From NCBI RefSeq assembly GCF_000019965.1, contig NC_010571.1, positions 3,729,001 through 3,793,000 on the forward strand: a stretch of 64,000 bases of DNA, given 5' to 3'. Position 1 is the stretch's first letter; each line of letters starts with the position of its first letter. The notes below the pieces were generated by a model. That model worked only from the letters and a program-made list of their open reading frames with translations, ran no database searches and was not told the origin of the DNA. Position numbers and translations under genes: made by a program. Shown one piece after another: positions 1-64,000 of this stretch. The stretch comes from Opitutus terrae PB90-1 (GTDB lineage: Bacteria > Verrucomicrobiota > Verrucomicrobiia > Opitutales > Opitutaceae).

Positions 1-2262
1 GTCGTGCGGTTGCACGGTGAGGCGAAACTGCTGCGGCTCGGGCTGCGCCGCGGGCAGGGGTACCACAAATGCGGAAGCCGGCAGGACCTCGATTGGGTCA
101 CTTCGCTGCGCGTGCTGGGCTGGACCGGTGGTCGCTGGCGTGAAGTGTGGCGGGGAGATGATCTGCGCGCGCCGGCCGTGGGTGCGGTTCGCTGGATCAA
201 GCTGCCGCAGATGACGGTTTCCGGGGTGATCCTCGAAGTGCGGCGCTCAGGGATCGATGATGGATGGACGCCATGGAATCTCGCGATGTCGGCGTTTGTG
301 CTGGAGGGCGAGTTGCTGGTGCCGATCGCGCCGCGCCAGGAACGGCTGCTCACGCTCGAAAGCGTGGAGCTGTCCGGGCTGCCGCGGGGTGTCACGGCGG
401 AGGTGCGCGACGGTTCGGTGCGCTATCGTACGCGCGAGTTCGAAGTGGGCTTTGCGGTGGGTCGCCCAGGGTTCTCGTTTTTCGGACTGCACGTCGAGGA
501 CGACGCGAATGCGGGGATCAACCTGCTGACGACGCGGCCGCCGCTGTTTCATCAGGGGCCGCAGCTGCATCCTCTCGGCGCGCCCCCGCTCATTGCGCCG
601 GCGGTGCGCTGCGATCTTGAAGGCGCGGTTCGCGTGAAAGGCGCGACGGTGCGGTATGCGTTCTCCACGGGTGGGCAACACTACACGCTGACGTGGCGGG
701 TGAGTTCGCAAGGACTCGAACTGCGCGCCGAGCGTTCGGCCGAGCGTGCGCTGTTCGCATGGCACAGCGCGGCGTGGCAGATCGGATTACGCAACAGCGC
801 GAGCCCCTCGCAGGTGCTCGGCCGGCTGTTGATGGACGGCGAGAGCGGAGCCGTGGCGCTGCCCGCGCTGCTCACGCTGCCGGCATTTGGTTCGTGGGAC
901 ATCCGCAGTTCGTCGCCGGCCGGCTGGGCGCGCAGCGACTGCCGGCGCAGCCAGGACGTGAACACGCTCGAACTCAAGGTTGGCGAAGAGCGCACGCCGG
1001 AAGGCATGTACCGATTGCCGGCGGGGACGCACCGCGCGATCTTCACGCTGACGCCGCATCGCCCCGGAGCCCTGCTGCACGCGAGCGCTCCGGCGGTGGC
1101 GAAACGGGCGGTGGCGCGGACGCGATGGACCGCGCTGACGTTTCGGAGCGATACGGCGACGCTGAGCAACAACGGCGCGTCGATGCATTGCCCGATCTGC
1201 ATGGACACGTGGTCGGCGATCGCACCCGGGCTGGGCGAGGTGTTTCCGGGACTGCCGGCGACCGAGTTTCTGCGGCTCTCGCTCGAACGCTGGCTGACGG
1301 GAGGACCGGGCTATGCCGCCGGTCGATTGCTACAGGGCGGGCGGGCGCACGATGCCGACGACGAATATCTGATGACGGGCGCGTCAGCGTTGCTCGGGCT
1401 CGGCAACTTTCTGCGGCAGACGGCGACCCGGGGCTGGTTTCGGGAATATCGTCCCTGGATCACCGCGAAGTTGCGGGCGGCGGAGCAACGCGATCTCGAT
1501 GGCGATGGCTTGATCGAAAGCGCCTATCGCACGGGAGTGAGCGGCACGAGCCAATGGAGCACGTGCTGGTTCGACGTGATCTCGTTTGGTTGGAAGGACG
1601 CCTTTGCGAACGCGATTCTCTACGGAGCGCTCGGCGCGCTCGAAGGAGGGCTGGAGCGCTGCGACGAGAAAGCGGAAGCACGGACGCTGCGTGCATGGGC
1701 CGAGCGGTTGAAACTGAACTACCGGGCCGCGTTCTGGAACGAACAAACCGGCTGGCTAGCGGGCTGGCGCTGCCGTGCGGGAAAGTTGCACGACTATGCC
1801 TTCCTGCCCATCAACGGAGCGGCGGTCGCGGTCGGACTGATCGAAGGCGCGGAAGCCCGCGTGATGCTGCGACGCTTGCTCACGGAAGCGGCGCGTGTGC
1901 GGATGCCGGATGCAGCACTGGGGATGCCCGGCAATCTGTGGCCGATTCCGGACTTTGATCTGGCCGACATCATGCAAGGCTATCCACTGGGCTACTACCA
2001 GAACGGCGGTCGCACCCACTCGCAGACGCGGCATCTGATCATGGGCCTATATCGCTGTGGACTTACGCGTGAAGCCGATCGACTGCTGAAGCGGCTCTGC
2101 GTCGGGTTTGCCGATGCACGCGTGTTTGGCGGAAATCAGAGCGGCGTGGACTGGCGGTATTGGGACGACCGACCCTGCGGCTACGAAGGATTGCTCACCG
2201 ATCAATTCGGTGTGTTGGAGCCGATCCTCTGGCGCTGGGGAGCGCAGGCGTCGCGGAGCTGA
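1..2262 (+). CDS. six-hairpin (alpha/alpha)6-type glycosidase-like protein, 5' end outside window
   Basis: The frame is open from the first base, so the N-terminus probably lies upstream; a GTG at position 4 would give 752 aa. The N-terminal half (about residues 1-360) is beta-rich and resembles the beta-sandwich of large glycosidases. The C-terminal half (about 400-750) has the repeated helical, Trp/Gly-rich pattern of six-hairpin glycosidases, with acidic patches such as DADDEYL, DLDGDGLIES and NQSGVDWRYWD. It ends in a GLLTDQFGVLEPILWRW segment. The likely role is hydrolysis of a glycan. I cannot assign a family (GH63-, GH78- and GH116-like folds all share this shape) or name the catalytic acids. 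It converges on the minus-strand operon that ends at 2395. The enzyme class is inferred from fold-like patterns only. Confidence 0.6.
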   Translation, partial: VVRLHGEAKLLRLGLRRGQGYHKCGSRQDLDWVTSLRVLGWTGGRWREVWRGDDLRAPAVGAVRWIKLPQMTVSGVILEVRRSGIDDGWTPWNLAMSAFVLEGELLVPIAPRQERLLTLESVELSGLPRGVTAEVRDGSVRYRTREFEVGFAVGRPGFSFFGLHVEDDANAGINLLTTRPPLFHQGPQLHPLGAPPLIAPAVRCDLEGAVRVKGATVRYAFSTGGQHYTLTWRVSSQGLELRAERSAERALFAWHSAAWQIGLRNSASPSQVLGRLLMDGESGAVALPALLTLPAFGSWDIRSSSPAGWARSDCRRSQDVNTLELKVGEERTPEGMYRLPAGTHRAIFTLTPHRPGALLHASAPAVAKRAVARTRWTALTFRSDTATLSNNGASMHCPICMDTWSAIAPGLGEVFPGLPATEFLRLSLERWLTGGPGYAAGRLLQGGRAHDADDEYLMTGASALLGLGNFLRQTATRGWFREYRPWITAKLRAAEQRDLDGDGLIESAYRTGVSGTSQWSTCWFDVISFGWKDAFANAILYGALGALEGGLERCDEKAEARTLRAWAERLKLNYRAAFWNEQTGWLAGWRCRAGKLHDYAFLPINGAAVAVGLIEGAEARVMLRRLLTEAARVRMPDAALGMPGNLWPIPDFDLADIMQGYPLGYYQNGGRTHSQTRHLIMGLYRCGLTREADRLLKRLCVGFADARVFGGNQSGVDWRYWDDRPCGYEGLLTDQFGVLEPILWRWGAQASRS

Positions 2263-2334
2263 GTCCGTCTTTTGTGCATGGCCTGCGCCGGGTGGGGAAA
2301 AGCATGAGCTTTCCGTCTCCGGCGCCATCGCGAA

Positions 2335-2369
2335 ACGCTCACGCGTTCCGCTGCCCGGACCGTGAGCGT
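2335..2369. terminator. hairpin between convergent genes
   Basis: A perfect 9-bp inverted repeat, ACGCTCACG (2335-2343) and CGTGAGCGT (2361-2369), encloses a 17-nt loop. It sits in the 132-bp gap between two converging transcription units. No T-run follows on either side, so an intrinsic terminator role is only suggested by position. Confidence 0.35.
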
Positions 2370-2394
2370 CGCGGTTGGCCCGTGGTCACCCAGC

Positions 2395-3030
2395 TCAAAC
2401 GCCGTGTGACGGCGACGGGAAAAACGCCTGTTCGAGCGAGCGGCACAGGCAGTGGTAGATCGGCAGATGATATTCCTGAATCCGGTAGGTCTCGTCGGCC
2501 GGCACGTTGATGCAGATGTCGGTGAGCCGCGTGAGATCGCCGCCGGTGCGGCCGGTCAGGCCGATCGTCACCAGTCCGCACGCGCGCGCGGTTTCGACGG
2601 CGCGGCAGACGTTGGGTGAGGTGCCGGAGGTGGACAACGCGAGCAGGACATCGCCGGGCCGGCCCAGCACCCAGGTGAGTTGCGCGTAGATCAGCTGCGG
2701 ATCGACGTCGTTGAGAAACGCCGTGCCGAATCCGGGAAAGCCGCATAACGGGATCGCCGGCAGGCCGCCCTGTAGGCGTTCGCCGATGCCGGCAGGCAGG
2801 CGCTGTCGGTCCCCGGCCGAAAGCGGGCGCTTGGACATGAACCCCTTGAGCAGCTCGGCAGCAATGTGCTCGCAATCCGCCGCGCTGCCGCCGTTGCCGC
2901 AAAGCAGCAGTTTGCCCTGCGCGGCGAAACAGGTCCGGAGCGCGGTGTCGGCGCGCGAGATTTGCTCAGCACAGACGCGCAACTCGGGATAGCGATGGAG
3001 CAAATCGGTGAGGGGGGCGGCGACGGTCAT
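2395..3030 (-). CDS. SIS-domain protein, phosphoheptose isomerase (GmhA)-like
   Basis: This 211-aa protein is one sugar-isomerase (SIS) domain. The GmhA-type signature CGNGGSAADCEH lies near residues 44-55, and the second phosphate-binding loop ALSTSGTSPN near 130-140. GmhA enzymes convert sedoheptulose 7-phosphate to D-glycero-D-manno-heptose 7-phosphate in the cytoplasm; related proteins deacetylate or isomerise amino-sugar phosphates. It is the last gene of a minus-strand operon, 17 bp after the tetR-type gene. Since the neighbours are catabolic enzymes rather than LPS genes, the substrate may be another sugar phosphate. Length is normal for the family. The start is ATG at 3030. Confidence 0.8.
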   Translation of the reverse strand: MTVAAPLTDLLHRYPELRVCAEQISRADTALRTCFAAQGKLLLCGNGGSAADCEHIAAELLKGFMSKRPLSAGDRQRLPAGIGERLQGGLPAIPLCGFPGFGTAFLNDVDPQLIYAQLTWVLGRPGDVLLALSTSGTSPNVCRAVETARACGLVTIGLTGRTGGDLTRLTDICINVPADETYRIQEYHLPIYHCLCRSLEQAFFPSPSHGV

Positions 3031-3047
3031 GGCGGGAGCGTGATGTT

Positions 3048-3704
3048 TTAGCGGGAGCGACGCGCGCCGGCAGCGGTGATGCCTTCGAGCAGCAGCCGGG
3101 TGACGTGCCGGATGCCTTGCTCACGCACGGCGTCGACGGCGAGGTCAAGCCCGAGCGCCTGCGACAGCGTGTAGCGATTCGAGCTGTAGATCTGGCAAAG
3201 TCCGATGAGGCTGATCAGCAAATGGCGGGCGTCCATGTCGGCGCGAATCCGGCCGGCGGCGACGCCCTCCTGCAGGAACCGCTCCAGGGCGCCGAGCATG
3301 GGATCCTTGGTGAGTTTGAAGCCGAAACGGCGGAGTGCGCGGCCTTCGTTGAGATTCTCCCAGAGCAGCAGTCGCACGAACTTGGGATGCTCGCGCAGAA
3401 AGTCGAAGTAGCGACGGACGATCTGTTCGGTCAGCGTCTCCAGTCTGCTCTCGTGGCTGGTCACGGCGGTTTCCACCACCTCGAGCGAGCGATAGGCTTC
3501 GGCGAGCACCGCCTGGTAGAGCCGCTGCTTGTCGCCGAAATAATGATAGACCATCCGTTTGTTTACGCGTGCCGCGGCGACGACCTCGTCGACGGTCGTG
3601 CCATCGTAGCCGGACTTGGCAAACAGCGTGGTGGCGGCCCGCAGCAAACGGTTCCGCACGGGACTGGAATCAGCAGGCGAGGAGGTGGAGCGACGCGGAG
3701 GCAT
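3048..3704 (-). CDS. TetR/AcrR-family transcriptional regulator
   Basis: This 218-aa protein has a classic N-terminal TetR helix-turn-helix at about residues 18-65, with the motif GYDGTTVDEVVAAARVNKRM followed by VYHYFGDKQRLY. A larger helical ligand-binding and dimerisation domain follows. It lies inside the six-gene operon, 16 bp downstream of the M20 hydrolase gene, so it probably controls its own operon in response to a pathway intermediate. A 16-bp imperfect palindrome at 7898-7913, upstream of the first gene, is a plausible target. The family assignment is secure; ligand and operator are inference. Confidence 0.9.
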   Translation of the reverse strand: MPPRRSTSSPADSSPVRNRLLRAATTLFAKSGYDGTTVDEVVAAARVNKRMVYHYFGDKQRLYQAVLAEAYRSLEVVETAVTSHESRLETLTEQIVRRYFDFLREHPKFVRLLLWENLNEGRALRRFGFKLTKDPMLGALERFLQEGVAAGRIRADMDARHLLISLIGLCQIYSSNRYTLSQALGLDLAVDAVREQGIRHVTRLLLEGITAAGARRSR

Positions 3705-3720
3705 CCGGCAGGAGGAGAGA

Positions 3721-4890
3721 TCAACCGGTCATCAGCGCGGCGTAAAGCCGCGTCGCGCGGTCGAGCTGGTCACGGGACAGCCATTCGTCGGCGGTGTGCG
3801 CCTGAGTAATCGAGCCCGGCCCCAGCACGATCACGGGAACGCTGGCGGTCGCATAGTGACTGGCGTTGGTCGCATAGCGGACGCCACGCGCAGTGGCGTC
3901 GCTTCCGTGGCGTGTGAGCACCGGAGCGAACCGGCGCAAGAGCGGCAGGTTCGGTTCGCTGCTCAACGGAGGAATGCCGAAGAGCGGCAGGTGCTCGAAC
4001 TCCACCGGAGCGCTCCCCCGCGCAAGCGGGGCTAGCACGCGATCGCGTGCGGCCAGTGCCTCCGCAGGGGATTCGCCGGGGACCAGGCGCCGGTCGACGT
4101 CGATCTCGCAACGCTCGGGCACGATGTTCACCTGCGTGCCGCCCCGGATAACGTTGATGCTGCACGCGGCCGCGCCGGTTAGCGGATCGATGCGCGTGGC
4201 CACGCCCGGAACATACTGCGACTCGAGCGCCTCGATGACGCGCACCATCGCGCTGATGGCGGAGCGGCCTTGGGCGGGATCGGCCGAGTGCGCCGCTCGC
4301 CCGCGCGTGACGGTCGTCCAGCGAACGAGTCCGTTGTGCGCGATCACCGGCTGGAGCTCCGTCGGCTCGCCGACGATGATGCCCAGCAGCGGTCCCGGCC
4401 ATTGCGGCAACGTCGCCCGCGCGAAGGTCCCGGCACCCGTCATGCCCGCTTCTTCGTCCACCGTGAACAGCACACCGATGTTGCGTCGCAGGCTTGGTTC
4501 GCTGCGCAACGAGCGAAGGGCCCAGAGCATCGCGGCGCCGGAGCCCTTGGTGTCACACACGCCGCGACCGAAGAGCCGGGTGGCGTCGGAACTCACTGCG
4601 AAGGGAGGCACGGTCATGCCCGCAGCGCTGACGGTGTCAAGGTGACTCTCGAACAACAGCCACTCGCCGCCTGGCACCGGCTCGTGCTGGATCAGCAAAT
4701 TGAAGAGTCCGTCAGTGACCGGCAGCCGCCGACAGGTGAACCCCCACGCGGTCGCGATCGCCTCGAGGTGAGCGGCGAGTGCCGGCTCGCCACTCGCGCG
4801 GCCGGCGTAACGAGCATTGACGGTGTCGAACGCGACCATTTGCGCGAGCAGCTGCTCGCAGGACTCGGGGAGCGCGGCGGACGGATTCAT
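3721..4890 (-). CDS. M20-family metallo-amidohydrolase (ArgE/DapE-like)
   Basis: This 389-aa protein has the M20 metal-binding pattern: FESHLDTV near residue 80 (metal His and Asp), GRGVCDTKGSGAAM near 110 (bridging Asp) and FTVDEEAGMTGAG near 140 (catalytic and metal Glu pair). The lid and dimerisation domain occupies about residues 180-295. Family members remove acyl groups from N-acyl amino acids or cleave small peptides. It follows the Gfo/Idh gene by only 6 bp, so co-translation is likely. In this operon it could deacylate an N-acylated sugar acid or amino acid intermediate. The exact substrate (acetylornithine, succinyl-diaminopimelate or other) cannot be read from the sequence. The start is ATG at 4890. 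Confidence 0.85.
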   Translation of the reverse strand: MNPSAALPESCEQLLAQMVAFDTVNARYAGRASGEPALAAHLEAIATAWGFTCRRLPVTDGLFNLLIQHEPVPGGEWLLFESHLDTVSAAGMTVPPFAVSSDATRLFGRGVCDTKGSGAAMLWALRSLRSEPSLRRNIGVLFTVDEEAGMTGAGTFARATLPQWPGPLLGIIVGEPTELQPVIAHNGLVRWTTVTRGRAAHSADPAQGRSAISAMVRVIEALESQYVPGVATRIDPLTGAAACSINVIRGGTQVNIVPERCEIDVDRRLVPGESPAEALAARDRVLAPLARGSAPVEFEHLPLFGIPPLSSEPNLPLLRRFAPVLTRHGSDATARGVRYATNASHYATASVPVIVLGPGSITQAHTADEWLSRDQLDRATRLYAALMTG

Positions 4891-4896
4891 GAGGGA

Positions 4897-5745
4897 TTAC
4901 AGGCTGATCCGGCGGCCGTCGGAAGCGCGGCTGGCATTGGCCGCTGCCACGCAGGCGATGACTTCCAGCGTGTCAGCGGTCGTGACAGGAGCATCGGCGC
5001 CGGCGAAGAAGTCGAGCATCGCCTGCTCCAGCCGATCGGCGTGGGCCCCGACCGGCACCGCGGTCGCGTCATCGCAGGCGTACGTGAACGCTGCGTCGCG
5101 ATTGAGCAGACCGACGACTGTGCCGGTATGGCCGTCGCGCCATTCGAGATGGAGCAACTCGCGATCCGGGAACGTTTCCAACCGCACGGCGGAAATGCCG
5201 CGGCCACAAACGGCAGCGGCGAGTTCGATGCCGTGGATGCCGTACCAGAACCAGCCGACGTTCGCGGGTTCGAACCACAGCGGGCACTGCACGGTAACGC
5301 GGCGCGCCGGTGGCGCGGAAACGGCGGCAAGCCGTAGCGCCGACGCCGAGAACCAGCGGACGCCATGCTTGCGCGCCGTCTCCGCGATCCGCTCGGCGTC
5401 GTGGCGACTCGTCGCCAGCGGTTTGTTGACGAACACCGGCCGGCGGAATGAGGCGACGCGCGCAAAGAGTTGCGCATGGTTGCGCCCATCCATCGACAAA
5501 ATCGCGACGGCATCGACGGCGGTGGCGACCGCCTCAGGTGACTCCAGAATCTCGACTCCGCACCGATCGCGGACCTCGTCGGTGAACCCGATGACGCGCT
5601 CGGCGCTGAGCGGCGCATCCGAGGACCCGCCGGGCCAGCCGGCGATCACACGGACGGGCGAGTCGGCATCGCGAACGTTGCAGCGCCGGACCAGCGAGAC
5701 GGCATGCGAGGAATCGAGGCCGACGATACCAATGCGAAGCGGCAT
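4897..5745 (-). CDS. Gfo/Idh/MocA-family oxidoreductase
   Basis: I chose the ATG at 5745 (282 aa), which begins MPLRIGIVGLDSSH. This puts the Rossmann dinucleotide loop GIVGL at the usual distance from the N-terminus and starts 11 nt after the previous stop. A longer GTG start at 5769 would overlap the previous gene. The Rossmann fold covers about residues 1-120 and contains the FVNKPLATS segment that corresponds to the family's EKP motif; a shortened alpha/beta domain follows. At 282 aa it is shorter than the typical 330-380 aa of this family. It probably oxidises or reduces a sugar or cyclitol derivative with NAD(P). Its neighbours are a DapA-type aldolase upstream and an M20 hydrolase downstream. 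Confidence 0.8.
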   Translation of the reverse strand: MPLRIGIVGLDSSHAVSLVRRCNVRDADSPVRVIAGWPGGSSDAPLSAERVIGFTDEVRDRCGVEILESPEAVATAVDAVAILSMDGRNHAQLFARVASFRRPVFVNKPLATSRHDAERIAETARKHGVRWFSASALRLAAVSAPPARRVTVQCPLWFEPANVGWFWYGIHGIELAAAVCGRGISAVRLETFPDRELLHLEWRDGHTGTVVGLLNRDAAFTYACDDATAVPVGAHADRLEQAMLDFFAGADAPVTTADTLEVIACVAAANASRASDGRRISL

Positions 5746-5756
5746 GGCAGGGCAGG

Positions 5757-6794
5757 TCAGCGCAGCCACTCGTCGCGGTGCGCGGCGACGAACGCGTCGT
5801 CGACGAGCGCGGGATAAGCCGCGGTCACGCGGGTCAGCTCCGCGGCCTGGCCGGGCGAAAGCGTCTCGTCGGGATTAAGACAGTGGTTCGTCGGCACGAG
5901 CCCTTGCCGGCGGAGCACTTCGAGAATGCCGGGAATGCAGCCGGCGAAGCGATGAGCCGCATCGAATACGGCGGCGTTCATGTCGGTGACCGCGGCGGCC
6001 AGCTCCCACCAGTCGGCAGGATTGCGTTGGTGGGGATCGGCACCTCGGATCTGACGAAACAGCTGGACGGCGGCCTGTGTCCAGACGCCCCAGTGACCCA
6101 ACAGTCCGCCGACGATGTGCCGACGACCCTGGCGCGTGAACGTAAACGGCGTCAGCAGATCGGCCACGATCGCATCGTCGTTGCCCGTGTAGAGCGCGAC
6201 ATCGTCGCGACCGGTCTCGACGGCGGCGCGGACCACGTCGAGCGTCTGGTAGCGGTTGAACGGAGCGATCTTGATGGCGACGACATTCTCAATCTCGAGG
6301 ACGGCCCGCCAGAAACCGACGTCGAAAACGCGTCCGCCGACGACGGGCTGCAAATAGAACCCGATGATCGGGAGGATTTCGGCAACGGCGCGAAGGTGGT
6401 CGACGACCACGGCTGTGGGTGCGGCGTTCAAGGCGGCCATGCTGACCAGCACGGCGTGGTAGCCGAGTGCGCGCGCCTGAGTAGCCTCGGCCACCGCCTG
6501 GCTGGTGGGGCCACAGACACCGGCGATCAGGGCGACCGGTCGCGGTGCGTGGGCCAGCGTGGCGGCAGCCGTCTCGGCGGCGAGTTCGAGCACGGGGCGC
6601 AGCAGGCCGTGGCGCGGTTCGCGAATCTCGAACTGGGTTGAATGCACGGCGACCGCCAGACCGCCCACGCCCGACGCGAGGTAGTAGCGGGTGAGCGCGC
6701 GTTGATGCCGCTCGGAGAACCGTCGCCCGGCATCGAGCGCCAGCGGATGCGCCGGGATCGCCTGGCCGGCGAGGAGATGTTGGCGGATGTCCAT
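5757..6794 (-). CDS. DapA/NAL-family (dihydrodipicolinate synthase-type) aldolase
   Basis: This 345-aa protein matches the DHDPS / N-acetylneuraminate lyase TIM-barrel family. VAVHSTQFE corresponds to the conserved pyruvate-binding entry region, and VVAIKIAPF near residue 180 carries the Schiff-base lysine. Members make or cleave a C-C bond between pyruvate and an aldehyde, or dehydrate sugar acids. The usual GxxGE signature is not obvious, so the substrate may differ from that of lysine biosynthesis. It starts 4 bp after the epimerase gene and is followed by a Gfo/Idh oxidoreductase. This placement suggests catabolism of a sugar acid or modified sugar rather than diaminopimelate synthesis. 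Confidence 0.8.
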   Translation of the reverse strand: MDIRQHLLAGQAIPAHPLALDAGRRFSERHQRALTRYYLASGVGGLAVAVHSTQFEIREPRHGLLRPVLELAAETAAATLAHAPRPVALIAGVCGPTSQAVAEATQARALGYHAVLVSMAALNAAPTAVVVDHLRAVAEILPIIGFYLQPVVGGRVFDVGFWRAVLEIENVVAIKIAPFNRYQTLDVVRAAVETGRDDVALYTGNDDAIVADLLTPFTFTRQGRRHIVGGLLGHWGVWTQAAVQLFRQIRGADPHQRNPADWWELAAAVTDMNAAVFDAAHRFAGCIPGILEVLRRQGLVPTNHCLNPDETLSPGQAAELTRVTAAYPALVDDAFVAAHRDEWLR

Positions 6795-6798
6795 GGCG

Positions 6799-7830
6799 CT
6801 AGAACGTGCCGGTCCGCGATTCGAAATGCGTGGGCTTGCCCAGCAACTCGCCGCCGGTGCGAAGATAGTCGGCGATCTGCGTCATCATCTGGGACACTGA
6901 GACTGTGGGCGGACCGAAGAGCCGGATGGATTCACTGGCGTCCGCGAGCCAGGCGGTCTCCGCCTCGCGTCCTACGAAGACAGGGGCGCGGCCGAGCAGC
7001 CGGCCGAACTCGGTCGCGACGGCGCGGACCGAGAGCTTCTCCGGTCCGGTGACGTTCAGAATGCGCACGGGCGAACTGGCGTATTGCAGGCTGGCGATTG
7101 CGCGCGCGCAGGCGTCGCCCTGCCAGATGCAGTTGAACCAGCCGGTCGTGACGTCGACAGGGTTGCCGCGATGGACGTGCGCCGCGATGTCGACGAGCAC
7201 GCCATAGCGCAGCTCGACCGAATAGTTCAGCCGGAACAGCAGCAGCCGGGTGTCATGAAGTCCGGCGTAGTGGGTGAAGAGCCGCTCCCGCGCGACGCAG
7301 GAGCTCGCGTATTCGCCGAGAAAAGCCACCGGGTCCGATTCGCTTGCGCCCGGGCCGTTCACCGGGACGAACGGGTAGACGCAGCCGGTGGAAAACGCGA
7401 CGAGCCGCGCGCCGGCATAGTGCTGTGCGACGAGGGTGGGGACGATGGTGTTCTGCACCCAGGTCGACCCCGGGGACGAGTCGGTGCCGAATTTTTGGCC
7501 GGCCAGAAAGATGACGTTCTCGGCGGAGGGCAGCCGGGACACCTGTTGGGCATCGCTGAGATCGCAGGCCACGGGGTGGATGCCCTGCGCGCTCAGTTCA
7601 GCTGGCAGGGTCGAGCGAGTGAAACGCGAAACGCCGGTGACCGTCCGGTGCGGCTGGCCGATGGCGTCGAGCGTCCGGCGCAACATCAACGCCACGGTGG
7701 TGCCCATCTTGCCGCCGACGCCGAGCACCGTAAAATCGCCGCCCAGTTGGCGGACGGCCTCCAGCGCCAGGGGCGGCGGGGCGGAAAGCAGATGTTCGAC
7801 GCGGTCCGCGGCTGAGGGAGAGGCTTTCAC
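6799..7830 (-). CDS. NAD-dependent epimerase/dehydratase (extended SDR)
   Basis: This 343-aa protein starts at GTG 7830 and has a Rossmann NAD-binding loop VLGVGGKMG near residues 36-44. A segment AFSTGCVYPF near 145 carries the Ser/Thr of the SDR active site. The canonical YxxxK is not clear: YASSCVARE lies at the expected place with no lysine four residues after the tyrosine, which may mean altered catalysis or a binding role. It is the first gene of the operon running to 2395, followed after 4 bp by the DapA-type gene. It probably acts on a nucleotide-free sugar or sugar acid in a degradation route. Confidence 0.75.
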   Translation of the reverse strand: MKASPSAADRVEHLLSAPPPLALEAVRQLGGDFTVLGVGGKMGTTVALMLRRTLDAIGQPHRTVTGVSRFTRSTLPAELSAQGIHPVACDLSDAQQVSRLPSAENVIFLAGQKFGTDSSPGSTWVQNTIVPTLVAQHYAGARLVAFSTGCVYPFVPVNGPGASESDPVAFLGEYASSCVARERLFTHYAGLHDTRLLLFRLNYSVELRYGVLVDIAAHVHRGNPVDVTTGWFNCIWQGDACARAIASLQYASSPVRILNVTGPEKLSVRAVATEFGRLLGRAPVFVGREAETAWLADASESIRLFGPPTVSVSQMMTQIADYLRTGGELLGKPTHFESRTGTF

Positions 7831-7897
7831 GGGAGGCGAAGGGGAGGGGCAGGGCGTGGGCGAAGCAAGCCCACGGGGGGCCGGCTGTCAACGCTGC

Positions 7898-7913
7898 GTA
7901 ACCGAACAGTTAC
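7898..7913. promoter_or_regulatory. possible TetR-type operator
   Basis: GTAACCGAACAGTTAC is a 16-bp imperfect palindrome with perfect 5-bp arms (GTAAC/GTTAC). It lies about 70 bp upstream of the first gene of the operon that encodes a TetR-family regulator. Size and shape fit TetR-family boxes. Binding by the 3048-3704 product is inference. Confidence 0.4.
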
Positions 7914-7923
7914 CTGAGGCGAC

Positions 7924-7948
7924 CCACGGGCGGGAGTCCGGTGCCACG
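7924..7948. repeat. decayed copy of palindromic repeat family A (right arm)
   Basis: CCACGGGCGGGA, then a degenerate GTCCG, then GTGCCACG closely matches the right arm of the complete element at 58846-58937. The internal palindrome is disrupted. Only one arm is recognisable, so this is likely a remnant. Confidence 0.5.
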
Positions 7949-8025
7949 GAGCATGAACGTCCCACCTACGTCAGAAGGATCAGACGCGCCATTGCGGTGC
8001 GCCTGGTGCACGACGTGAAGATACT

Positions 8026-8080
8026 CCCGCTCCTCACGGAGCGGGCCACGACCGAAACGTGGCCCTGCGCGTAAGCGCAG
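8026..8080. terminator. three consecutive hairpins downstream of kbl
   Basis: Three stem-loops follow each other, sharing boundary bases: CCCGCTCC/GGAGCGGG (8026-8045, 4-nt loop), GGGCCACG/CGTGGCCC (8043-8065, 7-nt loop) and CTGCGC/GCGCAG (8065-8080, GTAA loop). They lie about 100 bp after the kbl stop. No U-tract follows. They may end the tdh-kbl transcript or be a decayed compound repeat. Confidence 0.45.
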
Positions 8081-8176
8081 GAAGACTGGGCGGGACCTCG
8101 CGTTGACGACACGTCCTCTTCCAGCGGGTCGATCCCGAATCGATCTCTTCGAAGGCGGCGACCGCGATGTCAGATG

Positions 8177-9385
8177 TCAGCCAGGCCCGCGCCGACGGCA
8201 GCCCAACTCGTCGGCGACGGCGGTGAAGGCGGCGATGGCCCGCTCGAGATCGTCGCGCGTATGCGCGGCGCTCACCTGCACCCGGATGCGCGCCGCTCCG
8301 AGCGGCACGACCGGGAAAAAGAAGCCCACCACGAAGATGCCGCGCGCCAGCATTCGTGCGGCGAACTCCTGCGCGAGGACGGCGTCGCCGAGCATGACCG
8401 GCACGATCGGATGCGTGCCGGGGCGGATCGTCAGGCCTGCGGCAGTGAGGCCTTCGCGAAAGAACCGCGTGTTGTCGGCCAACCGGGCCCGCAACTCGTC
8501 GGACCGGTCGAGCAGGTCGAGCACGACGAGACTCGCAGCGGCAATGACCGGAGCGAGCGAATTGGAGAACAGATAGGGCCGCGAACGCTGGCGGAGCAGC
8601 GCGATCATCTCTTTCCGTCCGCTCGCGTAGCCGCCGCTCGCGCCGCCGAGCGCTTTGCCCAGCGTTCCGGTCAGGAGATCGATCCGATCGGCGACGCCGC
8701 ACAATTCCGGGGTGCCGCGGCCGGTCGGGCCGATAAAGCCGACCGCATGACTGTCGTCGACCATGACCATGGCGTTGTAGCGGTCGGCGAGGGCGCAGAT
8801 CTCGCGCAGGGGCGCGATGAAGCCGTCCATCGAAAAGACGCCGTCGGTCGCGATGAGCTTGAACCGCGCGCCGCCAGCGTCGGCTTCGCGCAGCTTCGCT
8901 TCGAGATCGGCCAGGTCACAGTTGCGGTAGCGGAAGCGGCGCGCCTTGCACAACCGAATGCCGTCAATGATCGAGGCGTGGTTCAGCTCGTCGCTGATCA
9001 CCGCGTCCTCGGACCCCAGTAGCGTTTCAAACACGCCGCCATTCGCGTCGAAACACGAAGAGTAGAGAATCGTGGCGTCCGTGCGCAGAAACCCGCTGAG
9101 CTTCTCTTCGAGCTCGCGATGGATCTGCTGCGTGCCGCAGATGAAGCGAACGGAGGACAATCCATAACCCCAGCGGTCGAGCGCCGCCTGGGCGGCCCGG
9201 ATGACCTCAGGGTGATTGGAGAGGCCGAGGTAGTTGTTCGCGCAAAAGTTCAGGACGGACTCGTTTGGCTCAACGGTGGCCTGCGGCCGCTGCGGCGAGG
9301 CGAGCACGCGCTCGCGCTTGGTGAGTCCGGCCGACTCGATCTCGGCCGCGATCCCTTGCAGGTGCTCGCGGTAGGCGGGCGTCAT
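8177..9385 (-). CDS. kbl: glycine C-acetyltransferase (2-amino-3-ketobutyrate CoA ligase)
   Basis: I chose ATG 9385 (402 aa), which begins [11 protein letters not shown], because its ATGA overlaps the tdh stop and the length fits Kbl; upstream residues in this frame are shadow sequence. It is a PLP enzyme of the alpha-oxoamine synthase family. Visible are the N-terminal [11 protein letters not shown] motif, [12 protein letters not shown] (PLP-binding Asp and His, near residues 205-215), and [16 protein letters not shown] with the Schiff-base lysine near 240. Kbl cleaves 2-amino-3-oxobutyrate with CoA to glycine and acetyl-CoA, completing threonine degradation started by Tdh. The two genes are translationally coupled. 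Confidence 0.95.
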
Positions 9386-10431
9386 GCGACCTCCCAATTG
9401 AGGACAATCTTGCCGCTCTTGCCCGAGCGCATCAGCTCGAACCCGCGCTCGAAGTCCGTGAACGGCATCCGGTGGGTGATCACGGGGGTGATGTCGAGTC
9501 CGCGCTGGATCAGCGACTGCATCTTGTACCACGTGGCGTAGATCTCGCGGCCGTAGATGCCGCGGATCGTGAGCATGTTGAAGACAACCTTGTTCCAATC
9601 GACGGCGGCACGCTCAGGCATGATGCCGAGCAGGGCGATGCGGCCGCCGTGCGCCATGTTGTCGATCATGTCATTCAGTGCGCGCGGATTGCCGGACATC
9701 TCGAGCCCGACGTCGAAGCCCTCCTTCATGCCGATCTCGTGCTGCACGTCGGGAAGTTTTTCCTTGGACACGTCAACCACGCGCGTGGCGCCCATGCGCT
9801 GGGCCAGGGCGAGCCGGTCGGGATTGACGTCAGTAACGACGACTTTGCGCGCGCCGGCCTGCTGCGCGATCGCCGCGGCCATGCAGCCGATCGGGCCGGC
9901 GCCGGTGATGAGGACGTCCTCGCCGACGAGATCGTATTGCAGCGCGGTGTGCGTCGCGTTGCCCAGCGGGTCGAAGCACGACAGCACATCGAGCGAGATG
10001 GTCGGGTCGACCTTGACGGCGTTGCTGGAGGGGAGACAGAGGTATTCGGCAAAGGCGCCGGGACGGTTCACGCCGACGCCCTTGGTGTCCTTGCAGAGAT
10101 GCCGGCGCCCAGCGAGGCAGTTGCGGCAGACACCGCACACGATGTGGCCCTCGCCGTCGACGAGTTCACCGATCTGGAAGGTGGTGACGTTTGAGCCGAC
10201 CGCGGCGACTTCGCCGACGAACTCGTGACCGATCACCATCGGCGCCGGAATCGTCTTCGCGGCCCACGCGTCCCAGTTGTAGATGTGGATGTCCGTGCCG
10301 CAGATCGACGTGCGCTTGATTCGGATCAGCACATCGTTGATTCCCGGCACCGGCACCGGGACTTCGATGAGGTTGAGCCCGGGGCCGGGCTTCAGCTTGG
10401 CGATGGCCTGCATGGTCGTGGGGAGATGCAT
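9382..10431 (-). CDS. tdh: L-threonine 3-dehydrogenase
   Basis: This is a 349-aa zinc medium-chain dehydrogenase. Early residues show [13 protein letters not shown] (catalytic Zn Cys and nearby His) and [10 protein letters not shown] (GHE motif). A structural-zinc cysteine cluster, [19 protein letters not shown], lies near 95-113, and the NAD-binding [15 protein letters not shown] near 165-180. It oxidises L-threonine to 2-amino-3-oxobutyrate, which Kbl uses. An internal ATG at 10413 (343 aa, [10 protein letters not shown]) resembles the usual Tdh start and is as likely as 10431. The gene is divergent from an XRE-cupin regulator and starts 27 bp from the first of two operator-like palindromes, so repression or activation by that regulator is likely. 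Confidence 0.95.
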
Positions 10432-10458
10432 GATTTTTCGGGCTGGGCTTGAACAACA

Positions 10459-10476
10459 TGTTCACCATAGTAAACA
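10459..10476. promoter_or_regulatory. operator-like palindrome, copy 1 (tdh/XRE intergenic)
   Basis: TGTTCACCATAGTAAACA is an imperfect 7-4-7 palindrome with one arm mismatch. It matches the copy at 10495-10512 at all but two positions, and the copies are 36 bp apart centre to centre. It lies in the divergent region between tdh and the XRE-cupin regulator gene and is a likely autoregulatory site. Confidence 0.7.
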
Positions 10477-10494
10477 GGACGGCGTCAAACGTTT

Positions 10495-10512
10495 TGTTTA
10501 CCATAGTGAACA
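10495..10512. promoter_or_regulatory. operator-like palindrome, copy 2 (tdh/XRE intergenic)
   Basis: TGTTTACCATAGTGAACA has the same 7-4-7 plan and CATA centre as copy 1. It overlaps the GTG at 10506 that I favour as the regulator start. A bound dimer here would block the regulator's own translation start region or promoter-proximal DNA. Confidence 0.7.
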
Positions 10513-11072
10513 CTCCCGAACACTCCTCCCAAATAATCGCGAAAAAGATCCTGACGGAACGTCATCGCCAGAAGCTCTCGCTCGGCGATCTCGCGGTGCG
10601 CAGCGATGTGAGCAAGGGCATGCTCTCGCAAATCGAACAGGGAAAGCGCAACCCGACGATCGCGGTGATGAGCAAGATTGCCACCGGGCTGCGCGTGCCG
10701 CTGGCGCGGTTGCTGCCTGACGATGGTCCGCGGGTCTGGCGGGTGATTCGCGCGAACGACGAAAACCATATTCTGTTCGACAACGACGAGCACCAGTTGC
10801 GGACCCTCTCGCCGATCGATCTCGAGAAGCAGGTGGAGTTCTACGAGCTCATCCTGCATCCACACGGCAAGCTGGTGTCCGATCCGCACGCGCGCGGCGC
10901 GGAGGAGATTCTCACGGTGGCCAAAGGCCACGTGCAGGTGAAATCGGGCGAGAAGGAGACGGAGTTGCGCCGGGGCGATTCGGCCTACTACGCGGCGGAC
11001 GTGCCCCACGCGATCGTGAACCTCGGCAACACCGAGGCGGTCGCCTACATGATCGTGCGATGGTATCACTGA
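10506..11072 (+). CDS. XRE-family HTH regulator with C-terminal cupin domain (SutR/PuuR type)
   Basis: The product has an N-terminal HTH (LSLGDLAVRSDVSKGMLSQI, then EQGKRNPT) and a C-terminal cupin barrel of about 75 residues (HARGAEEILTVAKGHVQV ... YYAADVPHAIVNLG). This layout is typical of regulators of amino acid and polyamine metabolism. The start is uncertain. GTG 10506 gives 188 aa with a normal lead into the HTH. ATG 10458 or TTG 10449 would add a stretch in which LFTIVN-like peptides repeat only because the two 36-bp-spaced operators are translated, which argues that this stretch is regulatory DNA. It is divergent from tdh-kbl and probably senses threonine, glycine or an intermediate. 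Confidence 0.85.
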   Translation: MNTPEHSSQIIAKKILTERHRQKLSLGDLAVRSDVSKGMLSQIEQGKRNPTIAVMSKIATGLRVPLARLLPDDGPRVWRVIRANDENHILFDNDEHQLRTLSPIDLEKQVEFYELILHPHGKLVSDPHARGAEEILTVAKGHVQVKSGEKETELRRGDSAYYAADVPHAIVNLGNTEAVAYMIVRWYH

Positions 11073-11094
11073 CGCTGACCGCCCGTAAGTGGTC

Positions 11095-13494
11095 CTACGG
11101 AGTGATCAGATCGTCGGCGACAAAGACGCGATAGTCTTTGATGCGCCCCGTCGTGTCTGGCGGACCCTGACGTGGAACATACCGGAAGCCGCCGACCGTG
11201 CGCGGCTCGGCCAGATCGACGATGAGGCGGTGAGGATAGCCGGGCTGCGCGGTGCCCCACTGCGTGCGCCAGGCGTTCGCCGTTTGGCCGTCGATCGCGT
11301 TCTCGGCAGTGCCGTCGCCCTGCTCGCGTTCCTCGCTGTCGACGTAAGCGATGGTCCACGCCTCGGCGCTCAGCGGATGCCCGGAGTCGTCGAGCAGCGC
11401 GATCTCCGCCACGCTGGCCAACGGGCCGCCATCCTGCGCGTTCAGTGCCTCGAGACAAAAATAGCGGCCGCGCACGGCATGGGAGAAACTCACCTCCTGC
11501 AAAGCCGGGCTCGCGTCGAAGCTGCCCCGGTGCGCCGGCGTTCCAAAATCCGCGCGCAACGTCACCTGCCGCCGCCGCGACGGCGCGAAATCCAGCTTCG
11601 GGCGGAGCTGATCCAAGATCGGCTGGTCTAGCGCGGCGATGACCGGGTTTGCGGGCCCGATCAAGTCGAGCACGACGATCTCGTTGTCGCCGGCCTTCAA
11701 CCACGGCGCGGGCACATACATGGTTTGCTGCGGGCCGATGTTCCAATACCGGCCGAGATTGTGACCATTCACCCAGACAAACCCTTTGCCCCACGGGCGC
11801 ATGTCCAGAAAACAGTCACCCGGTTGTTCGACCTTCACCGTCGCACGCCAGAATGCCGGCGCCGGCGAGGTTCGCTCCTGTTCACCAGTCGGTTGGTAGC
11901 GGAGCGTGCCGAGCATCGGCTGATCGAGCGGCAGACGGAAAATCTGCCAACCGCGAAGTTCCCTGCGCGGCTGCCCGGACGCGGTCAGCGTCACCGGACC
12001 GTGGATGCCTTTGCGGTCGTGCACTTCCACGCCAAAGTTAACCCGGCCCATCGCTTCGACGAGGATGTCGAGCGTCGCGGGCGTGGTGCGCTCGGGCAAC
12101 GGCACGCGATAGTGGCGCGAGCGGCGGTCGGTGAAGCCGATCCGCTGACCGTCGAGAAACACCTGGCCGATATCGTGGATCGCCGCGGCCTCCAGAATCG
12201 CCGCGGGGCCGGCCGGCAATTGCGTGCGATAAACGATGCAGCCGAAGCCTTGATCGTAGAGCTCCATCGTGCGCGGAGACTCGTCGGTGATGGGCGCAGG
12301 AAGGTTCGACCAAATGGCGGCGACCTGCTCGGCAGGAGTGGGCGGAAGGGTGATGACGCGGTGGCGGGGCGCGGGCTCCGGCAGCGTTTCCTCGGGTAAC
12401 AGGTATTTGGAAAGCAGCGCACGCGATTGCTCGAACTTCGGCGTAGCCCAGCCCGCTTCGCTGATCGGTGCGTCGTAGTCGTAGCTGGAGGTATCGGGCT
12501 TGAACGGCCGATCGGCGCCGGTCCAGAAACCGAACGTGGTGCCGCCATGCGCCATGTAGATGCTGAACGACGCGCCCGTGCGGAGCATGTAGTCGAGATC
12601 GGTGAGGTAGCGTTCAGTCTGGCCGGTGTGATGCGGCGCGCCCCAGGTGTCGAACCACCCCGGGTAGAACTCGCCGCACATCAGCGGGCCGGTCGGCAGG
12701 ATTTCGCGGAGCGCGCGGAAGCCGCCGGCGGGATCGGTGCCGAAGTTGACCACGGGAAACAGATCGGGCCGGTAGCCGCGCCGCACCTGCTGCGTCGGAT
12801 TGCAGGCGAACAGCGGCACGTCGAAGCCCGCGTCGAGCAGCGCCTGGCGGATGTCGCCCATGTAGGCGGGATCGTCGGCGTAGAAACCGTGCTCATTTTC
12901 CACCTGCACCATCAGGATCGGGCCGCCGCGGGAAACCTGCAGCGGACCCAGCTCGCGGCCGACTTCCTGAAGATACCGGCGCGCCGCCTCGATGAACCGC
13001 GGATCGCGGGTGCGTAGCTTGATCTCATCGTGCTTCAGCAGCCACCACGGCAGGCCGCCCATTTCCCATTCGGCGCAGGCGTACGGACCCGGCCGGAGGA
13101 TCACCCACAAGCCTGCGGCCTGCGCTTCGCGACAAAACGCCGCGGCGTCCGCCTGGCCCGACCAGTCGAATTCGCCGGGACGCGGCTCGTGCATGTTCCA
13201 GAAAAGATAGGCGCAGACGGTGTTCAGCCCCATCGCCTTCACCATCTGCAGCCGGTGCCGCCAGTATTCGCGGGGCACGCGCGGCGCGTGGAGTTCGCCA
13301 CAACGGATCTGGAACGGTTGGCCGTCGAGCAGGAACGCGTCCGCGCCGATCTCGAACCGATGCGGCGCGCCGGTGCGCTCGGGCGTGGCAGCGGCCTCCG
13401 CTGCGAACGAGGCCGCGGGCCAGATCGCGAGCACCAGGCTCGCAGCGAAGCGCGGAAGGCGAGGGAAGTTCACACCAAGGGGCAGGAAGGTCAT
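11095..13494 (-). CDS. secreted beta-galactosidase, glycoside hydrolase family 35
   Basis: This 799-aa protein has a signal peptide (about 1-31) and a GH35 TIM barrel (about 45-370). The motifs are GLNTVCAYLFWNMHEPRPGE, WEMGGLPWWLL, MVQVENEHG with the acid/base near residue 199, and MCGEFYPGWFDTWG with the nucleophile near 275. Beta-sandwich domains follow, then a C-terminal F5/8-type (discoidin-like) carbohydrate-binding domain (about 680-799). It releases terminal beta-galactose from glycans outside the cytoplasm. A palindrome at 13611-13626, 117 bp upstream, is identical to one upstream of the TonB-dependent receptor, suggesting co-regulation. It converges on the XRE regulator gene with a 22-bp gap. 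Confidence 0.93.
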   Translation of the reverse strand: MTFLPLGVNFPRLPRFAASLVLAIWPAASFAAEAAATPERTGAPHRFEIGADAFLLDGQPFQIRCGELHAPRVPREYWRHRLQMVKAMGLNTVCAYLFWNMHEPRPGEFDWSGQADAAAFCREAQAAGLWVILRPGPYACAEWEMGGLPWWLLKHDEIKLRTRDPRFIEAARRYLQEVGRELGPLQVSRGGPILMVQVENEHGFYADDPAYMGDIRQALLDAGFDVPLFACNPTQQVRRGYRPDLFPVVNFGTDPAGGFRALREILPTGPLMCGEFYPGWFDTWGAPHHTGQTERYLTDLDYMLRTGASFSIYMAHGGTTFGFWTGADRPFKPDTSSYDYDAPISEAGWATPKFEQSRALLSKYLLPEETLPEPAPRHRVITLPPTPAEQVAAIWSNLPAPITDESPRTMELYDQGFGCIVYRTQLPAGPAAILEAAAIHDIGQVFLDGQRIGFTDRRSRHYRVPLPERTTPATLDILVEAMGRVNFGVEVHDRKGIHGPVTLTASGQPRRELRGWQIFRLPLDQPMLGTLRYQPTGEQERTSPAPAFWRATVKVEQPGDCFLDMRPWGKGFVWVNGHNLGRYWNIGPQQTMYVPAPWLKAGDNEIVVLDLIGPANPVIAALDQPILDQLRPKLDFAPSRRRQVTLRADFGTPAHRGSFDASPALQEVSFSHAVRGRYFCLEALNAQDGGPLASVAEIALLDDSGHPLSAEAWTIAYVDSEEREQGDGTAENAIDGQTANAWRTQWGTAQPGYPHRLIVDLAEPRTVGGFRYVPRQGPPDTTGRIKDYRVFVADDLITP

Positions 13495-13610
13495 GGGGGA
13501 AGTCGCGAGGCTCGGGGGCCGCAGTCCTCCGGCCCGAGGTTGCGTGAGCCCGGCACCGAAAGTCGAATCAGCTACGGGATCAGCCTAACATTTCCGTACG
13601 GCTGGCCGCA

Positions 13611-13626
13611 TCACCTGATCGGGTGA
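13611..13626. promoter_or_regulatory. 16-bp palindrome upstream of GH35, shared with the TonB receptor
   Basis: TCACCTGATCGGGTGA has perfect 5-bp arms (TCACC/GGTGA) around a GATC-centred core with one mismatched pair. The same 16 bases, preceded by A in both cases, occur at 20942-20957 upstream of the TonB-dependent receptor. It is a likely operator for a carbohydrate-responsive regulator such as a LacI-family protein, though none is encoded in this window. Confidence 0.6.
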
Positions 13627-13711
13627 GTGCGGAGGGTGGAGGGATGGCGTGAGTGGGAGCGGGGACAACGCGCCCTGCCGACGCGGCCGCGCCGCCGCGG
13701 ATCGGGCGGGA

Positions 13712-14383
13712 CTATTTCAGGTGTACAATCCCATGCCGAATCGCCTCGATCGCGGCGCCGGTGCGGTCGCGGACGCGCAGTTTCGCGAACAGCGTCTTGA
13801 GGTGGGATTTCACCGTGTCTTCGGAGATGCACAGGCTGGAAGCGATTTCCTTGTTGCTGCGACCCTTGATCAGCGATTCGAGCACGTCGCGCTCGCGCTC
13901 GGTGAGCTGCTCCCGTTGCGCGCGCTCCGTCAGCCGCTCCGCCACGGAGCGCGGAAGTGAGGTGTCGCCCGCGTACACGGCCCGCACCGTGCTCGCGATC
14001 TCCTCGATCGGCATGTCCTTGAGCAAATAGGATTTTGCGCCGGACTGGAGGGCGCGGTGGATGTCTTCGTCCCAGTCGTAGGTGGAGAGCACGATGACGC
14101 GCGCTTCGGGGGCCTTTTTGCGGATGGCCAGAATCGCCTCCACGCCGCCCATCCCCGGCATGCGCAGATCCATGAGAACCACGTCGGGTTGGAGGTCGTC
14201 GTAGATCTCGATCGCTTCCTCGCCGTCGGACGCTTCGGCCACGACGTCCATTCCGGGCTGGCTTCTGATGAGCGCGACCAACCCGACGCGCATCGGCGGA
14301 TGATCATCTACGACGAGGACGCGAATCGTGGCGCCGGATTCGGGGCGCGTGACTTGCGGTGCGGTGAAGTCAGTCCCGGGCAT
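13712..14383 (-). CDS. NarL/FixJ-type response regulator
   Basis: This 223-aa protein begins at ATG 14383 (MPGTDFTAPQ); the open frame beyond this start is heptanucleotide repeat and was excluded. The receiver domain (about 20-135) has VVDDH, the phospho-acceptor DLRMPG at D72 and the LLKD lysine segment. A LuxR-type HTH follows (LTERERDVLESLIKGRSNKE ... SEDTVKSHLKTLFAKL). It is the partner of the histidine kinase encoded just upstream at 14587-16740 on the same strand. The two flank a 203-bp spacer filled by repeats. The output targets are unknown; the adjacent galactosidase and receptor genes are candidates by position only. Confidence 0.95.
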   Translation of the reverse strand: MPGTDFTAPQVTRPESGATIRVLVVDDHPPMRVGLVALIRSQPGMDVVAEASDGEEAIEIYDDLQPDVVLMDLRMPGMGGVEAILAIRKKAPEARVIVLSTYDWDEDIHRALQSGAKSYLLKDMPIEEIASTVRAVYAGDTSLPRSVAERLTERAQREQLTERERDVLESLIKGRSNKEIASSLCISEDTVKSHLKTLFAKLRVRDRTGAAIEAIRHGIVHLK

Positions 14384-14459
14384 GGTGGTCAAAAACGCGA
14401 GTGGCTGCGGCGGAGCAAGCGAATCTAGCACATCTTCTGCGGAGTGCCTCTCACTCGTT

Positions 14460-14580
14460 CGGGGGAAAAGGGGAGAAGGAGCCGAGAGCCTAGAGTCCAG
14501 AGCTGAGAGCGACGAGAAGTTGAGAGATGAGAGTTGAGAGGGACGGAAGTTGAGCGCTGAGGGAAGAGAGTTGAGTGAGG
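14460..14580. repeat. degenerate heptanucleotide tandem repeat (family D)
   Basis: The region from GGGGGAAAAG onwards reads as 7-nt units such as GAGAGCC, TAGAGTC, CAGAGCT, GAGAGCG, GTTGAGA and GATGAGA. It fills most of the spacer between the kinase and response-regulator genes. A related tract with the same GGGGGAAAAG lead lies at 44583-44640 upstream of the nitrilase gene. Confidence 0.75.
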
Positions 14581-14586
14581 AGGAAC

Positions 14587-16740
14587 CTAGACGGTGACAA
14601 CGACGGTGACGCGAGTGCCTTGTCCGGGAGCGCTGGTGATCTGCACCGTGCCACCCAACAACTGTGCGCGTTCCTTCATGCCGACCAACCCGAAGCTGCG
14701 GCTCCCCTTGGGCTGAGTGCCGTTGACGAAGCCGACGCCGTCGTCCTCGACGGTGAGCCGCACGGTGCGGCCATCGAACGCCAGCCGCACGTCGATGCGG
14801 GTGGGGTGCGCGTGTTTGCTGGCGTTGGTGATCGCTTCCTGACCGATGCGGAGCAGGTTGTTTTCCACGACGGGCGGCAGCCGGCGGCTCAGCCCTTCCA
14901 CCTGCATCCCCGGCTGCACGCGCGTGCCCTCGGTGGTCTGCGTCAGGATCTCGTTCAAGGCTTCCCCGAGATCGCATCGCTCGAGTACTTGGGAACGCAT
15001 GTTCCAGATCGAATCCCGCGCATCCGCCAGCGCGGCGCGGGCGAGCTTGTGCGCGAGGCCGAGATGATCGCGGACTGGTGCGCTCATCTCGCCGGCGTGC
15101 GTGCGCGCCAGTTCCAGTTGAACAGAGATCGCGCCCAGCCCCTGGGACAGCGTGTCGTGGATTTCGCGCGCGACGCGGTTGCGTTCATTCAGGATCGCGG
15201 CGAATTCTGTCTCGGCCATCGCACGGCGCCGCTCCTGCTCGTGCAGCCGCCGGCGGGACGCGAAGACCACGGCCGCGACCGCCGCGACCGCGAGGACGAG
15301 CGATCCGGACAAGATCCAGACGACCCGCTCCGCGTTCCACCAGGAGGGCGGTTGAACGACCGCAAGATCCGCGGCGGAACGGAGCAGCAGTTGAAAGGAG
15401 CGCGGTTCCCACAAGCCGCCGAGCGGACCGGCCTCGTCGGTCACCACCGAGCACACGCCTGAAACGCGAACCAGGCTGCCGGGCAACCAGCCGGTGGGCG
15501 CGGTGGTGTGTTCGGGCAGCCGGAGCTGGGCGCGAATCGCGGTGTCGTGCCAGTCCAGCACGAGCGCCACGCTGTCGGGGAAGCGCCGTAGTTCGGCGAG
15601 CCGTGCGTCCAGCTGCACCAGATCGCCGTCCTGCCGCAGCGCGCTGGAGACGTCCGTCAGCACGTGCGGCGCGGGCGGCGCCTGCGTTCCGCGCTTGCGG
15701 TAAATGCCGTCCTCGAGTTCCGCGCTGTAGTCGCGCAAGGCGGGGAACCCGACCACGTCCACCTCGTCGCCCGGCCGGAGTTCATGGGCCTGCGTCGTAT
15801 CGATGCGCAGGCTGTGGTCGCGGTCGCGGATCCACAGCGCGTAACCCGGCTGGTGGTGGAGTACGATGCCGCGCACGTGGACGCGATGCCCCTGCTGGCC
15901 GGTGAGCTGCTCGAAGCGAAGCAAGTTGCCGACCGGATACGGTTCGCCGTCGAAGGGTCTTTCCGGCGGCGGCTTTTCCCGGATCACCTCCACGCCGCGG
16001 GGCACCTGCACGAACGGGCGCACGAACTGGCGATTGCGATTGTGCAAGTTGAAGCACAGCCCGCGCAGCCGGACTTCGGCGTCGATGTAGTCCTCGGGAT
16101 TGAATTCGCCGCAGACCTGCACGACCAACCGGGCGCCGCCCGAGGCGAGTTTGAATTTCACCTTGCCCTCACTGGACGCGGACACGCCGGCGGAAGAGGG
16201 GACGGCGTAGCGCGTGCCCGGAGGCGGCCGCGCGACGTCGCTGGGCAGCTTCGGGTCGACGCTGCGCACGATGCCTGACACTTCGATCCACTTCGCGTCC
16301 ATTTGTCCGGAGCTCAATTCCTCGAGCGAAACGCGCGCCGGTTCCGGGATCGGCCCCTGGCCCGTTTTCGTGATGTTGCGGGCCACCACGTAGGGGGCGA
16401 AGCCGCCGGGATCGGTGACACCCTCGATCTGCAGCAGATCGCCGCGAACCAGTCCCGCCACGAGTTCCGCGGGGCCTTGCACATAGATGCCCTCGGTTTG
16501 GTCCTGAATCACGAAGGCGATGCCTTCCGGATCCGCTTCGCCCATGAACACGCCCTGCAGCCGCACCGGTACGGCGTGGCGGGCTTCCTCCTCGGTCAAC
16601 GCGCGGACCTGCGCCGCGGTGGTAAGAACGGTCTCGGTGGCGATCGCCGTCACGGACTGACCCGCCGCGACCAGTGTCAACAGGACGGAGAGCCACCGCG
16701 CGTGCCGGATCGAATGCCGGAATCCAGGGGCGTTGATCAT
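14587..16740 (-). CDS. membrane-bound NarL-type sensor histidine kinase with OB-like sensor region
   Basis: I chose ATG 16740 (717 aa, MINAPGFRHS), which gives a signal or anchor helix (about 15-35). A large extracytoplasmic region of repeated OB-like beta modules follows (VRLQGVFMG, IEVSGIVRSV, VHVRGIVLHHQ, VRVSGVCSVV). A transmembrane helix lies near 475-497. The cytoplasmic part has HisKA_3 (RNRVAREIHDTLSQGLGAI, His near 525) and an HATPase domain (EAITNASKHAHP, VEDDGVGF, GLVGMKERAQLLGG). Kinases with this layout phosphorylate NarL-type regulators; the partner is encoded next, at 13712-14383. It may sense a sugar, given neighbouring galactosidases and a TonB receptor. Confidence 0.92.
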   Translation of the reverse strand: MINAPGFRHSIRHARWLSVLLTLVAAGQSVTAIATETVLTTAAQVRALTEEEARHAVPVRLQGVFMGEADPEGIAFVIQDQTEGIYVQGPAELVAGLVRGDLLQIEGVTDPGGFAPYVVARNITKTGQGPIPEPARVSLEELSSGQMDAKWIEVSGIVRSVDPKLPSDVARPPPGTRYAVPSSAGVSASSEGKVKFKLASGGARLVVQVCGEFNPEDYIDAEVRLRGLCFNLHNRNRQFVRPFVQVPRGVEVIREKPPPERPFDGEPYPVGNLLRFEQLTGQQGHRVHVRGIVLHHQPGYALWIRDRDHSLRIDTTQAHELRPGDEVDVVGFPALRDYSAELEDGIYRKRGTQAPPAPHVLTDVSSALRQDGDLVQLDARLAELRRFPDSVALVLDWHDTAIRAQLRLPEHTTAPTGWLPGSLVRVSGVCSVVTDEAGPLGGLWEPRSFQLLLRSAADLAVVQPPSWWNAERVVWILSGSLVLAVAAVAAVVFASRRRLHEQERRRAMAETEFAAILNERNRVAREIHDTLSQGLGAISVQLELARTHAGEMSAPVRDHLGLAHKLARAALADARDSIWNMRSQVLERCDLGEALNEILTQTTEGTRVQPGMQVEGLSRRLPPVVENNLLRIGQEAITNASKHAHPTRIDVRLAFDGRTVRLTVEDDGVGFVNGTQPKGSRSFGLVGMKERAQLLGGTVQITSAPGQGTRVTVVVTV

Positions 16741-16825
16741 CGCGACGTTCGTGGGCTGAGACGATGGAGGGCGCTGAAAGGTTGGCAATGGTGCTTTGGT
16801 CGTGGTCGCGCAGCGACCGGAGAAA

Positions 16826-16845
16826 AGCGCGTTGGGCAACGCGCT
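16826..16845. repeat. short hairpin repeat (family E)
   Basis: AGCGCGTTG (16826-16834), GG, then CAACGCGCT (16837-16845) forms a perfect 9-bp hairpin followed by CCACC. A related hairpin with the same trailing CCACC lies at 21011-21033. This one is in the 238-bp gap between the TonB receptor end and the kinase start. Confidence 0.6.
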
Positions 16846-16978
16846 CCACCATGCCGGGCTCATCAGGCAGTGAACCGCAGGGGCCCTGCCAAGGCTGCGC
16901 TCCTGCAGAGACTGAGCGGCTGCAACTAAAAAAGGAACCCGCCATCCGTGGCGGGTTCCACCATGCAAAGAGCTGAGA

Positions 16979-19900
16979 TCAGAACCGGATCGTGTTCGTC
17001 AGGCTCCACGTCGCGCGGGCCGGAATGCGGACCTGCGCGATCGTGCCGTCGGGATTCGCCAGGATCGGAATCAGCGTATCGTCGGCGAAGAGATCGCGGA
17101 CATTCAGCTGAATAACCCAGACGTACTTGTGCCCGAGCTTCCGCTCATAACCGATCCAGGCGTCGTAGTTGGTCTCCGCCGGTCCGTAGATCGGCCGGCT
17201 GACATTCGTCACCCAGATGTTGGCGTCGGAGTTGTATTGGGGGTAGTAGCCGATCGCGGTCTCATCCTGCCAGCGAACCGCGCCACCGATGTTCAGGTTC
17301 TTCAGGGCGCCGCTGAGGAAGGTGTAGTTCGTCACGAAGTTGAGCCGCCACCGGCGCAGCTCGCTGACCGACACCCCTTCGCCCGAGATCGCGTTCACGT
17401 AAGGCCCGTAGACGTCCTGCATCATGCGTCCGCCGAACGTATCCTGTTCCGACGAATACGTCGTGGTGCCGCCCCAGTGGCGCAGGTCGGAGAATCCGTC
17501 GATCGTCCAATAGTTCAACTGGCTAGGTCCTCCGGGGTTGTTGTTGTAACCCTCAAACCACAGGTCCGTGTTCTCGGCGACAAACGGCGCCCAGTCCGGC
17601 AGGATGTTGTTCCGGACCGCCTTGATCTCGGCGGCGTTCAACGTGAGCCGCCAGTTCGGGAGCGGATTGGCCGTGAGCTCGATCTCGACGCCCTCTGATT
17701 TGAGATCATTGGTAAGCTTCTGTCCGGCCGGCGGACCCTCGCCCCAGATGCGGTAGTCGTCGCCGGAGATCTTTTCGAACTGCTCGGCCGCGACCCAGGT
17801 CGGGTTGAGCGGGCGGAACCATTCGGCGTTGCTCCGCGCGTCGAACCAGGCGCGGCGGTATTCAACCTCGTCGGCGGTGAGCGGCGGCGCGAGGTAGGGC
17901 AGGTTCGTGTCGGGATTGATGGCACCCTGCGCCACGTAGTTGCCCGAGCCCGGGACTGCCGCGCTCCGAATCCGCAGCGGTTGGGTGACGAGTGTGCTCA
18001 GCTGGTCACGCCAGTTGCCGGGCAGCGGCTGAGCGGCGAGCGCGGCGTCGTAGGAACTGCCGAAAAACCACTTGTTCACCAGGCCCTCGGGCGCGGTCTG
18101 GCTGCCGTTGGGACTCCAGGAGCCCCAGGCTTCCTGCGCGAGTGTGTTCATCGTGCGCGCGATGCCGGCCTTGGCCCAGTAGGTCGACGGACCGCGGTTG
18201 AGCGTGGTGTTCTTCTGGAGCGTCTCAAACCAGTTCACGCGCAGCGAAAGTTTGTTGTCCAGCGCGGTGACGAGCACGCCGTAGTCCTTCGTCTCGCCGG
18301 ACGGAGCGGGGAACTGACTGCCGTTGATGTCGCGGCCGACCTCGGACGGCCGGAAGCTGTTCGAATCGTTGTAGGTGAAGCTCACGCCGAGGCCCCGCGG
18401 CAGCCGGCGCATCCCGAACAGCTCGAGCAGCTCGTTGACGTGGAGCACCGCACCCCAGCTCCGGCGCTGCTCGTCGGCCTTGAGCGGTTTCACGGTGGAG
18501 TAGTTCCAATTGGGGCTGTAGGGCAGCACGGCATTGAACGGATCGCGGACGAGAGCGGCGGGTTTGTCCCAGCGCTCATATTCGTCCTTGCGCCAGCCGA
18601 ACAGCGGGACGAGGGCGTTGTTCAGGAGTTTGCCCTGCCAGACGAAGGCCGTCGAATCCGTGGTGTCATAGCCTTCGGCGGCGCCCGTGTAGAGGTCGTC
18701 GAGATTGTCGTGCCAGTTCAGGAGGCTGATGGAGGCGTTGTGCCAGGTGCTCGTGTTGTTGTCCCACACGAGCGTGTTCTGGCTGGCCGGCGGCGTGCGC
18801 TGGGCGGTGACGCCGTGAATGGCCGAGGCGGGAATGGCGTCGAACGTCGCGACGTTCTGCAGACTGTCGCCGATGTAGTGGAGTCCCCACCACGCCTGGT
18901 GGTTGGCAGAATTCAGGAACGGCACGCCGTAGGTGTTCGCATCCCAGGCATAGAGGTTGAAGTCGCGGCTGAAGTTGTCGTACCGCTGGCTGGACACGAT
19001 GCCGGTGAAGGTCTGTTCGCCGAAGATCTTGCTGAGGAAGTGCTCGCGCCCGAGGTAATCGGCGAGGTCAAACTTGTAGTAACCGGTGACGCGCCAGGAC
19101 TCGCGGTCCTCTTCGGCGATGCGACCTGCACTCGAACTGACGAGGTAGGGCCGGCCAACGTCGGGATTCGGGGAACCATCGCGGAGCGTGGCGTTCACGT
19201 CGACGCTGACGCGGTTCGAGTTGATCGTGTTGGCAAAACCGGATTCGTAGTTCTCGCGGTAGTAGGCGGCGTTGAAGCCCAGCCGGCCATCGAAGTAGGT
19301 CTGCGTGAAGGAGAGATCGATGGTGTCGAAGTCATTCCACTCTCCCTTGTTCGGGCCGGCCATTGTCCGGTCGATGAAGGCCAGCGGCCCATCGAGGATC
19401 ATCTGGGTGGGCCAGAGCGCGGCACCAAAGCCGTTGAACGTCCGTCCGGTCGCACTCTGGTAGTTGCTGATGAGGTCCGAGATGATCGCGTTGCCGGAGA
19501 AGAACCCGGCGGTGTTGCGATTCCATGCGCCGGTGCCGCCTTCATCGTAGTTGGGATTGGTCACGCCACTGAGACCGCCCCACGGCGAGCCATCGCGCTG
19601 GCGATAGGCGTCGAGCCGGCCGTTGCCGATCGTGTCGCCGCCGGGGCTTTGATAGATCGTGGCGGGGGAGCTGTTCCACCAGTCGCGGCCCGGCGCGCCG
19701 GCGAAGTAGTGCGACAGCTCGCGATGCTGCGTGCCATCCGGCTCCTGCGGGATGCCGTTGCTGGTCAGCGGATCGTACATCAGGTACTTGTTGAGCGGGC
19801 CGAACCAGTTCGTGATGAAATCGGCGGAGGTGGTGGCGATGGGGCGGTTGCCGCGGATTTCGCCCTTCTCCGCCTTCACATCGATCTGCGTGAAGATGCT

Positions 19901-20716
19901 GCGCGCGAGCTTGGGCTGCCACCGCGCCGCGCCGTAAACGCGCTTGTCGTGGTTGAAGGTGAAGTCCTGCCGGTATTGCGCTTCGTCGTTCAGGCCCGCG
20001 ACGCGCAAGCCGAGCTGGCCTTTGATCAACGGCACGTTCACGTCGACCATCTCGCGGTGTGAACCGTAGCTGCCGAACCGGAACTGCGCCTCGCCCTCGA
20101 GTTTCTGGAGATTCGGGTCCTTGAGCGTGTTGTTGATGATGCCGGCCGGACTGCCGAGACCGAAGAGGATCGAGTTGGGCCCGCGCTGAATGTCGATGCG
20201 CGACGTGTTGTAGGCATCCATCGGGATGCTCGTGACGAAAAAGTTGCGCGTCAGGTCGGCGGTGTTGAGTCCGCGCACGCGGGTGCCGCTCTGCGGGTTC
20301 GCGAGCATCTGATTGCGGTAGGCGTTGTCGTCGGCATTGCCACCGTAGAAGTTGCCGCCGATGCCCGAGACCTCCGTGCTCGTCGTGTAGACGAGCACGT
20401 CCCGGAGATTGTTGGAGCCGGTGTCGCGCAGGAACTCGGAGGTCACGACCGACACCGCCGAGGCGACGTCGCGCAGCTGCATGTTGAGGCGCGAGCCGGC
20501 GAGCGAGGAGGTCGCGGCGTAGCCGTGGTCCTGGTCGCCGACGACTTCAAAGGGGGAGAGCTGCACAATCTCGTCGTCCTTCTCGTCGTCCGCGGTGTCT
20601 CGGGTGGGAACGGTCGTTTGTGCGGGCAGCAATGAAGTGCTGCTGACGACGAGCGCGGCCAGGGCGAGTCCCTGCAGCCTCGTGAAGACGGGGTGGTTCG
20701 GTCTCTTGGTGTTCAT
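16979..20716 (-). CDS. TonB-dependent outer-membrane receptor
   Basis: I chose ATG 20716 (1245 aa, MNTKRPNHPVF), which gives a clear signal peptide ending near LLPAQ; the upstream open frame is probably leader. After a short acidic linker comes IVQLSPFEVVGDQDHGYAAT, then a plug domain (about 65-190: LRDVASAVSVVTSEFLRDTG, SIPMDAYNTSRIDIQRGPNS, LFGLGSPAGIINNTLK). A very long beta-barrel follows, ending in TWSLTNTIRF with the C-terminal aromatic typical of outer-membrane barrels. It imports a TonB-dependent substrate, likely an oligosaccharide given the flanking GH2 and GH35 genes. No SusD partner is present. A palindrome shared with the GH35 gene lies upstream. Confidence 0.95.
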   Translation of the reverse strand: MNTKRPNHPVFTRLQGLALAALVVSSTSLLPAQTTVPTRDTADDEKDDEIVQLSPFEVVGDQDHGYAATSSLAGSRLNMQLRDVASAVSVVTSEFLRDTGSNNLRDVLVYTTSTEVSGIGGNFYGGNADDNAYRNQMLANPQSGTRVRGLNTADLTRNFFVTSIPMDAYNTSRIDIQRGPNSILFGLGSPAGIINNTLKDPNLQKLEGEAQFRFGSYGSHREMVDVNVPLIKGQLGLRVAGLNDEAQYRQDFTFNHDKRVYGAARWQPKLARSIFTQIDVKAEKGEIRGNRPIATTSADFITNWFGPLNKYLMYDPLTSNGIPQEPDGTQHRELSHYFAGAPGRDWWNSSPATIYQSPGGDTIGNGRLDAYRQRDGSPWGGLSGVTNPNYDEGGTGAWNRNTAGFFSGNAIISDLISNYQSATGRTFNGFGAALWPTQMILDGPLAFIDRTMAGPNKGEWNDFDTIDLSFTQTYFDGRLGFNAAYYRENYESGFANTINSNRVSVDVNATLRDGSPNPDVGRPYLVSSSAGRIAEEDRESWRVTGYYKFDLADYLGREHFLSKIFGEQTFTGIVSSQRYDNFSRDFNLYAWDANTYGVPFLNSANHQAWWGLHYIGDSLQNVATFDAIPASAIHGVTAQRTPPASQNTLVWDNNTSTWHNASISLLNWHDNLDDLYTGAAEGYDTTDSTAFVWQGKLLNNALVPLFGWRKDEYERWDKPAALVRDPFNAVLPYSPNWNYSTVKPLKADEQRRSWGAVLHVNELLELFGMRRLPRGLGVSFTYNDSNSFRPSEVGRDINGSQFPAPSGETKDYGVLVTALDNKLSLRVNWFETLQKNTTLNRGPSTYWAKAGIARTMNTLAQEAWGSWSPNGSQTAPEGLVNKWFFGSSYDAALAAQPLPGNWRDQLSTLVTQPLRIRSAAVPGSGNYVAQGAINPDTNLPYLAPPLTADEVEYRRAWFDARSNAEWFRPLNPTWVAAEQFEKISGDDYRIWGEGPPAGQKLTNDLKSEGVEIELTANPLPNWRLTLNAAEIKAVRNNILPDWAPFVAENTDLWFEGYNNNPGGPSQLNYWTIDGFSDLRHWGGTTTYSSEQDTFGGRMMQDVYGPYVNAISGEGVSVSELRRWRLNFVTNYTFLSGALKNLNIGGAVRWQDETAIGYYPQYNSDANIWVTNVSRPIYGPAETNYDAWIGYERKLGHKYVWVIQLNVRDLFADDTLIPILANPDGTIAQVRIPARATWSLTNTIRF

Positions 20717-20941
20717 GTTGTCAGGCCAGTGTGGTGGTGTCGGGTCGAACGAATACGAACGAACGGTTGTCGGGGTTTTGTCGGGGAGCCCAGCTGTCGC
20801 CGGGTGCGATGAACGCATCGGCGAAGCCGAGGTGGGAGAGGGGTGGCGAACCGGGTGGTCGGGGCCCGAGCTAAAGCGAAGTCGGGCAAAGGGGCGGAGC
20901 GTTAGCTCGACACGGTAGCGCATGGCGGGTGCCTTTCGCTA

Positions 20942-20957
20942 TCACCTGATCGGGTGA
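20942..20957. promoter_or_regulatory. 16-bp palindrome upstream of TonB receptor, shared with GH35
   Basis: TCACCTGATCGGGTGA is identical to the site at 13611-13626 and has the same orientation relative to the downstream gene. It lies 226 bp before the receptor ATG, so the transcript probably has a long leader. Confidence 0.6.
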
Positions 20958-21010
20958 ATCTTTTGCCCTGGCGTAGCCGAGAGATCACGCGTTCCGCCAC
21001 GCGGAAATGC

Positions 21011-21033
21011 AGCGCCTTGGGGGGCAAGGCGCT
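21011..21033. repeat. short hairpin repeat (family E)
   Basis: AGCGCCTTG, five G, then CAAGGCGCT forms a 9-bp hairpin followed by CCACC. It lies 20 bp after the GH2 stop on the minus strand, so it may serve as that gene's terminator. Confidence 0.55.
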
Positions 21034-21053
21034 CCACCTCCGGCCGATCCGGC

Positions 21054-23477
21054 TTACCGAGCCGCCAGCGTGATCACGGCTTCGGGCAGCTCCGCGGCCG
21101 TGAAGCGCACGCGGACCGGACCTTCGGTCCCCGTTGCTTGGACGTAGGCTACGATCCGCCCGTGGAAAACGCGGTGCACGGCATCGGTGTAGTCGCTGAC
21201 GTCACGCATGTCGCCCGCTTCGAGTCCGAGCAGCCGCGCCGGACCCTCCACGCTGCAGGTGACTTCGTGCTCGGCGTCCATCACGGGCACGCCGTGCTGA
21301 TCCACCATCTGCAACGCGATCAGCGCGACACCGCGGTGCCGATCCAGCACGGAGTCGGCGCAGGTCAGCTCCATCGTGGCGGGGGCAGTGGCGGACCGGA
21401 GTCGATTGCGGCAAATTTCCGCACCGGTGGCGTCCCGGCCGATCGCCTCGAGTTCTCCGGCGGCGAACGGAATATCCCATGCGATCACGCCCGTTTCCGG
21501 ATCATACGGCTTCTCCTCACCGATGGCCTGGCCGTTGAGCCGCAGACTCGCGGTGGCGGCGTTGGTGTAGCAGAGCACCCGCACCGGCGTGCCCGGCGCG
21601 TAGTTCCAAACCGGCCACGCATCGATCGATTTCCGGTCGTCCTTGGGCTGGCGCATGGTGCCAAGGTGGAGAACCGGTTGGTCGGACCACAGCGCTTCGC
21701 GAAAATGGCCGCGCGGTTTCACGGCGCCGGTCAGATCGAGCAGGCCGGAGCTCGCGCCCCGCGATGGCCACGGACCCGCTTCGCCGAGATAATCGATCCC
21801 GGTCCAGAGAAACTGGCCGAAGATGAAAGCGTTGTCCGCGACGGCGGACCACGCCTTCCGCGTGTGGCGATTCTCGCTGCCGTACAGCACGCGTTGCGGA
21901 TATTTCTGATGGTCGATCGCGTACCGGTCCTCGGTGTAGTTGTAACCCACGATATCCAGCGCGCCGGGATAATCGGTTTCGTTCGACATCACCACGCCGG
22001 CGAGCGCCGCTGTCACCGGACGCGATGGGTCGTGCTTTTTCACTTCGGCCGCGAGCCGCTGAGCGATCGCGCCGAGCCGCCGGGCGTCGGGTTGATTTGG
22101 CTTGTAGCCGCCAAACATCGGCTGGCTGATGCGCGATCCATCGCCGTCCAGGATCGGATGCGAGTAGGGGTCGTTGGGATAATCGACCTCATTGCCAATG
22201 CTCCAGGCGAAGACCGATGGATGATTACGATCGCGTCGGACCATGTCCGCGACGTCCCGGGCGCTCCATTCCTCGAAGAAGTCATACGAGCCCTCAAAGC
22301 CGGGTTCGCCGACATTCCAGCCGCGCAGCCATTTCCTTTTGGGAAACTCCCACTCGTCGAATGCCTCGTCGAGCACGAGCAAGCCGAGCTCGTCGCAGAG
22401 CTCGTAGAGCTCGGGGGCCTGGGGATTGTGGCTCATGCGTACGGCGTTGCCCCCGATGCGCTTCAACGTCTGCAGCCGGTGTCGCCAGACTTCGCGCGGC
22501 ACCGCCGCGCCGAGCACGCCGGCATCGTGGTGCAGGCAGACGCCTTTCAGCTTCAGGCTGGTTCCGTTCAGCATGAAGCCGCGCGCAGGATCGAACGCCA
22601 GCGTGCGCACGCCGGTGCGGGTCGTGGTCTCGTCGATCACCCGGCCATCGAGCAGGAGCGTCGTCCGGAGCTGATACAGGTACGGGTGGTCGACACTCCA
22701 GCGCCGCGGTTCGCGCCAGCCGAGCGTGACGCGGGCGGTGCGATCCGTTTGGGCGCCGACCAGCACCTTGTCCGTCGCGGCGGCCACCACCTCGCCTTCG
22801 GCAGAGCGGAGCTCGTGCCGGATTTCGGCGGGCACTTCACGATCAGTGCTGTTCTGGATTTCGGTGTCGATCACGAGGCTCGCGATGTGCTCGGGGGTGA
22901 TTTCGCACCGGGCAAACACTCCCCAGGGGGCGAGGTGTACCGCGCCGGTGCGGATCAGATGGACCCGACGATAAATGCCGGAGCCGGTGTACCAGCGCGA
23001 GTCGGCCGAGCGGCTGTGGTCGACGCGCACCGCGATCGTGTTCTCCTGGTCGAACCGTACGTACGGAGTCGCATCATAGTAGAACGAAACGTAACCGTTC
23101 GGGCGGCGACCGAGGAAGTGACCATTGAAGTAAACCTCGCTTCGATTGTAGACGCCTTCGAAGTAGAGCCAGACCTTCTCGCCGCCCGGCCGCGCGGGAA
23201 TCGTCAGCTGCTTCCGATACCAGCCGACTCCGCCAGGCAGGTAGCCGGTGCAGCTGGCCAGTTCCGGACTGAGCCGGCCCTGCACGCTCCAGTCGTGCGG
23301 CAGGTTCACCGGGGACCAGGAGCGGTCGTCGAATTCCGGTTGCCGCGCCTCCGGCTGATCGCGGAGCAGAAAAGTCCAGCCCTCGTCGAGCGGTTCGGCC
23401 ACGCCGCACGAGAGTTGACCGCGGGCGAGCAGGGGAAGCAGGGCGAGGCCGAGGAAAAGCGCAGATCGAGCATTCAT
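21054..23477 (-). CDS. secreted glycoside hydrolase family 2 (beta-galactosidase-like)
   Basis: I chose ATG 23477 (807 aa, MNARSALFLG), which gives a signal peptide ending near ARGQ. Domains in order: a jelly-roll sugar-binding domain (about 20-195, PHDWSVQGRLS, GVGWYRKQL), an Ig-like beta-sandwich, and a TIM barrel with LKGVCLHHDAGVLGAA, DEAFDEWEFPKRKWLRG, RDRNHPSVFAWSIGNEVDYP (acid/base Glu in GNE) and YGSENRHTRKAW (nucleophile Glu). C-terminal beta domains follow, including a DUF4982-like segment. These features are those of secreted GH2 beta-galactosidases. With GH35 and the TonB receptor it probably forms a galactoside-use locus. It lacks a strong Shine-Dalgarno. Confidence 0.92.
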   Translation of the reverse strand: MNARSALFLGLALLPLLARGQLSCGVAEPLDEGWTFLLRDQPEARQPEFDDRSWSPVNLPHDWSVQGRLSPELASCTGYLPGGVGWYRKQLTIPARPGGEKVWLYFEGVYNRSEVYFNGHFLGRRPNGYVSFYYDATPYVRFDQENTIAVRVDHSRSADSRWYTGSGIYRRVHLIRTGAVHLAPWGVFARCEITPEHIASLVIDTEIQNSTDREVPAEIRHELRSAEGEVVAAATDKVLVGAQTDRTARVTLGWREPRRWSVDHPYLYQLRTTLLLDGRVIDETTTRTGVRTLAFDPARGFMLNGTSLKLKGVCLHHDAGVLGAAVPREVWRHRLQTLKRIGGNAVRMSHNPQAPELYELCDELGLLVLDEAFDEWEFPKRKWLRGWNVGEPGFEGSYDFFEEWSARDVADMVRRDRNHPSVFAWSIGNEVDYPNDPYSHPILDGDGSRISQPMFGGYKPNQPDARRLGAIAQRLAAEVKKHDPSRPVTAALAGVVMSNETDYPGALDIVGYNYTEDRYAIDHQKYPQRVLYGSENRHTRKAWSAVADNAFIFGQFLWTGIDYLGEAGPWPSRGASSGLLDLTGAVKPRGHFREALWSDQPVLHLGTMRQPKDDRKSIDAWPVWNYAPGTPVRVLCYTNAATASLRLNGQAIGEEKPYDPETGVIAWDIPFAAGELEAIGRDATGAEICRNRLRSATAPATMELTCADSVLDRHRGVALIALQMVDQHGVPVMDAEHEVTCSVEGPARLLGLEAGDMRDVSDYTDAVHRVFHGRIVAYVQATGTEGPVRVRFTAAELPEAVITLAAR

Positions 23478-23743
23478 GGGGAAAAATCCGTTCGCTGCCT
23501 GCGCGTGCGACAACCGGTCCCAAGCTGAACCGCAAGTCTTTTCTCACGGTCACCGATAAACCACGACGCGCTCGCGCCGACGACTCCCGCGGCGCACGCG
23601 AAAAGCGGGCGAGCGCTCATTATGAGACATTCGCTTCGGGGAAAGCCCGGCTGCTAATCCGGCGGTGGCGCCGAACCGATTTCCCGCCTGGGGGTCTCGC
23701 GCACCGCCGGTACCACGCAATGCCGCGGGGTGCGGCCGCAATC

Positions 23744-24214
23744 ATGATGAAATCGAACGAGACGATCAGCCGCGAGGAACTGGTGCGGCTGTTGAACGAG
23801 GATCTGGCCCGCGAGTATCAGGCGATCATCGCCTACGTCGTCTACAGCCAGACGATTAAGGGCGCCGAGTTCCTGCACATCGCCGCCGAGCTCGAGCGCC
23901 ACGCCAGCGAGGAGTTGGAGCACGCGCTGACGATTGCCAAGCAGATCGACTACCTGAATGGTTCGCCGGTCGCCACGCCCAAGGAGGTGAAGCGTTCGGA
24001 CGACGCGAGGGAAATGCTTCGCTTCGACCTCGAAAACGAACGCGTGACGATCGTGAACTACCGCGAACGAATTCGTCAGGCCGAAGCGCTGGGGGAATTC
24101 GCTCTAAGCGAGGTGCTGCGCGAAATCATCGCGCAGGAACAGGAGCATCTCACCGACCTCGCGGACGCGCTGGGGATTGATACTCCGCCCCTGGACGAAC
24201 GCGTCGCCGGCTGA
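23744..24214 (+). CDS. ferritin-like (bacterioferritin-type) di-iron protein
   Basis: This protein of about 156 aa (two adjacent ATG codons, 23744 and 23747) is a four-helix bundle. It shows the ferritin iron-ligand spacing: a Glu in LAREYQAIIAY, the ELERHASEELEH motif (ExxH type), a Glu in FDLENERVTIVNY and EIIAQEQEHLTDL as the second ExxH. It could store iron or detoxify peroxide. The length matches bacterioferritin and ferritin-like families; I see no heme-binding Met at the usual position, so I do not call it Bfr. It stands alone, divergent from the GH2 gene, with a 266-bp upstream gap in which I see no clear element. Confidence 0.85.
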   Translation: MMKSNETISREELVRLLNEDLAREYQAIIAYVVYSQTIKGAEFLHIAAELERHASEELEHALTIAKQIDYLNGSPVATPKEVKRSDDAREMLRFDLENERVTIVNYRERIRQAEALGEFALSEVLREIIAQEQEHLTDLADALGIDTPPLDERVAG

Positions 24215-24541
24215 GCGGCAATCACGAGAAGATCCCCGCGGTCTGACGGTCCCGCCTGGGCTCGCCGCGGTGCAACAACCGCCAGGGGCGTCGTCGGAAC
24301 GCGCGGGTGTTCGGCGAAAGCCAGACGGCGTTCGCTAGGTGAGCGCTGCGCGCGACGCGCTCCGCCTGGCTGACTTCCCGCCAACCGACCAGAGGGCGAA
24401 CGGCCTGGGTTCGACCGGTTGCACGCGGTGGCGCGGGGCAATCACTCGCGTTCGTGGCGCGCGCGGTTCGACCGCGGGGAGTGACCGTTCATCCAAAGCC
24501 GGTTGCGCGGGAAACGGCCGCGTTTAGTCCCGGGGGCGTCC
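24215..24541. other. 327-bp intergenic region, no gene recognised
   Basis: It lies between two plus-strand genes. It has GC-rich short palindromic patches (for example GGTGAGCGCTGCGCGCGACGC near 24337) but no convincing promoter, RNA or repeat copy that I can align to other elements in the window. Confidence 0.4.
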
Positions 24542-26842
24542 ATGCCCGCTTTCTTCCGCGCGCCCCGCGTCCTGATCTTTCTGGTGTCGTTTTCGTTGAT
24601 TTCGCTCGAGATCGTCTGGACGCGACTCTTGTCGGCGGAGTTTTTCTACACCTTCGCTTTCCTGATCCTCTCGCTGGCAGTGATGGGGCTCGGACTCGGT
24701 GGACTGGCGCTGCGGTTGTTCCCGCGGCTGGCGGGGCTGCGCTTGCTCGCGCCGTTGCTCTTGGCCACCGCAGCGCTCGCCCTCGGCGGGCCGCTGGCGG
24801 TGCTGCACCTTGGTTTGGACTTCGTGCAGGTCGTCTCGAGCCCCGCGATGCTCGGGCGGCTCGCGTTGGCGGTGTTGATCCTGTGTTCGAGCTTTTTCAC
24901 CGGCGGCATGGTCGTGGCGCTGATCTTTCGTTGGGAGCACGCGGACATGCCCAAACTCTACCGCGCCGATCTCGTCGGCGCGGCGCTGGGCGTGGTTGCC
25001 GCCATCGCTCTGATGAACAGCGTGGGCACGCCCGCGACGGCGCTCTTGCTGCCGCTGCCGCTGCTGATGGCGGCGGCACTCCGGCTGACCGGCTGGCGAC
25101 GTTATGCCTCGCTGCTGCTGGTGGTCATTCCGTTCGGGCTGCTGCCTTGGCGCGAGTCACTGGTGGCGAAACCACGCCAGGAGCGACTGCCCGTCGTGCA
25201 GCGACATTGGGATGCGATGGCGCTGGTGAAGATCCAGCAAGGCGAGGGCTACAAAAATCTCGGCATCGACAACGCCGCCAACACGCCCGTGAACGAGTTC
25301 GACGGCAACTGGGCGGACCTGCGGGCCCAACCCTCGCCGTTCTTCCTCGATCCGCAGCCGCTGATGGAGTCGATGACCGGGTGCCGGTTCCTCTCGATCG
25401 GCGCCGGCGGAGGCGGCGACGTGCTGCTGGCGCTGAAGAACGGCGCCGCCGAGGTGCACGCCGTCGAGGTGAATTCGTTCATCAACGGGCTGCTCGTCGA
25501 GGGCGGCGCGCTGTCCGCCTACTCCGGCCGGCTCTATTCGGACCCACGCGTGCGGGTCGTGACCGAGGATGCCCGCAGTTACGTGCGGCGGCATCGCGAG
25601 CAGTTCGATGTGATCTACTCGCTTAGCTCAAACACGTTTGCCGCGCTGGCCAGCGGCGCATTTGCGCTGGCGGAAAACTACCTCTTCACCACGGAGGCGT
25701 TTCGCGACGCCTACCGCGCGCTGCGCCCGGGCGGCTTCCTGATCGTCGAGCATCAATTCTACGGTCCCCGGCTCGTCAGTGAGGCCCTCGCCGGGCTGCG
25801 GCTCTGCGGGATCAGCGAGCCGGAGCGGCATCTCGCGGTCTATGCGCTGCCGAAGCTACGCCGGCAGGTGCTGCTGATCGGCCGGGCGCCGCTCAGCGAG
25901 GCGCAGATCGAGCACGCGTTCCTCGCGCTCGCGGGGAAGGATCCGATGCTGATGCAGCGCGTGTATCCGCAGCCGGCCCCCGGGGCCAATCCGCTCATCG
26001 ACCGGATCGTGCGCGAAGGCTGGCGGCGTGTGCAGCCCGACTCGGCGACGGATCTCTCGCCGGCGGACGACAACCGGCCGTTCACCGCGCAGCAGGGGCT
26101 GATGAAAAACGTCAGCGTGGAGAAGCTGAAAACGCCGGATGCGATGGAATACCGCGGGTTTCCCATCTCGAAACTGCTGATCGTAGTGGTGGTGGCGCTC
26201 GTGGCGCTGCTGGCGCTGCCGCTGAATCTGCTGCCATTTCTCCGGCCGGGACCACGGCTGCGCGGAGCGGCGTGGCTTTATTTCTTCAGCATCGGCGCGG
26301 GTTTCATGGTCATCGAGTTGGTGCTGCTGCAGCAGTTCACGCTGATGATCGGTCCCTCCGCCTACACGCTCGCGGTGCTCCTGTTCGTGTTGCTGCTGTG
26401 CTCCGGTCTCGGCAGCCGTTACTCGCTCGCGGCGCCCGATTTTCTGCCGTTCGTGGGCGTCGTCGTCTGGGTGCTGCTCAACGTATTCTTCTTCACCGCG
26501 TGCGCGGAGGCTTGCGCGCTGTACCCGATGTGGGGCCGGATGGCGGCGTCCGCGGCGCTGATCGGGCCGCTGGGCTTTTTCATGGGCATGCCTTTTGCGA
26601 AGGGCTCGACGCGGGTGGGGGAGCTGGTGGATTGGGGATTTGCGGTGAACGGGGCGGCCGCGGTGCTTGGCTCCGGCGCGGTCCTGCTGCTCGCGTTCAG
26701 CTTCGGTTTCCGGATCGCGCTGCTCGCCGGCGCCGCCCTCTATGTGGCGGCAGGCCTGTTGCTGGCGCGACGCCACGCTTGGACGCCGGTGGAGCGAGGA
26801 TCGCGGGAATCGGAACACGCCGTCGCGGTCGGTCAATTGTAG
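24542..26842 (+). CDS. polytopic membrane protein with spermidine-synthase-like methyltransferase fold
   Basis: I chose ATG 24542 (766 aa, MPAFFRAPR), which leads straight into the first membrane helix. The N-terminal part (about 1-215) has five or six transmembrane segments. The middle (about 225-540) has the spermidine-synthase-like Rossmann core: FLSIGAGGGGDVLLALK, AVEVNSF, DPRVRVVTEDARSYV and FDVIYSL. The C-terminal part (about 550-750) has six or more transmembrane helices. Such membrane-fused spermidine-synthase-like proteins are common in bacteria but their substrate is unknown. The following ASPIC/UnbV lipoprotein gene starts 40 bp later, suggesting a shared transcript. Confidence 0.8.
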   Translation: MPAFFRAPRVLIFLVSFSLISLEIVWTRLLSAEFFYTFAFLILSLAVMGLGLGGLALRLFPRLAGLRLLAPLLLATAALALGGPLAVLHLGLDFVQVVSSPAMLGRLALAVLILCSSFFTGGMVVALIFRWEHADMPKLYRADLVGAALGVVAAIALMNSVGTPATALLLPLPLLMAAALRLTGWRRYASLLLVVIPFGLLPWRESLVAKPRQERLPVVQRHWDAMALVKIQQGEGYKNLGIDNAANTPVNEFDGNWADLRAQPSPFFLDPQPLMESMTGCRFLSIGAGGGGDVLLALKNGAAEVHAVEVNSFINGLLVEGGALSAYSGRLYSDPRVRVVTEDARSYVRRHREQFDVIYSLSSNTFAALASGAFALAENYLFTTEAFRDAYRALRPGGFLIVEHQFYGPRLVSEALAGLRLCGISEPERHLAVYALPKLRRQVLLIGRAPLSEAQIEHAFLALAGKDPMLMQRVYPQPAPGANPLIDRIVREGWRRVQPDSATDLSPADDNRPFTAQQGLMKNVSVEKLKTPDAMEYRGFPISKLLIVVVVALVALLALPLNLLPFLRPGPRLRGAAWLYFFSIGAGFMVIELVLLQQFTLMIGPSAYTLAVLLFVLLLCSGLGSRYSLAAPDFLPFVGVVVWVLLNVFFFTACAEACALYPMWGRMAASAALIGPLGFFMGMPFAKGSTRVGELVDWGFAVNGAAAVLGSGAVLLLAFSFGFRIALLAGAALYVAAGLLLARRHAWTPVERGSRESEHAVAVGQL

Positions 26843-26882
26843 GATTGCAGCGGCGCTCCTGCGCACGGCACAGTGGTTGGGT

Positions 26883-28607
26883 ATGTTTCGTGCGGCCGCG
26901 CGGCGGGTTCACGCTTCACGTCGAACGTCTGACCACCGAAGATCCTGGTTCTTCGCGGGGAGTCTGTTCGCGAGCCTGCTCGCGCTCGCTGGTTGCGGTC
27001 AACCCGCCGGGCAGTCGCCGGCGTCGGATCAAGCGGAGCCGCCGGCGCGCGCGACTGCCGCGGTGTTCGCGGATGTGACCGATCAGGCTGGCCTGGACTT
27101 CACGCACCAGCTGGCCAACGGGAAGCTGGACAACATCATGAAATCCGATGGCGCGGGTGGCACGATCCTCGACTTCGACGGCGACGGATTCATGGATATC
27201 TACCTCGTGAACTCCGGCCCGGTGCCGGTGCTGTCCGAAGCGCCAGCGGGCACCGAGCGATTGCCAAACGCGTTGTTCCGGAACCGCGGCGACGGCACGT
27301 TCGAGAACGTGACGAAAAAGGCGGGAGTCGAAGGGTGGGGCTTCGGCACGACGGCGGCTGCGGCGGACTACGACAATGACGGCGACACGGATCTGCTCGT
27401 CGTGAATTTCGGCGAACTGATTCTCTACCGGAATCGGGGCGACGGCACATTCGAGGACGTCACCGCGCAGGCGGGACTACACTCGAAGCAGGCCGGAATC
27501 TCGGCGACGTTTTTCGATGCGGACAACGACGGCTGGCTCGACCTGTTCGTGGCGAACTACCTCGTGTTCGATCCGGCCGTCCAGCCCCCGGCGGGTTCGG
27601 GCGTGCCTTATCCGGGGCCGCTCTCCTACGAATCGGAATTCAATCTTCTCTACCGCAATCGCGGTCCCGCGGCCGCGGGATTCGAGGACGTGAGCGAGTC
27701 GGCAGGCATTCGCGTGCCGCATCACCGCGCGATGTCCGTGACGCCGCTCGACTACGATGACGACGGCGACCAGGACCTCTACGTCTCGAATGACGGTACC
27801 GCCAACCTGCTGTTCGCGAATGATGGCCGCGGCCATTTTCACGACGTGGCGTTGGAGAGCGGGGTGGCGTTCAACCAATTCGGGCAGGCCGATGGCTCGA
27901 TGGGCGCGGCGGTCGGTGACGCGAATGGCGACGGTTTGCCAGATCTGCTGGTCACGCGGTTCGGCAAGGCGTCGTTTTACCTGAATGCCGCCGGAGGATT
28001 TTTCGAGGATCGGATCGTGGCCTCCGGTATCCTCACCGTGTCGTCGCGCTACACGGGTTGGGGCGGCAATTTTCTGGACTATGACAACGACAGCGACCTC
28101 GACGTGTTCATCGCCGACGGCGATCCCCATTACCTGAAAGGGATGCCGCCCTTGCTGCTCGAGAACCGCGGGAACGCCACCTTTGTCGACGCTTCGGAGC
28201 GCGGCGGCGCGTTTTTCCAACAGCAGAAAAATCTCCGCGGCAGTGGCGCCTTCGACTACGACAACGATGGCCGGATGGATCTGGTGCTGACGAGCCTGGG
28301 TGATCGTGCCGTGTTGTTGCACAACCAACTCGCGACCGGCGCGCACTGGCTCACCGTGAAACTCACCGGTCGCCGCAGCAACCGCGATGGCTTCGGGGCG
28401 AAAATCAAAGTGATCGCCGGCGGCCGGACGTTGCGGGCCGAAGCGCGGTGTCCGACGAGCTATGTTTTCCAGCGGGACCCACGGCTCCATTTCGGTCTGG
28501 GCACGAGCAGCAATGTCGACCGAATCGAGGTGCGCTGGCCGAGCGGCCAGACCCAGGTGATGGAGCGTCCGCCGATCGATCGCGTGGTCACGCTCGTCGA
28601 GCCCTGA
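26883..28607 (+). CDS. FG-GAP/VCBS repeat lipoprotein with ASPIC/UnbV domain (CRTAC1-like)
   Basis: I chose ATG 26883 (574 aa, MFRAAARRV), which gives a lipoprotein signal ending in the lipobox LAGC. FG-GAP-type repeats with calcium-binding DxDxDG loops follow (DFDGDGFMD, DYDNDGDTD, DADNDGWLD, DYDDDGDQD, DYDNDSDLD, DYDNDGRMD), forming an integrin-like beta-propeller. The C-terminus is an ASPIC/UnbV domain (GRRSNRDGFGAKIKV ... HFGLGTSSNVDRIEVRWPSG). It should be anchored in the outer membrane or periplasm and bind ligands or partners; no enzyme activity is known for this family. Four other proteins of this type occur in the window. Confidence 0.9.
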   Translation: MFRAAARRVHASRRTSDHRRSWFFAGSLFASLLALAGCGQPAGQSPASDQAEPPARATAAVFADVTDQAGLDFTHQLANGKLDNIMKSDGAGGTILDFDGDGFMDIYLVNSGPVPVLSEAPAGTERLPNALFRNRGDGTFENVTKKAGVEGWGFGTTAAAADYDNDGDTDLLVVNFGELILYRNRGDGTFEDVTAQAGLHSKQAGISATFFDADNDGWLDLFVANYLVFDPAVQPPAGSGVPYPGPLSYESEFNLLYRNRGPAAAGFEDVSESAGIRVPHHRAMSVTPLDYDDDGDQDLYVSNDGTANLLFANDGRGHFHDVALESGVAFNQFGQADGSMGAAVGDANGDGLPDLLVTRFGKASFYLNAAGGFFEDRIVASGILTVSSRYTGWGGNFLDYDNDSDLDVFIADGDPHYLKGMPPLLLENRGNATFVDASERGGAFFQQQKNLRGSGAFDYDNDGRMDLVLTSLGDRAVLLHNQLATGAHWLTVKLTGRRSNRDGFGAKIKVIAGGRTLRAEARCPTSYVFQRDPRLHFGLGTSSNVDRIEVRWPSGQTQVMERPPIDRVVTLVEP

Positions 28608-28608
28608 G

Positions 28609-28624
28609 CCGGGAGCCGTCCCGG
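28609..28624. terminator. small hairpin after ASPIC/UnbV lipoprotein gene
   Basis: CCGGGA, loop GCCG, TCCCGG starts one base after the stop codon, 108 bp before the next gene. There is no clear U-tract, so this is a weak terminator candidate. Confidence 0.3.
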
Positions 28625-28732
28625 GCGAAAGCTTTCCTGCCTTGCGCACCGGTCCCGGTCGCCCTTGGAGACCGGTCTGATCATTCTGTCGAGCACCGCG
28701 GGCCATTGTGCGTGTCAGCGTGGCGGACCTAG

Positions 28733-31153
28733 ATGCCCGACGCTGCCGTTAAGGTCTACCCCGTTCCCGGTTTGCCGGCTCGAGCGTCGCAGCGTGCCGC
28801 CTACGCTGCTGCGCTGGTGGTGCTCGCTGCCGGCGGGATGGGCCTGACGGGCTGGATCGTTGGCAGCGACTCGCTGAAGTCCATCTCGCCGGGTGGGGTT
28901 ACGATGAAAGCGAACTCGGCGGTGGGGCTTGTTTTGGTGGGGACGAGCTTGCTACTGCAGCTGGGTGGCGTGGGGCGAGTGGTCGTGTGGACGGCGAAAG
29001 CAGCTGCGGCGGTCGCGGCGCTGCTCGGGGGCCTGACTCTGGTCGAACACCTGACCGGGGTTTCTTTCGGCATCGACCAGTGGCTTTTCACCGAGCTGCC
29101 GGGAGCGCCCGGCACGACGGCGCCGGGCCGGATGGGCCCGCCTGCTTCGATTTGTTTTCTCCTCGGGGGCCTCGCCCTGGCGCTCTTGGATGCCCCCGAA
29201 CGTCGGCAGCGCCTGCTCGCGCAGTTGTTCGCTTTGGTGGTCTGCTGCATCGGTGTCGTGCCGATCATCGGATACCTCTACGGAATGGATCGGCTGTATG
29301 CGGTCCCCAAGTATACGGGGACGGCGCTTCCCACCGCCGTAGCCCTGTTTGCACTGGGCCTTGGGCTGGTGTGCGGCCGGCCAAACGTCGGCGTGATGCG
29401 GATCCTCTGCTCGCCTGATCCGGGCGGATTGATGGCGCGGCGGTTCCTGCTGCCGGCTTTGCTGCTGCCGTTCCTCTCCGCGTGGATCCGGACGTATGGA
29501 GAGAGCCGCGGGTGGTTCGATGCCGAGATCGGGCGCGCTGGGTCCGTGCTCTTCCTGTCGCTCTGCAGCATGTTATTGATCCTGATCGGAGCCCGGTTGG
29601 TCTCCGCTCTGGAGCGCAAACGGAAGGCCGCCGAGCAGCAGCGCGAGGAGCTCAATGCCCGGACCAACCAGATCCTCGACAACATCAACGACGGATTCTT
29701 TGCGATCGATGGCGCGGGGCGGTTGACGCATGTGAACCGCCAGGCGGAGGAACTCTGGGGACGCGGGCGCGCGGACCTGATCGGCCAGGCGTTGCCGGAG
29801 GATTCACTTGGCCCCCCGGCACTCGACCTCGGAGCGCATGCCGAAGCCCTGCGCGATCGCAAGCCGCGGCACTACGAAGTTTTTGCGGAGCCGCTTGGGC
29901 GCTGGTTCGATGTCAGCCTTTATCCCGAAGAAACAGGCGGGCTGGCGTGTTTCTTCCGGGACATCACCCACCGCAAGTCCGTCGAGGCGGCGCTGGTGCA
30001 GGCCAAGGACGAAGCGGAACGCGCCAATCGCGCCAAGAGCGATTTTCTCGCCACCCTCAGCCACGAGCTGCGTACGCCGCTCGCGCCGGTGATGCTCACG
30101 CTGCCGTATGTCGAGACGCACCCGGAACTGCCGGCGGAGCTCCGGTCGCATGTGGAATCGATCCGCCGGAACGTGGAGCTCGAGATTCGGTTGATTTCCG
30201 ACCTGCTCGACCTCACGCGGGTCGAGCGGGGCAAGCTCCAGCTGGAAAAAACGGAAGTCGACCTGCACGGGGTGTTGCACTCGGTGGTGGAAATCTGCCG
30301 GGAGGCGGAGTCGGTGCCGATCACGCTGGAGCTGGCGGCGACGCGGCACTACGTGCACGGCGATCCCGCGCGCCTGCACCAGGTATTTTGGAATCTGTTG
30401 ACCAACGCGCAAAAGTTCACCGACCGCAGCGGCCGGATCATGGTGCTGACCCGGCAGGCCGAGGGCCACGCGATCAGCGTCAGTGTGACGGACACCGGGG
30501 TGGGCCTTACGCCCGAGCTGCGGTCCCGGCTCTTCGTCGCCTTCGAGCAGGGCGAGAGCAAGAGCGCCCGGCAGAAGGGCGGGCTGGGCCTTGGGCTCGC
30601 GATCTGCCGGAAGATCCTCGAAATGCACGCGGGCACGATAACGGCCTGGAGCGAGGGGACCGGACGTGGAGCGACCTTCACCGTGGTTTTGCCGACTTCG
30701 CCACGGGTGGCGACGCCTCCGGCAGAAGATGGCGCCGAGCCGCCGCCTGCCAGCGAGGGCCTGCGGGTTTTGCTGGTCGAAGATCATCAGCCGACGCTCG
30801 AGGCGATGGCCCGCGTGTTGAGGGCACTCGGGCATCAGGTCACCGCCGTCTCGACGGCCGGGGAAGCGCGTGTCGCCGCGGGCCGGGACGACTGCAATTT
30901 CCTCATCTCGGATCTAGGGCTGCCGGATGGCAGCGGCCTCGACATCATGATGGACCTGCGCGAGCGGTTCGAAGGACATGCCATCGCGCTGAGCGGCTAT
31001 GGGATGGAGGCGGACGTGCTGGCGGCGAAGAACGCCGGCTTCACCGAGCACCTGACCAAACCGGCCCGCATTGCCCTGCTTCGCACTACGATCGACCGGC
31101 TCTGCTCCGAGCGGCCGGGGGCACGCCGGAGAGAAGGGAGCGAGGTGGCGTGA
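28733..31153 (+). CDS. membrane-bound hybrid histidine kinase (7TM, PAS, HisKA, HATPase, receiver)
   Basis: In this 806-aa protein about eight hydrophobic helices occupy residues 20-285. A coiled coil and PAS domain (about 305-425, NQILDNINDGFFAIDGAG) follow, then HisKA with SHELRTPLAPVM (His near 443) and HATPase (HQVFWNLLTNAQKF, DTGVGL, GGLGLGLAIC). The C-terminal receiver (about 680-795) has LISDLGLPDGSG as phosphorylation site. It opens the chemosensory cluster, and its stop is 182 bp before cheA. It may feed signals into the Che proteins or into the soluble hybrid kinase at the other end of the cluster. The ligand of the membrane region is unknown. Confidence 0.92.
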   Translation: MPDAAVKVYPVPGLPARASQRAAYAAALVVLAAGGMGLTGWIVGSDSLKSISPGGVTMKANSAVGLVLVGTSLLLQLGGVGRVVVWTAKAAAAVAALLGGLTLVEHLTGVSFGIDQWLFTELPGAPGTTAPGRMGPPASICFLLGGLALALLDAPERRQRLLAQLFALVVCCIGVVPIIGYLYGMDRLYAVPKYTGTALPTAVALFALGLGLVCGRPNVGVMRILCSPDPGGLMARRFLLPALLLPFLSAWIRTYGESRGWFDAEIGRAGSVLFLSLCSMLLILIGARLVSALERKRKAAEQQREELNARTNQILDNINDGFFAIDGAGRLTHVNRQAEELWGRGRADLIGQALPEDSLGPPALDLGAHAEALRDRKPRHYEVFAEPLGRWFDVSLYPEETGGLACFFRDITHRKSVEAALVQAKDEAERANRAKSDFLATLSHELRTPLAPVMLTLPYVETHPELPAELRSHVESIRRNVELEIRLISDLLDLTRVERGKLQLEKTEVDLHGVLHSVVEICREAESVPITLELAATRHYVHGDPARLHQVFWNLLTNAQKFTDRSGRIMVLTRQAEGHAISVSVTDTGVGLTPELRSRLFVAFEQGESKSARQKGGLGLGLAICRKILEMHAGTITAWSEGTGRGATFTVVLPTSPRVATPPAEDGAEPPPASEGLRVLLVEDHQPTLEAMARVLRALGHQVTAVSTAGEARVAAGRDDCNFLISDLGLPDGSGLDIMMDLRERFEGHAIALSGYGMEADVLAAKNAGFTEHLTKPARIALLRTTIDRLCSERPGARRREGSEVA

Positions 31154-31338
31154 AGCCGGTCATTGCCATGCCCCGATGGCGCGGTCGGCGGTCGAACTGG
31201 TACCGGGCGTTGACTCGGTGGAGGTCGGCGCTTGTTTGTGCGGTGACCCCAACGGAGGCCCCGGCGAATTCGCTCGACCTCTGCGCCGCGTCCGCGGTGG
31301 GCGTTGTCGCGTGTGCGGATGGGAGGCATGCACGATGA
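31150..31338 (+). CDS. possible small ORF bridging hybrid kinase and cheA, function unknown
   Basis: A 62-aa frame starts at GTG 31150, overlapping the kinase stop (GTGA), and ends in a TGA that overlaps the cheA start (ATGA at 31335). Both 4-nt overlaps are the kind seen in coupled operons here. The peptide is Arg- and Trp-rich in its first half (RWRGRRSNWYRALTRWRSA) and Ala-rich after that, with no recognised domain. Its third-position GC looks lower than that of its neighbours. It may be a real coupling ORF or simply the 180-bp spacer. Confidence 0.3.
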   Translation: MKPVIAMPRWRGRRSNWYRALTRWRSALVCAVTPTEAPANSLDLCAASAVGVVACADGRHAR

Positions 31339-33302
31339 GCGCGGAGTTTTCGCCGGAGCTGCGGCAGGAGCTCCTCAACGACTTTTACGCGGAATGCGAC
31401 GAACTGCTCCGCGCCATTCGAGAGGGGATCGCGACACTCGATCGCACCGCGGGGCGCGGTGGGCAGCAGCGCGGCTGGCTCGAGCCGCTCTATCGCAGCG
31501 TGCACACGCTCAAGGGGATCGCGGCGATTGCGGGGGTTCGCCCTGCCGAGCAGCTCTCACACGCGACGGAGGATCTGCTCCGGGCGTTGAATCACAACGA
31601 CGTGCCGCTCACGACTGCGCACGTCGATTTGCTCCTCGATGCGGCGCAGTGTCTGGAGTCGATCATCCAATCTCATCAGCGGAACGAACCCGTGCCCGTG
31701 TGCGTGGAGCTGGCGCAGGCACTGCGCGCCGCCAGCGGCGACACTGCCGCGCCGGCGAACGTTCCGATGTCCGCCGCGCCTGCGCCCGCTGATCCGCCCG
31801 CCGATCCTGCGGAGCTCGCGCGCGCCCGCGGGCTGCAGCTCTGGCGTTGCACGTTCGCTCCTTCGCCGGCGCTCGACGCCCGCGGGGTGAACGTGCAAAG
31901 CGTGCGCGAGCGGCTGGGGCGCATCGGAGAGATTCTCCGCGCGGAGCCGCGCGTGCAGCCGAACGCCTCGATCGTCTTCGTCTTCACCCTGGGGCTGCGT
32001 GCAGTTCCGCAGGACTTCGAGTCCTGGGCGGCGGACGGGCTCCGGTTCGAACCGCTGGGTGAATCGTGCGAGCCAGCGGCGCCCGCGGGTTCGGTCGCCG
32101 CGGCGGCGCCGGAGTTGGCCGCCCTGGCAACGTCGCGGTTTGTGCGGGTGGACCTGACCCGGCTGGATGAACTGATGCGGATCACCGGCGAACTGGTGAT
32201 CCAACGGTCCAGGCTCGAGGATCGCATCCAGCAGCAGTTCCGAGGCAACGAATCGTTGAAGGAGATCGACGTGGGCTTCGCGCGCTCGCTGCGCGAATTG
32301 CGCAAGGCGATCGGTCGCGTGCGGCTGGTGCCGATCGCGGAAATTTTCACGCGACTGCCTTTGATCGTCCGCGACCTCGCACGGGGCTCGGAAAAGAAAG
32401 CCCGCGTCGTGCTGGAAGGTGAGCACACGGAAATCGACAAATATGTGGCGGAGCGGCTCAACGAGCCGCTGCTGCACCTCGTTCGGAACGCGTTCGCCCA
32501 CGGCATCGAGACACCGGGGGAACGCCTTGCGGCCGGAAAACCCGCGGAGGCCACGATCCTGCTGCGCGCCACGAGCGTGGGGGATTCGGTGGTGGTGCAC
32601 ATTCGCGATGACGGCCGGGGCATCGATCCGCAGCAAATCGCCGCGCGCGCAAAAACGCTCGGAGTGCCCGTGCCCGAAAGCCTGGATCCGAGCGGCGTGC
32701 TCCAGATCCTCGCGGCGCCGGGGTTCTCCACGCAGGAGACGGCGGATCGGGCCGCGGGCCGCGGCATCGGCATGGCCGTCGTGGCGAGCACGGTCCGTGA
32801 ACTGGGCGGCTCGCTGACGCTCGACTCGACGATCGGACACGGCACCGAGTTCGTGTTGCGGCTGCCGCTTAGCGTCCTGATCGTCGATGTCATCATTGTT
32901 TCCATCGGAGCGGAGACCTGCGCGGTTCCGCAGAGCGCGATCGTGGAGATCATCCAGATCCCCGCAGCCGAACGTCGGACCATCAAGCGCACCGAGGTGG
33001 TGCCGTATCGCGACGGCCTGTTGCCGTTTGTGCGGCTGAACACCGTGTTCGGGGTGGAGTCGCCGCAGCGCGAGCTGCTGACGTTGTTGGTGTTGGGCAC
33101 GGAGCGAGGCGCCACCGGACTTTTGGTCGATCGCGTGCGCGCGAAACGCGAAGTGGTGGTTCGTCCGCTCACGGATCCGCTGGTGCGCGTGCCGGGCATC
33201 AGTGGCGCGACCGAACTCGGCGACGGCCGGCCGATTTTGATCCTCGATCCGCACGCCTTGACGACCGGCGTGGTCCGTCCGCCGGCGGTGGCCGTGTCGT
33301 GA
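31335..33302 (+). CDS. cheA: chemotaxis histidine kinase CheA
   Basis: The ATG at 31335 is preceded by GGGAGG with 8-nt spacing, a good Shine-Dalgarno; upstream frame was rejected. The 655-aa protein has an N-terminal Hpt (P1) domain with SVHTLKG (His57), then a linker region near 130-260 in place of a clear P2. The P3 dimerisation helices start at DLTRLDELMRITGELV. The P4 kinase domain (HLVRNAFAHGIETP, IRDDGRGID, GRGIGMAVV) and a P5 CheW-like regulatory domain (about 515-650) follow. It takes signal from the soluble MCP at 33820-35928 via CheW and phosphorylates CheY and CheB. No flagellar genes are nearby, so the output may not be motility. Confidence 0.95.
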   Translation: MSAEFSPELRQELLNDFYAECDELLRAIREGIATLDRTAGRGGQQRGWLEPLYRSVHTLKGIAAIAGVRPAEQLSHATEDLLRALNHNDVPLTTAHVDLLLDAAQCLESIIQSHQRNEPVPVCVELAQALRAASGDTAAPANVPMSAAPAPADPPADPAELARARGLQLWRCTFAPSPALDARGVNVQSVRERLGRIGEILRAEPRVQPNASIVFVFTLGLRAVPQDFESWAADGLRFEPLGESCEPAAPAGSVAAAAPELAALATSRFVRVDLTRLDELMRITGELVIQRSRLEDRIQQQFRGNESLKEIDVGFARSLRELRKAIGRVRLVPIAEIFTRLPLIVRDLARGSEKKARVVLEGEHTEIDKYVAERLNEPLLHLVRNAFAHGIETPGERLAAGKPAEATILLRATSVGDSVVVHIRDDGRGIDPQQIAARAKTLGVPVPESLDPSGVLQILAAPGFSTQETADRAAGRGIGMAVVASTVRELGGSLTLDSTIGHGTEFVLRLPLSVLIVDVIIVSIGAETCAVPQSAIVEIIQIPAAERRTIKRTEVVPYRDGLLPFVRLNTVFGVESPQRELLTLLVLGTERGATGLLVDRVRAKREVVVRPLTDPLVRVPGISGATELGDGRPILILDPHALTTGVVRPPAVAVS

Positions 33303-33318
33303 CGCGCCTTCTTTCTCC

Positions 33319-33804
33319 ATGAGTCTCGCCGATACCTACATCGTGTTCGAATTGGATTCCGCGGCCTACGCGGTGCGGAGCTCGGACGTGCAGCATCTCG
33401 AGATGCTGGAACACGTGACGCGGGTGCCGAACACCGCCGCGGCCGTCGATGGCGTGGTATTCTCGCGCGGACAGGTTTACCCGGCGATCAATCTGCGGGC
33501 GCGCTTCGGACTTCCGCGCCGGCCCTACGACGCGCGGACGCGGCTGATTTTCCTCAAGGTGCAGGAACGGGTCGTCGCATTGATCGTGGATTCGGCCCGC
33601 GAGTTTCAACGCATCCCAGCCGAGTCGATCCGGCCGATCGAGGAGACGCTCGTCGGCATCGCCGGCAACCATGTCGAAGGCGTCGCCACGATCAAAGGGC
33701 GCAGCGTCCTGATCCTGAACGTCGGCGTGGTGCTGACGCTGGAAGAAATGACCGTGCCCGCTGGCGCCGCCGAGGCCGCCGGCCAACCGGTATCTCCTAC
33801 CTGA
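33319..33804 (+). CDS. cheW: chemotaxis coupling protein CheW
   Basis: This 161-aa protein is a single CheW domain (two five-stranded SH3-like barrels). Typical segments include YIVFELDSAAYAV, VDGVVFSRGQVYPAINLRAR, RLIFLKVQERVVALIVDS and GIAGNHVEGVATIKGRSVLI. It bridges CheA and the MCP. It lies between cheA (16-bp gap) and the MCP gene (15-bp gap), so it belongs to the same transcript. The start is ATG 33319. Confidence 0.95.
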   Translation: MSLADTYIVFELDSAAYAVRSSDVQHLEMLEHVTRVPNTAAAVDGVVFSRGQVYPAINLRARFGLPRRPYDARTRLIFLKVQERVVALIVDSAREFQRIPAESIRPIEETLVGIAGNHVEGVATIKGRSVLILNVGVVLTLEEMTVPAGAAEAAGQPVSPT

Positions 33805-33819
33805 GAATTTCCTTACCCC

Positions 33820-35928
33820 ATGGCCAAATCAACGTCCACCAACCCCGCGGCGATTCGCTCGCGGAAACCCAAGGATCCCGCGCATGATGCCACCGAGTCG
33901 CGCGACACGATGGCGCGTCGGATGCACAGCGGCGCGGCGTCGCAGGTCGTGTCCGTCGACACGGCGGCGGCTCAAGCCGGAGAGATGGCGCGGTCGCTCA
34001 AGCAAACAGCGACCCAGGCGCTCTCGTTGACCCGCTCAACGGAAGATACCGCGGCGTCGCTGAACGAAATGGCGGCGTCCATTGAAGAGGTGACTGCGAA
34101 CACCGGCGAGGTGGCAGCAGCCGCCGCGCAGACCAGCGTGGCGATGAAGCAAATCGCCACGGCGACGCAATCGGTGACGGCGACCTCCCAGGAGATGGCG
34201 ACCTCTGCCGAAGAACTGACAACGGCCGTTGCCGAAGTGGCGGCCTCGGCAAAACGGGTGACGAGGGACTCGGAGGATCTCGCTTCGGGATTGAGCCAAA
34301 CGGCAGCCTCGATGGAGCAGATGGGCCGCTCGGTCCAGGGCGTGGCGCGCAACGCGGATGACCTCACGGCCGCGGCCGAGGAAACGCTGTCCTCGATGAA
34401 CGAGATGGCCGCGTCGATCGAAGAGGTCGCCGCCATGGCGGAAGGCATGGCGACTTCGGTCGAGGAAACGTCGACCTCGGTGGAGGAGTTGGCCCGCTCG
34501 ATTCAATCGGTGGCCCAAAACGCGGAGCGGATCACGGAGGCGGCGAACAACGCCAACACGAGTGCCGTGCAGATGGATCGTTCCAGCCGCTCCGTGGCGG
34601 ACTCGGTGAAACGGACTCAGGAGATCGCCGCGAGAACCTCGCGCGAGGCGGAGGAGGGCGGACAGATGATCCGGCGCTCCGTCGAAGGGATCGGACGAGT
34701 GGCGAGAGCGATGGACAACTCGACGGTCGTGATGCGCGAGTTGAACAACCAGACCTCAAAAATCGGCACCATCGTCGACACGATCAATGTGATCTCCGAA
34801 CGGACCAATCTTCTGTCGCTGAACGCCTCGATCGAGGCGGCGCGAGCAGGGGATGCGGGCCGGGGGTTTGCGGTGGTTGCCGAGGAGATTCGCAATCTGG
34901 CCGAGCGCGCGGCCAAGGCGACGGCGGACATCGCCGACATCGTGCGCAATCTCGAGAACGTGACCCGTGAGGCCACGCAGGTGTCGACGGATGGCGCGCG
35001 ACTGGCCGAGGAGTCGAACAGGCTCTCGGAAAGCGGACTATCGGGCCTGCAGCGGATTTTGGAAGGCGTGCGCGAGAACACCACGGTCGTGGCGGAAATC
35101 AGCCGCGCCGCGGACGAGCAACTGTTGTCCAGCCGGCACGTGATGGAGGCGATCGCCGTGACGGCCGCGCAGGCGCGGCAGGTGGCCGGCGCGACGGCCG
35201 AGCAGGCGAAAGGTGCCGGCTCCATCGTGCAAGCCGCGGCGCAAATGCGGAAGGTCACGAAAGAGGTTTCGCAGGCCATGGCCGAACACGGTCGCGCCGC
35301 GCGCGAGGTCGTGAAGGCCGCGCAGAGCACCAGCGGCATCGCCGTGCAGCTGCGGAAAGCGACTGGTGAGCAGGCGACCGGGACTGGTCAGGTCGTCGCG
35401 GCGATCGAGGCGATGCGCAAGAGCGGCGCGTCGACGTCGCGCGCGATGGCGGAGCAGGCGACTGCCTCGGATCAGATCGCGAAGGAGGCCGAGCGGCTCG
35501 GCAAGCTGGTCACGACGGTGAATCGAACCATGAGCGAGCAGGCCACGGCGACCGGTCAGGTCGCCATGGCGGGCGAAAGTTTGCGCACGCAGTCTGAACA
35601 GGCCGCGCGTGGACTGCAGGAGCAGTCGCGCGCGATGCGGGACCTCACGAAAGCGAGCGAGAACATCGCGGCGCAGATCAAGTCGATCACCGAGGCTAAC
35701 CTGCAGCACTCCGCGGCAGCCGAATCAGTGATGACGAGCCTGATAGAAATCAGGAGCGTGGCGACGCAAACGGGATTGGACGCGAACACTTGGAACGCCC
35801 CGGAGGACGTTTCTGGCCCGCAACCCCGGCCCAGATCTGCCTCGCGACGCAAAGCCGGCGCGACATCGGAGAAAAACACTCCGGCTGAGCCGAACGGCGA
35901 GCCCGCAAACGGTTCCAAGGCGCAATGA
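33820..35928 (+). CDS. soluble methyl-accepting chemotaxis protein with very long coiled coil (FrzCD-like)
   Basis: This 702-aa protein has no transmembrane segment, signal peptide or recognisable sensor domain. The conserved signalling tip ([19 protein letters not shown], then [19 protein letters not shown]) lies near residues 325-370, at the middle of the protein. It is flanked by heptad coiled-coil arms of about 290 residues on each side. The N-terminal arm repeats itself: [10 protein letters not shown] recurs exactly 112 residues (16 heptads) later. A basic, low-complexity tail ends the protein. It should form cytoplasmic arrays with CheA and CheW, as FrzCD does in Myxococcus. The stop overlaps cheR by 4 nt (ATGA). 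Confidence 0.9.
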
Positions 35929-36782
35929 CTACCCCGCGCGCCCCTGGTGACGCCGCTGCGCTGCTCGTTTCGGAACCAGTTCCGAAGCTGTTGCGCGACC
36001 TGATCCACGAACGCACCGGCTTGTATTTCGAGCCGGAGCGCTTCGACACGATGCTGGAAAAGCTGCAGCCCCGCGCGTCGGCGCTCGGCTGCACGTCTTA
36101 CCTCGATTACTATTACATCCTGAAATACGACGAAAACGGACCCGAGGAATGGCACCGGGTCCTGGATGCCTTTTCGGTCCAGGAGACGTATTTCTGGCGG
36201 GAGTTTGATCAGATTCGCTGGCTGGTCGATTACGTGGTGCCGCAGTGGTTCTCACGTCACACCGAGCCGCTGCGGATCTGGAGCGCGGCGTGCGCCACCG
36301 GCGAGGAACCCTACAGCATCGCGATGGCGCTGCAGAATGGCGGGTGGGGGCATCATCCGATCGAGATCATCGCCAGCGACGCGAGCGAGGCCGCGTTGGC
36401 CAAAGCCCGGGCCGGAATCTATCGCGAGCGCTCGTTTCGGTCGCTGCCGCCGGAGTTGAGAGCGAAATACTTCAGCCCCTCGCCACAAGGCGACGTGCTC
36501 AACCAGGAGGTGAGAAACAAGGTGGAGTTTCGGTGGGCGAATCTGATGAGCCCGTCCGACTATCCGGACCTCCGGGACCTGCAGGCGGTCTTCTGCCGGA
36601 ACGTGTTCATCTATTTTTCAGCGGCCGCGATCACGCGGGTGGTCGCAGCCATGGCGGTGGGGCTGCAACCGCGCAGCCATTTGTTCGTCGGGGCGTCCGA
36701 ATCGCTCTTGAAGCTGACCTCGGACTTCGAACTGCAAGAACACCAGGGCGTGTTCGTCTACGTGCGGAAAGCGGGGAGCTGA
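35925..36782 (+). CDS. cheR: chemotaxis protein methyltransferase CheR
   Basis: This 285-aa protein has an N-terminal helical CheR_N domain (about 15-75) and a SAM-dependent methyltransferase domain. Motifs are [17 protein letters not shown] (SAM-binding), [25 protein letters not shown] and [13 protein letters not shown]. It methylates glutamates on the MCP and opposes CheB. It has a 4-nt overlap with the MCP gene and a one-base gap to cheB. Length is normal for the family. Confidence 0.95.
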
Positions 36783-36783
36783 G

Positions 36784-37824
36784 ATGACCACGACCGGCCC
36801 TATTCGCGTCTTGATCGTCGACGATTCCGCGTTCGCGCGGAAGGTCGTGCGTGAGATCCTGTCCGATGGCTCCGGCGTGGAGGTGGTCGGCTCCGCGCGG
36901 GACGGAGAGGAGGCGTTGGAACTCACGGCGAAACTGAGTCCCGACGTGATCATCTGTGACCTCCGGATGCCGAGGATGGATGGCGTGCATTTCGTGCGCA
37001 CCCAGATGGGAGTGCGGCCGCTGCCGATCATGATCCTCTCGGCCGTGGCCCAGGACGCCGACGAGGTGGTGGAGGCGTTGAATGCGGGCGCCATCGACGT
37101 GGTGCAGAAGCCCACGGCGCTCGCGACGGACGATCTCAGGATGGTCCGCGAAGAACTTATCCAGAAGGTGCGCGGTGCGGTGACGGCACCGGTCGAGAAT
37201 CTCGCGCGGGCACCGGCCGCAAGTCACGCGGTTGCCGCGCCGGAGCGCGTGGCAAAAGCGAAGATCGTCGTCGTGGGGATTTCCACGGGCGGACCGCAGG
37301 CGTTGCGCCGGATGGTGCCGCTGTTGCCCCACGGTTTTCCCGTGCCGGTTGCCATCGTGCTCCACATGCCGATCGGCTACACGGCGCTCTACGCCGAGAA
37401 GCTGAACGAAATCTGCATGCTGACCGTGAAGGAAGCGGCCGAAGGCGACGTGCTGGTGCCCGGCCGTGTGTTGATCGCGCCGGCTGGCCGGCACCTGGCG
37501 TTTCGACGGACCCCCACCGGCGAGGTGGTGGCGCAGCTCCGGGTGCAGCCGCTGGAAAAGCTGCACCGGCCTTCCGCCGACGTGCTGTTCCGCTCGGCGG
37601 CTGAGGTCTACGGCGGCGCGGTGGTGGCGGTCGTGATGACGGGCATGGGCGACGACGGCACGGAAGGCGCCGCCTGGGTGAAGGCCCAGGGCGGGACCGT
37701 CCTCACCGAGGCGGAGCAGAGCTGCGTCATTTATGGCATGCCGCGCGCCGTGGTGGAGGCCGGCTTAAGTGATCTTGTGGTTCCGCTGGACGACATGGCC
37801 CAGGCGATCACCTCCCAAATATGA
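36784..37824 (+). CDS. cheB: chemotaxis response regulator protein-glutamate methylesterase CheB
   Basis: This 346-aa protein has an N-terminal receiver (about 7-120, VDDSAFARK, ICDLRMPRMDG with D59) and a C-terminal methylesterase domain (about 155-340). The catalytic Ser lies in GISTGGPQALRRM, the His in VLHMPIG and the Asp in MTGMGDDGTEGA. It removes methyl groups from the MCP when phosphorylated by CheA. GGGGAG precedes the ATG at 36784. The stop overlaps cheY by 4 nt. Confidence 0.95.
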   Translation: MTTTGPIRVLIVDDSAFARKVVREILSDGSGVEVVGSARDGEEALELTAKLSPDVIICDLRMPRMDGVHFVRTQMGVRPLPIMILSAVAQDADEVVEALNAGAIDVVQKPTALATDDLRMVREELIQKVRGAVTAPVENLARAPAASHAVAAPERVAKAKIVVVGISTGGPQALRRMVPLLPHGFPVPVAIVLHMPIGYTALYAEKLNEICMLTVKEAAEGDVLVPGRVLIAPAGRHLAFRRTPTGEVVAQLRVQPLEKLHRPSADVLFRSAAEVYGGAVVAVVMTGMGDDGTEGAAWVKAQGGTVLTEAEQSCVIYGMPRAVVEAGLSDLVVPLDDMAQAITSQI

Positions 37825-38198
37825 AAGCCAAAGTACTCATTGTCGACGACTCCGCCCTCGCGCGGCGCACCCTCCGGCAGATGTTGGAGGAACTCGGACA
37901 CACCGTGGAGGAGGCCAGCGACGGTGCGCAGGCCCTCGAGCGGTTCTACCTGAGTCCCCCCGATCTCGTGATTCTGGACATGGTGATGGCCGGAATGTAC
38001 GGGCTCGATGTGCTCAGCAAAATGCGCGAGATGAAGCCGGACGCGAAGATCATCGTCGCGACGGCGGACATCCAGGTCTCGACCGCCGAGATGGCGCGGA
38101 AAGCCGGGGCGAAGGCGGTGCTGAACAAACCGATCAACCGGCCGTCATTCGCCCCCATCGTGAAAACGGTGCTGGAAGGAGGTGACACGTGGAACTGA
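37821..38198 (+). CDS. cheY: single-domain response regulator CheY
   Basis: This 125-aa receiver-only protein has VDDSALARR, the phospho-acceptor D53 in VILDMVMAGMYG, the Thr switch in IIVATADI and the conserved Lys in VLNKPIN. It is the diffusible output of the CheA system. No flagellar motor genes are in the window, so its target is unknown. It is followed, with a 10-nt overlap, by a CheC-type phosphatase gene that should dephosphorylate it. Confidence 0.93.
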   Translation: MKAKVLIVDDSALARRTLRQMLEELGHTVEEASDGAQALERFYLSPPDLVILDMVMAGMYGLDVLSKMREMKPDAKIIVATADIQVSTAEMARKAGAKAVLNKPINRPSFAPIVKTVLEGGDTWN

Positions 38199-38809
38199 CC
38201 AGCGGCCAGGTCGACGCGCTCACCGAACTGATCAACATCGGTTACGGACGCGCGGCGGGATCCCTGTCGGAACTCACCGGCTACCGTATCGCCCTCGAGG
38301 TGCCGCAGGTCGCGATCCACGAGATCGAGGCGCTGGCGCCATTGCTCGAACGCGTGCTGCGGGCGGACTGCGCTGCCGTGAGCCAGGCCTTCGACGGGCC
38401 GATCTCGGGGCGCGCGCTGTTGATGCTGGATGAGCGGGCCGCCGCCGCGCTCAGCCGCTTGCTGATCGAGGACGGCGTGCCCGGCACGCGATTGGACGCG
38501 ACGGCGCGCGAAGTGGTCACGGAGGTGGGCAACATTCTGCTCAACGCGTGCCTGGGCGTATTCGGCAATTTGTTGAACGTGCACGTGTCCTTTGCCGTGC
38601 CGCAGTTTCATCTGGAGAGCGTGACTGGCGTGCTGAAATCGGTGGCCACCGAAGCGGCCGAGCAGCTGCGTTACGCGCTCATGATTCACACCCGCTTCTC
38701 GATCCGCACCGGCGATGTGAACGGATATCTGGTCATCATCCTTGGCGTCGCCTCGCTCGACACGTTGTTGGTGGAGTTGTCGAAGTGGGAGCACCAGCAG
38801 GCCCAATGA
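38189..38809 (+). CDS. cheC: CheY-P phosphatase of the CheC family
   Basis: This 206-aa protein starts at GTG 38189, preceded by a near-perfect GGAGGTGA Shine-Dalgarno. It has the two pseudo-symmetric active-site helices of CheC, each with Glu and Asn two to three residues apart: LTELINIGYGRAAGSL near residue 12 and VVTEVGNILLNACLGVF near 115. Both sites look intact, which suggests an active CheY phosphatase. No CheD partner is present. It overlaps cheY by 10 nt and the next kinase gene by 4 nt. Confidence 0.85.
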   Translation: MELTSGQVDALTELINIGYGRAAGSLSELTGYRIALEVPQVAIHEIEALAPLLERVLRADCAAVSQAFDGPISGRALLMLDERAAAALSRLLIEDGVPGTRLDATAREVVTEVGNILLNACLGVFGNLLNVHVSFAVPQFHLESVTGVLKSVATEAAEQLRYALMIHTRFSIRTGDVNGYLVIILGVASLDTLLVELSKWEHQQAQ

Positions 38810-40896
38810 TCGAAGGGCAGAACAGCCCTGACGCGGCGAAAAACCTCCCGGCCGCCGGCGAGGCCACCGCCTCGACGTGGTTGGAGGAAATCGCCCCCTT
38901 CGGGATCTTCACCACGGATCTGGAGCTTCGCATTCGCCGCTGGAACCGCTGGCTCGCAGTGCGGAGCGGACTGCTGGAGCAGGCGGTGGTGGGCAAACCC
39001 CTGTTGGCGCTGTTCCCGGACTTGGAGGCGCGCGGACTGGGCGCACGGTTCCGGCGCGCGCTCGAAGGCGAGATCAGCGTGCTGTCGACGGCGCTGCATC
39101 GTTACCTGCTCCCGTTGCCCGGCACGGACGCGGACAAGGCTTCCGCGTTCATGCTGCAGACCGCACGGATCGCGCCGTTGATCGGACACGGGGCCGTGAC
39201 CGGCACCGTCACCATCATCGAGGATGTGACGCAACGCGAAGTCCAGGCGCAGGGACTGCGCCGACAGCAGGAGTTCGACCGGCTGCTCTCCTCGGCGCTC
39301 GCGACCCTGCTGCAGTCGGCGGAGCCGGCCGAGGCGCTCAGCCAGATTCTGCCGACGATCACGCCGTCGCTGGGATTGGACGCCTACGCGAATTTTCGCC
39401 TGGATCCCCAGCAGGGCGTGCTGCACCTGACCGTTTCTGGCGGCATCGCGCCCACCCCCCGCGCGGCCATGGCCGCCGTGGAGATCGAGCCGGCGGATCG
39501 GATCGCGCCGGGACGGGTAAGTGCCGAGCTGAACGCCACCGTGGAGCGCCAACGTCGCCTGCTGCAACGCATCGGCTTGCGCGGACAATGGGTGTTTCCG
39601 CTCGCGATCGGCGAGCGGGTGGTGGGTTTGCTGGCGTTTGGCAGCTACGAGCGGGCGGTGCTCCCGGCTGGGGATGTGAAAACCCTCGAGCGCATCGCGG
39701 GCTACGTGGCCATCGCCATCGATCGCGCCCAGCGAGAGCGCGACATCGTGGCGGCTTCGCGCGCCAAGGACGAGTTCCTGGCGGCGTTGTCGCACGAATT
39801 GCGCACGCCGTTGAACCCCGTGCTGCTGCTCGCGAGCGAATCCGCGCTGAACGCGGATTATCCGGCAACGGCGCGCGAGGCGTTTCGGATGATTGAAAAA
39901 AACGCGCTGCTCGAGGCGCGGCTGATCGACGATCTGCTCGATCTGACCCGGATCGAACGCGGCAAGCTCGCCTTGGAGATGCAGCGAGTCGATCTGCACG
40001 CGCCGCTGCGCGACGCCGTCGCGACGGTGCACGCCGAGGCCAGCGATCGTGACATTACCATCGAGAAACATCTCCAGGCGGAGCGCAGCGCCGTCGCCGG
40101 AGATTCCGCGCGGCTGCAACAGGTATTTTGGAACGTCCTCAAGAATGCGATCAAGTTCACGTCTCCGGCCGGTCGCATCCGGGTCAGCAGCCGGACTGCG
40201 GCTGAGACCGACGAGGTCCAGATCGAAATCGCGGATACCGGCATCGGATTGGAAGCGCATGAACTCGGACGAATTTTCGAGGCGTTCACGCAGGGAGACC
40301 ATGCGGAGCGCCGGGGTCACCGGTTTGGCGGGCTCGGGCTGGGGCTCGCTATCAGCCGGAACATCGTCGAACTCCACGGCGGAAAGATCCGGGCGGCGAG
40401 TCCCGGCCGGAACCGTGGCGCAACGTTCACGATCACCCTGCCACTGGCGAGTCGGGAGCCCATCGCGTGGACGCCCGCGATCGAGACGACGGGCGTGGGC
40501 CTGGCAGCGATCACCCGCGCGCATTCGGGCCGTCGGATCCTGCTCGTGGAGGACCACGAGCCGACGCGCACCCCCTTGGCCGGGCTGCTTGTGCGGCGCG
40601 GACATGATGTGGTCGCAGTCGCCAGCGCGGAAGAAGCGATGACGGCCGCGGGTGAGGGGAAGTTTGATCTGGTGCTTTCCGACATCGGCCTCCCCGGCCG
40701 GGACGGTTTTTGGCTGATGGAAACGTTGCGCCAGCGGTATGGGTTGGCGGGGATCGCGCTCACCGGCTACGGCATGGATGACGATCTGGCGCGGAGCGAG
40801 GCGGCGGGCTTCACCGCGCATCTCACCAAGCCGGTGCAGGTCGCGATTCTGGATCGTGCGTTGGCCACCTTCTTCCAAGAAACGCAGGACGCGTGA
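38806..40896 (+). CDS. soluble hybrid histidine kinase (PAS, GAF, HisKA, HATPase, receiver)
   Basis: The start at ATG 38806 overlaps the cheC stop (ATGA); the 696-aa product has no membrane helix. A PAS domain (about 20-145, IAPFGIFTTDLELRIRRWNR) is followed by a GAF domain (about 160-310) and HisKA with SHELRTPLNPVLL (His near 330). HATPase (QQVFWNVLKNAIKF, DTGIGL, GGLGLGLAI) and a receiver with LVLSDIGLPGRDGF complete it. The kinase and receiver portions resemble the membrane hybrid kinase at 28733 closely enough (QVFWN, SHELRTPL, GLGLAI) to suggest duplication. It closes the chemosensory cluster. Confidence 0.92.
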   Translation: MIEGQNSPDAAKNLPAAGEATASTWLEEIAPFGIFTTDLELRIRRWNRWLAVRSGLLEQAVVGKPLLALFPDLEARGLGARFRRALEGEISVLSTALHRYLLPLPGTDADKASAFMLQTARIAPLIGHGAVTGTVTIIEDVTQREVQAQGLRRQQEFDRLLSSALATLLQSAEPAEALSQILPTITPSLGLDAYANFRLDPQQGVLHLTVSGGIAPTPRAAMAAVEIEPADRIAPGRVSAELNATVERQRRLLQRIGLRGQWVFPLAIGERVVGLLAFGSYERAVLPAGDVKTLERIAGYVAIAIDRAQRERDIVAASRAKDEFLAALSHELRTPLNPVLLLASESALNADYPATAREAFRMIEKNALLEARLIDDLLDLTRIERGKLALEMQRVDLHAPLRDAVATVHAEASDRDITIEKHLQAERSAVAGDSARLQQVFWNVLKNAIKFTSPAGRIRVSSRTAAETDEVQIEIADTGIGLEAHELGRIFEAFTQGDHAERRGHRFGGLGLGLAISRNIVELHGGKIRAASPGRNRGATFTITLPLASREPIAWTPAIETTGVGLAAITRAHSGRRILLVEDHEPTRTPLAGLLVRRGHDVVAVASAEEAMTAAGEGKFDLVLSDIGLPGRDGFWLMETLRQRYGLAGIALTGYGMDDDLARSEAAGFTAHLTKPVQVAILDRALATFFQETQDA

Positions 40897-41002
40897 AGCC
40901 GTCCTGCCCGGCCGGAGCGCGATAAGTCGGGGCAGAGTTGCGTGAGGGACGCGGAATCCTCATTGCAGCGGATGCTTTGCGCCACGTACGGTTATTCCGC
41001 GC

Positions 41003-42736
41003 ATGGTGCTACTCTCTCTTCCCTTCGTCTGGCCGCGCCCGGAATCTCGATGCTTTGGTGGTCGATTGCTCACGCGTCGTCGGCCAACGCGGAGCATGGC
41101 CGTGGCGGCATGTGCATTCCTCACGGCGCTTCACGCGGCACCGGCGCCAATTACCCCGCGCCCACCGACGCCGCCGATCATCGCGCAACCGAGCGATCTT
41201 TTCGAGGACGTCACGCAACGCGCCGGGATCGATTTCGTGCACCAGTTCGCGCACCAGCGGATCGCGAACATTCTTCTCTCGAATGGCGCGGGCGCGGTCG
41301 TGTTCGACTATGACAATGACGGGTTCGTGGACCTCTATCTGTTGAACTGGGGTCCCCTTCAGGGCGTCACGGTGCAGGCGGCGGGAGTGACGCGCGAGCC
41401 GAACCGGCTGTATCGCAACCGCGGGGATGGCACGTTCGAGGATGTAACCGGGCCGGCCGGACTTGCCGGCAGTGGCTACGCGAGCGCCGCCACCGCCGGC
41501 GACTACGACAACGACGGGCACACGGATCTCTACATCGCCAACATCGGCCGCAATCTGCTCTACCGCAATCGCGGTGACGGCACATTCGAGGACGTCACCG
41601 CCGGGGCCGGCGTCGGACATGAGGGTGCCGGAATCTCCGCGGTGTTTTTCGACGCGGACAACGACGGTCGGCTCGACCTGTATGTGGTGAACTATCTGAC
41701 CTACATTCCGACGAACGAGTCCGAGCAAAACCCCGGCGCGTATCCCGGACCGCTCGCGTATGCCGGGCAGGCCAACGTGCTCTACCGCAATCGCGGTGAC
41801 GGCACGTTCGAGGACGTGACGCACGCCGCCGGACTCTCTGCGCCCGGCCACCGCGGGATGTCGGTCAGCGCGTTCGACGCGGATCGCGACGGCGACGTCG
41901 ATCTCTACGTCTCGAACGATGACACCCCGAACCAGCTCTTCCTGAATGATGGACGCGGACATTTCGCGGAGGTGGCGACGGAGGCGGGCGTCGCCTTCAA
42001 TTCCATCGGCGAGGCGCCCGGCTCGATGAACGCGGCGGTCGCGGATGCTGACGGCGACGGCTCGCCCGATCTCTTCGTCACGCGGTTCGGCTACGGATCG
42101 CTCTACCTGAACACGCGCCCGGGAAGTTACGACGACCGGATTTGGGCGTCCGGTCTGGGCCGGATCACGCAACGCTACGTGGGCTGGGGGGGCGAGTTTC
42201 TCGACTACGACAACGACGGTGACGCCGACCTCGCCGTGGCCAACGGTTCGGCCTTCGTGCTCGATGGCACGGAGACGTTACTGCTGGAGAACCAGGGTGA
42301 CGCGAAGTTTGTCGATGCCTCCGCCCGCGGCGGCGCGTTTTTTCGCACGCCGGTCAACGGTCGTGGCAACGCGGCCCTCGACTACGACAACGACGGTCGG
42401 ATGGATTTTCTGCTCACCGCGCTGGCCGATCGACCGTTCCTGCTGCGCAATCGCGTCGCCAACGGAAACCACTGGCTGACGTTGCACCTCGAGGGGACGC
42501 GGAGCAATCGCAGCGGCTACGGCGCGCTGCTGACGCTCGTCGCCGGCGATTTGACGCTGCACTCCGAGGCGCGCTGTCCGACCGGGTTTCTCACGCAGAG
42601 TGACGCGCGGCCGCACTTCGGACTCGGTGCGCGCACGAAGATCGACCGCCTGGAAATTCGCTGGCCCAGCGGTCGGACGCAGGTGCTGACCGATCTCGCC
42701 GTGGATCAAATTCTCAAGATCAAGGAAACGCCGTGA
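41003..42736 (+). CDS. secreted FG-GAP/VCBS protein with ASPIC/UnbV domain (CRTAC1-like)
   Basis: From ATG 41003 the product is 577 aa; an internal ATG at 41096 (546 aa) would give a compact signal peptide (MAVAACAFLTALHAA) and is equally likely. The mature protein carries repeated DYDNDG-type calcium loops (VFDYDNDGFVDLY, DYDNDGHTDLY, DADNDGRLDLY, DADRDGDVDLY, DYDNDGDADL, DYDNDGRMDFL) in a beta-propeller. An ASPIC/UnbV domain ends it (TRSNRSGYGALLTL ... HFGLGARTKIDRLEIRWPSG). Its stop overlaps the start of the haem protein gene at 42733 (ATGA), so the two are co-translated. It may be a periplasmic binding or scaffold partner for that protein. Confidence 0.9.
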   Translation: MVLLSLPFVWPRPESRCFGGRLLTRRRPTRSMAVAACAFLTALHAAPAPITPRPPTPPIIAQPSDLFEDVTQRAGIDFVHQFAHQRIANILLSNGAGAVVFDYDNDGFVDLYLLNWGPLQGVTVQAAGVTREPNRLYRNRGDGTFEDVTGPAGLAGSGYASAATAGDYDNDGHTDLYIANIGRNLLYRNRGDGTFEDVTAGAGVGHEGAGISAVFFDADNDGRLDLYVVNYLTYIPTNESEQNPGAYPGPLAYAGQANVLYRNRGDGTFEDVTHAAGLSAPGHRGMSVSAFDADRDGDVDLYVSNDDTPNQLFLNDGRGHFAEVATEAGVAFNSIGEAPGSMNAAVADADGDGSPDLFVTRFGYGSLYLNTRPGSYDDRIWASGLGRITQRYVGWGGEFLDYDNDGDADLAVANGSAFVLDGTETLLLENQGDAKFVDASARGGAFFRTPVNGRGNAALDYDNDGRMDFLLTALADRPFLLRNRVANGNHWLTLHLEGTRSNRSGYGALLTLVAGDLTLHSEARCPTGFLTQSDARPHFGLGARTKIDRLEIRWPSGRTQVLTDLAVDQILKIKETP

Positions 42737-43287
42737 AACCTCGCCCAATTTTCTCGCTGCTCGCCGCCACCGTGGTTCTAGCGCTTGCGGTCGGATTGCT
42801 CCGTGCCGACGAGAAGGCGCACAAGCTGACGACGGTCAGCACCCGCAAGATGGCTGACTCGCTGCACGCGATCATCGCGGCCGACCAGCGCGCCTACGCG
42901 GAGCTCGTCGCGAAGTCGCAAGGCGCCGCGGCCGAGAGGCTGCCGACCCATGCGCAGCAGCTGCGGCAAGCGGCGCAGGCGATTCAGAAAAAGGGCGCCG
43001 AGTTTTCCTACACGCTGCGTTCGCTCACGCCGATCAATCCGAACAATGGTCCGCAATCCGACGTGGAGCAGACCGGCTTGGATTTCGTCGCGCAGCATCC
43101 GGAGGAAAATTACTACCGGGAAGAGGAGCTGGGCGGCCGCAGCTATTTCACCGCGGTGTATGCCGAACGCGCCACGCTCGCGTCCTGCGTGGAATGTCAC
43201 AACCAGCACGCTGGCAGTCCGCGCCGCGATTGGAAAGCCGGCGACGTCATGGGCGCCGTCGTCGTGCGCGTGCCGCTGGAATTTTGA
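42733..43287 (+). CDS. Tll0287-like haem-binding domain protein (DUF3365)
   Basis: This 184-aa protein has a signal peptide (about 1-25, LLAATVVLALAVGLLRA) and one c-type haem motif CVECH at residues 152-156. The surroundings (SYFTAVYAERATLASCVECHN, then DWKAGDVMGAVVVRVPL) are typical of the Tll0287-like / DUF3365 family. These domains act as redox or gas sensors, often fused to signalling proteins; here the domain is free. It is translationally coupled to the ASPIC/UnbV gene upstream and lies downstream of the chemosensory cluster. Confidence 0.88.
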   Translation: MKPRPIFSLLAATVVLALAVGLLRADEKAHKLTTVSTRKMADSLHAIIAADQRAYAELVAKSQGAAAERLPTHAQQLRQAAQAIQKKGAEFSYTLRSLTPINPNNGPQSDVEQTGLDFVAQHPEENYYREEELGGRSYFTAVYAERATLASCVECHNQHAGSPRRDWKAGDVMGAVVVRVPLEF

Positions 43288-43513
43288 GGCACCGGCGCGG
43301 TCCCGCTTAATCTCTTGGGCGAATCTGTAGCGTGTGCCGCTGAGTTCTGAGCCTCTCGAGCAAAGCCCGCGAATCACGCGAAATGGCGCGAATGCCGGGA
43401 CAAGAACGCGAGGTGAAGCCGCCGTCCCGGCGGGCGAGGTTGCGGGCGAGGACGTCCGCGCTCCCACGCCGGCGTCGTTCGGGAACGTGACGACCGCGTT
43501 GGCGTTGGCTTGA

Positions 43514-43564
43514 TGTAGCCGGCCTCGCTGAGGCCGGCTGCCGGGCTCAGCGAGCCCGGCTACA
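43514..43564. repeat. palindromic repeat family C, complete 51-nt copy
   Basis: TGTAGCC at the left and GGCTACA at the right form an outer stem. Between them are two hairpins, GGCCTC-GCT-GAGGCC and CCGGGCTC-AGC-GAGCCCGG, giving a cloverleaf-like fold. It sits between convergent genes (281-bp gap 43288-43568), where it could also terminate transcription. The rest of the gap holds GC-rich palindromic debris. Confidence 0.85.
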
Positions 43565-43568
43565 GCGC

Positions 43569-44582
43569 TTAGCGACCGGCGTAGGGCTTTTGGTCGATGA
43601 CGCTCTGGATCGCGGCGTTATTTTCCTCGACGGTTCGATCGCCGTTCGCGTCGGTGGCCGCCGTGAAACTCGCCGCGGGATAGCCGGTCTTCGCCGACGG
43701 TGCGTAGGCTTCGCGGCGCAGATGGGCGAGCGGATTGTGACCGAGCCGACGGGCCCGCGCCGCGCGCAGCGCGTCGAGATCGATTTCCGCCACGACGATC
43801 TTCTCGCCGGGACCGGGATCGGCCTGCGCCAGAATGCGGCCGTCGTAGTCGACGACCATGCTGCCGCCGGGCCACGAGAACGGACCGTAGTGCTGCAGGC
43901 TCGCGCCCTGGTTCGCGGCGACGACGTAGGCGAGATTCTCCAGCGCGCGACAGCGGTTCACGACCGTCCACCAATCCATCGGCGGTGTGGCGCCCCACGG
44001 ATCCATGTAGGCGGAGACGCGGATCAAAACCTCCGCGCCGTTGAGCGTGAGCGCGCGGATCGCCTCGGGGAAAATCCAGTCGTAGCAGATCGCGCAGCCG
44101 AGATTCCCGAGCTCCGTCTGGGCGACAGGGAAGAGTTCCTCGGCGTAGCCCGGCACGTCGTGCGGGCTCGCGTGAACCTCCCACGGAATCCAGGGATTCA
44201 CCTTCCGGTATTTCGTGAGGATGCCTTCGGGGCCGATCAAACACGAGGTGTTGAACAGCACACCGGGGTGGGCGGGGTCGGATTCGATGAAGGTCCCGGT
44301 CTGAATGTAGATCCCGAGTTCGCGCGCCTTGGCGTGGTAGCGCGCGGTGTGTTCGTTCGGCACTGGAACCGCGAGCTTGTCGCGGAGTTCGCGCACCGTG
44401 GCGTAGATCGGCGCGGCGTGCGCGAACTCGGGAAACACGACGAGCCTGACCGGGAAGAACGGCCGGTAGCCGACGACTGCGCCGTCGATCATCGCCAGCA
44501 TTCGGTCGACACGGGCCGAAATCTCGCGGCGATCGGTGGGGCAGGCGAAGTCGGTTTGGCAGGCGGCAACGGCGTAGCGCAT
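43569..44582 (-). CDS. nitrilase/carbon-nitrogen hydrolase family protein
   Basis: This 337-aa protein has the Glu-Lys-Cys triad of the nitrilase superfamily: VVFPEFAHA (E52), TKYRKVNPW (K127) and LGCAICYDWIFPEA (C166). It hydrolyses a C-N bond, as an amidase, carbamoylase or nitrilase. The region after C166 and the length fit aliphatic amidase or formamidase-like branches, but I cannot name the substrate. It has no signal peptide, so it is cytoplasmic, unlike most of its neighbours. It is separated from the preceding minus-strand gene by a 106-bp gap that holds heptanucleotide repeats. Confidence 0.88.
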   Translation of the reverse strand: MRYAVAACQTDFACPTDRREISARVDRMLAMIDGAVVGYRPFFPVRLVVFPEFAHAAPIYATVRELRDKLAVPVPNEHTARYHAKARELGIYIQTGTFIESDPAHPGVLFNTSCLIGPEGILTKYRKVNPWIPWEVHASPHDVPGYAEELFPVAQTELGNLGCAICYDWIFPEAIRALTLNGAEVLIRVSAYMDPWGATPPMDWWTVVNRCRALENLAYVVAANQGASLQHYGPFSWPGGSMVVDYDGRILAQADPGPGEKIVVAEIDLDALRAARARRLGHNPLAHLRREAYAPSAKTGYPAASFTAATDANGDRTVEENNAAIQSVIDQKPYAGR

Positions 44583-44640
44583 GGGGGAAAAGAGCTGAGA
44601 GTCTAGAGCTGAGAGCTGAGAGTCCAGAATTCAGAGCGAC
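44583..44640. repeat. degenerate heptanucleotide tandem repeat (family D)
   Basis: After GGGGGAAAAGAGCT come 7-nt units GAGAGTC, TAGAGCT, GAGAGCT, GAGAGTC, CAGAATT, CAGAGCG. The same lead and unit type occur at 14460-14580. It directly abuts the nitrilase start codon and so occupies its translation-initiation region. Confidence 0.75.
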
Positions 44641-44688
44641 ACACCACCGCAGCATCGCTGATGCGATCCCAGTTTCGGGGTGGTCCGT

Positions 44689-47600
44689 TCATGGAACCAC
44701 CCGCGTTTGGTAGGCTTCACGAATCCGGCGCTGCGCGTCGGTTTCGGGTGACCGCTCGCTGGCGGGATACGGATAGCGGCTCATTCCGCGGAACGGCATC
44801 GGCTCGAGCGTCTGCGGCGTGCCGGTGTAGAGGTCCATGTCCTTACAGTACGCGTGGGACACGAGCACGAAACTCCGCGTCATGCCCGTTGGCAGCGGCG
44901 GCAGCTGCGTGGCGTCGAACTTCGCGGCAATCTCATCGCCGGAGTTCATCAACGCGAACTGATCGTCGAACTCCGTGAGCAGCTCACGCACGTCGCCGTA
45001 GCGAGTATAAGAGCCGCGCAGTTGATGGAAGGGCGCCGTCGGCTCGATTTGCTGATAGTCGTAGATCAACGGCAGCCGGCCATCCGGCGAGACCTCCCGC
45101 GGAAATCCGACGTAGCGCAGTTCCGCGGCGGCGACGGGCAGCGCGTGCACGTGCACGCGTTCACGGGGCACGGGAATTCCCAGAAAAATCTGGTCGTAGA
45201 ACATCTCGAGGTTGGACGTCACCCGGAGCTGGCAGCCGGGGCCCGAAGTGATTAAGCCGGTCAGGTCCACTGTCATCGTGCGCGACATGCCGCCGAGCGC
45301 GCCGGCATCCGGCACGATCGTCCGCCACGAGCCGTCGGGTTGTCGCTGCTCCACGCGAATCGGTTCCCACGCCACGCTGGCCTGGCCAGCCGCGTAGGTG
45401 GTCTGCGAGTAGGGGTACTCGAGATAGCCCGTGATGAAGAGCCAAACGCGTTCGCCCGGCAAAACGGCGGCGAGGCGATCGCCGAAATCGAGTTCGAGGG
45501 TGTGGCGTTCGCAAAAACCGAAGAACCGGCGGTCGAGCACCGGCTCGAAGGCATAGCGACGATCGGCGCGGCGCAGGTGGTCCGTGCAATCGGCGCCGTC
45601 CGGGCCGACGGCGCGGTCCGGAAAGATCGGCCGCTCGATCGCGAGCAATTCGCGGGTGGGCGCGGGCCCGGTCACCGTCAGTCGCTCATCGGGGAAAACC
45701 GCCCAGCCGGCCGGATGATCGATGGCGAGGAGTTCGAGCCGGTCGACGTAGGCGCTTTCCTCCATCGGCTCCGTGATCCGCAGCTCGAAGAAACCGTTGC
45801 GCGCGCGCAGCTGTTCCGGCGCAATTTTCACGTGGTCGATCGGCTGCGGGAAAGAATACTCTCCGGGCGCGGCGAGATAGCCCATGCCGCCGACGCCCGC
45901 GAAATCGGTGATGAACTCGAAACGTTCTCCATTCCAGGTGAAGAGCACCGGACAGCTCGAGATCTTGCGCTGCGTCTCCGCGACAACGTGAGTGCGGCCG
46001 GCGACGAGCGGTTGCTCGACTTGCGCGACGCCGTCGGACCAGAGCAGCTTCACGTAGTCGGCGCGCGGCGCGCCCGAAAGTCCGAAGGTCAGCGGCAGCG
46101 GCGACTGGCAGAAACCGCCCGCCTGACCGGTGAGGAGCAGCGATTGCTCGTGCCGCCCGGCGCGGACGGTCACCGTCGCACCGTAGCCGCTGGCCGGGCT
46201 CCGGGTGCGTTTGTCGCGGCTACGAACGCCGGTGGGCGCGACGGCCAGCGCGCTGGATGCGGGCGACAGCACCCCCGGCACGAGCAACACGCGCGAAGCT
46301 GCGCCGCGCTCAAGCAGCAGAAGATCCGGCACAAGGTCGCCGGTCAGATCCGCCAGCTCGACCCCCGCGATCTCCGCGCCTGTCGCTGCGGTCCACACGC
46401 GCGGCTGCAGCGCGAACCGGCCGGCGCCATCGTTCAACAACAGGTGCCCCTCGCGACCGAAGGCGGCGATATCAAGATCGCCATCGAGATCGACATCGGC
46501 GACGCGGAAACCGCGGAGCGCTTCCAGCTTCGCATCGAACAGCTCGCTCGGCTGAAAATGCGCGTGTCCGTCGCCGGTGAAGAGCTGCAGCCGGGCGGGC
46601 TCGCCGCCGAGCACGAGCAGGTCGAGCAATCCGTCGCCGTTGAAATCCTGCACCACGCCGCCGAGATCGCCACGAATAGCGAGACCGCCGAGATCGGCGG
46701 CGCGAAACTTACCGGTGAGCTCGTTGAGCAAGAGCCTCGGCGGCGCGCTCGCGCGGAGCAGAACGAGGTCCGTGTCGCGGTCGCCATCGAGGTCGCCTGG
46801 CAAGACGAGCAATGAATCGCCTTCAGGTTCAGCGACGCCGGCGGTGGCGGCGATCTCGGTGAACGTGCCGTCGCTGTTGTTGTTGAAGAGCTGATTCGGT
46901 GCGCCTTGGTTGCACACGAATAAGTCGAGATCGCCGTCGTGATCGGCATCGAGCCAGAGCGCGCTGCGAGTCGTGCCGCCGCGAGCGGGTGGGGCGAGCG
47001 CGTCGGCGACGCGGACGAATGCGCCGTCGGCCGAGCCACGGAAGAGCGCATTGCCGCCGCTGGCGACGACGAACAGATCCGGCACCTCATCGTTGTCGTA
47101 GTCGCCGACGGCACAGGTGAGGGGCGCGTCGACACCCGTCAGCTCGGGAGGTGTTAGTGACTCTAGAATCTCTCCTTCAGGAGGAAGCTTGAGCCGCAAT
47201 GCGCGGGAATCAGGCCAGCCGGCGAGGAAGACGTAAGCCTGCCGGTGGCTGTCCGAAATCTTCGAAGCGGCCGCGCCACGTTCAGTGGATTGTTGGGGAC
47301 GCGACGCCCCCGTCGCGTTCGGCGGCGACGAGGGTGTCGCCGCCCCATCGTCTCGCGCCGGCGGAGTACCCTTCATCTCTGCCGCCTCTGGCTGGCGAAG
47401 GAGGATCGCGGCGCCGCCGAAAATCGCGGAGGGATCGCCCGACGTCGCTCCAGACTCCGATGCTGGGCTGGCGTGCGCCAGAATCTCCTGTGCGTGTCCG
47501 GCGCGGTAAAGCGCACGAGCGCGCGGCGCCGGTGGCGTGTCACCGACCGGAACGACCAACGCGAGTTCGCCCATCTGGTTGTATTGCGGGAGCTCGATGG

Positions 47601-48231
47601 TTTCGGCGAGCGGGTGCTCGCGGAGGCGCTTGAATTTTTCGAGGTAAGGCGCGGCGCGCTCAGTCTGTCCCGCCGCCTGCAGCGTCTGCCAAACCCGGTA
47701 ATAGGCGCTCGCGAGGTATGGCCGCAGCTCGATCGCGCGCAGCAGCTCTTTCTCGGCGTCCTGTCCGACGCGCTGCTTGCACAGGCCGAGGATGTACCAC
47801 GCGACCCCATCCTGGGGGCGCTGCTGCAACACCTGTTCGAAATACGGCAGCGCCTCGGCGGCCTGCCCTTGGTGCTGCAGGATGATGCCCTTGAAATACA
47901 ACGCGCGGAGATGCGCCGGCTCTTTTTGCAGCACGGACTCGAGCAGCCGTGTCGCTTGTTCAGTGTCCGCGCTTTCCTTGCGTCCGCGATTGAACCGCGC
48001 GATCGCGAGGTTTACCTTCACGTCGGCAAGATCGGGCACAGTGGCGAGTGCGTCTGCAAACGCCTGCGTCGCGCCATCGTAATCGTATTGGCCCATCAGC
48101 GCCACGCCGCGGTTGACGGCCTCGACGACGGCGGGGGGAGGCTGGGATGCGGCGGAGCGTGGGCGGCAGCCGGACGTGAACGCGACGATGACGGCAGCAG
48201 CGATCAACACGAAGAAAACGCGACGATTCAT
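44689..48231 (-). CDS. TPR and FG-GAP/VCBS lipoprotein with ASPIC/UnbV-like and large C-terminal domain
   Basis: I chose ATG 48231 (1180 aa, MNRRVFFVLI), which gives a lipoprotein signal with lipobox FTSGC. TPR repeats follow (about 45-225, AHLRALYFKGIILQHQGQAA). A low-complexity linker (about 240-330) contains a palindromic repeat at 295-313. FG-GAP repeats come next (VGDYDNDEVPDLF, DADHDGDLDLF, DLDGDRDTDLV, DFNGDGLLDLL, DVDLDGDLDIA). An ASPIC/UnbV-like segment (YGATVTVRAG) and a long beta-rich C-terminal domain start at CPVLFTWNGERFEF. Similar TPR-FG-GAP proteins occur in Acidobacteria and Verrucomicrobia without known function. An envelope scaffold or assembly role is plausible. Confidence 0.8.
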   Translation of the reverse strand: MNRRVFFVLIAAAVIVAFTSGCRPRSAASQPPPAVVEAVNRGVALMGQYDYDGATQAFADALATVPDLADVKVNLAIARFNRGRKESADTEQATRLLESVLQKEPAHLRALYFKGIILQHQGQAAEALPYFEQVLQQRPQDGVAWYILGLCKQRVGQDAEKELLRAIELRPYLASAYYRVWQTLQAAGQTERAAPYLEKFKRLREHPLAETIELPQYNQMGELALVVPVGDTPPAPRARALYRAGHAQEILAHASPASESGATSGDPSAIFGGAAILLRQPEAAEMKGTPPARDDGAATPSSPPNATGASRPQQSTERGAAASKISDSHRQAYVFLAGWPDSRALRLKLPPEGEILESLTPPELTGVDAPLTCAVGDYDNDEVPDLFVVASGGNALFRGSADGAFVRVADALAPPARGGTTRSALWLDADHDGDLDLFVCNQGAPNQLFNNNSDGTFTEIAATAGVAEPEGDSLLVLPGDLDGDRDTDLVLLRASAPPRLLLNELTGKFRAADLGGLAIRGDLGGVVQDFNGDGLLDLLVLGGEPARLQLFTGDGHAHFQPSELFDAKLEALRGFRVADVDLDGDLDIAAFGREGHLLLNDGAGRFALQPRVWTAATGAEIAGVELADLTGDLVPDLLLLERGAASRVLLVPGVLSPASSALAVAPTGVRSRDKRTRSPASGYGATVTVRAGRHEQSLLLTGQAGGFCQSPLPLTFGLSGAPRADYVKLLWSDGVAQVEQPLVAGRTHVVAETQRKISSCPVLFTWNGERFEFITDFAGVGGMGYLAAPGEYSFPQPIDHVKIAPEQLRARNGFFELRITEPMEESAYVDRLELLAIDHPAGWAVFPDERLTVTGPAPTRELLAIERPIFPDRAVGPDGADCTDHLRRADRRYAFEPVLDRRFFGFCERHTLELDFGDRLAAVLPGERVWLFITGYLEYPYSQTTYAAGQASVAWEPIRVEQRQPDGSWRTIVPDAGALGGMSRTMTVDLTGLITSGPGCQLRVTSNLEMFYDQIFLGIPVPRERVHVHALPVAAAELRYVGFPREVSPDGRLPLIYDYQQIEPTAPFHQLRGSYTRYGDVRELLTEFDDQFALMNSGDEIAAKFDATQLPPLPTGMTRSFVLVSHAYCKDMDLYTGTPQTLEPMPFRGMSRYPYPASERSPETDAQRRIREAYQTRVVP
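47294..47347. repeat. palindromic repeat family B inside a coding sequence (linker)
   Basis: The outer stem is TGGGG/CCCCA. Inside are ACGCGACG-CCCC-CGTCGCGT and GGCGGCGAC-GAGGGT-GTCGCCGCC. It is translated in frame as about 18 residues of Pro/Ser/Ala-rich linker in the 44689-48231 protein. Near-identical copies are at 50165-50218 (opposite orientation) and 59697-59746. Confidence 0.85.
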
Positions 48232-48240
48232 GAGGGAACC

Positions 48241-48290
48241 CATCGGTGTGACACAGAGATCACAGAGACAACGCAGGAGAACACGCACCG
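48241..48290. repeat. CAGAG-rich intergenic repeat
   Basis: The stretch reads GTGTGACACAGAGATCACAG followed by AGACAACGCAGGAG. It has the quasi-7/8-nt rhythm of a scattered intergenic repeat type known from several bacterial genomes. It lies in the 171-bp gap 48232-48402 upstream of the TPR-FG-GAP gene; the rest of that gap is GC-rich hairpin debris. Confidence 0.45.
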
Positions 48291-48402
48291 GTCGATGACT
48301 GTTGATGCGATTTGCCGCCCATCGGGCTCGTTGCGGACGAGGGCCCCGACACATCGGGGCGGGCTGTCCGCGCTCCCACGCAAGCGTGTTTCGCGAGCCG
48401 AC

Positions 48403-50115
48403 TCATGGCTCGAACTCGTTTCCGAAGTCGCGAAACGAGCAGTTGCACGGCGTGCGGAACAGCAGCACCCAATCCTCGGCGGTGGGCGTGCGATAACCGC
48501 CGGCGCGGAGCATACGCGCGTTGCGCATGCCGCCATCGCGCGGGCTGAACCAGAGCGGCTTGAGCTGATCCTTCAGGAGATCGCTCTTGATCGTGACGAT
48601 CCCGCCGTCGCGCACGTAGATCGCGGCGAGGTCGCCGTTCGGATTGCGCGCGGCAAACACACGCGGCGCAGCGTGGGCTGGCGCCTTCGGATGCGGCACC
48701 ACGCCTGAAACCAACTCGACCGCCGGCTCCAACTCCCACCAACGGATGCCGGTGAAAAAGTCGTAGAGGTGCCCGTAGCGCTCGAGCATCGTCATCGAAT
48801 CATCGCCGCGGCCGTTGAGCCAGCCGCCGCCGTGCTCGCTGTTGGCGCGTTCGCCGGTGGTCTGATAGCCGCCGGCGAGGCAGATTTCCCACGCGAGTCG
48901 GGCGCGGGTTTCAGCGGAGCGGGCAGGCGCGGTGCGGCTCTCGCCCCAGCCCTGCGGATAGTGATCCTCGTAGCCGTATTCCTCGTTGATCTGCGGGATC
49001 ACGCGGCCGGTCTGCTCCTGTTCGCGGCGGTTTTTGAGCATGAAGTCATAGCCGCCGTGTTCGTCCCAGGACTGATGCAGCGCAAAATCGGCCCACGGCG
49101 ATTTCCTGAAACGGAAATCATCGTGGCCGTGGGTCGATGTCAGGTGATCGTAAGGGTCCGCCTGTTTCACGAATGCGCCCATCCTCTCCGCCCACGCGTC
49201 GTCCCGGAACAGCCGATACTCGTTGGCCAGGTCCCACATCACATTGGCGTAGGCGCCGAAGCGGGCGATGGCGTAGCGATAGTAGCGCTGCTCGTCCACG
49301 CCGCCCATGCCGGACTTGCCGAACGGATCGACGCCGGGGCGGCTGCCATCGACGTAGAACACGACGGAAACCGCCATGTCCCGGGCGCGCGTTTCGGCGA
49401 GGAGCTTTTCCCATTTCTGCCAGTAGCCGACGTTGAACCTGCTCACGTCGAAGCCGGGCTGCTCGAGGCTCGCGGAGTTCGCGGCGACCCACGGTTCGAG
49501 CCGAAAAGTGAACTTGTCCGAAGGCTCCACGGGCTCGAACCACGTACGGCCATCCGCGACCCGGCCGGCCAGCGCCGCGCGGATACGCGTGATCTTGTGG
49601 AGATCGAGCCGCTCGATCGCGTCGCGGATCGTGGCGTCGTCCCAACCGGCGAGGAAGTAGGCGGTGGTGCCGTTCCAGAAAAAGCGCTCCTGGGTGCCTT
49701 CCCACTGGAAGTGACTCGGGTATTCGGGATCGAGCCGGACGAGGCCGCGGTTGCGCTGGTCGACGGCTTGGAATTGACCGCGGTGCTGCTGCGCGAAGCC
49801 GCCCTCGCGGTAGGTCACGGTGTAGTCGTACGCGCCCGGCTTCGCCGGCATGAAACGGATCCGGAAAACGCGGCCGTCGGCCGAATCGCAGAATCCGTCA
49901 ACGGCGATTGGAGTCTCGCCGGACAGGCCGAAGGTGCCTGCGACGGTGACGTCGGTGAACGGGTTGCCGCCGGTGGGCTGAGCAACGTGCAACGTCACCT
50001 CGACGAAGTCATAGCAGCCGACGCGGTCGGCCGACGCGGCGAATTCGACGCGCGGCGTGGCGGCGAAGGCGCTGAGGGCGAACGCGAGCGAGAAGGTGAA
50101 CAGGGCGGGTTTCAT
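48403..50115 (-). CDS. secreted DUF5060/DUF4038-type glycoside hydrolase-like protein
   Basis: The ATG at 50115 overlaps the previous stop (ATGA) and gives 570 aa with a signal peptide (MKPALFTFSLAFALSAFA). The N-terminal beta-sandwich (about 20-105, VEVTLHVAQPTGGNPFTDV, GAYDYTVTYREG) fits DUF5060. A TIM-barrel domain of DUF4038/GH140-like type follows (FFWNGTTAYFLAGW, YWQKWEKLLAETRARDM, ANVMWDLANEYRLF, VIPQINEEYGYEDH), with Glu in NEY and NEEYGYE as likely catalytic acids. A short C-terminal beta domain ends it. It probably cleaves a plant-type polysaccharide side chain. Its tight coupling to a periplasmic binding protein gene is unusual for a hydrolase. Confidence 0.82.
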   Translation of the reverse strand: MKPALFTFSLAFALSAFAATPRVEFAASADRVGCYDFVEVTLHVAQPTGGNPFTDVTVAGTFGLSGETPIAVDGFCDSADGRVFRIRFMPAKPGAYDYTVTYREGGFAQQHRGQFQAVDQRNRGLVRLDPEYPSHFQWEGTQERFFWNGTTAYFLAGWDDATIRDAIERLDLHKITRIRAALAGRVADGRTWFEPVEPSDKFTFRLEPWVAANSASLEQPGFDVSRFNVGYWQKWEKLLAETRARDMAVSVVFYVDGSRPGVDPFGKSGMGGVDEQRYYRYAIARFGAYANVMWDLANEYRLFRDDAWAERMGAFVKQADPYDHLTSTHGHDDFRFRKSPWADFALHQSWDEHGGYDFMLKNRREQEQTGRVIPQINEEYGYEDHYPQGWGESRTAPARSAETRARLAWEICLAGGYQTTGERANSEHGGGWLNGRGDDSMTMLERYGHLYDFFTGIRWWELEPAVELVSGVVPHPKAPAHAAPRVFAARNPNGDLAAIYVRDGGIVTIKSDLLKDQLKPLWFSPRDGGMRNARMLRAGGYRTPTAEDWVLLFRTPCNCSFRDFGNEFEP

Positions 50116-51752
50116 TTCGTGATGCAACTGTGGTTTGGCGACACACCGACTGAAGGAGGTGTGATGGAGCGGCGCCGCCCTCGTCGCCGGTGAACGCGAC
50201 GGGGGCGTCGCGTTCCCATTAGTCCGCTGATAGTGGCGACGTCGGTGACCGTGTCGCTCGTCGGTGGCGGGTTGAGCGCCGCCACCACGCCGGCGCGGAT
50301 CGTGCCGAGCCGAAGATCGGCGCGGCGATTTTGGCCGGTGCCATCGAACGAAATTGGGCCGGCGATGCCGATCCACGGGCTGAACTGGACAAGGGCTTCG
50401 CGGATCCGCGCGCGGTTGGGGCCGGCGCGACGGATCGAGGCGATGAGCAGCCGGGTGGAATCGTAGGCGAGCGCCGCCGCGTAGTCGGGCTCGTGATGGC
50501 GCGCCGCGAGGAAGCGGGTGGTGAAACGGGCCGTTGCTTCGTCCCGCGCGTCGAGCGCGAAGAGGAGCGGGAACCGCACGCCTTCGGCCGCCGGGCCGGC
50601 GAGTTCGACAAAACGGGTGCGCCCCATCGCGGGGCCGCCGACCACGGGAATGTTGCCCAGTTGCTCGCGCACCGTGCGGACCAGCCGCGCGGAGTCCGGC
50701 GCGTTGGCGATCACGATCACCGTGGCGGGATGCGACGAACGGACACTGCGCAACGGCTCGGTCGCGTCTGGCACGTCGGGAGGCAGATCGAATCGAAACT
50801 CCGGCAGTCGGCCGCGACGGGACAGTTCACGCATGACCTCGCGGGCGGCCGCGCGAGATTCGTGGTCGGTCGTCGCGAGCAGGACGAGAGGGGACTTGCG
50901 ATTGCCGGATGCCGAATGCCGATTGCCGGCGGGCGTTGGGGTATTCCCTACCGAGTTCGGTCGTGGTCGGCTGGTGATCGCCGGGGCATCGGTGGTTGAT
51001 CGATCCGCGTCGGAGGCCGCGGCGAGAACATCGTCGACGAGCACGCGGGCGACGGCCGTGTCGTCGGGCGCGCAGGAAAACATCCAGGCGACACCCGCGA
51101 GCGTCGCGGTCTTGTCGGTCGCGATAGGACTGATGAGCGGTAGCTGGGCCTTTGCGACGATCTGTTCGGCCAGGTGCGTGGACGCAGAATCGACTGAGCC
51201 GATCAGTGCCAGCGGTTGCTCGTCGTAGACCATGCGCGCAAGCAGCGAGACTCCCGCGCGCCACGGATCCGGCGCCCAACACGGCACGAGCCGGATGGGC
51301 AGCGCCGCAAACGCCGAAGGTTCGGCCGGCGTTGGATGGTGGTTGGCGTCTTCGACCGCGAAATTGGCGGCCCACCAGAAGTCGCCGTGCAGCGGATCGG
51401 CGGTGTCGCTTGGTCCGAACCAGCCGAGGCGAATTTCCCGGAGGTCGGTGAAATCCTCGGCGACGCCATGGTAGCCGAGCGTGGTGTCGCGCAAGCGGAA
51501 GTAGGGATCGGGCGCGGGGGTGGGCGGCTGAGCGGACTGAGCGGCGGACAAGCTGCTCGCGCATGCGACGAGCACGAACAAGAGCGAACACCAGCATGCG
51601 GTCAGCAGGCGCCTCGAGAAAAACGAATCGCGCGATTGGAGGATCAAGGGTAGGGCGCACTCTCCGAGCGCGCCGCGAGGGATCGTCGGTGAGCACGGCG
51701 GGCTCGGAGAGCTCGCCCTACCTTCAGCACAGCTGTCGCAAACGCCGTTCAC
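50112..51752 (-). CDS. type-I periplasmic binding protein (branched-chain amino acid/PQQ-system type) with three repeat insertions
   Basis: The GTG at 51752 overlaps the stop of the preceding gene (GTGA) and gives 546 aa. A hydrophobic signal segment lies at about 49-70, far from the start because a palindromic element encodes residues 10-35. The mature protein is a two-lobed type-I binding fold: IRLGWFGPSD, FWWAANFAVEDANHH, LIGSVDSASTHLAEQIVAKAQLPLISPIATDK, IPVVGGPAMG and IAGPISFDGTG. A heptanucleotide repeat adds residues 275-286, and a second palindromic element encodes 512-529 at the C-terminus. No permease or ATPase gene is present. Proteins like this accompany PQQ-dependent dehydrogenase systems; the ligand is unknown. 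Confidence 0.8.
   Translation of the reverse strand: MNGVCDSCAEGRASSPSPPCSPTIPRGALGECALPLILQSRDSFFSRRLLTACWCSLLFVLVACASSLSAAQSAQPPTPAPDPYFRLRDTTLGYHGVAEDFTDLREIRLGWFGPSDTADPLHGDFWWAANFAVEDANHHPTPAEPSAFAALPIRLVPCWAPDPWRAGVSLLARMVYDEQPLALIGSVDSASTHLAEQIVAKAQLPLISPIATDKTATLAGVAWMFSCAPDDTAVARVLVDDVLAAASDADRSTTDAPAITSRPRPNSVGNTPTPAGNRHSASGNRKSPLVLLATTDHESRAAAREVMRELSRRGRLPEFRFDLPPDVPDATEPLRSVRSSHPATVIVIANAPDSARLVRTVREQLGNIPVVGGPAMGRTRFVELAGPAAEGVRFPLLFALDARDEATARFTTRFLAARHHEPDYAAALAYDSTRLLIASIRRAGPNRARIREALVQFSPWIGIAGPISFDGTGQNRRADLRLGTIRAGVVAALNPPPTSDTVTDVATISGLMGTRRPRRVHRRRGRRRSITPPSVGVSPNHSCITK
50165..50218. repeat. palindromic repeat family B inside a coding sequence (C-terminus)
   Basis: This is the reverse-complement match to the element at 47294-47347, with the same ACGCGACG/CGTCGCGT hairpin (50194-50213). 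It is translated into a basic tail (MGTRRPRRVHRRRGRRR) at the end of the binding protein, whose stop then overlaps the next gene's ATG. Confidence 0.85.
50894..50928. repeat. heptanucleotide tandem repeat inside a coding sequence
   Basis: The units ACTTGCG, ATTGCCG, GATGCCG, AATGCCG, ATTGCCG run in tandem. On the coding strand they give GNRHSASGNRKS. The insertion lies in a linker between the two lobes of the binding protein. Confidence 0.75.
51649..51722. repeat. palindromic repeat family F inside a coding sequence (before signal peptide)
   Basis: Twenty-seven-base arms (51649-51675 and 51696-51722) pair with three mismatches; they begin GGTAGGGCG and end CGCCCTACC. The element is translated as residues 10-35 of the binding protein at 50112-51752, between start codon and signal peptide. 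Confidence 0.85.
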
Positions 51753-53365
51753 TGCGCCCTCGCGACCTCGCGCTCGGCGCGGGGTTTTTCGATCACCGTG
51801 CCGCGCGGAATGCCGAGATCGTCGCGCGAATGGTAGACCCATTTGCCGCCCTCCCGGATCGCAAGGAAAACTTCACCGGCGTCGTCCATCGCGGAGCTGA
51901 GCGGGATCTCGCCGGTGATGCCGTGGAACGGTTCCGTGCGGTAAGCGATCAGATCGCGGATCTTCGCGCGGTTCAGACCGGCATTCTGGATGGCCCAGAT
52001 CAGCATGTTGGTGCCGTCGTAGGCATGAGCGGCGTAGGTGTCGGCCTCCGCGTCCCACCGTTTTCGGAACGCTTCGCGGAAGGCCTCGAGCTTCGGATCC
52101 TGGCGCTCGGGATTCCACGGGTACGCGCAGACGACGCCCTCGGCGTTGGCGCCGGCGATCTCGAGGAATTCATCGGTGACCGCACGGTCGCAGGTGAGGA
52201 ACGGCTGCTTCCAACCGCGGGCGCGGATCGCGTTGAGCACGCGCGCGGCGTCGTCGCCGTTGCCCCAATGAAAGATCACGTCCGGCTTGTACTCGGCGAT
52301 GCGGTCGAGCTGCAGCGTGAAATCGGTGGCGCCGCCCCTGTAGGCCATTTCGATCACGCTCGGTCGACCCATGCGGCGGCAGCTGTCGCGAATCTCGCGC
52401 ACGCCGAAACGCCCGTAGCGGTTGCTCGAGCGGATGATGCAGGGACGCTGGTAGTCCATCTTGCGGAGGGCGTAGTCGACGAGGAGGTAGTTGAGCTGAC
52501 GGTCGTCACCAATGCAGCGCATCACCCACGGAATGTTGGTCTCGATGTAGGTGGGATCGAGGTCGCCGGGAGTCATCCAGGGGATTTCGATCTTGAGCGC
52601 GACCCGGATGGCGATGTGAGTATTGGCGCCGTCGATGCCGCCGATGATGGCCCAGACGCCGTCCTTGTAGGCCATGTCGACAACCTCGCTGCCGGACGCG
52701 CCCCAGAGCGCGTTGTCGTTGTGCACGGCGAGCTCGAACGGCACGCGGCGCTTGAGATAGCCGCCCTGCGCGTTGGCCTCCTCGATGGCGAGCGTGGCGG
52801 CGCGCATCATCGCGACGCCGAGTTTTTCCTCATTGTGACTCTTGCCGCCCGTGGCGACGGAGACGGTCGGCTTGATGGGGCCGAGAAAGCCGATCTTCAC
52901 CGAGTCCACGTGCTCGGGTTCGGGAAGGCCGCGGCCCGCGCCGGCGTATTCCATCTGGAGCAGAAAGTGCTCCTTGTAAGGCTTCACGCCACCGTAGGGC
53001 TCCACGTCGGCGGAGGACTTCGCGTAATTTTCGTTCTGCTTCAGCGGCAGCGTGGGCTGCCGGTAGTAACCGGTGTCGAGCTGCGGCAGGATGGCGGCAG
53101 CGGCGGGATCGGGGGTGGCAACGGCGGCAGGCGTGGACGCATCGGCGGCGGAGGCGCAGACCGGTGCAAGGACCAGTGCGATCAAACTGAGACTCGCGGC
53201 GATGGTGTGGAGGCTGCGGAAAAAAGCAGCCTGGATGGCACGGGCATCCTGACCGTGTGGACGCATGGAGTTTTCTGGGAGGATTGCGGCGCGGAGCGCC
53301 GTCCGCGGGCGGGGCGCCCATGCCCCGGTGCGTGTTACGGATTCGGTAGCGTGATTCGTGTTCAT
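51749..53365 (-). CDS. type-I periplasmic binding protein (branched-chain amino acid ABC type)
   Basis: I chose ATG 53365 (538 aa, MNTNHATESV), which has AAGGCG upstream; a GTG at 53380 would overlap the previous stop (GTGA). Residues 13-43 come from a palindromic repeat. The hydrophobic signal segment is at about 51-73 (LHTIAASLSLIALVLAPVCA). The mature protein has the type-I fold: VKIGFLGPIKP, AATLAIEEANAQGGYLKRRV, IIGGIDGANTHIA, RSSNRYGRFGVREI, PDVIFHWGNGDDAARVLNAI and HAYDGTNMLIWAI. Its stop overlaps the next binding protein gene. With no permease nearby, it may be a receptor for a sensor protein rather than a transporter part. Confidence 0.85.
   Translation of the reverse strand: MNTNHATESVTRTGAWAPRPRTALRAAILPENSMRPHGQDARAIQAAFFRSLHTIAASLSLIALVLAPVCASAADASTPAAVATPDPAAAAILPQLDTGYYRQPTLPLKQNENYAKSSADVEPYGGVKPYKEHFLLQMEYAGAGRGLPEPEHVDSVKIGFLGPIKPTVSVATGGKSHNEEKLGVAMMRAATLAIEEANAQGGYLKRRVPFELAVHNDNALWGASGSEVVDMAYKDGVWAIIGGIDGANTHIAIRVALKIEIPWMTPGDLDPTYIETNIPWVMRCIGDDRQLNYLLVDYALRKMDYQRPCIIRSSNRYGRFGVREIRDSCRRMGRPSVIEMAYRGGATDFTLQLDRIAEYKPDVIFHWGNGDDAARVLNAIRARGWKQPFLTCDRAVTDEFLEIAGANAEGVVCAYPWNPERQDPKLEAFREAFRKRWDAEADTYAAHAYDGTNMLIWAIQNAGLNRAKIRDLIAYRTEPFHGITGEIPLSSAMDDAGEVFLAIREGGKWVYHSRDDLGIPRGTVIEKPRAEREVARAQ
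53236..53327. repeat. palindromic repeat family A inside a coding sequence (before signal peptide)
   Basis: This is a diverged copy of the element at 58846-58937, in the same orientation. It starts TGGCACGGGC, has a central GGCGCGGAGCGCC hairpin and ends GGGCGCCCATGCCCCGG. It is read in the same frame as the copy in the ASPIC/UnbV gene, giving similar peptides (ALRAAI against ALCAAI, HGQDARA against HGRDARA). Confidence 0.8.
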
Positions 53366-53376
53366 CGCTTCGCCTT

Positions 53377-54570
53377 TCACTTGGAAGTCTCCCCGTTGTT
53401 CGTGCCTGCCGCGCGCAGACGCGGGTAGTAGCCGTCGCCGATGCCGTGGCCCAGGCCCTTGGAGGTCCCGGCCCAGACGTCCTGGCCGTCGAAATCGACG
53501 CAGATCTGAAAATTGTGGGGCACGTTGTAGCCGGTATCCACCACCTTGATCACCTGTTTGTCCCGCGTGATCACGGCTTTCCCGGTGTGGTGATCGCCGT
53601 CCGACGTGTAGGCGACCCAGGTGTTGGTGGCGTCATCCATGCAGGCGCCGAGGCCCTTGTCGGTGGAGAACCACGCTTCGTGGCCGCTGCGCGCCTTGAG
53701 GTTGTTGTTGAAATTGCTCGGCAGACCGGAGTCGTGATCGAAGAAACCGTGCCAATGGCGGCCGTCGTAGCGGGTGACGCCGAAGTAGGACGAGATCCAG
53801 AGCACCTTGTCGCGGTAGGAGGCGCCGGTGGTGATGACGTGGATGTTGCCGTCGTCACGGTAGAGATCGATTTCCATTTCGCCGTCGGGATCGAGATAGA
53901 TTTTCCAATTCTCGGTTTTGACGTCGAATTCGAGGACGCCGCTGCCCCAGACCGCGAGGTGCACTTTGCCGTCGTTGGCGGAAACACTGTAATTCCAGAT
54001 TTCCTCCATGGGCGCGTTCTTTTCGGTGAAGATGTCCCACTTGTCGGTCTTCGTGTTGTAGCGGCTGGCGCCGGCGGTGGTGGCGCACCAGACGTGGTCG
54101 CCTTCGATGGCCACGGCGTAGACGACGTCGTTGACCAGTCCGCTGTTCATCTGGCTGAAGTGATCGAAGCGGCCGGCGCTGAAGCGGGCGAGGCCGCCAC
54201 CGAAGAGCCCGAGCCAGAGGTCACCCGTGCGCGGATCGATGTCGATCGCGGTGACGACGCGCCAGGGCAGGCCGTCCTTCTCCTGCCAGCTTTTGAACGT
54301 TCTCGTCTGCTTGTCGTAGCGGGCGAGCCCGTCCTCGGTGCCGACCCACACGCAGTTGCGCGCGGGGTCGGCCTTGACGGCGAAGATGTGATCGTTGGGC
54401 AGACCGTCCTTGGTGGTGAACTGCTCCCACTGGGTGTAGACGTACGGCAGGCCGGGGTCGGCGGCGGGGCTTTTTGCGTCGGCCGCGGAGGAGGCGGCGG
54501 CCGCAAGATTGCATAACGCGAGAGTGGTGCACGCGTGCAACCAGGAGTGGGCTTTGCGGATGGGGTACAT
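53377..54570 (-). CDS. periplasmic Reg_prop (two-component regulator) beta-propeller protein
   Basis: This 397-aa protein has a signal peptide (about 1-30) and repeats of the Reg_prop type: WEQFTTKDGLPNDHIFAV, VWVGTEDGLARYDKQTRTFK, LWLGLFGGGLARFSAGRFDH, VWCATTAGASRYNTKTDKWD, VLWISSYFGVTRYDGRHWHG. These pack into a beta-propeller like the sensor half of hybrid two-component systems, but no kinase domain is attached. It is encoded between a multihaem cytochrome (43-bp gap) and a binding protein (11-bp gap). It may sense carbohydrate or act as a protein-interaction platform. The last segment is basic and short. Confidence 0.82.
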   Translation of the reverse strand: MYPIRKAHSWLHACTTLALCNLAAAASSAADAKSPAADPGLPYVYTQWEQFTTKDGLPNDHIFAVKADPARNCVWVGTEDGLARYDKQTRTFKSWQEKDGLPWRVVTAIDIDPRTGDLWLGLFGGGLARFSAGRFDHFSQMNSGLVNDVVYAVAIEGDHVWCATTAGASRYNTKTDKWDIFTEKNAPMEEIWNYSVSANDGKVHLAVWGSGVLEFDVKTENWKIYLDPDGEMEIDLYRDDGNIHVITTGASYRDKVLWISSYFGVTRYDGRHWHGFFDHDSGLPSNFNNNLKARSGHEAWFSTDKGLGACMDDATNTWVAYTSDGDHHTGKAVITRDKQVIKVVDTGYNVPHNFQICVDFDGQDVWAGTSKGLGHGIGDGYYPRLRAAGTNNGETSK

Positions 54571-54613
54571 GGAGGCGCTGGGGATGGAGAGGAGCGGGCG
54601 TCGTACGAACCGG

Positions 54614-57079
54614 TCAGAGCGTTTTGAGATACTCGACCAGATCGTTCAGCTGGTCCTTGGTCATGTCGTTGGTTACGCCGTGGCGATCGTCGGGATTGTA
54701 GACGGTCCAGATCTCCTCGAGCGTGCGCGCGATGCCGTTGTGCAGGTAGGGCGCGGAATCGTAGATGTTCATCAGATGCGGCGGATCGAACTTGCCGTCG
54801 CGATCGAGCGCGAACTTGGTGCCGACATCGTGGAGCCGGCCGTCGGTGTAGAGCGGCGCCGGATGGCAGGTGGCGCAGCGGCCCTCGGGCGGAATGAGCG
54901 AGCCATCGTTGCGGCGGGTGCGTTCGAAGATCGCCTGCCCGCGGCGCTGCGCCTCGGTGAGATCCTGGCCGAGGGCGCGATAGCGGTTTGGCGGACGCGG
55001 GATCGAGCAAAGGTAATCGTGGAGATCCTCGAGTTGCGCGGGCGTGAACGGCTGGATCCGCGTGATGAAGACCGCGAGCCGCGCGCCGCATTGCCGCTTG
55101 AGGCTGGGATTGACGCCGGACCATTTGAACGGCGCGGTGTCCGCGATGCCGCGGAGCGTGCGGTTGTCGACCGGGTTCATGCCGACACCGGAGTCCTCGA
55201 TGCTGTAGGCGAGATTGTCGATGTGGCCGTCGGGGTGGCAGGTGCTGCACGAGAACTGGCGCCGGAACGCGATATCCGCGCTGTGGAAGAGTCGTTCGCC
55301 GCGGCGGTGCATGGTCACCTCGCTCGGGCCGCCGAGATCGACGCGAGCCGCGACGGCAAGCTGGCGCAGATCGATGACGGTGACTGAGTCGTCGAGCTTG
55401 CTGGCGACGAACGCCGTGGCGCCGTCGGCCGAACAGGTGATGCCGCGCGGCGTCGTGTGGACCGGGATGTAGGCTACGACAAATTCCGCCGGCTTGCCGG
55501 TGTGGTTGGGAATGACGCGGGTGCGCTCCTCGGGCGGCGCGGACTTCAGCAGCGCGGTGAGTTTCTGGAGATCGACGACCGCAACCCGGTCGGAACTGGA
55601 ACTCGTCACGACCGCGAGCCGGCCGTCGGGCGTGATCGCGATGTCGGTCGGGTCGGGGAAGCAAATATCGTTCTGGTCGAGGAGCACCTGATCGACCGTG
55701 CCGTCGGCCCAGAGGAGGCCGAGACCGTTGGTGATCGTCCACCCGTGGTTGATGCGCGTCATCGGCACGAGGTTCTTGGTGCGCAGCTCGGTGAACACGG
55801 CGTATTCGCCGCTTGGGTGCCAGGCAATGCCCTCGAGCAGATTCGCGCCGGGGACGGTGATGCGGTCCTTGACGACGGCGCGGGCGGTGTCGATGACGGT
55901 GAGCTCGGAAAGCGACGGGTTGCGGTCGCCCGTGTAGCGCGAGAGCACGTTGGTGACGACGATCGTCTGGCCGTCGGGCGAGAGCGCGAGGTCCCACGGC
56001 GAGCGCGAGGCGCTGAGCCGCTTGACCTCCTGGAGCGAGGCCAGATCGATCACCGAGACGTTGTCGATCGAGGTGTTGAGGACGTAGAGGTGTTTGCCCT
56101 CGCGATCGACGAGAACGCCGTGCGGCTCGTCGCCGACCTCGATCGTCGCGGTGACCTGGTGCGTGGCGACGTCGACGACCGAGACAGTATCGTCGAGCCG
56201 GTTCGAGACGAACGCGCGTCGGCCGTCGGGGGTGAACGCGATCTCCGTCGGCTGGCCGCCGACCTGGAACTCGAGGGCCTTGGTGCGCGTGGCGGTGTCG
56301 ACCACCGCGATCGTGCCCGCCTGCTCGCACGCCACCCAGAGTTCACGATTGTCGGGCGAGAGCGCCAGATTGAGCGGGTTTTTGTAAGTCGGTTCGACGT
56401 GCAGGGGCGGAGCCGGCCGGGCGGGTGGCGTTGCGGGCGCCGCGGTCGGTTGGGCGCTCGTCGGCGGCGACGCGCTGGCGGCAGCGAGCACGGCCTGCTT
56501 GCCCTTCGGAATCGGATGGGCGATGGCCTGCCAGGCTTCATCGAGATTGAACGGCTTGCGGCCTTTCAGGACCATGTCGTGCGAACCCTTCGGGCGATGG
56601 CAACGCAGGCAGTCGTCCTTGGTGAGCATGAGCAACCCGCGCTTCATCGCCTGCTCGCGGTCCTTCATGATTTCCTTCGTGGCGTATTCGCTGCCGGGAC
56701 CGTGACACATCTCGCACTGCATGCCGTCCTCGAGTCGGAAGCCGTCGTCGCGGCGCCAGTCCTCTTCGTCCGACGCGGTGGCGTGACAGCCGAGGCACAT
56801 GCGCGATTTCAACGGGGCTTCGGTGATGCCGCTCAGCCGCGTGATCTCCTGCGATTCGGGCATCGACAGATTCTCATACGCCCGAGCGTGCGCGGTGGTG
56901 CGCCACTTCCGGTATTGCGCGCCGGTGGCGGCGTTGTCATGACACTCGGCGCACGCTTCGGCGCCGATGTAAACGGGGTCCTTGATCGGCGCGTTCGCGT
57001 AGCTGTCGGCCGCGCGGGTGGTGAGCGGCACGACGGCGAACGTCGCCAGTGCAGCCAATAGGTTCAGCGTGAGTCTCAT
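54614..57079 (-). CDS. multihaem c-type cytochrome fused to YVTN beta-propeller and MauG-like dihaem domain
   Basis: I chose ATG 57079 (821 aa, MRLTLNLLAA), which gives a signal peptide ending near TRAAD. The N-terminal cytochrome c554-like part has four CxxCH motifs: CAECH 43-47, CLGCH 95-99, CEMCH 122-126 and CLRCH 157-161. A Pro/Ala linker (about 195-225) leads to a seven-bladed YVTN propeller (about 230-580: NLALSPDNRELWVACEQAGT, AFTPDGRRAFVSNRLDDT, GVLVDREGKHLYVLNTSIDN). The C-terminal part resembles cytochrome c peroxidase/MauG domains, with CSTCH near 610 and CATCH near 735, plus RGIADTAPFKWSG. Six haems suggest periplasmic electron transfer or an oxidase. The three-part fusion is unusual. 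Confidence 0.88.
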   Translation of the reverse strand: MRLTLNLLAALATFAVVPLTTRAADSYANAPIKDPVYIGAEACAECHDNAATGAQYRKWRTTAHARAYENLSMPESQEITRLSGITEAPLKSRMCLGCHATASDEEDWRRDDGFRLEDGMQCEMCHGPGSEYATKEIMKDREQAMKRGLLMLTKDDCLRCHRPKGSHDMVLKGRKPFNLDEAWQAIAHPIPKGKQAVLAAASASPPTSAQPTAAPATPPARPAPPLHVEPTYKNPLNLALSPDNRELWVACEQAGTIAVVDTATRTKALEFQVGGQPTEIAFTPDGRRAFVSNRLDDTVSVVDVATHQVTATIEVGDEPHGVLVDREGKHLYVLNTSIDNVSVIDLASLQEVKRLSASRSPWDLALSPDGQTIVVTNVLSRYTGDRNPSLSELTVIDTARAVVKDRITVPGANLLEGIAWHPSGEYAVFTELRTKNLVPMTRINHGWTITNGLGLLWADGTVDQVLLDQNDICFPDPTDIAITPDGRLAVVTSSSSDRVAVVDLQKLTALLKSAPPEERTRVIPNHTGKPAEFVVAYIPVHTTPRGITCSADGATAFVASKLDDSVTVIDLRQLAVAARVDLGGPSEVTMHRRGERLFHSADIAFRRQFSCSTCHPDGHIDNLAYSIEDSGVGMNPVDNRTLRGIADTAPFKWSGVNPSLKRQCGARLAVFITRIQPFTPAQLEDLHDYLCSIPRPPNRYRALGQDLTEAQRRGQAIFERTRRNDGSLIPPEGRCATCHPAPLYTDGRLHDVGTKFALDRDGKFDPPHLMNIYDSAPYLHNGIARTLEEIWTVYNPDDRHGVTNDMTKDQLNDLVEYLKTL

Positions 57080-57101
57080 GCTGGAGAGGGATGCGGTGCG
57101 T

Positions 57102-58994
57102 TTACTTCCGGACGGTTGCTGGTGCCGGAATCGCGGACTCCGGCCGGCTGGGCTCAGCGTGCGCGGCTCCATCGTCGGTACCGTGTTTCACCGTCAGAAT
57201 CTGGTCGGCCATCACGTCGGTGAGCTTCTGGCGCGTGCCGTCGGGCCAACGAATCTCGACCGAGTCGGCCGCGGTGGCGTCGCCCAGTCCGAAGTTGGGC
57301 CGCGGATCGCTGGCGGTGAGGTAGCCATTGGTCGCGAGGACGGGCTGGATCATCGTCAGCCCTCCGGCCTTGACCGTTACCGTGGCATTGAGCGCGATGA
57401 GGCCGGTGTCGGCGCGGAGCGGCGCAAGCTTCAGCCAGTGGCGCGCATTGCCGCCATCGTTGCGCAGCACGCGCGGCAAATCGCCGATGACGTTCATCAC
57501 GATGTCGAGATCGCCGTCGTTGTCGAAGTCGGCAAACGCGGCGCCGCGGCCCACGTATTTGTGATTGAAGAAGTCGCCGGAAACGCGCGCCATGTCGACG
57601 AACTTGCTCTGGCCGTCCCAGCGGGCGATGACCGCTTCCTCGACGTAGGTGTGATGCGGGTCGCCGTTGGCGATGAACAGATCGGCGTAGCCGTCGTTGT
57701 CGTAGTCGTTGAGCAACCCGCCCCAACCGGTGTATTGGCCACAAAGCACCGCGACCCCGGACTGCGCCGTGACATCGGTGAAAAAGCGCGGCTGTTTCTG
57801 CAGCATCAGCGAGCTGTAGCCCATGTCGGGCACGAGGATGTCGAGCCGTCCATCGCGATCGACGTCGGCCACGAAGGGCCCCATCGACGAGACGCCCTGA
57901 CCGCCTTCGCCGAAGGCGGTGTTGGTCTCCATGCCCTGGTCGGTGAAATGACCGCGTCCGTCGTTGATCCAAAGGTTGTTTGGCATGGCGTCGTTGGTGA
58001 CGTACAGATCGACGTCGCCATCGCCATCGAGATCGCAGGCCACCGCGCCCATGCCGCGGCCGGTGGGTTCCCACAACCCGGTCGCCTCGGTGACGTCGGT
58101 GAAGGTGCCATCGCCGTTGTTCCGATACAGATGATCCGGCAGGCCGGGATAGGAGAGCGGCCCGGGAAAGTTGTCGGCCTTGTAGTAGGCGCCCGTGCGC
58201 TGGAAGGCGCCCTTGTCGTAGTCGAGGTAGTGAACGACGAACAGGTCGAGCCGGCCGTCGCCGTCGTAGTCGAACCACGGCGCCGCCAGGCTCCAGCCGG
58301 GGCTGAGCACGCCGGCCTTCTCGGTCACGTCCGTGAACGTGCCGTCGCCGTTGTTGTGATAGAGAAGGTTGCTGCCGTAGTTGCAGACGTAGAGGTCGAG
58401 GTGACCGTCGTTGTCGTAGTCGGCCGCCGATGCGGCCATGCCGTAACTGTCGACGCGGCCGGCGACGCCGGCGGCCGCGGTGACATCGGTAAAGGTGCCG
58501 TCGCCGTTGTTGCGATAAAGCGCGTTGGCGAGCTTGCCCTTCAACGAGCGGCCGCGGTTGTCGCTGACGTCCGGATGCCAACGACCGTTGACGAAGTAGA
58601 CGTCCATCAGGCCGTCGTTGTTGTAGTCGAAGACGCAGCAGCCGGGCCCGGTGGCCTCGACGATGTTGTTCAACTCGAGGTCGCCGTAGCCGTGTTTGAA
58701 CGCGATGCCCGCGGATTCAGTGACGTCGGTGAACTGGGGCCAGGGCGCGGATGCGGCGAGGACCAAGGGCGCGGTCAAAATTGCGAAGGCCACCATCGTG
58801 GTGAGAGCGAACGTTGGCTTCCCAAGCCTGCGCGCCTGGTCGGTGGTGGCACGGGCGTCCCGCCCGTGCCGGGCCATGGGAATGTTGCCCATGATGGCGG
58901 CGCAGAGCGCCGCCCACGGGCGGGACGCCCGTGCCACGAGATGCACCATCCTGAAATCGAGAGGTTCGCCGGTCGTCGTGATCGTCGTATTCAT
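57102..58994 (-). CDS. secreted FG-GAP/VCBS protein with ASPIC/UnbV domain, repeat inserted before signal peptide
   Basis: The ATG at 58994 overlaps the previous stop (ATGA) and is preceded by GGAGG with 9-nt spacing, so this start is well supported (630 aa). Residues about 19-50 derive from a palindromic repeat, and the hydrophobic signal segment follows only at 67-83 (MVAFAILTAPLVLAASA). The mature protein has FG-GAP calcium loops (VFDYNNDGLMDVY, DYDNDGHLDLY, DYDGDGRLDLF, DLDGDGDVDLY, DVDRDGRLDIL, DYDNDGYADLF, DFDNDGDLDIV) and a C-terminal ASPIC/UnbV domain (NFGLGDATAADSVEIRWPDG). Translation of the insert might affect export. An alternative is re-initiation at the internal ATG codons. Confidence 0.88.
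   Translation of the reverse strand: MNTTITTTGEPLDFRMVHLVARASRPWAALCAAIMGNIPMARHGRDARATTDQARRLGKPTFALTTMVAFAILTAPLVLAASAPWPQFTDVTESAGIAFKHGYGDLELNNIVEATGPGCCVFDYNNDGLMDVYFVNGRWHPDVSDNRGRSLKGKLANALYRNNGDGTFTDVTAAAGVAGRVDSYGMAASAADYDNDGHLDLYVCNYGSNLLYHNNGDGTFTDVTEKAGVLSPGWSLAAPWFDYDGDGRLDLFVVHYLDYDKGAFQRTGAYYKADNFPGPLSYPGLPDHLYRNNGDGTFTDVTEATGLWEPTGRGMGAVACDLDGDGDVDLYVTNDAMPNNLWINDGRGHFTDQGMETNTAFGEGGQGVSSMGPFVADVDRDGRLDILVPDMGYSSLMLQKQPRFFTDVTAQSGVAVLCGQYTGWGGLLNDYDNDGYADLFIANGDPHHTYVEEAVIARWDGQSKFVDMARVSGDFFNHKYVGRGAAFADFDNDGDLDIVMNVIGDLPRVLRNDGGNARHWLKLAPLRADTGLIALNATVTVKAGGLTMIQPVLATNGYLTASDPRPNFGLGDATAADSVEIRWPDGTRQKLTDVMADQILTVKHGTDDGAAHAEPSRPESAIPAPATVRK
58846..58937. repeat. palindromic repeat family A, complete copy inside a coding sequence
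   Basis: Perfect 23-bp terminal inverted repeats lie at 58846-58868 and 58915-58937. Each contains its own hairpin CACGGGCG-TCC-CGCCCGTG or its complement. The centre holds CCATGGGAATGTTGCCCATG and GGCGGCGCAGAGCGCCGCC hairpins. It is read in frame near the N-terminus of the 57102-58994 protein. Confidence 0.9.
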
Positions 58995-61042
58995 TTTACG
59001 TTTCCTCCGTTCGTGCTTTCTGCCACTGCGGTCGTCGCGGGCGCCGCGTCGTACTGTGCGCCGAGGTCGATCCACAGAATCACGGTGCGAAGATCGTCGG
59101 CGCTGAGCCGAGCTGCGGATGGCGGAACCTTGGTTCGTGCGGTGGCGTCCCACGGCCGTGACGTATTGCGGCCCGTGAGTTGCCAGATGAGCCGGCTGGT
59201 GCGCGCGCGACCGGGTTCGACAAGTGCGTCGGGTCCGTGGGTGATCGTTTCGTAGGCCGCGGCGACACCGGCCGGCGTGTCGAGCGCGAGCGGCAATGGC
59301 TGCAGCTGCGCATCGCGGAGAGCGGAGGCGGGCAGCCGCTGGAGAATCGGCGCGACGTCGTGCGCGAAGGTCACGCGACGGCGCTCCGCGACGGGCGGGA
59401 GGAGCGGGACCGAGTCGTGGTGCAACGCCAGGACGAACTTGTTTTCGGGCACGCGCTCGGGGTCCTCGTGGCAACCGATGCAGCCGCGCTTCTCCTTCGG
59501 CTTCACCCAAAACCACCCGCACGTGCCGAGCGCGAAGCCGTTTTCGTCGACCGTTTGGAGCAGAAGCGGCGTATCGGAAGGTACGAAGAGATTGAACGAG
59601 CCGTCGCTTTCGACGGCCGCCTCGCCGATCAGCCGGCGTGGCATGACGGGCGAAGTGGGCGCGGTGGCGGGGTTGGTCGCCTGGAGACGCGGCGCCTGGG
59701 GACGCGACGCCCTCGTCGCGTTTGTCGCCTTCGTCGCGTCCATGGGTTTCGATTGACCTTCCTGCACGCCCGCGGGCGAGACGCCCGTGCCCCGTCGAGA
59801 GTCTGGCAGGCCTTCGATGATGCGCACGCGCTTCACCTCGCCGGGCTGCAGGTGGCCGGCGCGCGCGGCGTCGGTCGTGTAGCAGTCGAGTCCGTAAAGC
59901 GTGCCGTAGTCGGCTTTGCTCACGACGACCGTCGAATGTCCATCCGGCGAAGGTCGCGGTTTTACGAGCACCGCCTGGACCTCGTCGAAGTCCCCCATGT
60001 CGAAAACCGACTCGCTGCGGCCCGTCGTTGCGTCGAAGGCGACGATGCCCCACGTGGCCTTCGCCCGGTGTGGCCGCTGCGCGACGAGCACGCGATTGCC
60101 GCCGAGCGGCGAGGGGTGCGCATAGACGAAGTCGGCGTCGTTGGTCAGCGATCGATAAGTGAGGTGCGGCCGCCGCTGCTCCACGCATGCGAGCTGACCC
60201 GAGCCATCCGCGGTGGGCTGGTCGGATTCGACAAACACGAGCAGTCCGTCCGCCGTCGGACATGGCGTCCGCTGAATCCGCCGTCCGAGTTCGCCGCCGT
60301 AGCGCTCCATGTCGGCGCCTTCGATGTGAATGGCATACAGCCCGACCCGGCCCGGCTCGGCGGAAGCGTCGTTCGCGTAGCGTTCGGCGGCGTAAATCAC
60401 GCGGCCGTCCCACATCTGCACCGGATCGAGATTGTAGTTTGGATTGTAGGTGAGCCGGCGCAGCTCGGTGCCATCGAGCTTCACGTCGTAGAGGTTCGAG
60501 ACCGACGGCCGGCCCGTTTCGCTGACGGTGCTCTCGCGGGCGACGAACAGGACCGTGGGCCACGGCTGCGGCGACTCGAGCGTGTTCAAAACCGACACAT
60601 GAATCGGCTGCCGGGCGTCGAGTCCCTCGGGGGAAACCGGGCGGAGATTCGTACCGTCGAGGCCGATCTCCCAAATTCGGAAGGGTTCGCCGCGCGCTTG
60701 CTGGCCCGCGAAGATCACGCGCTGGCCGTCGAACGAGAGGTTCGGATCGCACGCCGATGCGAAGCCGGCCGAGAGGACGCGCACATTGCCGTCGGTCGAA
60801 ACCATCACCAGCCGCGCGCCGTCGAATCGGTCCCCGGGCGCGAGGTCATTTGCGTGTGGGTTGGAGGCCGGCCGTGCGGCATTCGCCGGCACCTGCGTTA
60901 CGATGATGGGCGTTTCGAGTCGCGCCGCGCCGAATGCCGCTGCGGCGGCGCTCGCGAGCAACGCGACGGCGGCCATGGCGGGCAGTCGGCAGGCGAGGCG
61001 TCCGGGAATCGTGCAGCGGGCCACCTGGTTCGTCGGAGTCAT
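58991..61042 (-). CDS. secreted PD40-propeller, hydrazine-synthase-alpha-like protein with one c-haem motif
   Basis: This 683-aa protein has a signal or anchor segment (about 20-42, LPAMAAVALLASAAAAAFG). A PD40/TolB-like propeller follows (NLSFDGQRVIFAGQQARGEP, WEIGLDGTNLRPVS, LYDVKLDGTELRRLT, HPSPLGGNRVLVAQ). A linker encoded by palindromic repeats lies at about 416-449. The C-terminal part carries one c-haem motif CIGCH near 521 (KPKEKRGCIGCHEDPE). This layout resembles the alpha subunit of hydrazine synthase and its many non-anammox homologues. The second haem usually found after FAHDVAPIL is absent here: the stretch reads ILQRLPASALRDAQL with no CxxCH. It overlaps the ASPIC/UnbV gene by 4 nt. 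Confidence 0.8.
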   Translation of the reverse strand: MTPTNQVARCTIPGRLACRLPAMAAVALLASAAAAAFGAARLETPIIVTQVPANAARPASNPHANDLAPGDRFDGARLVMVSTDGNVRVLSAGFASACDPNLSFDGQRVIFAGQQARGEPFRIWEIGLDGTNLRPVSPEGLDARQPIHVSVLNTLESPQPWPTVLFVARESTVSETGRPSVSNLYDVKLDGTELRRLTYNPNYNLDPVQMWDGRVIYAAERYANDASAEPGRVGLYAIHIEGADMERYGGELGRRIQRTPCPTADGLLVFVESDQPTADGSGQLACVEQRRPHLTYRSLTNDADFVYAHPSPLGGNRVLVAQRPHRAKATWGIVAFDATTGRSESVFDMGDFDEVQAVLVKPRPSPDGHSTVVVSKADYGTLYGLDCYTTDAARAGHLQPGEVKRVRIIEGLPDSRRGTGVSPAGVQEGQSKPMDATKATNATRASRPQAPRLQATNPATAPTSPVMPRRLIGEAAVESDGSFNLFVPSDTPLLLQTVDENGFALGTCGWFWVKPKEKRGCIGCHEDPERVPENKFVLALHHDSVPLLPPVAERRRVTFAHDVAPILQRLPASALRDAQLQPLPLALDTPAGVAAAYETITHGPDALVEPGRARTSRLIWQLTGRNTSRPWDATARTKVPPSAARLSADDLRTVILWIDLGAQYDAAPATTAVAESTNGGNVK
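59697..59746. repeat. palindromic repeat family B (partial) inside a coding sequence
   Basis: TGGGGACGCGACG followed by CCCTCGTCGCGT repeats the left half of the 47294 element, with the hairpin at 59702-59721. The right half is degenerate. It encodes ATKATNATRASRPQ in a linker of the 58991-61042 protein. Confidence 0.75.
59768..59794. repeat. palindromic repeat family A (one arm) inside a coding sequence
   Basis: GCCCGCGGGCGAGACGCCCG followed by TGCCCCG matches the right arm of the complete element at 58846-58937. It encodes RRGTGVSPAG, directly next to the family B fragment in the same linker. Confidence 0.7.
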
Positions 61043-61390
61043 AGAGTGGGAAAATGGTTTGGGCGCGCGGCCAAACCCTGCGGCGCGCTCCCGGCGCTAA
61101 TCGGGCGGAGCAGCGGGCCTAATGGCCGGGATCCGGGGCCGCCCGTCGTCGCGTGCACCGCGAATTTCGACGTGTGCGTCCGATCTGCTGGGCAGAACAT
61201 TTGGGGTCAACGTGATGCTGACGGCCGAAAATCCGTAGCACCAGTCGCGTGTGGCGAAACGACGCCGGCGCGGGGCGAATGGTGCAGGTGAGACGGTTGC
61301 AGGAGGTGGGCGAACTGCGGTTGAGGTCCCCGTGGGATGGCATTTCGCCCGTGTCGGTCGCGTGCGCGGCGTGCGTGCGAAAGGCGGGCC

Positions 61391-61433
61391 GGAGCGCCGT
61401 CCACGCGCGGGACGCCCGTGCCACACGAGCCGG
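61391..61433. repeat. palindromic repeat family A, right half
   Basis: GGAGCGCCGTCCACGCGCGG followed by GACGCCCGTGCCAC aligns well with the right half of the 58846-58937 element, including the GAGCGCC hairpin remnant. The left half is missing. Confidence 0.7.
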
Positions 61434-61457
61434 AGTGCGGCCGAGGAAGGGTGCGAA

Positions 61458-61508
61458 TGTAGCCGAGGTCGGTGACCTCGGCGGCCGGGCTCAGCGAGCC
61501 CGGCTACA
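61458..61508. repeat. palindromic repeat family C, complete 51-nt copy
   Basis: It has the same length and plan as 43514-43564: TGTAGCC/GGCTACA outer stem, inner hairpins CCGAGGTC-GGT-GACCTCGG and CCGGGCTC-AGC-GAGCCCGG. It begins 28 bp after the stop of the ASPIC/UnbV gene at 61536. Confidence 0.85.
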
Positions 61509-61535
61509 ACCATGGAACGAATCGCGAACGGCGCG

Positions 61536-64000
61536 TCACGGCGCGCGCAGCCGCAGCACGGCCGGCACGTTCACGTCGACTTCCTGGGTTGTCGTCTCAC
61601 CTGATGGCCAGCGCACGCGCACGCGACGCGGCGGATTTTCTGCGGTGAAACCGAAAAACGACGCGGCCGTCGACTGGCTCGAAAATCCCGAGACGGCGGT
61701 GATCTCTCCGCTTTGCGCGAACCCGTCGGCGTGCTCGAGCGTGACCACGGCGCCGACGGCGTGCGGATTGCCAGGCGGACCTTGCAACACTACGCGCAAC
61801 GAGTGCCGGCTCGCGACGCCGCGATTGCGAAACGCGAGCGTCGTGTCGTTATTGCGCGTCACCAGAAAATCCGGCCAGCCGTCGGCATCGAGATCGAGCA
61901 CGGCCAGCGCCTTGGCATCGCCGGGCACCACCAGCCCGCTGGCGCTCGGCGGGACCGGTGCAAAGTGCCCCTGGCCGTCGCCGCGGAGGAACTGGCTCAG
62001 GCCGCCATCGAACCGGCCGATCGCCGGCGCCGGAGCATAGGAATTTTGCGCCACGTAGAGATCTGCGCGGCCGTCGCCGTCGAAATCCCCCGCGACAAGT
62101 CCGTTCGCCGGCGCGATCTGGGCGAGGTTGGGCCAGGGCTCGAACCGATATCGGCCATCCGGCCCGCTCAGCAACACACCGCTGCGCAGCTCCGTCGCCG
62201 CGAACCGGGTCGCGCTCGCGAGCCGGTCTTCACCGAGAATTTCCGGCAGCGTCGCGCGCGCATAGTCGTTATTCGCGCGATAACGCCGGAACACCGCGGG
62301 AATCGCGGCGCCCAGGTCCGTGCGGCTGCGTCGCGGATACAGGCGGCCGTTCTCGTCGTACGCTTCCACGATCTCCGGTGAACCGCGACCGGCGAAATCG
62401 CCGGTAAACAGAAGCGCGGGATGACCGGCATCCGCGCGATACGGCGTGTTCAATCCGAGATTGCCGACCGCGTAGTCGGGCCGGCCGTCGCCGTTGAAAT
62501 CCGCCGTCGCGATCGCGCGCCACCAGCCGGTGCCCGCGGCGGCGAATCCGAGCTGCTCGGTCCAGTCGGAAAAGGTCCGGCCGGCTTCATTGTGAAAACA
62601 CTTCACCGCGCCCCATTCGAGCGCGACCAGCAGGTCGGGCCAGCCGTCGGCGTCGACGTCGCTCCAGAGTGCGGCCGTCACCATGCCCACCGCGCGCAGG
62701 TTCGGCGCGACGGAGTCGGTCACGTCTTCAAACCGGCTACCGCGGTTGGCGAGCAGTGCGCTCGGCGGCGTCGCCGGGTACAACCCCGGTGAAACACGAC
62801 CACCGACGAACACATCGAGCCGACCGTCGCGATCGAAGTCGGCGGTGCAAGCCGCGCCGGCGCTGATCGCGAATTCCGGCAATGTGCCCGCGGGCGCGGG
62901 CGCAAAGCGGCCATGACCGTCGTTCAGGAAGAGTCGTGACTGATATTCCGGCGCACCCGCGGGCGCGCTCGTGCCGCCGGCGGTGACGAGCAGGTCGTCG
63001 TCGCCGTCAGCGTCGGCGTCGAACAGGAGCAGCGGACCGTCGTTGACCGCCGGTGGTTCAGTGAGTGCGGGTGATTCGACACGCGTCCACGTGCCCGACG
63101 CGTCAGGCCGCAGAATCTTCAGCGGCTCGCGCGTCGTGCCGCCGAGACACACGCTGTCGCGTCCGCTGCCATCCAGATCGCCCACGGCGAGTGCGGGGCC
63201 GCGACGGTTCAGTCCGAACGGCAGCAGCCGCTGGTCGAGGAATTCGTCGTAAGGTTCCTCGGGCGCCGCCCACGAGAGACCGACGGTGGTGCTAATCTCA
63301 TGAAATTGTGGGATGGGTGTAGCCGGGCTCGATGAGCCCGGTCCATCATTCGTCAGCGAGGTGGCTGGCTGGCCGGGGTCAGCGACCCCGGCTACACCTG
63401 CGCCAGGCTCCGTGATCGTCAGCCGCTGGTCTGCGACCACGTTTTCGAACACCTGCACCGCGCCGCTCGGCCAGTGCACCGTCAGCCGGCGTATCGCGGT
63501 TTCTTCGCCGAGCCCGAAATGCGCGATGGGCTCGCTGCTCGACATGAACCCGCGCGCCAGCGTGAGCGCCCGGACCTGCACGCCGGCGTCGGTCTCGAGC
63601 GTAAGCGTGGCGCCGATTCCGAATCGGTTGCTCCGCGTGCCGCGCAACACGCAGATCACGCGATGACCGTTGTCGCTGTCGTTGCGCAGCAGCGTGGCGC
63701 CCGCCTGATAGTTCGCGTAGAAGAGATCGAGATCGCCGTCGCCATCGAGATCGCCGAGCGCCGATCCGAAGCTGACCCCGACGTGATCCAGCCCCCACGC
63801 GGCCGAAACGTTTTCGAACCGCAGCTCGCCGAGATTCCGGAAAACGTAGTTCGATTCCGCCAGCACCGGACTGCCGCGCGTGATCTGACCCGCGATCGCG
63901 ATGCTCGCCGCCGAGCTGCGGCGCGCGATCAGGTCCTGGTTGTGGATCTCCCGATACATGCCGTTCGTCACGTGGAGGTCGACGCGGCCGTCGTTATCCA
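61536..64000 (-). CDS. FG-GAP/VCBS protein with ASPIC/UnbV domains, 5' end outside window
   Basis: The frame is open to the window edge and reads DNDGRVDLHVTNG there, a calcium loop, so the gene continues upstream. At least 821 residues are seen. The order is FG-GAP repeats, a first ASPIC/UnbV domain (GTRSNRFGIGATLTL ... HFGLGEETAIRRLTVHWPSG), a linker containing a family C palindromic element, a second set of FG-GAP repeats (DLDGSGRDSV, DADADGDDDLL, DFDRDGRLDVF, DVDADGWPDLL, DFNGDGRPDYA, DFDGDGRADLY) and a second ASPIC/UnbV domain (FFGFTAENPPRRVRVRWPSG). The two-module layout matches long CRTAC1-like proteins. It likely heads or belongs to the operon running to 43569. Confidence 0.88.
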   Translation of the reverse strand, partial: DNDGRVDLHVTNGMYREIHNQDLIARRSSAASIAIAGQITRGSPVLAESNYVFRNLGELRFENVSAAWGLDHVGVSFGSALGDLDGDGDLDLFYANYQAGATLLRNDSDNGHRVICVLRGTRSNRFGIGATLTLETDAGVQVRALTLARGFMSSSEPIAHFGLGEETAIRRLTVHWPSGAVQVFENVVADQRLTITEPGAGVAGVADPGQPATSLTNDGPGSSSPATPIPQFHEISTTVGLSWAAPEEPYDEFLDQRLLPFGLNRRGPALAVGDLDGSGRDSVCLGGTTREPLKILRPDASGTWTRVESPALTEPPAVNDGPLLLFDADADGDDDLLVTAGGTSAPAGAPEYQSRLFLNDGHGRFAPAPAGTLPEFAISAGAACTADFDRDGRLDVFVGGRVSPGLYPATPPSALLANRGSRFEDVTDSVAPNLRAVGMVTAALWSDVDADGWPDLLVALEWGAVKCFHNEAGRTFSDWTEQLGFAAAGTGWWRAIATADFNGDGRPDYAVGNLGLNTPYRADAGHPALLFTGDFAGRGSPEIVEAYDENGRLYPRRSRTDLGAAIPAVFRRYRANNDYARATLPEILGEDRLASATRFAATELRSGVLLSGPDGRYRFEPWPNLAQIAPANGLVAGDFDGDGRADLYVAQNSYAPAPAIGRFDGGLSQFLRGDGQGHFAPVPPSASGLVVPGDAKALAVLDLDADGWPDFLVTRNNDTTLAFRNRGVASRHSLRVVLQGPPGNPHAVGAVVTLEHADGFAQSGEITAVSGFSSQSTAASFFGFTAENPPRRVRVRWPSGETTTQEVDVNVPAVLRLRAP
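63318..63396. repeat. palindromic repeat family C with spacer, inside a coding sequence
   Basis: TGTAGCC (63318-63324) and GGCTACA (63390-63396) bound two hairpins, GGGCTC-GAT-GAGCCC and CCGGGGTC-AGC-GACCCCGG. An extra spacer of about 28 nt separates them. It is in frame in the linker between the two ASPIC/UnbV modules. Confidence 0.8.

Follow-up and report, generated by a model that had tools for sequence, protein, structure and literature searches.

The palindromic repeats that lie in frame in a gene cluster of Opitutus terrae PB90-1 are very probably REPs and REPINs, non-autonomous hairpins spread by tyrosine transposases of the RAYT (TnpA-REP) type. This reading is supported by their high copy number, the tags of families B and C, their head-to-head pairs, RAYT genes flanked by three of the families and empty sites in relatives. 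In-frame REPs of O. terrae are already known, as the available text of Di Nocera et al. (2013, PMC3733652) shows, and what we describe is ordinary in kind and well documented: the species has already been singled out for this known mobile repeat, and one of its gene clusters is densely populated with it. Two features of these repeats, the frames in which they are read and a heptamer array that accompanies them in genes, go beyond that text. Our analysis centred on a 64,000-nucleotide stretch of the genome (the window), an earlier reading of which, made from its letters alone (the sequence-only reading), had drawn attention to the inserts.

Results

Repeat families of the O. terrae genome

Families B and C are GTGG- and GTAG-tagged REPs, respectively, that occur as single units or as REPIN pairs (Table 1). 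Both are high-copy short palindromes and count as GTAG REPs by copy number and by tag. The family B core has about 291–313 genome sites (313 at up to 3 mismatches, against 4 for the reversed pattern) and family C has 147 (against 0 for the reversed pattern); as copies far exceed the reversed controls, these repeats are not due to chance. The sequence-only reading, which had made its case depend on further copies elsewhere in the genome, is borne out by the hundreds found. With up to 4 mismatches allowed, 128/158 family B units have GTGG heads and 80/90 family C units GTAG heads, counts that are partly built in because the search patterns contained the tag letters. In family A, the base before TGG is A in 25 units, C in 13, G in 4 and T in 3 (those with the ten commonest heads, 45/77 units). 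Having no conserved GTAG or GTGG tag, family A was not filed as a GTAG REP; it probably spreads in the same way as the tagged families.

Head-to-head pairs with heads outward, the REPIN arrangement, number 37 for B, 19 for C, 12 for D and 11 for A, and single units are also frequent (53 for B, 26 each for C and D). When folded, 5/6 window elements beat all 200 shuffles. The exception is the degenerate B pair at 53235, which has no significant fold (z -0.42, with 60/200 shuffles equally good). A common plan of terminal inverted repeats around smaller hairpins had been ascribed to families A, B, C and F; it fits B (58846), C and F, but not A, which folds as two side-by-side hairpins. Three generic k-mer families (G1, G2 and G3) were dropped since their counts do not clearly exceed those of reversed controls (133 vs 114, 151 vs 164 and 302 vs 352), as was a pattern (H) without matches.

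Table 1. Repeat families, window elements with the genes that hold them, heptamer arrays and RAYT genes (window positions unless marked as genome or sample)
Feature	Position	Strand	Remarks
Family A			hairpin TGGRGACGCGACGCCCTCGTCGCGTC; without clear GTAG tag
Family B			consensus GTGGCACGGGCGTCCCGCCCGTG; GTGG-tagged REP
Family C			consensus GTAGCCGGGCTCGCTGAGCCCGGC and stem variants; GTAG-tagged REP
Family D			GTAGGGCCGGCGCTCGCCGCCGGCC; present elsewhere in O. terrae genome
Family F			GTAGGGCG...TCC...CGCC; rare
Family C pair, GTAG outward	43515..43563	.	intergenic; 0 mismatches in both units; fold z -8.75
TPR + FG-GAP + UnbV_ASPIC gene	44689..48231	-	Pfam; A pair in variable linker
Family A pair	47294..47347	.	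reads GAATPSSPPNATGASRP; fold z -4.02
Periplasmic-binding-protein-like open frame	50112..51752	-	Pfam PF13458; REPs near both ends
Family A unit	50193..50218	.	C-terminal extension of 50112 frame
Family F pair	51650..51721	.	fold z -6.39
Periplasmic-binding-protein gene	51749..53365	-	Pfam PF13458; B pair in possible leader
Degenerate family B pair	53235..53326	.	possible leader; 4 mismatches in each unit
FG-GAP + UnbV_ASPIC gene	57102..58994	-	Pfam; B pair in leader
Family B REPIN	58846..58937	.	0 mismatches in both units; fold z -9.65
Hydrazine-synthase-alpha-like gene	58991..61042	-	PF18582; A+B insert in linker
A unit + B unit	59697..59793	.	reads RGTGVSPAGVQEGQSKPMDATKATNATRASRPQ
Family B unit	61402..61424	-	intergenic; 1 mismatch
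Family C pair	61459..61507	.	intergenic; 0 mismatches in both units
FG-GAP + UnbV_ASPIC gene	61536..63998	-	Pfam; window end cuts gene
Family C REPIN	63319..63395	.	reads VAGVADPGQPATSLTNDGPGSSSPAT; fold z -6.67
(CTCTCAA)n arrays	44591-44631; 14515-14543		also in sample loci L005, L050, L063, L104
RAYT	2530456 (genome)		over NF047646 cut-off; C REPs both sides
RAYT	3173317 (genome)		over NF047646 cut-off; D both sides
RAYT	5903724 (genome)		over NF047646 cut-off; identical inverted F-like pair both sides

Elements in the window

Repeats were present wherever the sequence-only reading had placed them, including the intergenic copies at 43515, 61402 and 61459. Its claim that they lie in frame in at least six genes was only partly sustained, since the window holds three inserts inside genes, two in leaders, one C-terminal extension and one element that is likely upstream of its gene. 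The inserts at 47294, 59697 and 63319 each lie within a single open gene with conserved domains on both sides, the last of them in a Pro/Ala/Thr linker. Around the A pair at 47294, the stretch is longer than in the aligned G034 and G055 orthologues and unconserved, and the 60 codons on each flank score as non-coding; owing to this variable region, the pair is a likely insert, not an exactly placed one. The A unit at 50193 forms a C-terminal tail, and the aligned relatives from G055 and G034 stop before it. The F pair at 51650 probably lies upstream of the true start of the 50112-51752 gene, which the gene finder places at 51581.

The leader B pairs at 53235 and 58846 may each be part of a long translated leader or may precede an internal start. 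The gene finder starts the 51749-53365 gene at 53185, past the B pair, and the first residues of two relatives (L179 and L180) align at or after the end of the pair. The 57102-58994 gene is started by the gene finder at 58994, with the B pair included, and GGAGG shortly precedes this upstream ATG; the aligned relatives L173–L175 begin after the pair. Because the relatives of both genes begin at the signal peptide, the B pairs in O. terrae may or may not be translated; if translated, the pair at 58846 reads VARASRPWAALCAAIMGNIPMARHGRDARAT. A reading in which both pairs follow a start codon shared with relatives, which had leaned on the similar first residues M-N-T, M-K-T and V-N-T, was dropped because the starts of the relatives align at or after the pair ends.

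Relatives

As judged from alignments within a search of 61 genomes of the family (O. terrae included), relatives share the insert-bearing genes but lack the inserts. The 58991 protein has matches in 8 other genomes of the 61, and the 59697-59793 insert is absent from 6/6 relatives aligned. The nearest of them, in G034, is 55% and 75% identical on the two sides and is back in register past the insert; the three most distant share 27–35% identity. The linker of the 61536 protein is shorter in 3/3 aligned orthologues (L161–L163). Residues conserved in distant orthologues would have spoken against insertion, and the aligned relatives lack the inserts.

Family B sites occur in 19/61 genomes and family C sites in 20/61 (O. 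terrae included in both), with a family B maximum of 344 sites in G005. No B site occurs in G034, G055 or G029, none of which has more than 3 C-like sites; G003, placed in the same genus as O. terrae, has zero B and zero C sites. The gene cluster at 44689-63998 encodes FG-GAP/UnbV_ASPIC proteins, a hydrazine-synthase-alpha-like protein and two periplasmic binding proteins, and the six of its genes that we examined keep their order in G034 and G055.

Genes that carry REPs

We sampled 140 stretches of 20 kb (2.8 Mb, 47% of the genome), comprising 100 evenly spaced stretches, with the window-overlapping one omitted, and 40 neighbours, all within the first 2.4 Mb; genes were predicted with our own codon model. 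The sample contained 372 units in 243 elements, of which 178 were intergenic, 43 internal to genes, 7 near a C-terminus and 1 near an N-terminus, while 6 overlapped a gene end and 8 lay too close to a stretch end. That 43/243 are internal although 85% of the sequence is coding indicates strong depletion from genes, not absence. The internal share of single-family elements was 13/40 for A and 13/98 for B, against 11/42 and 4/39 for the GTAG families C and D; with no consistent difference between families, the idea that the GTGG tag, which holds no TAG stop, causes REPs to lie in genes was dropped.

The 37 sampled genes with internal REPs were scanned with Pfam, and all except 2 had a family at 1e-8. 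Identified from Pfam and some solved homologues, they include FtsY, FabH, FolP, RF3, DNA polymerase III alpha and a pol III alpha-like protein, two UvrA, RecD2, Tex, a NuoG-like protein, CobW, an AcrB-type transporter, five glycoside hydrolases of different families, a TonB receptor and two FG-GAP proteins. One of the UvrA genes (L073) holds two REP pairs, which fits the two O. terrae uvrA genes with double inserts described in the available text of Di Nocera et al. (PMC3733652).

Some of these observations lend themselves to another explanation, in which the in-frame elements are mostly annotation artefacts whose genes are broken or have their true start past the REP. The F pair at 51650 (predicted start 51581) is likely such a case, the two leader B pairs may be others, given the predicted start of the 51749-53365 gene and the starts of the relatives of both genes, and the available text of PMC3733652 gives the same caution for N-terminal REPs. 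Moreover, 5 of the 31 listed internal elements, including the A pair at 47294, have flanks of 60 codons that score as non-coding on at least one side. However, both flanks score as coding in one frame for the other 26. In FtsY, FabH, FolP, RF3 and UvrA (5/37 genes compared, with solved homologues), conserved sequence picks up again in frame past the insert, and the REP lies where the alignment has a gap or is weak, with conserved parts on either side. The nearest relative of the 58991 protein likewise continues on both sides of its insert, and even the leader pair at 58846 has GGAGG before the upstream ATG. We judge artefacts unlikely as the general explanation. The inserts may exceed the REP in length (about 54 residues in FolP and about 47 in RF3), so REPs are not the whole story.

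The inserts could instead be a regulated feature of envelope proteins that gives surface variation, as the six genes of one cluster that carry or adjoin them, several with exported-protein domains, might suggest. Nevertheless, only 9/37 hit genes looked secreted by a crude home-made signal-peptide rule, fewer than the 37% that gene length would predict (P 0.13), and the sampled census thus shows no excess. Many of the hit genes belong to cytoplasmic families. We reject the view that in-frame REPs are specific to secreted or envelope proteins, which is not supported, and regulated surface variation is a very improbable account of them.

Local density

The segment 47294-63396 holds 9 elements with 17 units, or 8 and 16 if the C-like unit at 57147 is left out, which is doubtful (4 mismatches) but counted among the units. 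Across 2400 sliding windows of the same length in the 2.8 Mb sampled from the same genome, the mean was 1.28 elements and 1.87 units and the maxima were 7 and 9; none equals the segment, which was itself picked for looking dense and is compared here with 47% of the genome. The earlier impression of an unusual density in envelope proteins is upheld as to density against the sampled windows, and a special link to the envelope is not supported. For in-gene elements alone, the segment (6, with 57147 counted) is tied by the L005/L105 stretch, also with 6. We propose that the same process formed a local hot spot here, the gene cluster being one in which several linkers tolerate inserts.

In the sample, a helicase-like gene with DUF3418 (L005:9932-14569), presumably HrpA, carries five REP elements (A, B and D) and two heptamer arrays in an open frame.

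Frames and peptides

The frames in which REPs are read in genes avoid arginine-rich peptides, mainly in family A. More than one open frame is available to 35 of the 46 internal elements (43 sampled and 3 from the window). Arginine makes up 0.107 of the used frames against 0.212 in a random open frame (0/20,000 permutations as low), and Gly/Ala/Ser/Thr/Pro make up 0.666 against 0.540. With one element per gene (29 elements), the bias persists at P 0.00025 for arginine and 0.00045 for Gly/Ala/Ser/Thr/Pro. Hydrophobic content of the internal elements is the same in used and random frames. The bias comes chiefly from family A (P 0.00015) and is not significant in family B alone (P 0.17). Family C contributes 3 usable elements, most C elements being uninformative because they have a single open frame, and family D contributes 4; B, C and D all lean in the same direction. 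As a control, the gene finder accepted A and B inserts in every frame at 0.86–1.00, with the lowest acceptance for a frame favoured in the data, so the finder is not the cause of the bias for A and B.

If the insertion reaction favoured one codon phase, the bias would look identical without any selection on the peptide, and the strength of the bias in family A is what a family-specific target rule would give. Against this, the nine bases on each side of the elements share no obvious motif by eye, and the direction recurs in B, C and D. We regard an insertion preference as possible but on balance doubtful, and favour selection on the peptide. The frame choice is beyond the available text of PMC3733652, and among the entries listed in our search of the open literature, neither titles nor abstracts dealt with frame choice or (CTCTCAA)n in O. 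terrae.

Heptamer arrays

A second repeat, (CTCTCAA)n, is enriched in REP-bearing genes, which is likewise beyond the available text of PMC3733652. The sample and window hold 84 arrays, against 2 for a shuffled unit; reversed CTCTCAA is a rotation of the same unit, which leaves the shuffled unit as the sole valid control. Sixteen arrays lie in genes, 16/16 in the same direction, and read as SQLSTLNSQ-like peptides. REP-bearing genes, with 3.65% of coding length, hold 11 of these 16 (P 6e-13); counted by gene, the figure is 7/11 (P 2e-8). Arrays are generally not near REPs: 7/84 lie at a distance of 150 bp or less, as do 12% of intergenic positions drawn at random.

RAYT genes

The sequence-only reading had suspected a RAYT-like transposase elsewhere in the genome, and three genes over the NF047646 cut-off were found, each flanked by REPs (Table 1). 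Pfam Y1_Tnp matches four places in the O. terrae genome and NF047646 has seven matches, three of them over its cut-off. In these three sequences we see what we take to be the HxH motif and its downstream Tyr. At 5903724 the outer ends of the F-like pair lie 94 bp before and 70 bp after the match, and these flanks have the head and TCC loop in common with the window F, while their stem letters differ. Two further matches (5390128 and 5390385) are pieces of one gene in different frames, and this RAYT-like gene (5390128-5390519) is apparently decayed; the match at 4968656 is a fragment.

Among the RAYT matches read in the O. terrae genome, which do not include the fragment at 4968656, none has A or B units close by; the C-flanked RAYT is separated by more than 1 kb from an A-like hairpin. 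Among relatives of the C-flanked RAYT, 25/38 named loci have two or more GTRG-headed hairpins and 12/38 at least one C-like head. Two or more GTRG-headed hairpins occur in 6% of random 1200-bp O. terrae stretches, a rough background because the loci are 1146–1695 bp long and come from other genomes. A RAYT match in G059 (C59:97737-98042) has B units on both sides, in the same orientation, at 97444 and 98059 (locus C59:97444-98081), and is a candidate transposase of family B.

Discussion

We propose that the RAYT binds the folded single strand of a REP, and that it would cut near the GTAG guide and join the hairpin to new single-stranded sites. Copies landing in genes would mostly be lost; the survivors may be in-frame copies free of stops that occupy a linker or tail and encode a mild peptide of Gly, Ala, Ser, Thr and Pro. 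Under this proposal, a mild in-frame linker peptide would leave the protein working.

The closest precedent is the same kind of element in the same species. In its available text, PMC3733652 reports more intragenic GTAG repeats for O. terrae than for any other species, along with a GTGG variant tag (GTAG-20); beyond that text, we add this gene cluster, the frame choice and the (CTCTCAA)n arrays. Pseudomonas fluorescens REPINs (Bertels and Rainey 2011, PMC3116915) are, in the available text, likewise inverted REP pairs that form one hairpin, with families beside RAYTs, but they were studied in extragenic space, whereas 43/243 sampled O. terrae elements are inside genes. The comparison with Rickettsia RPE, made in the sequence-only reading, is also in print: as cited in the available text of PMC3733652, RPE are palindromes in frame in genes of proteins thought to work, a likeness by description, and R. 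conorii RPE-4 and RPE-6 are there placed among CGTC repeats said to lack a dedicated transposase. As in RAYT/TnpA-REP systems (available text of PMC8266576; NF047646), O. terrae has three genes over the cut-off with REP flanks, HxH and a downstream Tyr, features known here from sequence; in contrast to those systems, families A and B lack a neighbouring RAYT among the matches read in the O. terrae genome.

Tentatively, certain insertion-prone housekeeping genes (helicases, UvrA, DNA polymerase III alpha and RF3) may repeatedly gain in-frame REPs and (CTCTCAA)n, with selection keeping linker-like frames, so that the repeats would supply new protein linkers. What merits further work is the frame filter and the hot genes that both repeats share. 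Annotators should treat predicted N-termini made of REP peptides with caution. REP-coded segments in essential-type enzymes of a cultured bacterium offer a test bed for how proteins gain linkers from mobile DNA, and the same genes a test of which frames selection permits.
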